Of a stretch of DNA of 42,583 nucleotides, positions 1-42,583 are shown in pieces (positions within the stretch are counted from its first letter, which is position 1; every line of letters begins with the position of its first letter). A model generated the notes under the pieces. That model made no database searches, was not told the DNA's origin, and was given only the letters and a program-made list of their open reading frames with translations. The stretch is from the NCBI GenBank assembly GCA_018993265.1, contig JAGKSW010000063.1, positions 1-42,583 of the forward strand, given 5' to 3'. This DNA comes from Nostoc sp. TH1S01 (lineage in GTDB: Bacteria > Cyanobacteriota > Cyanobacteriia > Cyanobacteriales > Nostocaceae). Position numbers and translations under genes: made by a program.

Positions 1-144
1 GTCTGAAGCTCCCAACCCTGCATCTAGGATGTCGTCTCCGGCTCCACCATTAAGTTGATCGTTGCCTCCAAGTCCTCTAATAGTATCGTTGTCTGGAGTT
101 CCTGGAAGTATATTATTACCATTATCACCTGTAATAATCGCCAT
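1..144 (-). CDS. RTX/hemolysin-type calcium-binding repeat protein, N-terminal fragment
   Basis: This is a minus-strand gene whose ATG is the complement of 142-144. It runs off the left edge of the window, so only the first 48 residues are visible. They contain Gly/Asp/Asn-rich nonapeptide-like units such as GLGGNDQLN and GGAGDDILD, which fit the GGxGxDxUx calcium-binding repeat of RTX proteins. In that family these repeats form a calcium-filled beta-roll after export, usually by a type I system that reads a C-terminal signal, which lies outside the window. No N-terminal signal peptide is seen, as expected for type I export. Cargo domain and size cannot be judged. Confidence 0.75.
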   Translation of the reverse strand, partial: MAIITGDNGNNILPGTPDNDTIRGLGGNDQLNGGAGDDILDAGLGASD

Positions 145-704
145 AAATCTACGCAGCCTCAGAAGTAAATTTAAAAAAGTTTTACAAAACCATTTTTTTT
201 TCTGTCAAGCAATCAGCTAATTAATTTAATCATTCGTATATTTAAATAAATTAATTAGCTTTGTAAACATAAGAAAATGAGCATAATTTAGCTCTTTTTT
301 ATGCAAAAATTAAGCATTTATTTGCTTGACATAAAACGTTTTAACGCTTGAGTATCTTATCCTTAATGTTGGAGATTTTCAAGTTATTTTGATAGTTTTA
401 TTAATATAAGAAGAGAAAAATCAATATATTTAAAATTTAGGTTGTGTCATTTTCTGAAATGACTTTAGCAATTTCCAAGCACATAAAATACACCCCACCC
501 GCCTTGCCAAGGGGAAGGTTGGGGAGGGGTAATTTTGTATCACACCAGAGTTGGAAACGCTATAGGTTTCTTAAAATTAAGCACTGTACTAGGCGCAATT
601 TTAAGATAATTTAGTTTTTGGTGTGACTTTAACTGCCAGTAGAAGAGGATGGACGCAGATAAACTCTGATAATTAGTACTTCAGCAAATTATGAAACGCC
701 ATAT
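145..704. other. AT-rich gene-free spacer
   Basis: A 560-base stretch between the start of the RTX gene and the 3' end of the aldo/keto reductase. The first 300 bases are strongly AT-rich and probably hold the RTX promoter, but no convincing -10/-35 pair stands out. The only clear structure is the GC-rich hairpin at 491-530. No open frame looks coding. Confidence 0.6.
491..530. repeat. GC-rich imperfect hairpin repeat
   Basis: The left arm ACCCCACCC and right arm GGGAGGGGT face each other, with an inner CCTT/AAGG pairing. The result is an imperfect GC-rich stem in otherwise AT-rich DNA. It resembles the C-run/G-run intergenic palindromes dispersed in cyanobacterial genomes. A terminator role is possible but there is no T-run directly after it. 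Confidence 0.45.
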
Positions 705-1886
705 CTATTGTTGCGACAAGCGTTTTACTTGTTCACCGCCCAACATTGCATGGGCTTTTGCCAAAATTTGAGGAATTTTATCGGCTTGCGGACTATTGAC
801 AAGACATGGACGTAAATCTACTTTGTTGAGTTTATCTGCTTTGTTGCCAGGAAACCAATGACTCGCATTACCCATGAGGTTATAACGCGTTTTGGCATAG
901 TCTACCAAATCGTAAGCCGTGGCTAAATTCCACAACCACAAAATTGTGGGAATATTTATGCCGTCGGGAGTGTTTTCCCAGGTTGGTAAGTTGATATGCC
1001 AAGTTTTTACCCAATCTTCCCCTAAGATAGCGATCGCTTCTGCTTCTAATCTCGCTAAAATTGGTGGCAAAATTTCGGAAGATTCATCTAATAATGCTAA
1101 TGTCTTCAAGTGTTCATCAAAATCTTGGGGTTTGGCTGCACCGATACTCAAGGTATGCACCTGCGAATGACTCAGACAAAACAAATCATTAAACACCATT
1201 GGACTCAACGGCGCACAAAGATTCACTAATTTTTGTGGTGGGTTATATAGTTTGCCGCCTTTATCAGAAGGGCTAATAATAAATACGCCCATATCCAAAC
1301 GAGTAGCCGCTGCAATGGCTGGCCAATTGAGTTGATTAATGTAGTACCAATGCAGATTTACATAATCGAATTGGTTAGTATTAATTGCCTGCACAATTAA
1401 ATCTGTAGCACCGTGGGTAGAGAAGCCAATAAATCTGACTTTGCCTTCGGCTTGTAATTTTTTTGCTACATCCAAACAACCGCCAGGACGGACACTATAT
1501 TCTAGTAATTCAGCATTATTAATTCCATGTAACCCCAACAAGTCTACATAATCTAACTGAAGATAATTGAGCGATTGTTCAAATGTTTGCCGGAATTCTT
1601 TAGCATTAGCAACAGGTGAAACTTTAGTTTGAACAATTAATTTTTCTCTAGGAAACTTTGGCAGAATTTTACCCAATTGCATTTCCGAACTACCATAACC
1701 ACGAGCAGTTTCAATGTGATTAATGCCGAGTTCGACTGCTCTGTGAATAGTTGCTTCGAGATTTTTCTGTTTATCTGCGGGAATCTCTGGCCAAGAAACA
1801 TCTTGCCATTTGAACTGATATCTCATGCCGCCGCAAGAAAACACCGGCATCTGTAATTCTGTGCGTCCAAATCGTCTGTATAGCAT
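705..1886 (-). CDS. aldo/keto reductase
   Basis: Predicted NAD(P)H-dependent oxidoreductase with the aldo/keto reductase TIM-barrel fold, 393 residues. The start chosen is the ATG at 1886, giving MLYRRFGRTELQMPV, the usual family N-terminus; a TTG 27 bases upstream is also in frame. Visible motifs are the ETARGYGSSE segment carrying the catalytic Tyr, the Lys of IVQTKV, the His of LGLHGIN and GFSTHG in the barrel. The family's catalytic Asp (usually in DTAxxYG) is a Glu here. The C-terminal ~110 residues extend beyond a minimal barrel, as in the longer aldo/keto reductases. No iron-sulfur Cys cluster is seen. The substrate is unknown. It follows the Deg protease on the same strand, separated by 329 bases with two hairpins, so it is probably transcribed separately. 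Confidence 0.88.
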   Translation of the reverse strand: MLYRRFGRTELQMPVFSCGGMRYQFKWQDVSWPEIPADKQKNLEATIHRAVELGINHIETARGYGSSEMQLGKILPKFPREKLIVQTKVSPVANAKEFRQTFEQSLNYLQLDYVDLLGLHGINNAELLEYSVRPGGCLDVAKKLQAEGKVRFIGFSTHGATDLIVQAINTNQFDYVNLHWYYINQLNWPAIAAATRLDMGVFIISPSDKGGKLYNPPQKLVNLCAPLSPMVFNDLFCLSHSQVHTLSIGAAKPQDFDEHLKTLALLDESSEILPPILARLEAEAIAILGEDWVKTWHINLPTWENTPDGINIPTILWLWNLATAYDLVDYAKTRYNLMGNASHWFPGNKADKLNKVDLRPCLVNSPQADKIPQILAKAHAMLGGEQVKRLSQQ

Positions 1887-2092
1887 TAGTGGATTGTGGA
1901 TTTTTGGTATCAAGTCTCAGTTGAGCGATCGCTACATCTATATTTTTTCAAGTCCTGACACTGGTAACATCCATCGAGCCATAAAATTAGTCAGGTGTTT
2001 GGTTATCAGATAGCGAAGTTTTTCAGTCCCACAAGACTAATTACCACATCCTATCCACTACTAGCAAGTAATTTCAGTAACTAGACTAAAGA

Positions 2093-2131
2093 ATTTAGAC
2101 TAACATATCCCAAGGATTTGTTAGTCTAAAT
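2093..2131. repeat. perfect 13-bp inverted repeat
   Basis: ATTTAGACTAACA at 2093-2105 is exactly complementary in reverse to TGTTAGTCTAAAT at 2119-2131, with a 13-base loop. It lies between two minus-strand genes, just beyond the terminator of the protease gene. It could be a second terminator, an operator for the reductase promoter, or the end of a small mobile element. A related half-copy, CTAGACTAAAG, lies immediately beside it. Confidence 0.55.
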
Positions 2132-2157
2132 CTTCAATAACCAACTATTTCAGCAAT

Positions 2158-2191
2158 AAAAAATATGGGGATAAGCTACAGCCTACCCCCA
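2158..2191 (-). terminator. Rho-independent terminator of the Deg protease gene
   Basis: Read on the minus strand, TGGGGGTAGGCT pairs with AGCTTATCCCCA around a tiny loop, giving a ~12-bp stem with two G-T wobbles. It is followed directly by a T-rich tract (TATTTTTTATT). It sits 24 bases after the stop codon of the protease gene. Confidence 0.75.
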
Positions 2192-2215
2192 CACTTAACA
2201 CTTTTAACTCAGCAC

Positions 2216-3439
2216 TTATGAAGTAGCATTTTGTAACTCAGCAGTGCGTACTGATAGCTGTTGTGTCTGGCTACCTCGTTGGATTTTTACTTGTAAAACT
2301 TGACCCAAGTTGGTGTTTTCCACAAAGTTCTGCAACTGTTCAGCATTAGTAATTGCTTGACCATCTATTTGAATGATCACATCACCACGGCGAATACCAG
2401 CTTTAGCGGCTGGGGAATTTGGGACAACTCGCATCACTAAAACCCCGTTAACTTCGGGAATTTCAAATGTAGAGTTGGGGTCAGTGTTATTTTGTTTAGC
2501 TAACTGGGGTGTTAAAGTAACCATTTGCACACCTAGATAGGGGTGAGCAACTTTACCATCTCTTTCCAGTTGTGTTGCGATCGCTTTCGCTTTATCTATA
2601 GGAATTGCAAAACCAATACCCATCGCATCAGCACGAATCGCCGTGTTAATTCCAATCACTTCACCACGGTCATTTAACAGTGGCCCGCCAGAGTTACCAG
2701 GGTTAATTGCCGCGTCAGTTTGAATAAAGTCTAAGCGTTTGTCAGAAATTCCCACTTGGGCGCTAGAACGCTTAAGAGTGCTGACAATACCTAAAGTCAC
2801 TGTATTATCAAAACCTAAAGGATTACCAACTGCGATCGCCCAGTCTCCCACTTGTACAGCATTAGAAGTACCTAATGGTGCAACAGGTAAATCTTTACCA
2901 GCGTTAATTTTGACCACTGCTAAATCTGTCACTTCGTCAATACCTTGAACTTTGCCGTCAAAGGTACGACCATCCTTGAGGCGAACTGTAACTCTATCGG
3001 CTTTATCAACAACGTGGGCATTAGTTAAAATCAAACCACTTTTATCAATAATGAATCCAGAGCCTAAACCGCGCAGTTGCTCTGGTGGTAATTGTTGAGA
3101 ATAAGCATCACCAAAAAACTGCCGGAAAAATGGGTCTTCAAAAAATGGGTCAACACGACGGCGCGTAATTGTGCGTTCCGTGTCAATTCTCACCACTGCT
3201 TGACCGACTCGATTCACCGCCGCCGTCACAAAACTACTATTACCGATAGCAGCAGTAGCTGGTGATTGTCTTTGGGCAATCAGTTCTGGTGCATCACCAA
3301 CTTTCGCTGAACTGGGTGCAGGTTCCGCTTGGGAAGGTAACACCCGTAAAGTGCTAACCGTTAGCACAACTCCCAAAAATATGGCGAAAATATGGGTACT
3401 AAGTCTACGTATAGAACGGGTTATTTTGGAAAATCGCAT
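2216..3439 (-). CDS. Deg/HtrA-type trypsin-like serine protease with PDZ domain
   Basis: Predicted periplasmic or lumenal protease/chaperone of the HtrA (DegP/DegQ; HhoA/HhoB/HtrA in cyanobacteria) family, which degrades or refolds damaged exported proteins. The protein has 407 residues from ATG 3439; a GTG at 3445 is a near-equivalent start. Residues ~12-36 form an N-terminal hydrophobic anchor or signal ending near SQA. The catalytic triad is complete: His142 in TNAHVV, Asp172 in TDLAVVKI and Ser250 in NPGNSGGPL. One PDZ domain spans about 305-395, with the [18 protein letters not shown] carboxylate-binding region. The size and single PDZ fit the cyanobacterial Hho class. It is divergent from the toxin-antitoxin genes to its right. 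Confidence 0.93.
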
Positions 3440-3774
3440 AATCACAACCTTAATTAAGAAGCCGAATTTTTGCTTAGTCGTGACAAATCTATCTAAAGTT
3501 ATTTTTACAGCTAGGATGAAATTCCTGTGTACTAACTTTATTGTGACTGCTTTAGATACTCCATACTGTTACTAAAGCATGGTATACGCTACCTGTAATT
3601 TAAATTAATTGAAAATTTCCCTTGATAGCTATTACGGACATTTACCCTGTAGAGGTTCGGGTATCACCAGTGCATTGGTATGTTTGTAAACTATTTTACA
3701 TTACTTCTTAACAAAACTGGCATAGGCTTTAGGATTGTAGAATTAAGAAGTCGAGAGGATAGAGGCAAGTACTG
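3440..3774. other. divergent intergenic region between protease and antitoxin genes
   Basis: 335 AT-rich bases between two divergently transcribed genes, so both promoters should lie here. No confident promoter boxes, palindromic operator or small ORF could be picked out by eye. Confidence 0.5.
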
Positions 3775-4035
3775 ATGACATATCTAGAAATTCGCCAAAA
3801 AATCGAACAGCAATTAGCTCAACTGCCGCCAGATCAACTTTCCCTGGTTAGCGACTTTCTGGCTTCCCTTCAAACCAGAAACAATATTAGTCAGCGCCAA
3901 CTCCGTCGCTTACCTCCGATTAAACGAGGAAGTAAAGCTGTTGATTTGTTGCAGTGTGCGGGAACCTGGGAAGGTGATGATTTAGAAGAGTGCTTGCACT
4001 TTGTTCATGAAACCCGCTCCAAAGCTCAGTTTTAA
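3775..4035 (+). CDS. VapB-like antitoxin of a type II toxin-antitoxin pair
   Basis: An 86-residue protein that sits 11 bases upstream of a PIN-domain toxin gene. The N-terminal half is a charged helical segment (MTYLEIRQKIEQQLAQLPPD); a basic linker follows. The C-terminal part (AGTWEGDDLEECLHF, ending ETRSKAQF) resembles the toxin-wrapping tail common in cyanobacterial VapB/DUF2281-like antitoxins. By family logic it neutralises the downstream RNase and autoregulates the pair. The DNA-binding fold cannot be assigned with certainty from sequence alone. The start codon ATG 3775 follows GTACTG without a strong Shine-Dalgarno. Confidence 0.75.
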   Translation: MTYLEIRQKIEQQLAQLPPDQLSLVSDFLASLQTRNNISQRQLRRLPPIKRGSKAVDLLQCAGTWEGDDLEECLHFVHETRSKAQF

Positions 4036-4046
4036 TTCTTAACTCC

Positions 4047-4490
4047 ATGTATCTTTTAGATACCAATCATTGCAGCTACATCATTAATAACACTCCTAGC
4101 GTCATTGCTGCATTAGTTTCTCGTTCTGCCAGCGAAATCGGTATTAGTATCATTACTTATGGCGAACTGCTATACATGGCAGAAAAATCAGAGCGAAAAG
4201 CTCAAAACCTTGCAGCAGTTCAAGTTTTTCTACAAAGTGTTGATTTATACTTTATAGACGAAGAGACAGGCATTCTCTACAGTCAACTCAAAGCAGCAGT
4301 TTTTAATCAATTTGCGCCCAAGGATAAAAGTAAACGTCGAAGTACAAGCATTGGAGATTTGGGATTCGATGACCATGACCTCTGGATTGCCGCAACAGCA
4401 CTCCAGCACAGCCTTATCATTGTATCTGCCGACAGTGATTTCATGCGAATTCAGCAAGCTCAACCTTTTCCGTTAGAATCTTGGCTGTAG
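4047..4490 (+). CDS. VapC-like PIN-domain ribonuclease toxin
   Basis: A 147-residue PIN-domain protein, the normal size for a VapC toxin that cleaves RNA when freed from its antitoxin. Acidic metal-binding residues fall at the expected places: Asp5 in YLLDTNHCSYI, Glu in YGELLYMAEKS, Asp in FDDHDLWIAATAL, and the C-terminal SADSDF. The gene is the second of a two-gene unit with the antitoxin just upstream. Translation may be coupled through the 11-base gap. All catalytic positions look intact, so the toxin is predicted to be active. Confidence 0.88.
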   Translation: MYLLDTNHCSYIINNTPSVIAALVSRSASEIGISIITYGELLYMAEKSERKAQNLAAVQVFLQSVDLYFIDEETGILYSQLKAAVFNQFAPKDKSKRRSTSIGDLGFDDHDLWIAATALQHSLIIVSADSDFMRIQQAQPFPLESWL

Positions 4491-4529
4491 TAAATTTTTA
4501 AAGCTTCATAAGCCGATTCAGTACCAACA

Positions 4530-5588
4530 ATGATTGTCAATCGTCCACTTATTTTAGAAGAGATACCGTACTACAAGCACCTACCGCGCTTACCTTTCGC
4601 CCCAAATTTTTCTGCTTTACCAGAAGTTCTTAACGTTGATATTTTGACATTGGATGGTCTTCAACCAATAACAGTGAATATTGCCAATCTTTATCCTTCT
4701 GGAATACCATTACAACCATCTCAAGAAGCTATTAACTATTATTTGAGGCAAGAAGTTAAATTTCAAATGGTATTTGTAGTAGCAAATTTCTATGATTTGA
4801 GATGTGTGGGTAATGTTGTTGAGGGAAGACCTTACAGTATCTCTCTTATTCCGGCATCAAAAAGAGGTAAGCCACAGGAAATGAGTGCTGCATTCTTCAA
4901 AAATTTTTCTATAGAAAAAGTGTTAGAGTGGGAGCCAGTATATTTAAATTTCAATTCATTTACAGGAGAATGGGATTTATTCGGAAGCTTTGGAACTTTT
5001 TTTAATTCACAAAGTGAGCTAGATATTTACACTGACTCGATAGGGTTTATTATCGGCGTATATTTCTTAGCCAACAAATATAGTAAACGGGATATACTCC
5101 TTCCAGATATAATTTCTGCTGATAATCGCACTCGGAGAAAATACCGCGATTATAGAATCAACCGTTATTACGAACCATTCGCTAAGTTAAAACTTCGCAA
5201 GCTATGGGGAGCAGATTCTCCTATTGAATTATTTCTAATTCATGCCCTAGCTAATAGAAATATTTTTCCGAAAATTCAAACATCTATTTTTAGAGATGGA
5301 GCTATTTATGCAAATTTCTATGATATGGTTTCAGATTTCAATATAAAGGAAGAACATTATCTTATTACCTCTGCCGATTTATATTTTGAGAAAGAGAAAT
5401 TAGCAATTTTTTGTGATTCTAAGCAGTATCACAATACTGATGAAGCAAAGCGCAAAGATGAAAGAATTAGTGAAAAGCTTGCTGATATTGGCATCAATTA
5501 TCTTAGAATTTCAGGTACTGATATAGTTCATGAATTACCAAAATGTGTAGCTCAGATTGAGGAGTATTTAATGCGCCTAGCAATATAA
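4530..5588 (+). CDS. putative PD-(D/E)XK (Vsr/DUF559-like) nuclease with unknown N-terminal region
   Basis: A 352-residue protein with no recognised family over its first ~220 residues. The C-terminal ~125 residues look like a Vsr/DUF559-type PD-(D/E)XK fold: Glu233 in SPIELFLIHAL, Asp283 in SADLYFEKEK, then a beta-strand with Asp296, Lys298 and His301 in IFCDSKQYHN. These are followed by the charged helix KRKDERISEKL and the final strand GINYLRISG. In that family such residues bind Mg2+ and cut DNA. The order of the elements supports a nuclease, but Asp-Ser-Lys in place of the usual Glu-x-Lys makes activity uncertain. It lies 39 bases after the VapC gene on the same strand and may belong to the same defence-type island. 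The coding sequence is more AT-rich than that of the core genes. Confidence 0.6.
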   Translation: MIVNRPLILEEIPYYKHLPRLPFAPNFSALPEVLNVDILTLDGLQPITVNIANLYPSGIPLQPSQEAINYYLRQEVKFQMVFVVANFYDLRCVGNVVEGRPYSISLIPASKRGKPQEMSAAFFKNFSIEKVLEWEPVYLNFNSFTGEWDLFGSFGTFFNSQSELDIYTDSIGFIIGVYFLANKYSKRDILLPDIISADNRTRRKYRDYRINRYYEPFAKLKLRKLWGADSPIELFLIHALANRNIFPKIQTSIFRDGAIYANFYDMVSDFNIKEEHYLITSADLYFEKEKLAIFCDSKQYHNTDEAKRKDERISEKLADIGINYLRISGTDIVHELPKCVAQIEEYLMRLAI

Positions 5589-5940
5589 CAAGTCAAATGC
5601 TACAAACAGTTACAGGCCGTTGGTGTTAAGTTCTAGATTATCTGCCACCGCTGATTTGAGTAGTTACAGAAAGTTTACTAAAATTACTCTACAGCTTAAT
5701 TATCGCAGCAACGAGCGATCGCGCCTAACTTAGTTAAAATCTGAGATGCGATCGCCACAGATGCCAAAGCTTTCAGCCATCAGTCAGCGATCATAGTTAG
5801 TAATTCTTTGGTCGGAGTGCTTTTGTGATGACCGAATAACTGGAAAAAGCGATCGCCCAACTGAAGACTCTACCAGCTGACAAACAAAATGCGATCGCTG
5901 CTCTTGTCCTGATTTAGAATCGCTTATAAGGAAATAGTAT
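5589..5940. other. HIP1-rich spacer with a gene relic
   Basis: 352 bases with several HIP1 (GCGATCGC) or near-HIP1 sites. The only coding-like content is the antitoxin relic at 5828-5917. The final bases, with AAGGA near 5930, provide the ribosome binding site of the amidohydrolase. Confidence 0.5.
5828..5917 (+). pseudogene. relic of a type II antitoxin gene
   Basis: Reading from ATG 5828, the frame gives MTE, a TAA stop, then LEKAIAQLKTLPADKQNAIA and ALVLI before a TAG. The Leu-Glu-Lys-Ala-Ile ... Leu-Pro-Ala-Asp-Lys-Gln-Asn-Ala-Ile-Ala pattern is the start of a common cyanobacterial antitoxin family found upstream of PIN or ParE toxins. The fourth codon is a stop and the gene is cut off after about 28 codons, so it is dead. 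No partner toxin is recognisable next to it. Confidence 0.55.
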
Positions 5941-7332
5941 ATGCAATTTCGTTACCAAATTGCATTAGGGGCTTTGGTAGTAGTGCTGATCGGATTTATT
6001 GCACAAACAAGCTATGCTCAAATTCAGTCATCCTCCAACGTTCAAAGTCAGGAACGAACTAGCATCCTATTCGAGAACGTTCGTATTTTCAATGGCACTT
6101 CTGATCAGCTTTCTGAGCTATCGAATGTTTTAGTCGTCGGTAATAAGATTCAAACGATTTCTCAAACACCAATTACCACAGCACTGGGCAGAAAGTTGAC
6201 CAGAATTGATGGAAATAATCGCACACTGATGCCGGGACTGATTGATAACCATGTCCATCTGTTTATGATTAACAGCACGAGTGAGGAGTTACTCTCGCCA
6301 AAAGTTAGTCCTGAAGTCTTGAATCAGAAAGCACACACCGCAGCAGAGCAAATGCTGCTACGCGGATTCACCAGTGTCCGTGATCTGGCAGGGCCAGTGT
6401 TTGACCTCAAGAAAAGAATTGACACGGGTGATGCGGTGGGGCCGCGCATTTATCCTAGTGGTGCGATGATTTCGCAGACTGGCGGACATGGCGATTACCG
6501 CACACCACAAGATATTGTCTCGGCAAACCATACAACTATCAGCCGCCTAGAAGTTTTGGGCAGTGTTGCGATCGCAGATGGTGTGGATGAAGTACTCCGC
6601 AGCACTCGTGAACAACTGATGCAAGGCGCTACCCAAATTAAGCTGGCGGCTGGTGGAGGTATAATCTCAGACTACGATCCGCTGGATGTCAGCCAGTACA
6701 CGGAAGCTGAGTTACGTGCGGCAGTCGAGGCTGCCGAAGACTGGAACACTTATGTAACAGTCCATGCCTATACGCCTCGCGCAATTCAAAAGGCGATTCA
6801 GGCTGGTGTCAAGTGCATCGAGCATGGACAACTGATGGATGAGGTGACGGCGAAAATTATGGCTGAAAACGACATCTGGCTGAGTATGCAGCCGTTCCTT
6901 AATGACGAAGATGCAATTCCGTTCCCGAAAGAGTCGGCTAACTACGTCAAACAATTAGAAGTGGCTAGGGGGACAGACACTGCCTATACCCTGGCGAAGA
7001 AATACAATCTCAAAACAGCTTGGGGTACTGATTTATTATTCGATGCTAAACTAGCTACCCGACAAGGGGCGCAGCTAACAAAAATGGTTCGCTGGTATAC
7101 TCCGGCTGAACTGTTAAAGATGGCAACCAGCACAAATGCCAAACTGCTAGCATTGTCCGGCCCACGCAATCCCTACCCAGGCAAACTAGGTGTGGTCGAA
7201 GAAGGCGCACTGGCTGATCTTCTGCTGGTAGATGGTAATCCCCTGAACAACATCCAGCTGATCGAGAACCCAAGCAAGAACTTCATTGTGATCATGAAGG
7301 ACGGAAAGATATATAAGAATCTTCTCTGGTGA
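5941..7332 (+). CDS. secreted metal-dependent amidohydrolase
   Basis: A 463-residue amidohydrolase-superfamily enzyme of the imidazolonepropionase/Xaa-Pro-dipeptidase-like branch, which hydrolyses C-N bonds in small amides or dipeptides. A signal peptide covers about residues 1-26 (hydrophobic core, then TSYA before Gln27), so it should act outside the cytoplasm. The binuclear metal ligands are all present: His104 and His106 in DNHVHLF, the probable carboxylated Lys234 in TQIKLAAGGG, His275 in TVHAYTP, His295 in CIEHGQ and Asp364 in WGTDLLF. The C-terminal beta-sandwich carries GALADLLLVDGNPL. The real substrate is unknown. It is preceded by AAGGA and appears monocistronic. Confidence 0.88.
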   Translation: MQFRYQIALGALVVVLIGFIAQTSYAQIQSSSNVQSQERTSILFENVRIFNGTSDQLSELSNVLVVGNKIQTISQTPITTALGRKLTRIDGNNRTLMPGLIDNHVHLFMINSTSEELLSPKVSPEVLNQKAHTAAEQMLLRGFTSVRDLAGPVFDLKKRIDTGDAVGPRIYPSGAMISQTGGHGDYRTPQDIVSANHTTISRLEVLGSVAIADGVDEVLRSTREQLMQGATQIKLAAGGGIISDYDPLDVSQYTEAELRAAVEAAEDWNTYVTVHAYTPRAIQKAIQAGVKCIEHGQLMDEVTAKIMAENDIWLSMQPFLNDEDAIPFPKESANYVKQLEVARGTDTAYTLAKKYNLKTAWGTDLLFDAKLATRQGAQLTKMVRWYTPAELLKMATSTNAKLLALSGPRNPYPGKLGVVEEGALADLLLVDGNPLNNIQLIENPSKNFIVIMKDGKIYKNLLW

Positions 7333-7464
7333 CTGAGAACTCTAGTAAGACTCAATATCTGGGTAAAATTTAGATGCGATCATCTCTCACAGTAAATAAA
7401 AATAATACCATTCCCTATTCCCTCCTCTAGGCTAGGATCTTAGTACTGCCAGTGCTTTAATACC

Positions 7465-7848
7465 ATGAATGGATCAAACCGATTAAAGTCAGAATCCTTG
7501 CCTATCTCTCAGTCAACCGAACACTTTCACTCCCACGATATAGATCATCATGAGCATGGAGAGTCTGGCCATTCTCATGTTCATAGTGAAGAGTCGTTAC
7601 GCAAAATTGTTAATCGGCTGTCACGGATAGAAGGACATATTCGCGGTATTAAAACAATGGTGCAACAAAGTAGTCCCTGTCCTGATGTATTATTGCAAAT
7701 TGCCGCAGTTCGGGGTGCATTAGATCGGGTTGCCCGCATTGTCTTAGATGAACACTTGACTGAGTGTATTGCTAGAGCAGCCAAGGATGGCAACATAGAT
7801 GTGGAAATTGAGCAGTTAAAGGCAGCTTTAGATAGATTTATGCCTTAA
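7465..7848 (+). CDS. CsoR/RcnR/InrS-family metal-sensing repressor with His-rich N-terminus
   Basis: A 127-residue all-helical DUF156-type repressor. Members bind Cu(I), Ni(II) or Co(II) and release DNA to derepress efflux genes. The sensor residues Cys72 (SPCPD), His97 and Cys101 (DEHLTEC) match the Cys-His-Cys pattern of the family. The N-terminal ~40 residues contain nine histidines, several as H-x-H, as in the cyanobacterial nickel sensor InrS. Nickel is therefore the best guess, not a demonstrated ligand. No metal-efflux gene is adjacent; the neighbours are the amidohydrolase and transposase debris, so a former partner may have been lost or lies elsewhere. Confidence 0.85.
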   Translation: MNGSNRLKSESLPISQSTEHFHSHDIDHHEHGESGHSHVHSEESLRKIVNRLSRIEGHIRGIKTMVQQSSPCPDVLLQIAAVRGALDRVARIVLDEHLTECIARAAKDGNIDVEIEQLKAALDRFMP

Positions 7849-7889
7849 TCAAACTAGCTGGAAAATACAGGCTAGGGCGTGTTTTCAAA

Positions 7890-8183
7890 CTATAACCACA
7901 ACAAAATGGAGGCGATCGTAATCATGGTTGTATAATTGGCTACAAGTTTTTCATATCTGGTAGCGATGCGGCGAAACTGCTTGAGTCGATTGATAGCACG
8001 TTCAACAACGTTGCGTTGACGGTAGATTTCACGATTAAACGGGGCGCGACGCGGTTCATTTGAAAGTTTTGGAATAGTGAGGCGGATACCACGGCGGCGG
8101 AAGTAATTACGTATTCTCCTACCCGTGTAACCCTGATCTCCAACTAATCTCAAAGGGCGCAAACGTGGACGACCTCGCTCGTC
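7890..8183 (-). pseudogene. IS5-family DDE transposase, C-terminal relic
   Basis: The minus-strand frame encodes only the last ~95 residues of an IS5-type transposase. It keeps the second catalytic Asp (RLVGDQGYTG) and the Glu of the YREK-like region (RNVVERAINRLKQFRRIAT), but the first Asp and the whole N-terminal half are missing. The sequence GGGCGTGTTTTCAAACT at 7875-7891 directly beyond the stop looks like the terminal inverted repeat of that IS, flanked by CTA, a plausible TNA-type target triplet. At its other end it runs straight into a second transposase fragment on the opposite strand. Confidence 0.8.
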
Positions 8184-8299
8184 ATTTAATTGAAAACTTC
8201 TTTGCTAAACTCAAACAGTACCGAGCGATCGCAACTCGCTATGATCAAGGCGCAATCAACTTTCTATGTGCAATTTATCTAGCTGTTTCTGTCATCTGA
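8180..8299 (+). pseudogene. second IS-transposase C-terminal relic, plus strand
   Basis: The plus-strand frame starting near 8180 reads HLIENFFAKLKQYRAIATRY, then DQGAINFLCAIYLAVSVI and a TGA at 8297. The ENFFAKLKQYRAIATRYD block is the C-terminal DDE Glu region of an IS5-like transposase. It comes from a different subgroup than the minus-strand relic it abuts. There is no upstream part, so it is a 40-codon remnant. Confidence 0.7.
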
Positions 8300-8384
8300 C
8301 TTAGGCAAGAAGAAGCAAAATCAATCTACTTGGTCGTTATACGGTTATCCAAGTGGTATCCTCATTACTCATCCAAAATCGCGT

Positions 8385-11024
8385 ATGGCGGAAGAATTAA
8401 GTTTTCAAGGCGATGGTAGCGATCGCCTACCACCCCAAAATATCGAAGCAGAAGAAGCGATTTTGGGGGGAATTTTATTAGATCCAGAAGCTATTGGTCG
8501 AGTTAGCGATCGCTTAGTTCCTGAAGCATTTTACATTAGCGCCCATAAAGATATTTATCAAGCTGCCCTGCGCCTCCACGCCCAAAGTAAACCAACAGAT
8601 TTACTATCTATTACAAGTTGGTTAGCAGACAATGATTTACTAGCGCGGATTGGTGGGAGAAATAAACTAGCCACTCTCGTAGACCGGACAGTTTCCGCAG
8701 TTAACATCGACGCTTTAGCAGGTTTAGTCATGGAAAAATACCTGCGGCGACAGTTAATTAAAGCTGGTAACGAAATTGTCCATTTAGGTTACGAGACAGA
8801 AACCGAGTTACCGATAGTTTTAGACAAAGCAGAACAGAAAGTTTTTGGTGTCACCCAAGAACGACCCCAATCAGGTTTAGTGCATATTTCTGATACTTTA
8901 GTCAATACTTTTCAAGATATTGAAACTCGCCATCAAGGTGTCGCTTTACCTGGGATTCCTTGTGGCTTTTATGATTTAGATGCTATGACCAGCGGTTTTC
9001 AGCGTTCTGATTTGATTATCGTCGCTGGCAGACCGTCAATGGGCAAAACAGCATTCTGCCTCAACCTAGCTCACAATATCGCTGCTTTATATAAATTACC
9101 AGTCGCCGTTTTTAGCTTAGAAATGTCCAAAGAACAGCTAGTACAGAGACTCTTAGCCAGTGAAGCGGGAATTGAATCTGGTTATCTGCGGAGTGGACGC
9201 ATCAGCCAAACCCAGTGGGAACCATTAAGTCGGGCAATTGGTATGCTTTCTGAGATACCAATTTATATCGACGATACGCCGAATATAACAGTCAACGAGA
9301 TGCGATCGCAAGCCAGACGACTGCAAGCCGAACAAGGTGCAGATTTAGGCTTGATTGTCATAGATTACTTGCAATTAATGGAAGGTGCAGGTGATAACCG
9401 CGTACAGGAATTATCTCGCATCACGCGCAGTCTCAAAGGTTTAGCCCGTGAATTATCTGTACCTATAATTGCATTATCACAGTTAAGTCGCGGTGTAGAA
9501 GCACGTACCAACAAGCGCCCAATGTTATCTGATTTGAGAGAATCAGGTTGTTTAACAAGTGATAGTTTAATCACATTGGCAGATAGTGGATTACAAGTAC
9601 CAATCAAAGAATTAGTTGGTAAATCTGGTTTTGCTGTTTGGGCATTGAATGAATCCACAATGCAATTAGAAAGGGCAATTGTTAGCCATGCTTTTTCTAC
9701 AGGAATCAAGCCTGTATTTACCATCAAAACTCGATTAGGACGAAAAATTCGTGCCACAGCTAATCACAAGTTTTTAACTATTAATGGCTGGAAAAGACTT
9801 GATGAATTAAATCTTAAACAACATCTATGTTTACCAAGACAGATTCCTAGTTCTAGTAAACAAACAATGACCTATGCCGAAGTTGCATTATTAGGACATT
9901 TAATTGGTGACGGCTGTACACTGCCACGTCATGCAATACAATACACGACCAGAGAGATAGATTTAGCAGAAAATGTTGCTTTCTTAGCAAGAGAAGTTTT
10001 TGGAGATTCAATCATTCCTAAAATCTCGCCTGAACGAGACTGGTATCAAGTTTATTTATCCACAGCACAACGTCTTACTCATAATGTGAGAAATCCCATT
10101 GCTAAATGGTTAGATTCCCTCGGAGTGTTTGGTTTAAGGTCTTACGAAAAATTTGTACCTCAAGAATTATTCTCACAACCACAAGAGTTAATAGCCTGCT
10201 TTTTAAGACACCTTTGGAGTACAGATGGTTGTATTAAATTAGTTGCAGGTAAAAGACCAAGACCTATTGCGTATTATGCCAGCAGTAGTGAGAGATTAGC
10301 GTTTGATGTACAAACACTTTTGTTAAGGCTTGGTATTAATGCCAAGCTCAAGATAATTCCTCAAATAGGCAAAGGTAGAAACCAATATCATGTAACAATT
10401 ACTGGTAAGCCTGACCTTGAGTTATTTATCCAAAAATTTAGAGCAGTAGGAGAATATAAGCTAAGTTCATTACAACAAATTGCTCAACACTTGCAAAACT
10501 CAATTCACAACCCTAACAGAGATGTCATCCCCAAAGATGTTTGGAAAACACTAGTTGTACCCGCAATGCCAAGTGTTAGTTTAACCACAAGGCTATTACA
10601 TTCTTCTCTAGGAACATCTTATTGTGGCTCTACGCTTTACAAAGCAAATTTAAGTCGAGAAAGAGCATTAAAAGTAGCAAAAATTGTTCAATCAAAAGAA
10701 CTTTTATCCCTGGCTAATAGCGATGTTTATTGGGATGAAATAGTTTCAATTGAATTAAGTGGAGAGGAAGAAGTGTTTGACCTAACTGTTCCTGGTTTAC
10801 ACAACTTTGTAGCCAACAATATTATTGTTCACAATTCGATTGAACAAGATGCCGATTTGGTTATTATGTTATACCGCGATGAATATTATTCACCAGATAC
10901 CCCCGATCGCGGCATTGCTGAAGTCATAGTAGCAAAACACCGCAACGGCCCAACAGGTACAGTGAAATTATTATTTGACCCGCAATATACCAAATTTAAA
11001 AACCTAGCAAGACCAAATTATTAA
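8385..11024 (+). CDS. dnaB: replicative DNA helicase DnaB with in-frame intein
   Basis: The main replication-fork helicase (hexameric, 5'-3'), encoded as an 879-residue precursor. The N-terminal primase-interacting domain covers about 15-115 (PPQNIEAEEAILGGILLD). The RecA-like motor has Walker A GRPSMGKT at 215-222 and a Walker B region at LIVIDYLQLM. The reading frame is interrupted at residue 389 by a 429-residue intein that ends at Asn817, after which the helicase resumes with SIEQDADLVIMLYRD. Removing the intein leaves 450 residues, the normal DnaB length. The insertion sits in the conserved DLRESG/SIEQDAD segment. The gene starts at ATG 8385, 85 bases after transposase debris, and ends in a strong bidirectional hairpin shared with the convergent FKBP gene. 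Confidence 0.97.
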   Translation: MAEELSFQGDGSDRLPPQNIEAEEAILGGILLDPEAIGRVSDRLVPEAFYISAHKDIYQAALRLHAQSKPTDLLSITSWLADNDLLARIGGRNKLATLVDRTVSAVNIDALAGLVMEKYLRRQLIKAGNEIVHLGYETETELPIVLDKAEQKVFGVTQERPQSGLVHISDTLVNTFQDIETRHQGVALPGIPCGFYDLDAMTSGFQRSDLIIVAGRPSMGKTAFCLNLAHNIAALYKLPVAVFSLEMSKEQLVQRLLASEAGIESGYLRSGRISQTQWEPLSRAIGMLSEIPIYIDDTPNITVNEMRSQARRLQAEQGADLGLIVIDYLQLMEGAGDNRVQELSRITRSLKGLARELSVPIIALSQLSRGVEARTNKRPMLSDLRESGCLTSDSLITLADSGLQVPIKELVGKSGFAVWALNESTMQLERAIVSHAFSTGIKPVFTIKTRLGRKIRATANHKFLTINGWKRLDELNLKQHLCLPRQIPSSSKQTMTYAEVALLGHLIGDGCTLPRHAIQYTTREIDLAENVAFLAREVFGDSIIPKISPERDWYQVYLSTAQRLTHNVRNPIAKWLDSLGVFGLRSYEKFVPQELFSQPQELIACFLRHLWSTDGCIKLVAGKRPRPIAYYASSSERLAFDVQTLLLRLGINAKLKIIPQIGKGRNQYHVTITGKPDLELFIQKFRAVGEYKLSSLQQIAQHLQNSIHNPNRDVIPKDVWKTLVVPAMPSVSLTTRLLHSSLGTSYCGSTLYKANLSRERALKVAKIVQSKELLSLANSDVYWDEIVSIELSGEEEVFDLTVPGLHNFVANNIIVHNSIEQDADLVIMLYRDEYYSPDTPDRGIAEVIVAKHRNGPTGTVKLLFDPQYTKFKNLARPNY
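9549..10835 (+). other. DnaB intein with LAGLIDADG homing endonuclease
   Basis: This is a protein-splicing element coding for precursor residues 389-817 (429 aa). It begins with Cys389 (block A, CLTSDSLITLADSG), has block B TxxH at Thr458-His461 (TANHKF), and ends in block F/G, VFDLTVPGLHNF then IIVHN, before Ser818, which is the +1 nucleophile. Two dodecapeptide motifs lie between them: LLGHLIGDG (about 502-510) and FLRHLWSTDG (about 606-615), with acidic residues Asp509 and Asp614, so the homing endonuclease looks intact. Position and length match the well-known DnaB intein of Synechocystis, recalled from family knowledge. All splicing residues are present, so cis-splicing is expected. Confidence 0.95.
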
Positions 11025-11072
11025 GTATGAAGTATGAAGTCTAAAAATTTTCAGACTTCAGACTTCATACTT
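11023..11072. terminator. bidirectional hairpin between convergent dnaB and FKBP genes
   Basis: The left arm at 11023-11042 (two AAGTATG-type heptamers plus AAGTCT) pairs with the right arm at 11053-11072, with 19 of 20 positions complementary and a 10-base loop (AAAAATTTTC). It starts on the dnaB stop codon and ends 6 bases before the FKBP stop. It is built from the same TGAAGTA/TGAAGTC heptamers that occur as tandem repeats elsewhere in the window, so it appears to be a repeat recruited as a terminator. Confidence 0.75.
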
Positions 11073-11078
11073 CACACT

Positions 11079-11600
11079 TTATTTAACACCAAGCAATTCC
11101 ACATCAAAAATTAGGGTAGCGTTGGGTGGAATCACGCCACCTGCACCACGAGAACCATAGCCTAACTCTGAAGGAATAATTAACTGACGCTGACCGCCAA
11201 CTTTCATTGTGCTAAGTCCTTCGTCCCAACCTTTGATTACCTGTCCAACGCCGATTTTAAACTGGAAAGGTTGACCGCGATCGCGGGAACTATCAAACTT
11301 AGTACCATCTTCTAAAGTGCCAGTGTAGTGAACTACAACCGTTTGACCAGACTGAGGAGTTGCCCCAGTTCCTTCTTTGATTTCTGTGTATTTTAATCCA
11401 GAGGGAGTAGTTACGACATTGGCATCAGACATAGGTTTATTCGCTATCAGAGTATTGTTTTCTGTAATGGTGGTGGGTAATGGTTGTGATTGGGTCAAAT
11501 TAGCAGCAACGGCAGTATCCGGTTTACCGCCTAATTGCGCTAATACTAAAACCACCACACAAACCAGCATGACACCCACGCTGAGTAAAATTGCTTTCAA
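11079..11600 (-). CDS. membrane-anchored FKBP-type peptidyl-prolyl cis-trans isomerase
   Basis: An FKBP-family prolyl isomerase, a folding helper for exported proteins. I chose the TTG at 11600 (173 aa) because a perfect GGAGG lies 7 bases before it (11612-11608 on the minus strand); an in-frame ATG at 11654 would add 18 residues. Residues ~2-23 form a hydrophobic signal-anchor ([20 protein letters not shown]), placing the domain in periplasm or thylakoid lumen. The FKBP domain fills the C-terminal ~105 residues: [17 protein letters not shown], then [20 protein letters not shown], and [14 protein letters not shown]. The binding-pocket residues Tyr, Phe, Asp, Val-Ile and Trp are all in place. 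It is convergent with dnaB. Confidence 0.92.
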
Positions 11601-11678
11601 AATTAGTCCTCCGTACTGAGGTCGTTTGGCAAAAGCAATACCAACAGGACACATTTAGTTTAAATCAGAAAGCACATT

Positions 11679-12002
11679 TTAACGCCATAGCTTATTTTCT
11701 AAATCACGTACTTGACGTTCTAAACGGTCAATTCTCCCCCGTAGTTCATCCACCTCAGACTGACGCGCCACCCCTAAATCTTGCATCATATTCCGCATTT
11801 GTCGTTGCATTTGAGCGTCCCAATTGCCTTGCTCCGACTTTAGCTGCTGTACAATATCATCCATTACCGCCTTAGCTTGCTCAGGATTTAGCTTGCCGTC
11901 TTTGACTAATTCATCACTGGCCTGACGCAGCTTTTCTGCTACCAGAGACGTTGTACCAATTCCTACCATCATTAGTTGTTGCAACCAGTTGTTGCTGTCC
12001 AT
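11679..12002 (-). CDS. phasin-like small helical protein
   Basis: A 107-residue protein, mostly amphipathic helix. It starts MDSNNWLQQLMMVGIGTTSL and ends in a long charged coiled coil (QSEVDELRGRIDRLERQVRD). The hydrophobic first 20 residues followed by a coiled coil fit the phasin/PHA-granule-associated family seen across cyanobacteria, whose members coat polyhydroxyalkanoate granules. The family call rests on overall pattern only, and the gene could also be described as hypothetical. It lies 24 bases upstream of the longest possible FKBP start on the same strand, so the two may be co-transcribed. Confidence 0.65.
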   Translation of the reverse strand: MDSNNWLQQLMMVGIGTTSLVAEKLRQASDELVKDGKLNPEQAKAVMDDIVQQLKSEQGNWDAQMQRQMRNMMQDLGVARQSEVDELRGRIDRLERQVRDLENKLWR

Positions 12003-12131
12003 ACATCCTTCCTGTTATCTATTTCAAACCAGCCTCCTTGCTCTTGAGTGTATGCAATCAAGCTATGCTGGAAGCGGAGTTAATTCTAGCCTACATCTCT
12101 ATTTTGGCAAATTAGCAAACATAAGGAATCA

Positions 12132-12443
12132 ATGGGTGTGGTTATAGAACTGCTAAAATTTCAGGTTGACCCAAATATCCGAGAAACTTTTATCCAGAAG
12201 GATGCAGAAATTTGGACAACAGCATTAGCTAAGTATCCAGGTTTCCTAAGCAAAGAAGTCTGGATAAACCCAAACAACCCCTCAGAAGTAACTTTCATGA
12301 TTCGTTGGGCAACAAAAGAACAATGGAAAGCTATTTCTGAAGCAGACTTAGCAGCGATTGATAGTAAATTCGCTCAAGCATTAGGAAATAATTTTCAGAT
12401 GATTGAGATGGCAGAGTATCAAGTAAGAAAATTTCCTTTTTAA
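12132..12443 (+). CDS. TIGR03792-type conserved cyanobacterial protein (ABM-like fold)
   Basis: A 103-residue protein starting with VVIELLKFQVDPNIRETFIQ and containing DAEIWTTALAKYPGFLSKEVW and VTFMIRWATKEQWKAI. This is the layout of the small dimeric alpha/beta-barrel (antibiotic-biosynthesis-monooxygenase-like) proteins catalogued as TIGR03792, which are almost limited to cyanobacteria. The function is unknown. AAGGA seven bases upstream of ATG 12132 is a good ribosome binding site. It is divergent from the phasin-like gene. Confidence 0.8.
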   Translation: MGVVIELLKFQVDPNIRETFIQKDAEIWTTALAKYPGFLSKEVWINPNNPSEVTFMIRWATKEQWKAISEADLAAIDSKFAQALGNNFQMIEMAEYQVRKFPF

Positions 12444-12637
12444 ATTACTAATATTAATAATTTAGATAAACATAAAATTATGTATATATAAATCAAAAGA
12501 CTCATCTTTTGTAAGAGTAATTTTATGCGGAAGCTCTTTCTATAGATTACTGATGATTTGAAACTAGAGACAGATAATAGGATGTAGTTTGGTAATTACT
12601 ATAAGAAATGTAATTATATTATTTAGGAAATTTAACA

Positions 12638-12841
12638 ATGGAACGTTATCCTAGCGATAAAACTGAAACTGCATACAATGGCAAAGATCGTAATGCGGCG
12701 GAATTGGGTTTGACACCCCAGTCTGAACTGTGGAATGGTCGTTTAGCTATGATTGGTTTTCTCGCTTATTTACTGTGGGATTTAAATGGTTTTAGTGTAG
12801 TCCGAGATGTACTGCACTTAGTTGCTTACAATTCCCGCTAA
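12638..12841 (+). CDS. high-light-inducible protein (HLIP/SCP), single-helix CAB-like
   Basis: A 67-residue one-helix protein related to plant light-harvesting proteins. It carries the chlorophyll-binding signature ELWNGRLAMIGFLAYLLW with Glu30, Asn33 and Arg35 in the expected ExxNxRxAM order. HLIPs bind chlorophyll and carotenoid in thylakoid membranes, associate with photosystem II or chlorophyll-synthesis complexes, and protect cells under high light. The short hydrophilic N-terminus and brief C-terminal tail are typical. The 194-base AT-rich upstream spacer should hold the stress-responsive promoter. A strong hairpin follows the gene. Confidence 0.95.
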   Translation: MERYPSDKTETAYNGKDRNAAELGLTPQSELWNGRLAMIGFLAYLLWDLNGFSVVRDVLHLVAYNSR

Positions 12842-12870
12842 TAGTCAGGCTTCTGCAAAATTATTTAACT

Positions 12871-12928
12871 CTGCACAAAAATAGATGATGAGGAAAGCAA
12901 TTCCCATGATCTATTTTTGTATGTGCAG
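12871..12928 (+). terminator. hairpin downstream of the HLIP gene
   Basis: CAAAAATAGAT at 12876-12886 pairs perfectly with ATCTATTTTTG at 12909-12919. The pairing is extended outward by CTGCAC/GTGCAG with a small bulge. It lies 30 bases after the HLIP stop. The T-run is within the right arm, so it may act as a terminator or an mRNA-stabilising stem. Confidence 0.6.
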
Positions 12929-13004
12929 CGATCGCTAGAATAAAATTATCGATTTGCTAAGGCAAAGTCTTGAGCAAGATTTGTTCGTAACGATGGACGT
13001 AAAC

Positions 13005-13190
13005 TCAGATAAGCCAAATCCCAACTAGAGAAAATAAAGATAGGATTATGGGATTAACCTCATCCCAATTCACAGTAATTATATTTTTTAGTAATGTTAG
13101 GGTTTCTTCAAGGTGTAGTGGTGGGGCAAAAAACACAATATAAGTAATGAACACAACCCATATTAGCCATAGTATAAGTTTTTTCATCAT
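13005..13190 (-). CDS. truncated paralogue of the neighbouring membrane protein
   Basis: About 61 residues from ATG 13190 (an ATG at 13187 or a GTG at 13214 are alternatives). The sequence KKLILWLIWVVFITYIVFFA and the following WDEVNPIILSLFSLVGIWLI align along their full length with the first 60 residues of the 225-residue protein encoded just upstream at 13353-14030. A stop falls right after the second TM helix, where the paralogue continues with YSAVVFTDG. It therefore looks like a tandem duplicate that lost about 165 C-terminal residues. It may be a decaying gene or a short membrane peptide. Confidence 0.6.
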   Translation of the reverse strand: MMKKLILWLIWVVFITYIVFFAPPLHLEETLTLLKNIITVNWDEVNPIILSLFSLVGIWLI

Positions 13191-13271
13191 CAGATTTAAT
13201 GAGCTTACGAACACCTAAATTATTTTCAACAATATCAAAGGATGCAAAGCTCTAAAGGAAGAGAAAAAATC

Positions 13272-13311
13272 TGAAGTATGAAGTCTAAAGTATGAAGTCT
13301 GAAATGAAATC
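13272..13311. repeat. short tandem heptamer repeat (TGAAGTA/TGAAGTC type)
   Basis: Several tandem variants of TGAAGTM with a spacer (CTGAAGTATGAAGTCTAAAG...). This is the same heptamer family as at 11023-11072, 18750-18786 and 28935-28995. It lies between the truncated and the full-length copies of the duplicated membrane-protein gene. Confidence 0.7.
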
Positions 13312-13314
13312 TCC

Positions 13315-13346
13315 GATACCCGACTCCTCAAAGGAAGCCAGGTATC
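13315..13346 (-). terminator. probable terminator of the 225-residue membrane protein gene
   Basis: On the minus strand, GATACC pairs with GGTATC, with an inner GGCTTCC/AGGAGTC stem containing wobbles and a short TTTG loop. It lies 7 bases beyond the stop codon at 13353. No long T-run follows, so the call is moderate. Confidence 0.5.
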
Positions 13347-13352
13347 TTATTT

Positions 13353-14030
13353 TTAATTAACAGTTACTTGTTGCTTGGATATACCTGTTGTATCAGCTTC
13401 CGGTAAAGCTGGGCGTAAACACAAATAAATCAATGGGCCAAATAACGGAACCAAACTAATCAACCAAAATATTTGATTATTTTTCCAGCCCCGACGCGCC
13501 ATATCATCTCCTAGCAACGCCGGAAATAATATACACAGCATACAAAAATCTAAACTCATCACATGGATAAAGCGGTTAGTTTGCCACTGTTGGATAAAAT
13601 CTTGCCAGTTTCCACCTTGCACACCATAAGCAACTAATATGCCTGCAATTACGGTGAGGATAATACCAGTCACACGAGAATCTAGCAGCTTGATGAAAAT
13701 ATTTTTTTTGCTAACAAACTCTTGATTTGGTTCTCGGAGAAATAAATAAGGTAACAAGGCAAATGCGCCCACACCAAAAGATGCAATAGCAAATGGCCAA
13801 GCTAGAATTTTTTGACATCTCCCGTCAGTAAATACTACTGCACTATAAATGAGCGGCCAAACTCCCATAATATTGAATAACGAAATAATTAAAGGATTAA
13901 TCCCTTGCCACTGACCGATAGAAAGTTTCTTGATTAACTCAAATGTGTCAGGTTGATCAGGTGGTGCTAAAAAGAAAGCATAAACCACAAATCCAACCCA
14001 AAGGGAAAACAGAGCTACCTTCCTCAACAT
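13353..14030 (-). CDS. conserved cyanobacterial multi-pass membrane protein (DUF2834-like)
   Basis: A 225-residue integral membrane protein with about six hydrophobic helices. They begin at LFSLWVGFVVYAFFLA, continue through INPLIISLFNIMGVWPLIY, FAIASFGVGAFALLPYLF, GIILTVIAGILVAYG and MSLDFCMLCILFPALLG, and end with IFWLISLVPLFGPLIYLCL. The first part (LAPPDQPDTFELI, then NPLIISLFNIMGVWPLIY) is typical of a membrane family widespread in cyanobacteria and algae, with DUF2834-like character. The function is unknown. A partial tandem copy lies just downstream on the same strand. The TPR gene sits 21 bases upstream on this strand, so the two probably share a transcript. Confidence 0.75.
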   Translation of the reverse strand: MLRKVALFSLWVGFVVYAFFLAPPDQPDTFELIKKLSIGQWQGINPLIISLFNIMGVWPLIYSAVVFTDGRCQKILAWPFAIASFGVGAFALLPYLFLREPNQEFVSKKNIFIKLLDSRVTGIILTVIAGILVAYGVQGGNWQDFIQQWQTNRFIHVMSLDFCMLCILFPALLGDDMARRGWKNNQIFWLISLVPLFGPLIYLCLRPALPEADTTGISKQQVTVN

Positions 14031-14051
14031 AAACTTAAAAATAAGTTTATT

Positions 14052-14774
14052 TTAACGTTTTAGGGTTCTTAATAGTTTTTCTGCCTTACTGATAAGCTGT
14101 TTACGTTTGTAGTGGAAGTAGGAAGATTCTCTAATTTTAACAATAATCGATTCCAAATGATTACATGCAGTCTCGACATCTCCCTGCTGAGAGAGAATTT
14201 CAGCCAAGGTTATATAAGCTTGTGGGTGACTCCAATTTTGTATATGGTTTTCTAGATGCTGTTTAGCAGCTTCCAGCTCTTGTAAAGCAAAGAGTGTTTC
14301 TCCATAAACTAAAGAAGCATCACCATATTGATAATCTGGATCTATTTTTAATATAGTTTGTAAATACTGTTTAGCCTGGACAAAATCTTGATTTTTAATA
14401 TCAATAAATGCTGCATTCCAAAGCACTTGCAGGTTATCGGCTTCGCTGTCTAAATCTTGCTTATAGGCTGCTTCTGCTGGATGAGAAATTCCCACATCAT
14501 AAAGCAGATTATTACTGAAAGTGATGTACTGATGAGCTGTTTCCAGACTTTTTGCTTCTGCTGTCCAAAGTTTTTTTCGGCTACGTCTCCTGCAATTAGG
14601 AAGTGGGATATTTCCTCGCGGTATCCAACGTTTAAAACAGTAAGCGATCGCACCTGGAATGTTAACCAGAATCAAAATCCAAACCCATAATCGCCTTTCT
14701 GGTTCGTTGCGAATACAGTCATAAAGCATGAATAACCAAAATCCGGTCATTAACAATCCCACAACTTTTATCAT
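14052..14774 (-). CDS. membrane-anchored TPR protein
   Basis: A 240-residue protein with two N-terminal TM helices (VVGLLMTGFWLFMLYDCI and LWVWILILVNIPGAIAYCF). A basic linker follows (CRRRSRKKLW), then tetratricopeptide-like repeats from about residue 85 to the end, for example QVLWNAAFIDIKNQDFVQAK and DYQYGDASLVYGETLFALQE. TPRs serve as protein-protein scaffolds; the Arg/Lys stretch after the helices suggests the TPR domain is cytoplasmic. It is probably co-transcribed with the membrane protein 21 bases downstream. The partner is unknown. Confidence 0.75.
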   Translation of the reverse strand: MIKVVGLLMTGFWLFMLYDCIRNEPERRLWVWILILVNIPGAIAYCFKRWIPRGNIPLPNCRRRSRKKLWTAEAKSLETAHQYITFSNNLLYDVGISHPAEAAYKQDLDSEADNLQVLWNAAFIDIKNQDFVQAKQYLQTILKIDPDYQYGDASLVYGETLFALQELEAAKQHLENHIQNWSHPQAYITLAEILSQQGDVETACNHLESIIVKIRESSYFHYKRKQLISKAEKLLRTLKR

Positions 14775-15007
14775 TGACTGAATTCCCTAACCAAGCTGAA
14801 AGTTTAATTCTTCCTCAGAAAATGCGTTTCTCTTTTATGGGAACGGGTTTAACTACAAACAAAGTTATAGTTTCTGAATTGATACTTTATGATTTCTGTA
14901 AAGTAGAAACGCATGAGGTAGGAAATTCCATTAAAACTCAGATGAAGTCAAATCATCAAGAGTGACTACAAATACAAGTTGAGTAAGTGTAATTGCGATA
15001 AAAGATG

Positions 15008-16105
15008 TTAGCTGAAAGCTTCAGAAAGGTAATCGGCGGCGGCGGCTACTACTGCGATCGCACTTTCATAATCTAAGCGTGTTGGCCCTAAAACCCCAAC
15101 GCTACCTATTGGTACAGAACCTCGACGGTAGGTAGAAGAAATTAAGCTACATGTGCGTATCGGCTCTAATGGATTTTCCGCACCAATTCGCACCGTTACC
15201 CTAGATTTACTTGCATCTTCTGTCTCTGGTTCATCAACGATTAATTGCCATAATTTGTCTTGTTCTTCTTCTAGCAATTGCATAATTGTTTTGACTTGCT
15301 GCAATTGAGAAAATTCTGGCTGACGCAATACTTCTGCTACACCACGCACCATAATTTGTGTTGTCGTTGGTGCTTGAGTGCGACGACTTAATTCTGTAAC
15401 TGAATTTTTCAAGAATTCCCCATAAAGTTGAAATTCTTGATCTAATTGAGTCCAATCTAAGTTAGCTATTTCTAATAAACTCCGCCCGCGTAAATGGCTA
15501 TTTAAAAAGTTAGAAACAATCTGCAACTCACGATCAATTACTTCCGAATCGCGTTGCGAATCTTCTTTTCCAGGCGGCAAATCCATCACTTTAGAATGCG
15601 TTTCATAGCCATCTGTAACTAAAATTAGCATGATTCTACCAGCTTCAATTTGCAGCAGTTGCAAATGTCGCACTAAGGCTGTTGAAGTTTGGGGCATAGT
15701 AATCAAGCTAATACAACCACTTAATGTGGCTAAAATCTGTGCGGCTCCGTGAATCAGGGCTTCTAAACTCCAATCTTCCCAGTGCAGGCGTTGTTGTAGT
15801 GACAGTTCTACTTCCTTGGCTAGGGTTTCTGTTCGCGCAGCATCTCGCAGAGAAGGTGTAATTAACTGGTCAACATAGATGCGATAACCGGAATCAGAAG
15901 GTACTCTGCCGGCTGAGGTATGGGGTTGATAAAGTAGCCCAGATTTTTCTAATGCACTCATCACATTGCGAATGGTAGCCGAGCTAACACCTAAGTCATA
16001 CTCTTCAACCAAAACCTTTGATCCAACAGGTTCTGCTGTAGCAATATAGTGACGTATTGTTGCCCAAAGGATGTGCTGTTGTCGATTCGTTAACTGGACT
16101 TCCAT
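15008..16105 (-). CDS. hrcA: heat-inducible transcription repressor HrcA
   Basis: The repressor of class I heat-shock genes (groESL, sometimes dnaK), which binds the CIRCE palindrome. It is 365 residues long with the N-terminal winged-helix ([40 protein letters not shown]). The signature segment [20 protein letters not shown] follows. The GAF-like middle and C-terminal region ends with [20 protein letters not shown]. Length and domain order are normal. No CIRCE element (TTAGCACTC-N9-GAGTGCTAA) is seen upstream, so autoregulation through CIRCE is not supported here. It is preceded by ~390 AT-rich bases and a rhodanese gene on the same strand. Confidence 0.96.
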
Positions 16106-16493
16106 AAGGTGTCTATTACTGAAAGCAAATTTAAGAAAAGTTTGAAAAAATTTTTTAGCAAATGCAAAAAAAAGTTAATATTAATTAATTAAGATAGCAA
16201 AATATTTATTTCTATTATAGTTACTTACAGCAACTTTCTTAGATGGCTAATTTTAAACCAAGAAATATTGCTAACCAAAAGTTTTTTGACAATTTAAATT
16301 TTTTTAATTATTAAGTATCTTCCCACAAACTACATAAATAAGTTGTATTGTTAGATACTTATTTTTCTCACCATTTAAGATAGATGTCGTCAGGGTAAAT
16401 GCTGATTATGGGGAGTAGAGAGTGGGGAGTGGGGAGTAGGAATGTAAGGGTGTGAGGGTGTAGGGTTTAGGGAGAAGAACCAATGACCATTGA
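16106..16493. other. AT-rich spacer with purine-rich heptamer repeats
   Basis: 388 bases between the start of hrcA and the end of the rhodanese gene. The hrcA-proximal ~280 bases are very AT-rich and likely hold the hrcA promoter. The segment at about 16411-16475 consists of GGGGAGT/GGGTGTA-type short tandem repeats, the complement of the TACTCCCC arrays at 19.6 and 22.3 kb. No ORF or CIRCE box was found. Confidence 0.6.
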
Positions 16494-16853
16494 CTAATAT
16501 TGCGGAATGCTTGGGTCAACTAGTTGAGAATAAGCTGCTATACCACCTGCAATATTTTTGACATTGGTAAATCCTTGAGCGGTTAACCATTGACACATTT
16601 GAGCAGAACGAACGCCGTGGTGGCAAAGGACGAGGGTTTCGGCTTCTGGATTTAACATTGCGAAGATTTTTTCATTCCAGTTGGCATATTCACTCAATGG
16701 TAAGTTAACAAACCCTGGGAGACTGGCGATCGCTAATTCTTGGGGTTCGCGCACATCTACTAACTGAATACTTGCATCGCCAGCAGCTAAACGCTCTGCT
16801 AATTCCTCTACACTAATTTGAGTCATGGGTTGACCAAAGGATTTATCTGTCAT
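16494..16853 (-). CDS. single-domain rhodanese-like sulfurtransferase
   Basis: A 119-residue protein from ATG 16853 (MTDKSFGQPMTQISV); an ATG at 16880 would add nine residues, and neither start has a clear Shine-Dalgarno. Rhodaneses carry sulfur as a cysteine persulfide. The active-site loop CHHGVRSAQ is intact, with the nucleophilic Cys at residue 77 of the short form. The entry motif LVDVREPQELAIA, then GFVNLPLSE, and the final GGIAAYS are canonical. It lies upstream of hrcA on the same strand, but the long AT-rich gap argues against tight co-transcription. Confidence 0.92.
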   Translation of the reverse strand: MTDKSFGQPMTQISVEELAERLAAGDASIQLVDVREPQELAIASLPGFVNLPLSEYANWNEKIFAMLNPEAETLVLCHHGVRSAQMCQWLTAQGFTNVKNIAGGIAAYSQLVDPSIPQY

Positions 16854-17104
16854 GAAGTTTTTGTAAACGATCCTATACATTTATGTTGACAGAAAATCTT
16901 TCCCTTAGCATGAGCATCGATTCTCAGTCATTTAGGACTGACGCTTTAGATTGTCTGTTCAAGCTGTGTGTAGGGGGTTAAGGGTGTCAAGAAGGGACAA
17001 CGAAATTCTATTCACCAACACCCCCATACCCGAATTTTTCGTCTTTATGCGGAAGCCCCATAATTCTGGTTAAATGGCTGTGAAACTAAGTATTTAATAG
17101 CTTT

Positions 17105-18742
17105 ATGGTGAATCGGCAAAGCTCATTTTTTGGTTTTATAGCGGCTGGTGCGATCGCATTAATATTAATTGCGATCGCAGGTTTTTGGTTCTTCACTAGA
17201 ACACCAGTTAACCTTGTCACCTCGACAACTTCCCAGCCTGGTGCAGCTATTTTTGTGTCGAAGCTTTCCCCGGTGATGGTGTCGTTACTCACCAACCCTG
17301 ACCGTTTGCAAGCTTTGGAACGGGAAGGAGAAATTTCTAAAATCAAAACTAGTTTATTGGCTAAAAGTGGCATAGATTATCAAAAAGATATTCAGCCGTG
17401 GCTAGGGAACGAAATTACACTAGCTGTCACCACCACAGATTTAGACCGTGATCCCGCCAATGGACAGCAACCAGGATATCTCATGGCTTTAGCTACCAAT
17501 AAACAAGATAAAAGCCGCGAGTTTGTCGAGTTGCTATTTTCTAAGCGGGTATTAGCTGGTGCTAACTTAGATACAGAAGAATATCAAGGTGTGAAGGTGC
17601 TTTACGACAACCAACTTGCAGCCGCAGTGGTTGGTGATGGCTTTGTTTTATTTGCTAATGATCCCAGCGTTGTCAAGGATGCAATTAACAACGTCCAAGC
17701 ACCAGACCTAAATTTAACTAGTTCACCCCAATACCAAAAAGCTCTCCAGCAATTACCTGAAGCTTCCTTAGCTGTGGCTTTCTTGAATTTTCCCATCATT
17801 GCCCAATGGCAAGGTTTAGAACTAGCAGAACCAACCTACGACAGCCAAATTGTTTCTTTAGGCTTGAACTCCAAAGGTTTATTAGCAGAAACCAGCTTTT
17901 TAACAGCATCCGAACTCACACCGTCATCATCGCTACTAGCAAAACCAGTCGAGGCGTTGAAATATATTCCAGCATCAGCGGGTTTGGCAATTTCCGGCGC
18001 AAATTTAAGCAACTTGGGTGAGAGCAATTTAGCTAAATTCTGGACACAAATTAAAACAGCCATCTCTGGTTCAGGAACAGATGTGATTTCTCGCTTGGTA
18101 CAACCATTAACCGAGGTGCAGAAAACCTGGGGGATCAACTTTACTCAAGATATTTTTAGCTGGGTGAAGGGAGAATATGCGATCGCACTTTTACCGCGTA
18201 CAGGCCAAGTTCTCCCCGATTGGATTTTTGTAGTCGAGAAAACCGAGGAAGTACCAGAAGGAATTGCTAAATTAGATGCGATCGCATCCTCAAAAGGACT
18301 TAGCAGTAACACCCTCAGTTTAGATAAGCAAAAAATCTCTGCTTGGACAGAGTTAACAGCTAAACAAACACAAATCCAAGACAGACCGTCATTCACCATC
18401 GAAGCCACAGCCCAAGGTATACACACAACCCTCGACAATTACGAAATTTTTGCCTCTGACTTGGCCACAATGAATGAAGTTCTAGCAGGTAAAGAAAAAT
18501 CCTTATTAGACGACCGCAATTTTCAAAACAGCGTCGCGGCGATTCCTCAGCCAAACCAAGGCTATGTATATCTAGATTGGGCGAAAAGTCAAGCAGTGTT
18601 AGAAAGACAAATCCCCGTGTTGAAACTCATAGAAGTCTTGGGTAAACCATTTTTTAACAGCTTGCGCTCGCTCACAGTCAGCAGTTACGGTAGCGAAACC
18701 AACGCACTCAAAGGCGGTGTTTTCTTACAACTGCAAGAGTGA
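17105..18742 (+). CDS. DUF3352-family exported/membrane-anchored protein
   Basis: A 545-residue protein of the cyanobacterial DUF3352 family, function unknown. It has one N-terminal TM helix (GFIAAGAIALILIAIAGFWF) after a short basic start, followed by a large extracytoplasmic region. Typical family segments are SQPGAAIFVSKLSPVMVSLL, DYQKDIQPWLGNEITLAV, KYIPASAGLAISGANL and the closing FNSLRSLTVSSYGS. HIP1 sites are frequent in the gene. It is monocistronic, divergent from the rhodanese gene, and followed by a repeat block that may end its transcript. Confidence 0.85.
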   Translation: MVNRQSSFFGFIAAGAIALILIAIAGFWFFTRTPVNLVTSTTSQPGAAIFVSKLSPVMVSLLTNPDRLQALEREGEISKIKTSLLAKSGIDYQKDIQPWLGNEITLAVTTTDLDRDPANGQQPGYLMALATNKQDKSREFVELLFSKRVLAGANLDTEEYQGVKVLYDNQLAAAVVGDGFVLFANDPSVVKDAINNVQAPDLNLTSSPQYQKALQQLPEASLAVAFLNFPIIAQWQGLELAEPTYDSQIVSLGLNSKGLLAETSFLTASELTPSSSLLAKPVEALKYIPASAGLAISGANLSNLGESNLAKFWTQIKTAISGSGTDVISRLVQPLTEVQKTWGINFTQDIFSWVKGEYAIALLPRTGQVLPDWIFVVEKTEEVPEGIAKLDAIASSKGLSSNTLSLDKQKISAWTELTAKQTQIQDRPSFTIEATAQGIHTTLDNYEIFASDLATMNEVLAGKEKSLLDDRNFQNSVAAIPQPNQGYVYLDWAKSQAVLERQIPVLKLIEVLGKPFFNSLRSLTVSSYGSETNALKGGVFLQLQE

Positions 18743-18743
18743 T

Positions 18744-18905
18744 AAAAAGTGTGAAGTGTGAAGTGTGAAGTATGAAGTATGAAATGAAGATTCACCTCTT
18801 GCATTAAGCGACTGAAGTCGTTGCTACACGGACAAAACTCTTGATTTTAAGTTAGTCCGCGTAGGCGGACTACCCTTCAGACTTCACACTTCATACTTCA
18901 TACTT
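18744..18905. repeat. heptamer repeats enclosing a REP/MITE-like palindromic insert
   Basis: A tandem GTGTGAA/GTATGAA block (about 18748-18786) and its inverted counterpart (about 18876-18905, CTTCACACTTCATAC) enclose ~90 bases. The enclosed part carries CGACTGAAGTCG and GTCCGCGTAGGCGGAC palindromes. The inner part matches the core of the MITE at 24903-25075 (shared CTCTTGATTTT...GTTAGTCC segment). The whole can fold into a long stem and may terminate the DUF3352 gene. Confidence 0.7.
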
Positions 18906-19011
18906 TTGTGTCACATCCTAATGTGGCACAGCCAAATCAAACTCTTCTGGAATGAATTAATTACAATATGTATATATAACTACATTTAGTCAAGCCTGTT
19001 GGAGGGCTACT

Positions 19012-19503
19012 ATGAAAGACTGTCGCCCCCGACTTCAAAAGCGAATCGGCTGGGTTTTAGCTATCTTAACTGCGATCACGGCTACACCTGCGATCGCAGA
19101 AACACCAAACTTTGGTAAGTTCAGTCTGTTACCAGGGTTTGAACCTGCCCAAAGTAAATATTCGGGTTATACGGGTGGTTCTTTCTCCTTATCGGCGATT
19201 AGTAACCGCGATCGTGATAAAAAAGCTTGCATTGGCTTTGCCGACCCCAAACCAGATTACACAATGGTTTTAGAAAAAGACTTTGACCAACTGACAATAT
19301 TGGTTAATACAGGTAATACTGATACAACATTGCTAATTAAAGGCCCAGACAATGACACAATTCGTTGCGGCGATGACACTGGTAGAAGTAAAGATGCTAG
19401 CATTAGCGATCGCAACTGGAAAAAAGGTATTTATCAAATTTGGGTCGGTACATTTAACTCTGATGACAAGCATAAGTATACTTTGACAGTTCAGCAAAAA
19501 TAA
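19012..19503 (+). CDS. small exported protein with PPC-like beta-sandwich
   Basis: A 163-residue protein with a clear signal peptide (RIGWVLAILTAITATPAIA, cleavage after about Ala29). The mature part resembles a bacterial pre-peptidase C-terminal (PPC) beta-sandwich: FDQLTILVNTGNTDTTLLIK, GPDNDTIRCGDD, GIYQIWVGTF and KYTLTVQ. PPC domains usually accompany secreted hydrolases; here the domain stands alone. A GGAGGG six bases before ATG 19012 is an excellent ribosome binding site. It lies just upstream of the CIS genes but has a separate spacer, so a functional link is not shown. Confidence 0.75.
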   Translation: MKDCRPRLQKRIGWVLAILTAITATPAIAETPNFGKFSLLPGFEPAQSKYSGYTGGSFSLSAISNRDRDKKACIGFADPKPDYTMVLEKDFDQLTILVNTGNTDTTLLIKGPDNDTIRCGDDTGRSKDASISDRNWKKGIYQIWVGTFNSDDKHKYTLTVQQK

Positions 19504-19597
19504 TAGGGAATAGGGGCTAGGGGCTAGTAAGGCAAAAGGAAAAAGGCAAAAGTAAAAGATTAGTTTTTTACTTTTTAACTTTTAACTTTTTACTTCA

Positions 19598-19640
19598 TTA
19601 ATTCCATCCCCACTCCCTACTCCCCACTCCCTACTCCCCA
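19598..19640. repeat. short tandem repeat CCCACTC/CCTACTC
   Basis: Tandem seven-base units of the type CTCCCTACTCCCCACT run directly up to the start codon of the next gene, leaving no recognisable Shine-Dalgarno. The same array recurs at 22.27-22.32 and 22.46 kb. Confidence 0.75.
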
Positions 19641-19643
19641 ACT

Positions 19644-20165
19644 ATGACTAGTCGTGTAGTAAAAGCAAAACTCATCGCCACAGAACAAGCTGCACCAGAT
19701 ATCGAATTCATGTTTAACCCCAGTCAGTTAGACTTCTCGCAGCAAATTAATTTGACCAAAAGTAGCGGTGCGCGTACAGGGCGAGGTTTACCAAAAGTTA
19801 GTTTCGCTTATCCCGAACCGTGCAGACTCAGTATTAATAACATTATCTTTGATACCTACGAGAGCGGTACTAGCGTCCTCACCCATCTGAAAAAGTTTGA
19901 AAAAGCCGTTAACTTTGCTGAAGCTGGCGCAGGTAAGGAAAAACGACCACCAGTATATATATTTACTTGGGGTGACCAACAATATTTACGCTGTTTTGTC
20001 CAATCTCTTAACTACAGCCTGACTTTGTTTTTACCAGACGGTACACCAGTGCGTGCCAAAGTTAACCTCACTCTAGAAGAAGTTGATGAATCAATATCTC
20101 AGCCAGGGATGAGTACATCTAGCAGCGTAGACCGGACTGGCGACAGCAGAAGTAGTCGGAGTTAA
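19644..20165 (+). CDS. CIS tube-type adaptor protein (Afp7/gp53-like, N-terminal part)
   Basis: A 173-residue protein that begins with VVKAKLIATEQAAPDIEFMF and NPSQLDFSQQINLTKS. It continues with YPEPCRLSINNIIFDTYESG, PPVYIFTWGDQQYLRCFVQS and PVRAKVNLTLEEVDE. This is the CIS tube protein family found in Afp/PVC-type and cyanobacterial contractile injection systems, where it connects the inner tube to the VgrG spike. Some family members carry a C-terminal LysM domain; this one stops before it, ending in a Ser-rich tail. It is the first gene of a collinear spike/baseplate series. The start ATG 19644 follows a heptamer array. Confidence 0.85.
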   Translation: MTSRVVKAKLIATEQAAPDIEFMFNPSQLDFSQQINLTKSSGARTGRGLPKVSFAYPEPCRLSINNIIFDTYESGTSVLTHLKKFEKAVNFAEAGAGKEKRPPVYIFTWGDQQYLRCFVQSLNYSLTLFLPDGTPVRAKVNLTLEEVDESISQPGMSTSSSVDRTGDSRSSRS

Positions 20166-20238
20166 TTCGACCTTTGGGGAATAGCCTGTAATACAATATC
20201 TTCACTAGGCTATTGGCAACCTCCTCTTGCCAATATGT

Positions 20239-22206
20239 ATGCCTGTTCTTTACATACCTGAGCCACTATTACAAATTGATGGCACTGATGCTTCTGCTGA
20301 TTTGATCAATGATATTTTGCAAATCACAGTAGAAGAAAGTCTGCATTTACCAGGAATGTTTACTTTAGTAATCCGTAATGATTACTTTCCAGGACTGACA
20401 ACAGAAGCAACTTGGAAGCATCAAAAATTATTTGCTATTGGTAAAAAAGTGAAAATCGGTTTTGTTTCCAGCACTACACAAAACGCAGATTTTGAAGATG
20501 CAGAGCAAGGTTACGTATTAGAAGGGGAAATTACAGCCATAGAAACTGAGTTCACTAGTGGTTCTCAAGCTCCCATCGTAATTCGTGGCTATGATATTTC
20601 TCACCGCTTGCATCGAGGACGTTACAATCGCTCTTTTCAAAATGTTACGGATAGCGATGTTGTAAATCAAATTATTGGTGAGTCGGGCATTAGCGCAGGT
20701 ACAGTTACTTCTACCACTATTGTTCATGATTACGTCTTTCAAGAAAATCAGACCAATATGGAATTTCTGCGGGAACGAGCAGCTCGCCTCGGCTTTGAAC
20801 TGTATGTGCAAGATGCTAAATTAAACTTCCGCCAACCGGCTCAAGACCAATCTTTATCGCTCAAATGGTTAGAAGATATTCATAGCTTCCGAGTTCGCGT
20901 TAGTAGTGCCGAACAAGTCAGTTCTGTGGAAGTGCGCGGCTGGGACTACTCTACCAAAAAGCCAATTATTTCTACAGCCTCTACAGAGCAGGTTATTACC
21001 ACCACAGATAACGGCAAAGGTAGTTCAACTAGCACAAAATTCACCGTCAAGCCGAAAATGATTGTAGTAGACCAGCCTGTGTTTAGTGTGAATGAAGCAG
21101 CAAAAATCGCCCAAGCGTTGTGTAATGAACTAGGCGGTGAGTTTGTTGCGGCTGATGCTGTCGGTGAAGGAAATCCCGACATCAGGCCGGGTAAAGTAAT
21201 TAAATTGACAGATATGGGTAGTTACAGTGGTAGCTACTACGTTACAGAAACTCGCCATCTGTTTCATGAGCGAAAATTTATTACAGAGTTTAGTGTGCGG
21301 GGTTTGCGTTCTGGAGATTTGTTAGCAACTCTCTCACCCCAAACGCATCTACAACCAGGGCAAACTATGTTGGTAGGTGTAGTGAGTAACAACCAAGACC
21401 CAAAAGGTTGGGGTCGTGTGCGGGTGAAGTTTCCAACCTTAACTGAAGAACATGAAAGTAATTGGGCGAGAGTTGTCAGCGTTGGTGCAGGCCCAGGAAG
21501 AGGTTTTGATTGTTTACCAGAAGTCAACGACGAAGTTTTGGTTGCTTTTGAACACGGCGATATTCACCGTCCTTACGTGATTGGTGGTGTCTGGAATGGT
21601 ACAGACGCACCACCAGAAAAAGTTAATGATACCGTTGTTGGTGGAAAAGTGCGCCTCCGGACGTTTAAAACCCGCGTTGGACATAAACTCCAATTTGTTG
21701 AAGAAGACAAAAGCAGTACTAAAAAAGGCGCATATCTGCAAACAATAGATGGTCATAATTTGCGGATGAATGACAGCGAGAAATTTGCTGAATTAGAAAC
21801 TACAGGCGGTCATAAATTTCGCTGTGATGACAGTAATAAAACTATTAGCTTGACATCCACAGGTGACATCACAGTTAAATCTGGGACAACCGGGACAGCC
21901 AAGAAAATTAGTGTCAACGGTGGTGAAATTGCTTTAACTGCAACGCAAAAAATTACTTTAACTGTAGGGGGTACAAGTATTGAACTTACACCCAGTGGTA
22001 TTACCATGCGAACTACTGGAACTTTGAGTATACAAGCAGCTAGTTCTATCAGCGTGCAATCTGGAGGTTCTTTGAGTGCTAATGCTGGTGGCGCACTCTC
22101 AGCTAATTCTGGTAGTTCGATTAGTGTCAATGCTGGTGCTGCGGTTAGTATCAACGGTGCAGCTTCCGTTGGCATTTTAGGCGGGATAATTCGGTTGAAT
22201 TGTTAA
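20239..22206 (+). CDS. CIS spike protein, VgrG/Afp8-like (gp27-gp5 fusion)
   Basis: The central spike trimer of a contractile injection system. The ATG at 20239 gives 655 residues; an upstream TTG at 20227 is also in frame. The N-terminal gp27-like (phage GPD) domains cover roughly 1-365 (FEDAEQGYVLEGEITAIETE; NMEFLRERAARLGFELYVQD). An OB-fold follows around 375-455 (LVGVVSNNQDPKGWGRVRVK ... VIGGVWNGTDAPP), then a beta-helical needle of Gly/Ser/Thr-rich strands ending LGGIIRLNC. No lysozyme or toxin domain is fused, so cargo must be loaded otherwise. A PAAR tip gene follows 274 bases later across a repeat-rich spacer. Confidence 0.93.
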   Translation: MPVLYIPEPLLQIDGTDASADLINDILQITVEESLHLPGMFTLVIRNDYFPGLTTEATWKHQKLFAIGKKVKIGFVSSTTQNADFEDAEQGYVLEGEITAIETEFTSGSQAPIVIRGYDISHRLHRGRYNRSFQNVTDSDVVNQIIGESGISAGTVTSTTIVHDYVFQENQTNMEFLRERAARLGFELYVQDAKLNFRQPAQDQSLSLKWLEDIHSFRVRVSSAEQVSSVEVRGWDYSTKKPIISTASTEQVITTTDNGKGSSTSTKFTVKPKMIVVDQPVFSVNEAAKIAQALCNELGGEFVAADAVGEGNPDIRPGKVIKLTDMGSYSGSYYVTETRHLFHERKFITEFSVRGLRSGDLLATLSPQTHLQPGQTMLVGVVSNNQDPKGWGRVRVKFPTLTEEHESNWARVVSVGAGPGRGFDCLPEVNDEVLVAFEHGDIHRPYVIGGVWNGTDAPPEKVNDTVVGGKVRLRTFKTRVGHKLQFVEEDKSSTKKGAYLQTIDGHNLRMNDSEKFAELETTGGHKFRCDDSNKTISLTSTGDITVKSGTTGTAKKISVNGGEIALTATQKITLTVGGTSIELTPSGITMRTTGTLSIQAASSISVQSGGSLSANAGGALSANSGSSISVNAGAAVSINGAASVGILGGIIRLNC

Positions 22207-22254
22207 TTTGGTCAATAGTCAATAGTCATTGGTCATTTGTCCTTTGTCATTGGT

Positions 22255-22318
22255 TCTTCCCCCACACCCCTGCACCCTTACTCCCTATTTTCTACTCCCT
22301 ACTCCCTACTCCCCACCT
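22255..22318. repeat. pyrimidine-rich short tandem repeats
   Basis: An irregular ACCCCTG/ACCCTTA stretch leads into repeated CTACTCC units, with a further remnant at about 22459-22475 just before the PAAR start. Together with the palindromic element between them these fill the VgrG-PAAR gap. Confidence 0.65.
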
Positions 22319-22323
22319 TTCAA

Positions 22324-22450
22324 GGGCAGGTTTTTAGGCTTTCGATAAATAGTTGAGAATGTTCTCAATTATTGAACGTAGTTTTAAGTTCTCAGCCAAT
22401 GATTTTGGTTTTAAAATCCCAAAAATTTCTCTAATCAAAAAAACCTGCCC
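22324..22450. repeat. 127-bp element with 12-bp terminal inverted repeats
   Basis: GGGCAGGTTTTT at 22324-22335 is exactly complementary to AAAAACCTGCCC at 22439-22450. Inside lies a small hairpin, TTGAGAA-TG-TTCTCAA. It is non-coding and flanked on both sides by CTACTCC-type repeats. It looks like a MITE, but no convincing target duplication is visible. Confidence 0.5.
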
Positions 22451-22480
22451 CAGAAAGCTACTCCCCACTCCCTCAAAATT

Positions 22481-22768
22481 ATGTTTCCAGCAGCACGATT
22501 AACTGATTTAACTGTTACAGGCGATCCGATTACTGGGCCTGGTGTGCCGAATGTTTTAATTGCAGGTTTACCCGCAGCTTGTGTTGGCGATTTAGTAGCG
22601 GGGCCTGTGGTAACTGGTAGTATTGTTTTGGGGTCTTTTACGGTTTTGATTGGTGGCAGACCTGCGGCGCGAGTTACATCTCAGGTAGCTGGTGTGAATA
22701 CTGTAACTGGTGTACCATTAACTACTGTTGTGGGTGTAGGTGCGCCGACTGTGTTAATTGGTGGTTGA
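22481..22768 (+). CDS. PAAR-domain spike tip protein
   Basis: A 95-residue PAAR protein that caps the VgrG-type spike and sharpens it. It starts MFPAARLTDLTVTGD and has the repeating beta-hairpin pattern GPGVPNVLIAGLPAACVGD, LGSFTVLIGGRPAARVTSQV and GAPTVLIGG. The length matches stand-alone PAAR proteins and it looks complete. Its last 88 bases are overlapped by the 3' end of the histidine kinase gene on the opposite strand. It has no Shine-Dalgarno; the ATG follows a CTCCCTC repeat and CAAAATT. Confidence 0.92.
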   Translation: MFPAARLTDLTVTGDPITGPGVPNVLIAGLPAACVGDLVAGPVVTGSIVLGSFTVLIGGRPAARVTSQVAGVNTVTGVPLTTVVGVGAPTVLIGG

Positions 22769-24474
22769 ATGGTGAAAGAGCCTTTACTGAGCATATTTTT
22801 TGGTAAGTCAACATTCTTGCGAGCCGTGATGGGAATTTGAATGCAGAAAGTTGTACCTTGTCCGGGTTCAGAGAAACATTCTATTTTACCGTTGTGCTTT
22901 TCGATGATTTTGCGACAAATAGGCATTCCTAAGCCTGTACCTTTACCAATGGGTTTGGTAGTGAAGAAAGGTTCAAAGAGGCGATCGCGCACATCTTCGG
23001 TCATTCCTGAACCATTATCTTGAATCCGAACTACTATATATGGAGAATTTGTAAATTTTTTGTTATTTTCTAATGAGGTACTAATAGTAATAATTCCCTC
23101 TTGTTCTTGACCATCTAAAGCATCGATCGCATTGGCAATAATATTCATAAATACCTGATTTAGTTGGCTGGGGTAGCATTCAACTAAAGGCAGTACATCA
23201 TAATTTTTAATAACTTCAATTCCTAATTTGCCACAGCCTGTCTTTAAGCGATTATTTAATATCAGTAATGTACTATCAATACCTTCATGAATGTCGGCTG
23301 CGGTCATTTGTGATTGTTCGGTGCGTGCAAAGTTGCGTAAAGATAAAACAATCTCACGGACACGCTTAATTCCTAAATTCATTGAACTTATCAGTTTAGG
23401 TAAATCTTCAGAAAGAAAGTCTAAATCAATTTCTTCGGTGATTTCTTGAATTTCTGGTAAGTACTTGTAATTTTTTTGGTAAACATGCACTAGGCGTAAT
23501 AAATCGTCAACATACTGTTGAGCATGGCTAATATTGCCGCTAATAAAGTTGACTGGATTATTAATTTCATGGGCAATACCGGCAACTAATTGCCCTAAAC
23601 TCGACATTTTTTCGCTTTGAATTAACTGCGCTTGTGTTTGTTGTAATTCATGAAGTGTAGTTTGGAGTTGTTGTGCTTGGATTTGGGCAATTTTGGCAGC
23701 TTCACAGCTTTGTTCGTAGAGCAGGGCTTTTTCTATTGCTACTCCCGCTTGCATTGCCAATATGCTTAATAGTTTTAAGTCTCTGTTGGTATAATTAATC
23801 GCAGTTTCGCTACCAATGACAATTGCCCCAACTACTCGTTCTTCTACATTTAAAGGTACACAAATCAACGAATTGAATTGTTTCCGTTCTCCAATGAATT
23901 TTGGATAAGATACAATATTGTTGACAATTTCGCCTCTACCCATTTGCACTATATTACCAATAATACCTTCACCTATTTTTATTGGTGGTTTAAGATAGGT
24001 ACTGCTACCAATTTCAGCCAGAATTTCCAAAATATTTGTTTTTTTATTTAGCAATAAAATAGCCCCTCCAGTTGAGGGGATTAATTGACTAGCTTCTTGA
24101 ATTAGCAATCGAGAAACTTGTTTGAGATTGAGGCTGGCAGTAACTTGAATCGAAACATCATGAAGTAAATCAATTTCTTGATATCTTTCTAATAATTCAT
24201 GAGCGAGATTTTTTTTCTCAGACTCTTGTTTTAGGGCATAAATGAGAAGTGCAACAACACCAACCGCCTGTTGTGAACCACGTACCCAACCAATCAATTC
24301 ATTAGAAAACTCTATAGGATGGGCGATCGCAGAATTTTCTCCTGTTGTACCGAAGAGTATTTGTCCTTCTGTATCTTCTATTGTGAACTGATCATCTATC
24401 GCTTTGGCAAAATCATTTAAAAGAGCTAACACATCTTTTTTTAAAATCAGATTGCTGAAGTTGCTTTTAACCAT
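22681..24474 (-). CDS. GAF-domain sensor histidine kinase
   Basis: A 597-residue soluble histidine kinase. The N-terminal region (1-100) may be a degenerate sensory domain. A GAF domain spans about 105-255, followed by a coiled coil (~258-290, QIQAQQLQTTLHELQQTQAQ). The HisKA phospho-acceptor is His302 in LVAGIAHEINNPVNF. The HATPase spans about 410-550 with N box NQVFMNIIANAIDAL, G1 DNGSGM, F FEPFFTTK and G2 GKGTGLGM. No receiver or TM segment is present, so a separate response regulator is needed and none is adjacent. It is inserted antiparallel between CIS genes. The last ~29 residues are encoded antisense to the PAAR gene, beyond the usual kinase end. Confidence 0.92.
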   Translation of the reverse strand: MVKSNFSNLILKKDVLALLNDFAKAIDDQFTIEDTEGQILFGTTGENSAIAHPIEFSNELIGWVRGSQQAVGVVALLIYALKQESEKKNLAHELLERYQEIDLLHDVSIQVTASLNLKQVSRLLIQEASQLIPSTGGAILLLNKKTNILEILAEIGSSTYLKPPIKIGEGIIGNIVQMGRGEIVNNIVSYPKFIGERKQFNSLICVPLNVEERVVGAIVIGSETAINYTNRDLKLLSILAMQAGVAIEKALLYEQSCEAAKIAQIQAQQLQTTLHELQQTQAQLIQSEKMSSLGQLVAGIAHEINNPVNFISGNISHAQQYVDDLLRLVHVYQKNYKYLPEIQEITEEIDLDFLSEDLPKLISSMNLGIKRVREIVLSLRNFARTEQSQMTAADIHEGIDSTLLILNNRLKTGCGKLGIEVIKNYDVLPLVECYPSQLNQVFMNIIANAIDALDGQEQEGIITISTSLENNKKFTNSPYIVVRIQDNGSGMTEDVRDRLFEPFFTTKPIGKGTGLGMPICRKIIEKHNGKIECFSEPGQGTTFCIQIPITARKNVDLPKNMLSKGSFTIQPPINTVGAPTPTTVVNGTPVTVFTPAT

Positions 24475-25162
24475 TTGCTCTCATCCTGGTTTGATTGCAG
24501 ATTTTGCTTAAGCATTAGTCTTTTATACCTAATTAATGGTTACTTTCATTTATTCTTTGCCATTTGTCACAAATTATGAGTGCATCTAGCACCAGAGCCT
24601 TCCCATGTTGTTAGGTATCAGATTTTGTTTTTGTTAAATTAAAATTTAAAATATTATTTGATGCAACTCGATTATAAATTAATAATTTCAGAGAATTCAC
24701 CGTAAATTCATTGAATTTTTTAGATTCAGTAAATATACATAGGTTGGAATTTAGCGAGAAAGCAAGACCAAGTTTGAATCAAAGAGGTTAACTAATAAGA
24801 CCGCAGGGAAGCAAGGGAGAGAGTTGGAAACTTTTCCCACGATTTTCATGGTGTAAATTGTATGCACAATAGCTGAGAAATATTACGTTTGCTTGCAACT
24901 TAGAGGTTGTTTTAAAAGTCTAAATTATTACTCACCGGGCGATTGGAAATCGCGGCTACACAGACGAAACCCACCTACGTGGGTTTGAAAATCTTGATTT
25001 TGCGTTAGTCCACGCAGGTGGACTTTGCTTGTGTAGTAGCGAATTCTATTCGCCCAATACTTTTCAAACATCCTCTTAGTCTGAACTCGACTTTTGGCGA
25101 ATGGTCTTAGTTTTGCTGATGGGCATAAAGTAGCGTAAACTGCTCATCACTGTGTACCTACC
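24475..25162. other. 688-base gene-free region between kinase and gp25 genes
   Basis: The kinase-proximal half is AT-rich and should contain the kinase promoter (minus strand). The 24903-25075 part is a MITE. The remaining ~85 bases precede the gp25 gene, where the plus-strand CIS promoter for the second block may lie. No ORF or RNA gene was recognised. Confidence 0.55.
24903..25075. mobile_element. 173-bp MITE with 3-bp target duplication
   Basis: Terminal inverted repeats GAGGTTGTTTTAAAAGT (left) and ACTTTTCAAACATCCTC (right) face each other with three mismatches. TTA directly flanks both ends (24900-24902 and 25076-25078). The interior is itself an imperfect inverted repeat (GGGCGATTGGAAATCGC versus GCGAATTCTATTCGCCC). 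It has two perfect or near-perfect small hairpins, CCCACCTACGTGGG and GTCCACGCAGGTGGAC. A TNA triplet duplication is typical of IS5/IS1031-type transposition. There is no transposase inside, so it is non-autonomous. Confidence 0.75.
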
Positions 25163-25564
25163 ATGCCAGAACTCAATCAAAATCAACACCTGGGGACGGG
25201 CTGGTCTTTTCCGTTACGGGTGAATGTCCAAGGAGGTCTGCAACTTAGTAAAACCGATCGCAATATTGAAGAGTCGATGATGCTGATTCTGCGTACCGAA
25301 TTGGGTGAACGTGTCTATCGCCCTAACTTTGGTTCGCGGTTGTCGGAATTGACTTTTGCACCGATGAATACGCAAACTTTATTACTTTTGCGTCTACACG
25401 TCCAAGAAGCTTTGGAAATGTGGGAACCGCGCATTGTTCTAGATGCGGTGCGTGCTGACCCAGATCCCCTGCGAGGTCGTGTAGATATTGTGATTGAATA
25501 TCATCCTAAAGATACGCATGATTCGCGGAGTTTAGTATTTCCGTTTTATTTGAATGGTCAATAA
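25163..25564 (+). CDS. baseplate wedge protein, GPW/gp25 family
   Basis: A 133-residue gp25-like protein (Afp9 type), which in phage tails and CIS nucleates the sheath on the baseplate. Family features are GTGWSFPLRVNVQGGLQL, the EESMMLILRTELGERVYRP core with the conserved GER-x-x-x-PxFG (RPNFGSRLSELTF), and the closing DIVIEYHPK. ATG 25163 follows GTACCTACC without a strong ribosome site. It opens the second CIS gene block, downstream of the MITE, and leads into the gpJ-type gene. Confidence 0.92.
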   Translation: MPELNQNQHLGTGWSFPLRVNVQGGLQLSKTDRNIEESMMLILRTELGERVYRPNFGSRLSELTFAPMNTQTLLLLRLHVQEALEMWEPRIVLDAVRADPDPLRGRVDIVIEYHPKDTHDSRSLVFPFYLNGQ

Positions 25565-25586
25565 AAAGGCAGGAGGAGTATTTAAT

Positions 25587-25633
25587 ACTCAGCACTCAGC
25601 ACTCAGCACTCAGCACTTTTAACTCAGCACTTT
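25587..25633. repeat. tandem ACTCAGC heptamers
   Basis: Four ACTCAGC units are followed by CACTTTTAACTCAGCACT. That exact 18-mer also occurs at 2199-2216 and 30297-30314. The array ends 9 bases before the GTG start of the baseplate gene. Confidence 0.8.
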
Positions 25634-25642
25634 ATTAATATT

Positions 25643-27808
25643 GTGGAATTTGATTTTTTACCGAAGTTACCCAAGTCTAATCTAGATGATCGCACTTTTA
25701 AAGATTTAGTTGATGAATGTATTTTGCGGATTCCCCGCTATTGTCCAGAATGGACGAATTATAACCCCAGTGACCCAGGTATCACGCTAATTGAGCTATT
25801 TGCTTGGTTGACTGACCAAATGTTGCTGCGGTTTAATGAAGTACCAAAGCGCAATTACATTACTTTTTTAGAGTTATTAGGTGTGAGGTTGCAAGCACCT
25901 GCGCCTGCGGTGGCGGATATTACTTTTTATCTCAGTGCGGCTTTACCGGACACTTATACAATTCCGGCTGGGGTGGAGGTGGCGACAATTCGCACGGAAA
26001 CAGAAGAGGCGATCGCATTCACTACGGATCGGCCTTTAGTTATTGATAAACCACAAATTCGCCACTTTCTCACCTGTCCCACTGCTGATCAAAAACCGGA
26101 AATTTTGCGCGATCGCTTTACTAATTTATGGACGATGCGCTCTGATGGTGAGTGGTATGGTAGAGAGTTGGCACTGTTTGAAGAACAACCACAGCCTGGA
26201 AACACTTTTTATTTAGTGATTGATGGGGAATCCCAGTGCGAAGGTAACGTTCTCGCGCTGCAATTAAAAGGAGAAGCCGCCACCGCCACGGGGATTAACC
26301 CTGACATTCCGCCACGCCGTTGGGAAGCTTGGAACGGTGTGGAATGGGAAGCGGTACTACTGCAAGAATCGGACGACAGCACTAAGGGTTTTAGTTTTAG
26401 CGAATTGCTAACCCAAGGGATTAATCCCCTACAAGGTGCAGATATCGTCCTGCATTTACCGCAATCTTGGCCTGTGACGACCTTCACCGCCTATCAAGGA
26501 CGTTGGTTGCGTTGTGTTTATACTGCGCCTCAACCCAATCAGCCAGGATATAGCAGTTCGCCGCGTATGATTGGTTTGTCTGTTAGATCAATTGGTGGGA
26601 CTGTGGGTGCGAGTCAAAGTGAATTGATTCGTAACGAAATTTTAGGGGAAAGCGACGGTACGCCGGGACAGACTTTTCAGTTACAGGGAGTTCCGGTGTT
26701 GAATCGTCGGGAAGATGAATATTTGATCATTTCGCCGCCAGGGGGAATTCCTCAACGGTGGTATGAAGTCAGCGATTTTGCTAATTCTCTCCCCCAAGAT
26801 TTGCACTACACCGTCGATTCGCGCACCGGGACGGTACAGTTTGGCCCGGTGATTCGGGAACCAGCCCAACTCCAGCAACAGACGGAATTAAGGCGGGGAG
26901 TAGGGAATTTTGCCAATATTCAGGAGTTAGAAAGGCAATATGGTGCTGTTCCGCCGCGTGGGTCGGTGATTCGGATGGTTGCATACCGCACGGGTGGTGG
27001 ACGTAAGGGAAATGTGCAACGGGGGACGATTACGGTAGCGAAAAATGCGGTTCCTTATGTGGCGAGGTTAATTAATCATACACCCGCGCGTAACGGTTCT
27101 GATGCGGAATCTTTGGAAGATGCGGTGATTCGCGTTCCGGCGATGTTGCGAACCCGCGATCGCGCTGTGACTCCTGAAGATTTTGAGGTGTTGACCCTAC
27201 AAGCTGGTGGTGGTGCGGTGGCGCGGGTGCGTTGCTTACCACCGAAAACTACACAAGAAGCGGGAACTATCAAATTATTAGTTGTCCCGGCGGCGAATAC
27301 GGATGCAATTAATCGTGGCGAAGGTATCGAACCGGAATTATTTAGTCTGAGTCCGCAATTGCGCGACCAAATTATTGCTTATTTAGATGAACGGAGGTTA
27401 TTAGGAATCCAAGTTAAATTGCAAGCCCCGGAATATGTGGGTGTAGCAGTGCAAACAGAAGTCGCACTGGAACCAGAATACAACCATCCCGCCGCCCAGC
27501 AAGAGATTTTGGGTAAGTTACGGGTGGCGTTGTATCGATTTCTTAACCCAATTACGGGGGGTCAAGATGGGAGAGGCTGGCCGTTTGGGCGACCTGTTTA
27601 TCCTTCGGATATTGTCAATTTGTTCCAGCAATTTCCGGCGGTGCGATATTTGGGGGTAGTGCAGTTGTTTGAATTGCGCTACGTGGGTTCAACTTGGGTG
27701 CGATCGCTTCCCCAAAACCCGGTGATTGATCCGGGGGCGTTGGGTTTAATTTGTTCTTGGCAAAATACGCGGTTGCGTTCTGGTCACGTAGTTAATTTAA
27801 TTCAGTAA
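25643..27808 (+). CDS. baseplate assembly protein, gpJ/gp47-like (Afp11-type)
   Basis: A 721-residue baseplate wedge component. The start is GTG 25643 (MEFDFLPKLPKSNLDD). The N-terminal segment CPEWTNYNPSDPGITLIELF and WLTDQMLLRFNEVPKR is diagnostic of the putative baseplate assembly proteins of CIS and T4-like tails. The middle holds long insert domains (about 130-430). The gpJ core follows from about 450: VPAMLRTRDRAVTPEDFEVL, ARVRCLPP and VKLLV-like strands, with FGRPVYPSDIVNLFQQFPAV near the end. It forms the wedge that surrounds the spike with gp25 and the P2 gpI-type protein. It is followed after 56 bases by the next tail gene. Confidence 0.9.
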   Translation: MEFDFLPKLPKSNLDDRTFKDLVDECILRIPRYCPEWTNYNPSDPGITLIELFAWLTDQMLLRFNEVPKRNYITFLELLGVRLQAPAPAVADITFYLSAALPDTYTIPAGVEVATIRTETEEAIAFTTDRPLVIDKPQIRHFLTCPTADQKPEILRDRFTNLWTMRSDGEWYGRELALFEEQPQPGNTFYLVIDGESQCEGNVLALQLKGEAATATGINPDIPPRRWEAWNGVEWEAVLLQESDDSTKGFSFSELLTQGINPLQGADIVLHLPQSWPVTTFTAYQGRWLRCVYTAPQPNQPGYSSSPRMIGLSVRSIGGTVGASQSELIRNEILGESDGTPGQTFQLQGVPVLNRREDEYLIISPPGGIPQRWYEVSDFANSLPQDLHYTVDSRTGTVQFGPVIREPAQLQQQTELRRGVGNFANIQELERQYGAVPPRGSVIRMVAYRTGGGRKGNVQRGTITVAKNAVPYVARLINHTPARNGSDAESLEDAVIRVPAMLRTRDRAVTPEDFEVLTLQAGGGAVARVRCLPPKTTQEAGTIKLLVVPAANTDAINRGEGIEPELFSLSPQLRDQIIAYLDERRLLGIQVKLQAPEYVGVAVQTEVALEPEYNHPAAQQEILGKLRVALYRFLNPITGGQDGRGWPFGRPVYPSDIVNLFQQFPAVRYLGVVQLFELRYVGSTWVRSLPQNPVIDPGALGLICSWQNTRLRSGHVVNLIQ

Positions 27809-27832
27809 CCTCTTGCATAGATATTTTTTGTC

Positions 27833-27858
27833 TCGCGCAAAGGCGCAAAGGCGCAAAG
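27833..27858. repeat. GCAAAGGC tandem repeat, one arm of a 26-bp inverted pair
   Basis: A GCGCAAAG-type tandem unit lies just upstream of ATG 27865. The 26-base block is exactly reverse-complementary to 35375-35400, 7.5 kb away on the other side of the four genes between them. Confidence 0.8.
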
Positions 27859-27864
27859 AAAGAT

Positions 27865-28911
27865 ATGAGTAGTCAAATTCTGCACTTGCAATTAACTTCG
27901 ATGCAATTACCTAACGCGATGCAAACGTCGGCGGTGGGTAAGGGTGCAGATGATTTTTCGCAAATAGCACTCAGTAGCCAAACTACAATTCGCGCGGGTT
28001 GTGATTTGGTAATTCATCCGCCAGAACCTAGTGAGATAGTTTTGCAACTGGAAAACTTGGGTAGTCGGATGCTGCGGTTGAATGTGCGAGTGGAGGGGAA
28101 TTTCCCGGCTGAGTGGTGTCGCATTGGGATGGAGGGGTATGAACTTGCGCCGCGATCGCGGATGGATGTGGTGTTATATTTCCAACTTCCCGCCGATTTT
28201 TTTGAAACTCCTGCGTTGGCGGCTGGTCAATCTTTGGTGTTGGATTATCACAGTCGCATTCATGTTAATTACACTGAGGAGGGAACTGGTAGACAGTTAG
28301 TTGAAACGGCTGGGTTAAATTTATATGTCCGTCCCCGCAGTCTTTATCCTAAGTTTTTACCTGCGGTTTATCGAGAAGTTGATTTTATTGGGCGCTTCTT
28401 GAAAATTTTTGAACAGGCGTTTGAACCCTCAGTGCAAACGCTGGATGTGTTGTGGGCTTATCTCGACCCCATGACCGCACCGCAGACATTGTTACCTTTT
28501 CTCGCGCACTGGGTAGCTTGGCCTGTTGACCGCCGTTGGACTATCGAAAGACAACGTTATTTAATTCGTTCGGCGGTTGAACTTTATCGCTGGCGGGGAA
28601 CACGTAGAGGTTTGCGTTTATACATACATCTTTATACAGATTTACCTTTAGATGAACACATTACAAGAGAAGTTGATAAACATATTTGTATTGAAGAAAT
28701 TCGCGGCGAGGGTTTTGTTTTAGGAAATACACGCCTAGGCGAAGATGCAATGATTGGCGGCGGTCGTCCGTATTATTTTATCGTTCGTTTACGTCCCCAA
28801 CGCTCAAATCAAGTAGACGAACAGTTAGTCCGCCACATCATCGACCAAGAAAAACCCGCTTTTTGTACCTATGAACTCTATATAGATGAGTCAATAACTA
28901 ATGGTCAATAG
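27865..28911 (+). CDS. phage tail protein of the P2 gpI type with N-terminal beta-sandwich
   Basis: A 348-residue baseplate protein. The C-terminal ~190 residues match the tail protein I family: LYPKFLPAVYREVDFIGRFL, FEQAFEPSVQTLDVLWAYLD, LPFLAHWVAWPVDRRW and AVELYRWRGTRRGLRLYIHL. The first ~150 residues form a separate beta-rich segment (SEIVLQLENLGSRMLRLNVR, FPAEWCRIGMEGYELAPRSR) that looks like an Ig/NPCBM-type sandwich. Similar modules occur in the two TM proteins downstream. The gpI family pairs with gpJ in the baseplate, which fits its neighbour. The start ATG 27865 follows GAAAGAT directly after a heptamer array. Confidence 0.85.
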   Translation: MSSQILHLQLTSMQLPNAMQTSAVGKGADDFSQIALSSQTTIRAGCDLVIHPPEPSEIVLQLENLGSRMLRLNVRVEGNFPAEWCRIGMEGYELAPRSRMDVVLYFQLPADFFETPALAAGQSLVLDYHSRIHVNYTEEGTGRQLVETAGLNLYVRPRSLYPKFLPAVYREVDFIGRFLKIFEQAFEPSVQTLDVLWAYLDPMTAPQTLLPFLAHWVAWPVDRRWTIERQRYLIRSAVELYRWRGTRRGLRLYIHLYTDLPLDEHITREVDKHICIEEIRGEGFVLGNTRLGEDAMIGGGRPYYFIVRLRPQRSNQVDEQLVRHIIDQEKPAFCTYELYIDESITNGQ

Positions 28912-28934
28912 TCAAAAGGATAAAGCATAAATTT

Positions 28935-28995
28935 TCATACTTCATACTAGCCTGCGGCAAGCCGCTGCGCTTCTACACACTTCATACTTCATATC
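28935..28995. repeat. CTTCATA heptamers interrupted by a GCGGCAAGCCGC hairpin
   Basis: TTCATACTTCATACT is followed by an inserted ~28-base GC-rich palindrome (GCGGCAAGCCGC at 28954-28965). The ACTTCATACTTCATA run then continues up to ATG 28996. A second repeat type has apparently inserted into the first. Confidence 0.7.
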
Positions 28996-30228
28996 ATGGA
29001 AATTCACCCCCTAGAACGGCTACAAATTCAAGATGGTTTATTAATTAACGCTGAACGGTGGAAGCGATCGCATGATTATCACCGTCAGCGACAAAATATT
29101 CATTATCAATCACTTAATGAACCGGGAATAGTTCAGGGTTTAGGGGTAAGTTTGATTCCTGCACCGAAGGATGTACCATCACAATATAACGATGGGCGAT
29201 GGTTACAAATTCAGCCAGGAATTGCTATTGATGTGAATGGGAATCCGATTGTGGTTCCGCAACCGATAGATTTTCATATCTCGGCTGATATTACGGAAGA
29301 AAAACCCCGCTTAATTTATTTAGTTGTGCGTTATGTAGACCCAGATACTTTACAACGCAAACAAGTTAGTGAATTTGAAACAGAAACTTTTCGGATTGAT
29401 GAAAAAACAACGCCGCCTGATGTGTTTGAGGTGGAGTTATGTCGAATTTTATTACAACCGGGATTAGTAACGCTACAAAATCCTCAAGATGTATTTTATC
29501 CTAGTTTGAATAGTTTGGATTTTCGTTACCGAAAAATTGCGCGATCGCGTCCTACGGCGGTGGTAAGAGTAGCGCATCTTGATACTCAGGAAACCAAGGA
29601 AGGTAATAGTTTTGCCAATCTCGCTTCTTTATTAAGATACACCGAAAGTCTGACCTTTACTCTCCAAGGAGATGAGCAAATTCCCCGCTTAAATTTTCCG
29701 CTTTTAGACCCAACGATAGTAATTAATTATGATTTGCTATTTATTACGGGAAGTGAACCATTAATTTTAAATGTGCAAGAATTGGCTAATTTTAAAAGCT
29801 ATCTAGATAGTGGGGGAGTTTTATTAGTAGAATCGCCTACCGATGCTGTTGATAGATTAGAAAGCATTTTAGAAATTACTGAAAGTTTAGCCACGCCTTT
29901 AGAAGATTTACGCCGACTTGATAGATATCATGCGTTACGAACACAGCCGTTTTTATTTGCTGCTTTACCAGCTTTTAATCAAAAACCAATGCAAATTTTA
30001 GTTGCAGGTGGCATTGTTTTAGTTATTGGTGATTTATCACTAGCTTGGGGATTAGATGAAAAGTTAACTTTACCACGAGAAACGATTCGCACCGCCCAAG
30101 AATTAGGCATTAATATTCTCAATTTTGCATGGAAGCGTAAGCGAATGACGCAATTACGGCAACAAACTGCAATTCCTGTTTCAAGTAAGCCTGATCCATT
30201 AAAAAGCATTTTTAATAAGTTGGAATAA
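28996..30228 (+). CDS. CIS-associated DUF4159-domain protein
   Basis: A 410-residue protein without a classical tail-protein name. The N-terminal ~180 residues (HPLERLQIQDGLLINAERWK, NDGRWLQIQPGIAIDVNGNP, YLVVRYVDPDTLQRKQVSEF) look like the baseplate-attached beta-rich region of tail-associated proteins. From about 190 to 375 it resembles DUF4159, a glutamine-amidotransferase-like alpha/beta domain: INYDLLFITGSEPLILNVQE, FKSYLDSGGVLLVESP, then HALRTQPFLFAALP. No catalytic Cys/His pair is obvious, so a structural role is likely. It is collinear with the CIS genes and probably adds an accessory ring or extension. Confidence 0.7.
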   Translation: MEIHPLERLQIQDGLLINAERWKRSHDYHRQRQNIHYQSLNEPGIVQGLGVSLIPAPKDVPSQYNDGRWLQIQPGIAIDVNGNPIVVPQPIDFHISADITEEKPRLIYLVVRYVDPDTLQRKQVSEFETETFRIDEKTTPPDVFEVELCRILLQPGLVTLQNPQDVFYPSLNSLDFRYRKIARSRPTAVVRVAHLDTQETKEGNSFANLASLLRYTESLTFTLQGDEQIPRLNFPLLDPTIVINYDLLFITGSEPLILNVQELANFKSYLDSGGVLLVESPTDAVDRLESILEITESLATPLEDLRRLDRYHALRTQPFLFAALPAFNQKPMQILVAGGIVLVIGDLSLAWGLDEKLTLPRETIRTAQELGINILNFAWKRKRMTQLRQQTAIPVSSKPDPLKSIFNKLE

Positions 30229-30235
30229 TTTTTTA

Positions 30236-30314
30236 ACGCAAAGTATCGCAAAGTTTCACGCGAAGGAACGCAGAGTTTTAAATACTCAGCACTAAGCACT
30301 TTTAACTCAGCACT
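30236..30314. repeat. composite repeat: CGCAAAG units plus ACTCAGC/AGCACT heptamers
   Basis: ACGCAAAGTATCGCAAAG and a degenerate ACGCGAAGGAACGCAGAG are followed by TACTCAGCACTAAGCACTTT and the 18-mer shared with 2199 and 25614. The array ends 6 bases before ATG 30321. Confidence 0.7.
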
Positions 30315-30320
30315 CTATAT

Positions 30321-32543
30321 ATGGCAGTTAATCTCGTTAACACTAAAATTTCTACACAAGTACTGAACTTTCAGCCGGGTGGTTCACCAGCTTCTTTTGA
30401 AGTGACTGTAGTTAATGAACGTAATGATTTTTCTTCTTTTCAAATCGAAATAATTGCAGCTGGTGGCGGGGAAAGTTTAGGAACTAATTGGTACAGTATT
30501 AAACCTGCGGTTAGTGCGAAAAGTCCACCAGGAGATAGTACGAAATTTGAAGTAACTATTATTAATACCCCTGTTGCTGGTTTTATCGGCAAAATGAACT
30601 TGATAGTTCGGATTTTTTCACTGGAATTTCCGGTTGATGAAGACAGACAATTGCTGCGATTGATAGTTGAAGCAGGTGTTGGTACTGTACCGATGCAGAT
30701 TGAGTTACCAATCCGAGAATTTACAACTCAACCCCAGGGAATGATTGAGATTCCTGTGCGGGTTTTTAACCCTACTCAGCTACCTGCGAGTGTTTCTTTA
30801 AAACCAATAGGACTGAAATCCCAATGGTTTATTAATGGCGATGAAAAACTATTAGCAGTTCCGCCAGGGAATAAAGCAGAAACTTCATTTTTATGTCAGT
30901 TACCAATTGCTGAAGAAGTACCGAGTCAAGCATATCCTTTTACTATTGAAGCGAATTATCCGAATGGTTTTCCTTCACGCAGTCAAGAAGGTATAGTTAA
31001 TGTTAACCCAGCAGGATCTATCAATTTTCAATGTATCTCAGAAAAACGACAGATACCAGCATTTCGTCCTTGGCTACCGCAGCCAAGAGCCAATTCTACG
31101 ACTTACCAACTGGAATGTAAAAATCTCAGTAATTTAAGTCAGTGTATCAATATTGAAATTAAAGACGGTGAAGAAAGACAACCTAAATGTTTTTGGGAAG
31201 TTAACCCAGACTTTCTGGAATTACAACCAGGAGAAACTCAGAATTTACAACTAGTAGTAAAGAAACGGCGACATTGGTTTGGTTTAACACATAAACTTTC
31301 ATTTAAAGTAAATGCTATTATTTCAGACGCTAGAATCAATGCTAACAATGAAAACCAATTTATCAGATTGATTATTTATCCTGTTTTACATATTTGGCTA
31401 CAGATAGTATTAGGAATTTTGTTGTTGATTCTACTCTGGTTTGTATCAGGGCTAAATCCTAATAACCCATTTTTTGGACATCACAAGCCTGTGACATCGG
31501 TGCAATTTAATGGTGTAGGCGATCGCGCTGTTAGTGCTTCTCAAGACCAAAGTATTATCAGATGGAATATTGCTGGTTTTATTAATCCTTTGATTAATCA
31601 ACAGGAGGAGAAGATACCCGACCAGGATATAAAGAAATCTGTGCGGGTTGTACGCTATAAACCTGTAGATAATGATGTAGTTGCAGCCGGGTTAGAAAAT
31701 GCTGAAATTCAACTTAGAGATGTTCTAGGAAGTAGTGATAATAAAGTTATTTTATCGATAGAAAATAAAGATGACCGTGTTTTTGGCTTAGAATTTAGCC
31801 AAGATTCTCGCTTTTTATTTAGCGGGCATGGTAGTGGTGCAATTTTGCAATGGGATGTTAATAGCGCCCTTTTAGGTGATAGTAAAAGTTTAGGAAAACC
31901 AATTAATACTCAAAATGTAAATTTTGCTATTTCTGCTTTAACTTTAGCTGGCAAGGATAAACAAAGCTTAGTCATTGGCGGCAGATATAATAAATTAGCT
32001 ATTTGGAATTTTATTAAAGATGAGAAACCACGGGAGGTTTTATCTAAGCCCCCTGGGAGTCAAACTGATTATACTGGCACTCAAGATGATTATATTGTTA
32101 GTGCCGATAGTGCAGATTACAAACCAAATTTATTAGCAACGGCTGATACTATGGGAAAAATCACTTTATGGAATATGGAACAATGTTTAGATAAAAATAG
32201 GAGTGATTGTATTTCAGAGCAATGGTTTGGTCATGGTGGTAAAGCGGTGCGTTCAGTTGCTTTAAGTAGACATGGTTGTTATTTAGTGAGTGGTGGTGAT
32301 GATAATCAAGTAATGTTATGGCCATTAACTCAAGAAGGTAATCGAGCGCCAAATTTTACAAATGGAATAAAAATACATAATAATAATTGGATTGATTGGA
32401 TGATTTTTTGGAAAAAAAAAGGAGTTAATAGTGTGGATATCAAGGTAGTTAAAAATAAAATTTTAATTATTAGTGGTAATAATGACACTACAGTTAGATT
32501 TAATATGACAAATATTGAGAAAACATTAAATTGCCAAGAATAA
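30321..32543 (+). CDS. single-TM protein: beta-sandwich domains, TM helix, WD40 propeller
   Basis: A 740-residue protein, probably a membrane component of the CIS. Residues 1-350 are beta-rich with two or three Ig-like sandwiches (SFEVTVVNERNDFSSFQIEI; MIEIPVRVFNPTQLPASVSL; PGETQNLQLVVKKRRHWFGL). One TM helix spans about 357-377 (HIWLQIVLGILLLILLWFVS). The C-terminal part from ~385 is a WD40-like propeller: HHKPVTSVQFNGVGDRAVSA, DQSIIRWNI, LFSGHGSGAILQWDV, LATADTMGKITLWNM and GCYLVSGGDDNQVMLWP. The positive charge before the helix (KKRRHW) and lack of a signal peptide favour a cytoplasmic N-terminus and a propeller across the membrane. Topology and CIS anchoring are inferences from architecture and position. 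Confidence 0.72.
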   Translation: MAVNLVNTKISTQVLNFQPGGSPASFEVTVVNERNDFSSFQIEIIAAGGGESLGTNWYSIKPAVSAKSPPGDSTKFEVTIINTPVAGFIGKMNLIVRIFSLEFPVDEDRQLLRLIVEAGVGTVPMQIELPIREFTTQPQGMIEIPVRVFNPTQLPASVSLKPIGLKSQWFINGDEKLLAVPPGNKAETSFLCQLPIAEEVPSQAYPFTIEANYPNGFPSRSQEGIVNVNPAGSINFQCISEKRQIPAFRPWLPQPRANSTTYQLECKNLSNLSQCINIEIKDGEERQPKCFWEVNPDFLELQPGETQNLQLVVKKRRHWFGLTHKLSFKVNAIISDARINANNENQFIRLIIYPVLHIWLQIVLGILLLILLWFVSGLNPNNPFFGHHKPVTSVQFNGVGDRAVSASQDQSIIRWNIAGFINPLINQQEEKIPDQDIKKSVRVVRYKPVDNDVVAAGLENAEIQLRDVLGSSDNKVILSIENKDDRVFGLEFSQDSRFLFSGHGSGAILQWDVNSALLGDSKSLGKPINTQNVNFAISALTLAGKDKQSLVIGGRYNKLAIWNFIKDEKPREVLSKPPGSQTDYTGTQDDYIVSADSADYKPNLLATADTMGKITLWNMEQCLDKNRSDCISEQWFGHGGKAVRSVALSRHGCYLVSGGDDNQVMLWPLTQEGNRAPNFTNGIKIHNNNWIDWMIFWKKKGVNSVDIKVVKNKILIISGNNDTTVRFNMTNIEKTLNCQE

Positions 32544-32590
32544 TTTTAAAACAAAAAACCAATTTTTATTTATTGTTTTGGGGGTAAAGC

Positions 32591-35335
32591 ATGACTGCCA
32601 TAAATTCAAGAACTAGTAATTCTCAACTCGGTTTGAGTATGGCAGATGTGTTAATGCTGCCACCACAACAGCGTAAAATTGTCCAGTGGTTAATTAAGCG
32701 TCCTGATAGCGTTACCCTCACCCAAGTATCAATTCATTTAGATTTAAATCAACAAGCCACTTTAGCTTTATTAGATGAATTAGTTGAAGAAGGTTTTGTA
32801 CAGCAAATATTAACTGGTGGTGAGGTGAAATATCGCGTTAATTTGGCAGCAAAACGTGGTATTCAACAACAAACTCTGCAACAAACTCTTGCGCCGGGAA
32901 ATCCTCTAGCAATTATTTTTAATCCTTCTGGTGATTATGCAGTCCAGGCTGGCGCAAAATTTGAAATTAATGTCACGGTGACAAATAAAGGTCAAGAAAG
33001 TGCGTTAATTGATATTTTTATTGATGAATTATCACCGCAATTAATTCAATGGTGTGATGCACCAAAGCAAAGGTTAGCACTTGTCCCTAATTCTGTGGGT
33101 GAGGTGTTATTTGAATTTCAAGTACCTGTAACCGCAATTCCCAGCACTTATAACTATGCAATTGTTGTTGATGCGCCGTTACATTATCCTGAAGATACGC
33201 CAATTAGACATGGGGCAAAAATTCAGGTTTTACCTGCAATTGAAACGGTAGTTAGAGTTAGTGACCCGACTTTTAGCTTACTACCTTTAACAAGTTCGCG
33301 ATCGCCTGCTAAAATTCCCCCAGGCGGCATCTTACAAGTTAATGTCAATGTTCACAACCGTTCGGATAGAGTAGACAGATTTCGCCTCAGTTGTCTCGAT
33401 TTACCCGAAGAATGGGTGAGTATCCGCTATCCCGAAGGCTTGGAAACAGCCGGACTTGTCATCCCTAACATGGGTTTGAATCTCAACCCCGGCGAGAAAG
33501 GAGAAATCTTACTTCAGTTTCAACCACCACTAGGCGCAAACGCCGGACTTTATTACCCCAGCATCCGCTTGTACTCCGCCAACAACCCTGATTTGATGCT
33601 GTTGGACGTGATTTATTGGGAAATTTTACCGTCTTACCTGCTAAATGCAGAAATGCTGATAGTAGTAAATCGGGTGAGACGCAAAAGTGGAACTTTTGAA
33701 GTTAAATTAACGAATGCGGGTAATACTGTTAGGGAAATTACTTGTCAAGCGGTTCCTGTTGATGAAGATCAGGTATGTACTTACGTAACTTCGCCAACAG
33801 TTTTACGTGTGTTCCCTGGGGAAAAAGTTGCAACGCAAGTAACAGTCACACCTGTGAAATGGTGGTATCGTCCCATGTTCGGCGCGGGAAGATTGCTGAA
33901 TTTTCGCATTGAATTAACAGATCAGCAACAAATACCTTTACCAAACCCCGCTTTACCCGGAAGCTTAATTTGGGAACCGCGTCCTTGGTGGCAATTTTTA
34001 CTCGTATTGCTGACGGCTTTAGGAATTATTGGTGCGATCGCATTTTTGATTTGGCTGTGGTTATTCCGTCCCCCCACAGTTCCGAAAATCTTGCAATTTC
34101 TCTCATCCGACGCTACTTATCAAGCATCAAACAATGATTTTATTCGCCTAAGTTGGCAAATTCGCCACCCAAAAAAATTGCAAACATTAGCTTTAACTGG
34201 TTTATTTGTTGATGGTACGGCGGCGGTACAACCAATAGTTTATACCTTCAACGGTAAACTACCCCAAGAACTACAACCATTCTGTCAAATGGGTGCAGTC
34301 TTAACTTGTTCTAACGTTCCTACCGATGCGCGTAAACCAGGAGATTATACTTTCCAACTACAAGCATTTGCTAATAATAATCCTGACTTACCAGCCGACA
34401 CAATTAAAACTAATACGGTTAAAATTGTCCCCATTCCCCCACCACAAATTTTAGAATTCTCCCCAGCGCAATCTGTTTACCAAGAAGTTAAAGCTAGTTC
34501 TACTAAAATTAGACCAGATACCATTCGCCTCAACTGGAAAATTAACGATTTAGATAAGATAAAAGAACTGCGAGTAATTGGGCGATCGCCTGAAAATTTA
34601 GTTAACAGTCCACTACAAACTTATAATTTTAATCAAGCCATTCCCAATACCCTCAAAGATTTCTGCAAACCGCAAAAAAATCAACCACCAAATCAGCTAA
34701 AATGTCGCAATGTTCCGACGGATAATCGCGGCGCAGGTGACTATATATTTGAACTGCAAATATTTACTAAAACTGATACCGATAAACCAAGTATTTCTCA
34801 AAAAACAGACTTAGTAAAAGTCCGACCTCTACCCAGCAAAATTCTCGAATTTAAAATTGATGGTAACAACCCCTTACCCAAATATCCCATAGTAATTAAT
34901 CCACTTAAACCAAACAAACCCCTCAACTTATCTTGGAAAGTCGAAGGGAGTAATAACATTAAGGTCGAACTTCTTCCCGCGCCAGGAGATATCCCCCGTA
35001 ACGGTACAATACCTTACCCAGTTAATCAACAACCAGGTAGCGAAACCATCACTTTACAAGTTACCAATTCCACTGGTGAAAAAGTAACTCGTTCCGTCAC
35101 CATCGAAACTTTTTTAGCACCGACAGCAAATCCAACACCAGTAATACCTTCAGGAGTTATAAAACCTGTAATTCCAATTGTTACCCCATCACCAGGACTA
35201 CCTACACCACCCCCCGGTACTTCTCCCGGAACCTCACCATCTCCAACCAACAACACCGCACCTAATCCTAACTCTCCCACACCATCCCAACCAGATAAAC
35301 TCTCACCCTTAGAACTCCCCCCAGGATTTGATTAA
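32591..35335 (+). CDS. single-TM protein: winged helix, beta-sandwiches, TM helix, Pro-rich tail
   Basis: A 914-residue protein directly following the WD40 protein, 47 bases apart. Residues ~17-88 form a winged-helix unit (MLPPQQRKIVQWLIKRPDSV, VSIHLDLNQQATLALLDELV, GGEVKYRVN wing). Several Ig-like sandwiches follow (FEINVTVTNKGQESALIDIF; GGILQVNVNVHNRSDRVDRF). One TM helix lies at about 467-491 (WQFLLVLLTALGIIGAIAFL). After it come further beta-domains repeating a RLSWxI/NLSWKV theme, then a Pro/Thr/Ser-rich tail from ~845 that may span the cell wall. There is no signal peptide, so the winged helix should face the cytoplasm. The layout parallels the preceding protein and suggests a membrane anchor pair for the CIS, which is an inference. 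Confidence 0.7.
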   Translation: MTAINSRTSNSQLGLSMADVLMLPPQQRKIVQWLIKRPDSVTLTQVSIHLDLNQQATLALLDELVEEGFVQQILTGGEVKYRVNLAAKRGIQQQTLQQTLAPGNPLAIIFNPSGDYAVQAGAKFEINVTVTNKGQESALIDIFIDELSPQLIQWCDAPKQRLALVPNSVGEVLFEFQVPVTAIPSTYNYAIVVDAPLHYPEDTPIRHGAKIQVLPAIETVVRVSDPTFSLLPLTSSRSPAKIPPGGILQVNVNVHNRSDRVDRFRLSCLDLPEEWVSIRYPEGLETAGLVIPNMGLNLNPGEKGEILLQFQPPLGANAGLYYPSIRLYSANNPDLMLLDVIYWEILPSYLLNAEMLIVVNRVRRKSGTFEVKLTNAGNTVREITCQAVPVDEDQVCTYVTSPTVLRVFPGEKVATQVTVTPVKWWYRPMFGAGRLLNFRIELTDQQQIPLPNPALPGSLIWEPRPWWQFLLVLLTALGIIGAIAFLIWLWLFRPPTVPKILQFLSSDATYQASNNDFIRLSWQIRHPKKLQTLALTGLFVDGTAAVQPIVYTFNGKLPQELQPFCQMGAVLTCSNVPTDARKPGDYTFQLQAFANNNPDLPADTIKTNTVKIVPIPPPQILEFSPAQSVYQEVKASSTKIRPDTIRLNWKINDLDKIKELRVIGRSPENLVNSPLQTYNFNQAIPNTLKDFCKPQKNQPPNQLKCRNVPTDNRGAGDYIFELQIFTKTDTDKPSISQKTDLVKVRPLPSKILEFKIDGNNPLPKYPIVINPLKPNKPLNLSWKVEGSNNIKVELLPAPGDIPRNGTIPYPVNQQPGSETITLQVTNSTGEKVTRSVTIETFLAPTANPTPVIPSGVIKPVIPIVTPSPGLPTPPPGTSPGTSPSPTNNTAPNPNSPTPSQPDKLSPLELPPGFD

Positions 35336-35374
35336 AAATTAACCGCAGATTAACGCAGACGAACGCGGATTTTC

Positions 35375-35400
35375 CTTTGCGCCTTTGCGCCTTTGCGCGA
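35375..35400. repeat. GCGCCTTT tandem repeat, second arm of the 26-bp inverted pair
   Basis: The exact reverse complement of 27833-27858. It follows an ACGCAGA/ACGCGGAT composite repeat and lies 14 bases before the CHAT gene start. Confidence 0.8.
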
Positions 35401-35413
35401 AATAAAAAATACT

Positions 35414-37762
35414 ATGAAACTCCATCAATTTATAACAGTAACCTTAACCTCCCTCCTCTTCTTCTCCCCCCTTCCCGCCAAACCAATAGACCCACAACAA
35501 TATCGCGCCAACTTACTCTTAAACCTCGGTAATAGACAACTCACAAACGGACAATTTAAATCAGCCTTAGCATTCCTACAAGAATCACTCAAACTATATC
35601 AAATAACAGGCGATCGCACCGGAGAAGCCACCGCGCTATTTCGCATCGCTGACACTTACTTTACTCTTGGTAGATATAGAACTGCAATTTCTTTTTACAA
35701 ACAAAGTTTACAACTAACTCAAAATTTTCCTAATCAATCGCTGACAGTACAAATTTTTGAACATCTCAGCAATACATATATTAATCTTGGCAATGAAAAG
35801 TTAGCGAAAAAATATCAAGCACAAGCCACCGCACTTAAAAAAGAAATTGGGAATCCTGACAGAGAAGCAGCTTTTTTAGGTAATGTTGGTTTAGAGCATG
35901 ATGCGGCGACTGAGTATAAACAAGCGATTGCTTTTTATTCCCAACAATTCACAACCGCCAAGGACAATAATAACTATCAACTGCAAATAGATTCCTTACA
36001 AAATCTCGCTGCAACTTATCGTAAATTAGGGCAGTATCCCCAAGCGATCGCAACTTATCAACAACAGTTAAAATTAGCGCAAGCATTAAACAATAATACC
36101 ATCGTCAGTTTAACATTTAAACAGATAGGAGAAACCTATCAAACTCAAGGAAATTTTAAAGCTGCGATCGCTTTTTATCAAAAACAGCTACAACTAACTG
36201 ATAAAACCCAAAAATCTGAAGTTATCAGACAACTAGGACGCGCTTACACTTTTGCCAAAGAATACGAGCAAGCCATAAAATTATATCAAGAACAATTAAC
36301 CTTTGCTCAAGCTAATAAAGATAATTACACCCAAGGTACAGCTTTAAATAACTTAGCTTTTGTTTATCTCAACTCAAGAAAATTTGATGAAGCTAAAACT
36401 ACACTACAAGCAAGTATTGAAATTTGGACATCTCTACGGTTAGATATAGGTAATACAATTGATTATACTGCGGAACAAAACAATACCTATCGCTTATTAC
36501 AACAAGTTTTAATTACCCAAAATCAGCCAGAAGCAGCTTTAGAAGTAGCTGAACAAGGCAGTATTATGACATTCTTACAATTAATGGGAATGCGGTTAGC
36601 TTCTGAAGCCAAAGATAATAATTTAAAAGTTGCACATAAATCAATTATTCTACCGACAATTATTGATATTCAAAAAATTGCCAAATCACAAAAAGCTACT
36701 TTAGTCAAATATTCTATCATTCCTGATGATGGCTTATATATTTGGGTAATTCAGCTAACAGGTAAAATTACCTTCCGCAAAGTTAAACCCACACCAGAAA
36801 CTACTTTCACTTCCACTAATTCCATCCCTGAAATAGTTGCCAGTATTCCTGATTATCTGGGTGTAAATAGTCAAGACAACCAAGACAAAAAGCTTGTTAA
36901 TCCTTTATTACAGTTACATCAACTATTAATTAAACCCATCGCTGATTTATTACCCGAAAATCCCACATCACCAGTAATTTTTATACCCCAAGATGAATTA
37001 TACTTTGTACCTTTTTCCGCTTTAATTGATATGTATGGTAAATATTTAATTGAAAAACATCCAATTTCAACTGTACCAGCAATTCAAATCTTGCAGTTAG
37101 CTAAAGAACAACGAAGTAGAACAGGCGGGAGTAAAGTTGTGGTTGTGGGTAATCCTACCATGCCAAAAATTTCCCGCGCAATTAATCAAGCACCGCAACC
37201 TTTACCACAACTCATAAATTCAGAACAAGAAGCTTTAGCTGTTGCTGATTTGTTTAAAACCAAGGCTTTCATTGCTAGTCAAGCAAGTAAAGCCGCAATA
37301 CTCCCTTTATTACCCAAAGCTAAAATCATTCATCTAGCAACTTATGGTGTATTCGATGATGTCAAAAGACAAGGTATACCCGGCGGAATTGCGTTAGCTG
37401 GAGAAAATACCGGACTCCTCACCACCAGCGAAATTCTGAACTTATATACTCAACCAAAAGGTAAACGTTTACGCGCTCGGTTAGCTTTTATCAGTGCTGG
37501 GGAAACTGGACATGGTAGCATAGGCAACGGCGTGCTGGGTTTATCGTTAGCACTGATGACATCTGGTGTTCCTACTGTGATTGTCTCGCAATGGGCAGCA
37601 CCGGATACACCGACATCTGTGCTAACTACTGAATTTTACCGCCAGTTAAAGCAGAACCCTAACAAAGCCCAAGCTTTACAAAAGGCGATGTTAGGAACAA
37701 TGAAGCAGTACCCTAATCCCAAAGATTGGGCAGGATTTAATTTAATTGGAGAATTATATTAA
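35414..37762 (+). CDS. secreted TPR-CHAT protein with both catalytic residues replaced
   Basis: A 782-residue protein from ATG 35414 (MKLHQFITVTLTSLLFFSPL), with a signal peptide ending near LPAKP; a TTG at 35393 is also in frame but would spoil the signal. Residues ~30-360 are tetratricopeptide repeats (ANLLLNLGNRQLTNGQFKSA; TAISFYKQSLQLTQNF; AIATYQQQLKLAQAL). The C-terminal ~350 residues are a CHAT caspase-like domain (LYFVPFSALID, VVVGNPTMP, IIHLATYGVFDD, GVLGLSLALMTSGVPTVIVS). The catalytic His of HxATHG is Tyr644 and the catalytic Cys of SACETG is Gly696, so protease activity is unlikely. The fold otherwise looks complete, which points to a binding or regulatory role. It is followed after 85 bases by a TpsB gene. 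Confidence 0.88.
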   Translation: MKLHQFITVTLTSLLFFSPLPAKPIDPQQYRANLLLNLGNRQLTNGQFKSALAFLQESLKLYQITGDRTGEATALFRIADTYFTLGRYRTAISFYKQSLQLTQNFPNQSLTVQIFEHLSNTYINLGNEKLAKKYQAQATALKKEIGNPDREAAFLGNVGLEHDAATEYKQAIAFYSQQFTTAKDNNNYQLQIDSLQNLAATYRKLGQYPQAIATYQQQLKLAQALNNNTIVSLTFKQIGETYQTQGNFKAAIAFYQKQLQLTDKTQKSEVIRQLGRAYTFAKEYEQAIKLYQEQLTFAQANKDNYTQGTALNNLAFVYLNSRKFDEAKTTLQASIEIWTSLRLDIGNTIDYTAEQNNTYRLLQQVLITQNQPEAALEVAEQGSIMTFLQLMGMRLASEAKDNNLKVAHKSIILPTIIDIQKIAKSQKATLVKYSIIPDDGLYIWVIQLTGKITFRKVKPTPETTFTSTNSIPEIVASIPDYLGVNSQDNQDKKLVNPLLQLHQLLIKPIADLLPENPTSPVIFIPQDELYFVPFSALIDMYGKYLIEKHPISTVPAIQILQLAKEQRSRTGGSKVVVVGNPTMPKISRAINQAPQPLPQLINSEQEALAVADLFKTKAFIASQASKAAILPLLPKAKIIHLATYGVFDDVKRQGIPGGIALAGENTGLLTTSEILNLYTQPKGKRLRARLAFISAGETGHGSIGNGVLGLSLALMTSGVPTVIVSQWAAPDTPTSVLTTEFYRQLKQNPNKAQALQKAMLGTMKQYPNPKDWAGFNLIGELY

Positions 37763-37847
37763 AAAATAATAAAAAACTTAAATAATATAGCAAAACCAGA
37801 AACAATAAATCTTACATAGGAATGATTTTTGATAAGCAAAATTTACA

Positions 37848-39608
37848 ATGTCAAATTTAAAATATACTATTTATTTTATTGCATTCAAGAAATATATAAA
37901 TTGGCTATGTACTAACTTGATTTTTACTTGTGTTTGTGTAATTTTAACTTTGCCATCATTTGCACAAACACCAAATCCTCAAGGAAATCCTAATCAAGAC
38001 CGCTTTCCCCAGCCTGCAACATCGCCAGAACCCTTACCACCAGCATCACAACCCCCCGTCCAAACACAACCAACACCAACCCCAACTCCCGAAACTCAAC
38101 CTACAGAAAGTTCTCCCACTATTAAAGTAGAGAAAATCAATGTTACCGGGAGTACAGTTTTTCCGCCAGAGAGATTTCAACCGATTATTCAGCCTGTAGA
38201 AAAGCGTGAAGTCACAGTTGAAGAACTCCGCAAAGTGGCTGATGCTATCACTCAACTGTATCTTGACCAAGGCTACATTACTTCTAGGGCAATTCTAGTA
38301 GACCAAACCATTAACAATGGAGTGGTTGAAATTCGGGTAATTGAAGGGAGAATTGAAAAAATCGAAGTTCAAGGTACAAGACGCTTAAATCCAGAATATG
38401 TGCGTAGTCGTGTTGCTTTAGGTGCAGGTAAGCCAGTTTTAACCTCTGCATTAGAAGACCAATTAAGATTACTCCGGGCTGATCCTTTATTTTCTAACGT
38501 CGAAGCTAGTTTACGCGCGGGTAGTGGTGTTGGTCAAAGTATATTGATTGTGCGCGTTACCGAAGCACAACCATTCAACGCAGCTTTAACTGTTGACAAC
38601 TATTCTCCCCCTAGCATTGGTTCGGAAAGATTGGGTGTGAATGCTAGTTATCGTAACCTTTCAGGGCTGGGTGATGAATTTGACGCTGCCTATTATTTAA
38701 CAACCAGGGGAGGCGCAAATGTTTTTGATTTTAATTATCGCCTACCACTCAACCCGATGAATGGCACTTTACAACTGCGTACCTCATTTAATGATACGAA
38801 CGTTGTCGAAGAACCATTTGCGGCTTTCGATATCAGTGGGGAATCGCAACTATACGAAATTAGTTTTAGACAACCACTCATTAGAACACCCCGTGAAGAA
38901 TTTGCCTTATCTTTAGGTTTTGCGGTGCAGAATGGTCAAACCTTTACCTTTGCAGGGCCGACACCCTTTGGTTTTGGCCCAGATGAGGAGGGGAACAGTC
39001 GCACCCGTGTAATTAAATTTGGTCAAGATTATGTAGTGCGGGATCTTAACGGTGCTTGGGCATTGCGATCGCTATTTAGTTTCGGTTTTGATATATTTGA
39101 TGCTACCAGCAATCCCGACCCAATTCCCGATGGGCAGTTTTTTAGCTGGTTAGCACAAGCGCAACGCGTCCAACGTCTTGGTACAGATAGCATATTAGTC
39201 GCCCAAGCAGAGTTACAACTGACACCCAATGCTTTGTTACCCGCCCAGCAGTTTGTAGTCGGTGGCGGTCAGTCAGTACGCGGTTATCGCCAAAACGTCC
39301 GGGCTGGTGATAACGGTGTGCGTTTTACCGTCGAAAACCGCTTGACAATACAACGCGACGCATCCGGTAATTCTACACTGCAAGTTGCGCCTTTCTTTGA
39401 TATGGCTTATGTCTGGAATGTGGATGATAACCCGAATACTTTACAACGACAAAAATTTATTGCAGGTATCGGACTCGGTATATTATTTCAACCACTACCA
39501 CAGCTTGATATCAAACTTGATTACGGATATCCCTTGATAGACTTGGATGACCGGGGAAGAAACGCCCAAGATGATGGTTTTTACTTTAGCGTTGGCTATC
39601 GGTTGTAG
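37848..39608 (+). CDS. ShlB/FhaC/HecB-type two-partner secretion transporter (TpsB)
   Basis: A 586-residue outer-membrane pore of the Omp85/TpsB family, which exports a large beta-helical TpsA protein. A signal peptide covers about 1-39 (LIFTCVCVILTLPSFA), then comes a Pro/Gln/Thr-rich linker. The POTRA_2 domain spans about 93-168 (IKVEKINVTGSTVFPPERF; DQGYITSRAILVDQTINNGV) and a second POTRA about 168-240 (KIEVQGTRRLNPEYVRSRVA). The 16-strand barrel follows, with FVVGGGQSVRGYRQNVR and the terminal GFYFSVGYRL ending in an aromatic-hydrophobic residue pair as outer-membrane proteins do. No TpsA gene is in the window. Adjacency to a CHAT gene is common in Nostoc-type genomes. Confidence 0.9.
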   Translation: MSNLKYTIYFIAFKKYINWLCTNLIFTCVCVILTLPSFAQTPNPQGNPNQDRFPQPATSPEPLPPASQPPVQTQPTPTPTPETQPTESSPTIKVEKINVTGSTVFPPERFQPIIQPVEKREVTVEELRKVADAITQLYLDQGYITSRAILVDQTINNGVVEIRVIEGRIEKIEVQGTRRLNPEYVRSRVALGAGKPVLTSALEDQLRLLRADPLFSNVEASLRAGSGVGQSILIVRVTEAQPFNAALTVDNYSPPSIGSERLGVNASYRNLSGLGDEFDAAYYLTTRGGANVFDFNYRLPLNPMNGTLQLRTSFNDTNVVEEPFAAFDISGESQLYEISFRQPLIRTPREEFALSLGFAVQNGQTFTFAGPTPFGFGPDEEGNSRTRVIKFGQDYVVRDLNGAWALRSLFSFGFDIFDATSNPDPIPDGQFFSWLAQAQRVQRLGTDSILVAQAELQLTPNALLPAQQFVVGGGQSVRGYRQNVRAGDNGVRFTVENRLTIQRDASGNSTLQVAPFFDMAYVWNVDDNPNTLQRQKFIAGIGLGILFQPLPQLDIKLDYGYPLIDLDDRGRNAQDDGFYFSVGYRL

Positions 39609-39653
39609 ATGTTTTGAGAGGTTAGAGTGCGATCGCCTACGCATTTTATTAAT

Positions 39654-40244
39654 ATGTTTACTCCTGCTTATCTCCAACTTAGCAATGTTTTACAAACCCT
39701 GGTTAATATTCCAGCCGATGAACTGGCAAAACTTAGCCGCGTTTTTCAACCACGCACTTTAAAAGCTGGAGACTTTCTGATTCAGGCAGGTGAAATTCCA
39801 TCTGAAATTGGATTTGTGGTTTCTGGTATTTTACGCCTTTATTATGTGAACTCAGCAGGTAATGAATTTACTAAATCTTTTTGTCCTGAAAATCATTTTG
39901 TGACTGCTTACAGTGCGTTGATTTTAAAACAACCTGCCCAATTTTTTATTGAAGCTTTAGAAGATTCATTATTACTAGTTATAGATTATATCGAATACAC
40001 CCAATTATGTGCCGAAAATTCCTGCTGGCAAGCAATAAATCATAAATTGGTTGAGGCATTGTTTATTAAAAAAGAAAAACGCGAAGCAGAGTTACTTTTA
40101 GATGATGCAACAACAAGATATCGCAAGTTTTTAATAGAGTATCCCGATTTAGAACATCGAGTTAAGCAATATCACATTGCATCATATCTGGGAATTTCGC
40201 CTGTGTCTCTCAGCCGCATTCGCAAAACTCTTCAGGTTAATTAA
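39654..40244 (+). CDS. Crp/Fnr-family transcriptional regulator
   Basis: A 196-residue regulator starting at ATG 39654 (MFTPAYLQLSN); a GTG at 39627 is an alternative. The N-terminal cyclic-nucleotide-type beta-roll spans about 10-130 (LKAGDFLIQAGEIPSEIGFV, VSGILRLYYVNSAGNEFTKS). A long dimer helix follows (LVEALFIKKEKREAELLLDD). The C-terminal HTH is HIASYLGISPVSLSRIRKTL. The residues that bind cAMP in Crp are not obvious, and no Cys cluster as in Fnr is seen, so the ligand is unknown. It lies 45 bases after the TpsB stop and upstream of the dehydrogenase gene, which may be its target. Confidence 0.9.
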   Translation: MFTPAYLQLSNVLQTLVNIPADELAKLSRVFQPRTLKAGDFLIQAGEIPSEIGFVVSGILRLYYVNSAGNEFTKSFCPENHFVTAYSALILKQPAQFFIEALEDSLLLVIDYIEYTQLCAENSCWQAINHKLVEALFIKKEKREAELLLDDATTRYRKFLIEYPDLEHRVKQYHIASYLGISPVSLSRIRKTLQVN

Positions 40245-40430
40245 CATAAGTTAATGACTTCGCCATGATTCCAGATTACATCTAAAAAAGATGTTACGAA
40301 ACGTGATTACACTTAACTGGCAATGGTGAAAACAATATCACATCCTTTTACCTTGTACACCAGCTTTTTAGCATTTTTGGGCTGCGGTGGCTTAAATTCA
40401 ACTATCAAGTTATCGGGGAAAAAATCTCCC

Positions 40431-41156
40431 ATGTCAACGCAAGGTAATACAGTATTAATTACTGGCGGTTCATCAGGAATTGGCTTGGCGCTAGCACGAA
40501 AATTTCTCCAAGCACAAAATAGAGTGATTATTACTGGGCGTGATTCACAAAAGTTAGCTGATGTTAAGAAAGTATTTCCTGATATCATCACAGAAGTGGC
40601 TGATTTAACCGATGTAAATGCCTTGCAAAAATTAGCCAATCGCTACCCAAATGTGAATATTTTGATTAACAATGCAGGGATTCAATATAACTATGAATTT
40701 ATGAATCAAGAAATAACGCCAGAGTTAATCGACGCAGAGTTACGCACTAATTTAATTGCACCACTGCAATTGATTAAACTGATGTTACCAAATCTCCAGA
40801 GAAAGCCAAAAGCTGCTATTGTTAATGTTTCCTCTGGTTTGGCATTAGTTCCTAAACAAAGTGCGCCTGTTTATTGCGGTAGTAAAGCAGGAATACATAT
40901 TGCTACTAAAGCTTTGCGGTGGCAACTTGAGACTACATCTATTAAAGTGTTTGAAATTATTGCACCTTTAGTTGATACGCCCATGACTCAAGGCCGGGGT
41001 AAAGGCAAAATTTCACCTGATGCACTAGTAGAAGAATTTTGGCATGATTTTACCCGCGATCGCTATGAAATGCGAATCGGTAAAACTAAACTGCTGTTTT
41101 TCCTCAATCGCTGGTTTCCCCAGATAGCTGAAAAAATTCTCCGTCGGGGAATTTAG
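40431..41156 (+). CDS. short-chain dehydrogenase/reductase (DltE-like)
   Basis: A 242-residue SDR oxidoreductase. The ATG at 40431 gives MSTQGNTVLITGGSSGIGLA, the typical start; a frame open to 40323 would add 36 unlikely residues. The Rossmann NAD(P) motif TGGSSGIG is at the N-terminus, followed by NNAG (INNAGIQYNYEF) and catalytic Ser in VNVSSGLA. The YxxxK active site is YCGSK, with PLVDTPMTQ after it. The overall pattern is closest to the DltE-like SDR subgroup that often sits next to Crp-type regulators. The substrate is unknown. The stop codon is followed after two bases by a long 42-bp tandem repeat that stays open in the same frame. Confidence 0.92.
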   Translation: MSTQGNTVLITGGSSGIGLALARKFLQAQNRVIITGRDSQKLADVKKVFPDIITEVADLTDVNALQKLANRYPNVNILINNAGIQYNYEFMNQEITPELIDAELRTNLIAPLQLIKLMLPNLQRKPKAAIVNVSSGLALVPKQSAPVYCGSKAGIHIATKALRWQLETTSIKVFEIIAPLVDTPMTQGRGKGKISPDALVEEFWHDFTRDRYEMRIGKTKLLFFLNRWFPQIAEKILRRGI

Positions 41157-41158
41157 CG

Positions 41159-41467
41159 TCACAATTGTAATGTAAGCGATCGCATTGCATCTTTCAAGCC
41201 TCACAATTACAATGAGAGCGATCGCAATTCATCCTTCAACAGTCACAATAATAATGAGAGCGATCGCAATTCATCTTTCAACCATCACAATAGCAATGAG
41301 AGCGATCGCAATTCATCTTTCAACCATCACAATTACAATGTAAGCGATCGCATTTCATCTTTCAACCATCACAATAGCAATGAGAGCGATCGCATTTCAT
41401 CTTTTAACTCTCACAATCACAATGTGAGCGATCGCATTTCATCTTTCAACTCTCACAATTGTAATGT
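41159..41467. repeat. 42-bp tandem repeat, 7 full and 1 partial copies, each with a HIP1 site
   Basis: Units start with TCACAAT at 41159, 41201, 41243, 41285, 41327, 41369, 41411 and 41453 (the last partial). The period is exactly 42 bases. Every full unit contains GCGATCGC at the same offset, flanked by AATG(A/T)(G/A)A before and (A/T)TTCATC after (first copy GCATC). Differences cluster in the six bases after CACAAT and in AGAG/TAAG/TGAG. The array begins two bases after the SDR stop codon. There are no unique spacers, so it is not a CRISPR. Confidence 0.95.
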
Positions 41468-41472
41468 CTGCT

Positions 41473-41606
41473 CAATACGATTCGGTTAACGTTTTAGTAT
41501 TTTGAGATCCCCCCAACCCCCCTTAAAAAGGGGGGCTGAAAATTATCTTTTACCCCCTTTTTAAGGGGGTCGCCGTAGGCGGGGGGATCTTAACCGAGCC
41601 GTATTG
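41473..41606. mobile_element. 134-bp MITE with perfect 10-bp target duplication
   Basis: Ends CAATACGATTCGGTTAA and TTAACCGAGCCGTATTG are inverted repeats with two mismatches. The interior is a long C-run/G-run hairpin (GATCCCCCC ... GGGGGGATC, with CCCCTTAAAAAGGGG and CCCCTTTTTAAGGGG inside). AATGTCTGCT flanks both sides exactly (41463-41472 and 41607-41616). There is no coding capacity, so it must have been moved by a transposase elsewhere. Its left target copy lies inside the last partial 42-bp repeat, so it inserted after that array formed. Confidence 0.85.
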
Positions 41607-41725
41607 AATGTCTGCTTTCCTTACAACTTTTGCGGCTTTGATGATGAATCTTTTACCTAACAAAATATAATGCTATGCTTTTAAGCAATTACACTGCAAT
41701 AAATTAAATTAATATAAAATTTTAC

Positions 41726-42583
41726 ATGACTTCTGGATCGCTGCCTGCTAACCCTTTTGTGGCTGCGGGGATGATTGAAGACCCCAGGTTGTTTGTTGGT
41801 CGGAAGGATGAATTACACGCGATCGCATCTCGGATGGGTGGCGCACAGCCAACAAGTATTAACATTGTAGGTGAAAAGCGCATTGGTAAATCTTCGCTGC
41901 TGTATCACTTTTTTCTAACTTGGGAACAGCGAGTGCAGAACCCTAGCCGCTACGTTGTAATTTACCTCTCGCTTAGGCAAGCGAATTGTCAAACTGAAAC
42001 AGGATTTTATCAAGCAGTTGCCAATTGTTGGCGTAATCATCCTAAAAATCAGCAATTCTCTTTGAACAATCCCTTAAATTCTAGATTGTGGAATTGCCAA
42101 ACATTTTCTGAGGCTATCAGGTATTGGAAACAGCAGCAAATTTTACCTGTTCTTTGCCTAGATGATTTTGAAAGCCTTTTCGATTATCAACAGGAATTTG
42201 ATAACGGATTTTATGATAACTTGCGATCGCTTATGGAAGACAACGCCTTGATGTTGGTAGTAGCTTCGCGCAAATCACTCAATATTTATGGTGGTGAACA
42301 TCGGTTTGTCTCTAGTTTTTTCAACATTGCTCACTCTATTGTTTTAGCAGAACTAACTACAGATGAAGCTATTGAACTGACACGCTTACCAACTCGTTCT
42401 ACGCATGGTGCAGCGTTGAGTCAAGATGAGCAAAATTGCGCTCAACAGTGGGGTAAGCGTCATCCTTATAAATTACAACTAGCTGGTGCTTATTTGTGGG
42501 AAGCAAGGCAAACATGTAAATCTATTAAATGGGCAAAACAGCAATTTGACCAACAGCTTAATAGACTTGTCCGAAAACTCCAA
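41726..42583 (+). CDS. STAND/AAA-type P-loop ATPase, N-terminal fragment
   Basis: An open frame from ATG 41726 runs off the right edge after 286 codons. It shows MTSGSLPANPFVAAGMIEDP, then RLFVGRKDEL, Walker A GEKRIGKSS (residues 49-57), a Walker B strand LPVLCLDDFES (Asp146-Asp147), a sensor-like LMLVVASRKSL, and a winged-helix-like WGKRHPYKLQLAGAYLWEA. This is the AAA-like/STAND NTPase layout common in filamentous cyanobacteria, where the C-terminal part carries effector or sensor repeats (not visible here). STAND proteins act as nucleotide-gated switches in signalling or defence. The immediate upstream region is AT-rich with a MITE. Confidence 0.85.
   Translation, partial: MTSGSLPANPFVAAGMIEDPRLFVGRKDELHAIASRMGGAQPTSINIVGEKRIGKSSLLYHFFLTWEQRVQNPSRYVVIYLSLRQANCQTETGFYQAVANCWRNHPKNQQFSLNNPLNSRLWNCQTFSEAIRYWKQQQILPVLCLDDFESLFDYQQEFDNGFYDNLRSLMEDNALMLVVASRKSLNIYGGEHRFVSSFFNIAHSIVLAELTTDEAIELTRLPTRSTHGAALSQDEQNCAQQWGKRHPYKLQLAGAYLWEARQTCKSIKWAKQQFDQQLNRLVRKLQ

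Follow-up and report, generated by a model that had tools for sequence, protein, structure and literature searches.

What is encoded by a CIS locus that combines spike and baseplate genes with three additional large genes and lacks those for sheath, tube and ATPase? The question is raised by a stretch of Nostoc sp. TH1S01 DNA of 42,583 nucleotides (hereafter the window), which is the entire contig C229 of a 247-contig draft genome that is 100% complete. The locus (19644-35335) is internal and so uncut by contig ends, and other genes flank it on either side within the contig. A first-pass annotation had proposed that either the contractile part is encoded elsewhere or the locus is a specialised baseplate module, and had likened it to thylakoid-anchored CIS (tCIS).

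Gene content of the window locus

The six core CIS genes and three further large proteins (DUF4159, WD40 and winged-helix) listed by that annotation are borne out by Pfam matches, and all nine genes are intact open frames, none of them disrupted. On the forward strand, the locus starts with a Cis7-like tube adaptor (CIS_tube; 19644..20165; Pfam PF19266, 1.4e-21), a VgrG-like spike, Cis8 (Phage_base_V/VgrG; 20227..22206; PF04717, 3.6e-27; VgrG-related NF033848, 3.2e-109, above cut-off) and a PAAR tip, Cis10 (22481..22768; PF05488, 1.1e-12). These are followed, on the same strand, by a gp25-like sheath initiator, Cis9 (GPW_gp25; 25163..25564; PF04965, 2.4e-20), the sole gp25 match in a genome-wide search, and by two baseplate wedge proteins, gpJ-like Cis11 (Baseplate_J; 25643..27808; Pfam 1e-11, TIGR02243 2.6e-204) and gpI-like Cis12 (Tail_P2_I; 27865..28911; Pfam 1e-9, TIGR02242 6.6e-39, CIS12_fam 2.3e-19). 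The extra genes, also on the forward strand, encode a Cis13-like N-terminal domain fused to an amidotransferase/ThuA/GIFT-like DUF4159 domain (28996..30228; Pfam DUF4159, 1.2e-13); WD40TM (30321..32543), with Ig-like domains, a trans-membrane (TM) segment near residue 358 and a WD40 propeller (Pfam WD40, 3.7e-17); and WHTM (32591..35335). In the AlphaFold2 model and VIA-align matches, the last has a winged helix, three Ig-like domains, a TM helix (466-489), three more Ig-like domains and a Pro-rich tail; its Pfam matches to NPCBM_assoc and HTH_IclR are weak and under cut-off. A GAF/histidine kinase gene (22681..24474, reverse strand; PF02518, 4.6e-26) sits between PAAR and gp25, overlapping the PAAR gene by 88 bp. 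Its position is identical in five relatives compared by synteny (G026, G072, G118, G121 and G098).

The contractile part is encoded at two other sites

The absence of sheath, tube and ATPase from the window, noted in the first-pass annotation, holds: of the 20 window ORFs scanned with Pfam, none carried a sheath, gp19, cap or AAA+ domain (some smaller ORFs lay outside the scan), neither Pfam nor genome-wide family searches found sheath or tube genes upstream in the window, and the genome-wide searches placed the sheath and tubes on other contigs. The single sheath gene of the genome lies on the 13.4-kb contig C223, together with three tubes, two Pvc16-type cap genes, an Afp15-like AAA+ ATPase, a two-component system and a DUF4157 effector-like gene. 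Contig C26 carries a Cis5-type tube (CIS5_fam, 5.7e-29), a long-repeat tape-measure candidate, within which the contig terminates, and a PstS-like domain protein. Of the two explanations offered earlier, a contractile part encoded elsewhere is borne out by the genome, and a baseplate module devoid of one is unsupported. The gene sets and their separation into three loci are read directly from the sequence; that the window locus supplies the spike and baseplate, one third, of a single complete CIS with genes in three places (C229, C223 and C26), we regard as quite probable.

The three parts are kept by 10 of the 11 genomes of the genus, in every case in separate places. In seven of these the parts are on different contigs, and in three they lie on one contig, 0.36-3.75 Mb apart in linear distance: 0.36 to 2.6 Mb in the single-contig genomes G026 and G118, and 1.8 to 3.75 Mb on a 6.5-Mb contig of G072. 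The genomes inspected share genes flanking the split loci. Among 53 gpJ loci surveyed, 19 have the sheath on another contig of a draft and are not counted as split; G010, first taken as split, has its two parts at contig ends. In three relatives (G074, G100 and G078), all modules lie together in a single uninterrupted stretch of roughly 41-50 kb, which suggests that the locus was broken up in the lineage of the window. Neither dispersed CIS genes nor cyanobacterial type IId systems are new to the literature. A precedent for dispersal comes from Cardinium hertigii, whose 16 AFP-like genes are spread over five regions of the genome (PMC3486910); unlike Nostoc, this is an endosymbiont with a reduced genome, and the available text of that paper describes no similar set of membrane proteins.

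Might the cluster have been broken by rearrangement and now be a decaying remnant that no longer yields a working machine? The split loci and the inserted kinase would fit such a history, as would G118, in which gp19a is split into two short called frames and the repeat gene into pieces, or the gpJ and WHTM fragments in G051. However, all nine window genes are open, all three parts are retained throughout those 10 genomes, and dN/dS is far under 1 in each of the 20 genes tested (0.03-0.22 in 19 genes from all three loci and 0.25-0.30 in WD40TM). Judged by these ratios, selection on the genes of all three loci is purifying, and we consider decay unlikely.

Core proteins resemble those of Streptomyces rather than tCIS

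The best PDB match of sheath, gpJ and gpI alike is the type IId CIS of S. coelicolor (9gtp, 9gts, 8bky and 8bl4). The sheath profile matches 8bky/9gtp at 9.7e-117 and 8bl4/9gts at 4.6e-114, followed by 9ezm (1.6e-90) and the tCIS protein All3325 (1.5e-51). The gpJ family profile matches Cis11 of 9gtp (9gtp_1K) at 6.3e-146 and the next match, 7aeb, at 6.8e-13; All3317 of tCIS is at 1.6e-8. By these profile comparisons, the sheath and gpJ have their closest relatives in the type IId CIS of Streptomyces, a cytoplasmic system, and not in tCIS, where type IId kinship is judged by PDB relatives and the gpJ tree holds a single tCIS row as its sole other reference type. Three of 80 loci (L146, L217 and L218) are left out of this tree, having no gpJ frame of 600 aa.

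The likeness to the S. coelicolor system extends to the lack of a classical fibre. That system has a bitopic protein, CisA, encoded downstream of the baseplate genes, according to the available text of PMC12237407; a predicted bitopic protein in this position is shared by the window locus. There are also differences: Cis12 of the window has an extra Ig-like domain, the genes are in three loci, and the downstream slot holds the Cis13/DUF4159 protein and two Ig-TM proteins. The latter have no recognisable relation to the S. netropsis protein that resembles CisA (L216). The WHTM profile matches this protein (L216:12167-13648) at 3.4%, in low-complexity sequence only, and Pfam finds in WHTM neither its DZR nor its F5/8-type domain; the two may still share a fold. 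Type IId systems are known from Chloroflexota and Deinococcota, and the tree in the available part of PMC12998442 places Roseiflexus in the same lineage. At the Chloroflexota locus L215, gpJ is 41% identical to the window type and an Ig-TM protein is related to WHTM (97.9%), with three FHA domains where WHTM has the winged helix.

Is the system, then, simply a rearranged Anabaena-kind tCIS? The host is a cyanobacterium, membrane proteins are encoded beside the baseplate genes, and the tCIS of Anabaena sp. PCC 7120 shares a Cis13-type N-terminal domain and a membrane link (inferred for the window system). As far as the available text of PMC8894136 describes it, however, tCIS has extensions in Cis11, Cis12 (the long one spanning residues 610-1100) and Cis13, and a crown in Cis19, whereas the window system has a short Cis11, a short Cis12 and TM segments that belong to separate proteins. 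The window gpJ (721 aa) has neither the cage nor the C-terminal extension found in All3317 (1231 aa), with which it aligns in the J domain only, gpI (348 aa) is without the long Cis12 extension, and the TM helix that follows the N-terminal domain of tCIS Cis13 is absent at this position in the DUF4159 protein. Moreover, in G029 a gpJ of the window type occurs alongside a cluster resembling tCIS, whose gpJ frame has 1166 aa. The likeness seen in the first-pass annotation survives only as an analogy, baseplate genes with membrane proteins, and a rearranged tCIS seems to us quite unlikely, although the particles might still be located at thylakoids. Our results point to an uncharacterised kind of cyanobacterial CIS beside tCIS.

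Co-occurrence of the modules across the family

Among 118 family genomes, the 48 with window-type gpJ and the 70 without it differ sharply: the window-type sheath is found in 46 and 0, the Cis5-type tube in 45 and 0, WHTM in 46 and 0, the DUF4159 N-domain in 47 and 0, and kinaseTM in 46 and 1, respectively (Fisher p-values on these counts ignore kinship among the genomes). The bit thresholds were set by us (gpJ >400, sheath >650, Cis5-type tube >185, WHTM >300, DUF4159 N-domain >190, kinaseTM >170), and matches below them were dropped, which removed 16 of the 64 genomes that have a gpJ match and 28 of the 74 that have a sheath match. WHTM fragments (a second, short one in G000, and those in G030, G051, G052, G018, G111, G090 and G022) and weak DUF4159-N rows (G018, G090 and G051) were likewise dropped. 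Where at least 8 kb follows gpI, DUF4159 is encoded downstream of it in 41 of 51 loci, WD40TM in 24 and WHTM in 19; in many relatives, WHTM is away from gpJ.

These counts bear on whether the window could encode a sheathless stand-alone device, a spike and baseplate working without contraction. The locus itself has no sheath, tube or ATPase, and a window-type gpJ without a window-type sheath occurs in two genomes, G104 and the one-contig G029, so baseplate genes are able to persist when this sheath is absent. Against this stand the near-strict pairing of sheath and gpJ, the purifying selection on the sheath and tubes of the window genome, and the retention of gp25 (dN/dS 0.04-0.06), the usual connection to the sheath (Weiss et al.). 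The window locus is probably not such a device, a reading that we rate as very improbable. That the parts are truly adjacent and only appear separate through draft fragmentation, as the 247 contigs, the short C223 and the end of C26 within the repeat gene might suggest, is barely credible given the flanking genes on both sides of the window locus and the distances between parts on single contigs of G026, G118 and G072.

Membrane proteins and a possible trigger

How might a split system of this kind, probably one dispersed CIS, meet a membrane? The two TM proteins align with each other (98.8% over 455 columns), and on this evidence WD40TM and WHTM are akin. The extra N-terminal Ig-like domain of gpI matches their Ig-like domains (88.8% for WHTM and 86.1% for WD40TM, with two controls at 0.03% and 0.10%), and the alignment of gpI with 9gtp_E is limited to the C-terminal half of gpI. 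The TM segment is present in 16 of 16 WHTM homologues and the hydrophobic segment of WD40TM in 23 of 26; in WD40TM, a conserved Cys lies on either side of it, and the charges flanking the segments give no topology signal. We infer that WD40TM and WHTM probably dock the particle on a membrane.

The proposed mechanism is as follows. Products of the three loci would assemble into a single cytoplasmic particle, with the Cis13/DUF4159 protein positioned on the baseplate. The Ig-like domains of Cis12 (the extra one), WD40TM and WHTM might meet at the cytoplasmic face of the membrane, and the domains past the membrane may sense a signal. Docking would set off firing, much as has been suggested for Streptomyces CisA. 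Cyanobacterial type IId-like CIS could thus carry their own trans-membrane trigger, made of a Cis13-amidotransferase-like fusion, a Cis12 Ig-like arm and two Ig/TM proteins, whose outer domains (a WD40 propeller, and an Ig tandem with likely disulfides) would monitor the thylakoid lumen or periplasm and set off the cytoplasmic particle from within. We advance this tentatively, giving it somewhat less than even weight. In docking, such a complex would resemble TssK-TssJLM of T6SS and CisA of Streptomyces. If the idea is true, this docking complex would consist of new parts and be a near-obligate partner even when encoded megabases from the particle genes. A split system of this sort would probably be missed or taken for an orphan baseplate, as in the first-pass annotation. 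The near-strict co-occurrence of WHTM and Cis13/DUF4159 with gpJ offers a testable explanation of how type IId particles that lack fibres come into contact with a membrane.

The DUF4159 protein deserves a separate comment. CIS13_fam matches the N-terminus in 40 of 40 relatives; the window protein reaches 42.6 bits against the CIS13 family NF053767 (curated cut-off 370), over N-terminal residues 14-115 only. Going by these profiles, its N-terminus is Cis13-like. Its best hydrophobic stretch starts at residue 334, within the DUF4159 fold and away from 122-154. Kinship to TssK, an idea prompted by a weak Foldseek match (5y0e, E 1.8e-3, TM-score 0.18) and by BFVD matches to phage receptor-binding and tail-fibre proteins, was rejected: CIS13_fam fits the N-terminus better, Pfam and PHROGs gave nothing solid, and TssK appeared neither in the N-terminal profile search of PDB sequences nor among the 50 VIA-align matches listed, all taken up by the C-terminal domain.

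The spike and baseplate locus

The nine genes that the first-pass annotation had assigned to a contractile injection system (CIS), at 19644-35335 of the window, proved to be intact and correctly placed, as judged from reading frames and Pfam matches. The accompanying claim that sheath, tube and ATPase genes are absent also held: Pfam searches of 20 window ORFs detected none of them, and no cap gene either. The window spans all 42,583 bp of contig C229. The locus is preceded by a DUF3352 gene and a gene for a 163-aa protein. It is followed, on the plus strand at 35393-39608, by genes for a CHAT-TPR protein and a ShlB-type transporter, a pair that also follows the CIS genes in relatives' genomes G074, G100, G078, G026, G118 and G079. 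On the opposite strand (22681-24474), a histidine kinase gene lies between PAAR and gp25, and this position is common to G026, G072, G118, G121 and G098. The 3′ end of the kinase gene runs 88 bp into the PAAR gene, whose complementary strand therefore encodes the kinase's last residues. GC skew falls to -0.31 at 34001-36000, across the Pro-rich end of the Ig/TM protein WHTM and into the first part of the CHAT gene. Outside the locus, a DnaB helicase frame (8385-11024, plus strand) contains an in-frame intein: two DnaB_C pieces enclose matches to Intein_splicing and LAGLIDADG_3.

Sheath, tube, cap and ATPase genes on two other contigs

We searched the genome from which the window comes, a 100% complete assembly of 7.65 Mb in 247 contigs. 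Its only Phage_sheath_1 match is on contig C223, its only gp25 match is in the window, and the four gp19 tube matches are divided between C223 (three) and contig C26 (one). One strand of C223 (13,423 bp) encodes, in order, TACa, TACb, gp19c, gp19b, gp19a, the sheath and a short Pvc16, where TACa is a Phage_TAC_7 match below the cut-off and TACb its paralogue by BLAST. The other strand encodes a histidine kinase, a response regulator, a long Pvc16, an AAA+ ATPase, a DUF4157/eCIS_core protein and Uma2.

C26 encodes a TPR-CHAT protein, kinaseTM (our name for a protein whose C-terminal domain is PstS/PBP-like; 8670-10886 of region L007, plus strand), the gp19 protein immediately downstream and a long repeat protein truncated where the contig ends. 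For the gp19 protein, CIS5_fam (5.7e-29) is a much stronger match than CIS1_fam (1.3e-7). Only the start of the repeat protein is present (L007 11644-12423, plus strand). In nine relatives (280 to 2362 aa), conserved ends flank a Ser/Thr-rich sequence; seven of the eight proteins longer than 400 aa are periodic, with best lags of 25 to 95, and that of G009 shows no period. These features make the protein a candidate tape measure. The TPR-CHAT gene, near this Cis5-type tube, is a second one besides that downstream of the window locus. At L007 2-880 (minus strand), translation gives a DnaX-like frame in which an apparent intein splits the conserved part. Elsewhere in this genome, a WHTM-like fragment of 66 residues (7.2e-27) occurs on contig C112 at 39042-39239.

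A three-way split within the genus

The window-type gpJ, the sheath and the C26-type tube occupy three separate places in 10 of the 11 genomes of the genus. In G026, G118 and G072 a single contig carries all three, at linear distances of 0.36 to 3.75 Mb, and in the other seven split genomes they are on different contigs. Where compared (G026, G072, G118, G121 and G098), the split loci have flanking genes in common. The remaining genome, G120, carries two other copies of the system, with gpJ identities of 65 and 64%; in each copy, tube, gpJ and sheath share a contig.

All modules lie together, within roughly 41 to 50 kb, in G074, G100 and G078 (gpJ 82, 82 and 91% identical). This stretch contains the sheath module, a two-component pair, cap, effector-like genes, kinaseTM, the Cis5-type tube and the repeat protein, along with Cis7, VgrG, gp25, J, I, DUF4159, WD40TM, WHTM, CHAT and ShlB, although G078 lacks a called ATPase and G100 a called PAAR. 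In the genus, one break point separates the effector-like genes from kinaseTM and the other separates the repeat protein from Cis7.

Across the family sample (53 window-type gpJ loci in 48 of 118 genomes), the sheath lies within 45 kb of gpJ at 25 loci, at 72-108 kb at three and more than 200 kb away on the same contig at four. It is on another contig at 19, which we did not count as split, and a window-type sheath was not found for two. The single-contig genome G029 (region C1:2540000-2559999) has the window-type gpJ and its neighbours without a sheath of that type; a separate tCIS-like cluster there carries its own sheaths.

A dispersed CIS has a precedent in Cardinium, with 16 genes reported across five genome regions (PMC3486910). 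In a literature search covering mostly open-access journals, none of the 15 titles listed, from 119 matches, concerned a split CIS.

Co-occurrence and selection

Among family genomes with and without the window-type gpJ, respectively, WHTM was found in 46/48 and 0/70, the DUF4159 N-domain in 47/48 and 0/70, kinaseTM in 46/48 and 1/70, the Cis5-type tube in 45/48 and 0/70, and the window-type sheath in 46/48 and 0/70 (118 genomes, thresholds set by us; Fisher p <1e-28 each, kinship ignored). The link between WHTM and gpJ persists even when the two are 557 kb (G038) or 2.5 Mb (G090) apart, and in G108 megabases separate gpJ, sheath and WHTM from each other. In G117 and G120, WHTM and WD40TM are placed near the sheath module.

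The system's parts are kept. Nei-Gojobori dN/dS between the window's genome and G026, G072 and G118 lay between 0.03 and 0.22 in 19 of 20 genes, the other being WD40TM at 0.25-0.30; these values consider the called frame only, with some relatives' genes cut and gp19a split in G118. Compared with Nostoc sp. FACHB-110, the WD40 half of WD40TM (64%) is less similar than the N-terminal half (80%).

Relationship to known systems

The closest PDB relatives of the sheath are Streptomyces CIS chains (9.7e-117), followed by 9ezm (1.6e-90), whereas All3325 of the thylakoid-anchored CIS (tCIS; 1.5e-51) and Pvc2 (1.3e-47) are much weaker matches. Likewise, S. coelicolor Cis11 (9gtp) matches a 10-sequence gpJ profile at 6.3e-146, but AlgoCIS only at 6.8e-13 and tCIS All3317 at 1.6e-8. 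By sequence alone, the C26 tube is equally close to All3324 (5.8e-15) and 9gtp_a (2.4e-13). Among the best 80 of 227 relatives in named genomes, 77 are cyanobacterial, one is from Chloroflexota and two are from Streptomyces. In a gpJ tree of 79 rows (the window, 75 cyanobacterial loci, one Chloroflexota locus, one S. netropsis locus and one tCIS row), made by a quick method and with a drawn root, the cyanobacterial rows are set off (96*) from the Chloroflexota, S. netropsis and tCIS rows. Nostoc spongiaeforme FACHB-130 and Nostoc sp. FACHB-110 group with the window. Type IId, the cytoplasmic CIS of Streptomyces, has already been described for filamentous Cyanobacteria and Chloroflexi (PMC10020575).

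A possible mode of action

Streptomyces type IId particles are reported to assemble in the cytoplasm (PMC10066040, PMC12237407), and by analogy the Nostoc particle probably does so too. The baseplate would carry the Cis13/DUF4159 protein (28996..30228), while Cis12 would reach WHTM and WD40TM at a membrane through its Ig-like arm. With the same coverage of journals, we found no paper joining 'contractile injection' with DUF4159; adding WD40 and cyanobacteria to that term led, as listed, only to a sponge metagenome study. Downstream of gpJ, the Chloroflexota locus encodes a protein that combines three FHA domains with a WHTM-related Ig-TM part (97.9%, 6.3e-13). In Streptomyces, too, a gene for a bitopic protein, CisA, comes after the baseplate genes (PMC12237407). 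Thus, a bitopic protein is encoded downstream of gpJ in three phyla, with related Ig-TM parts in two of them.
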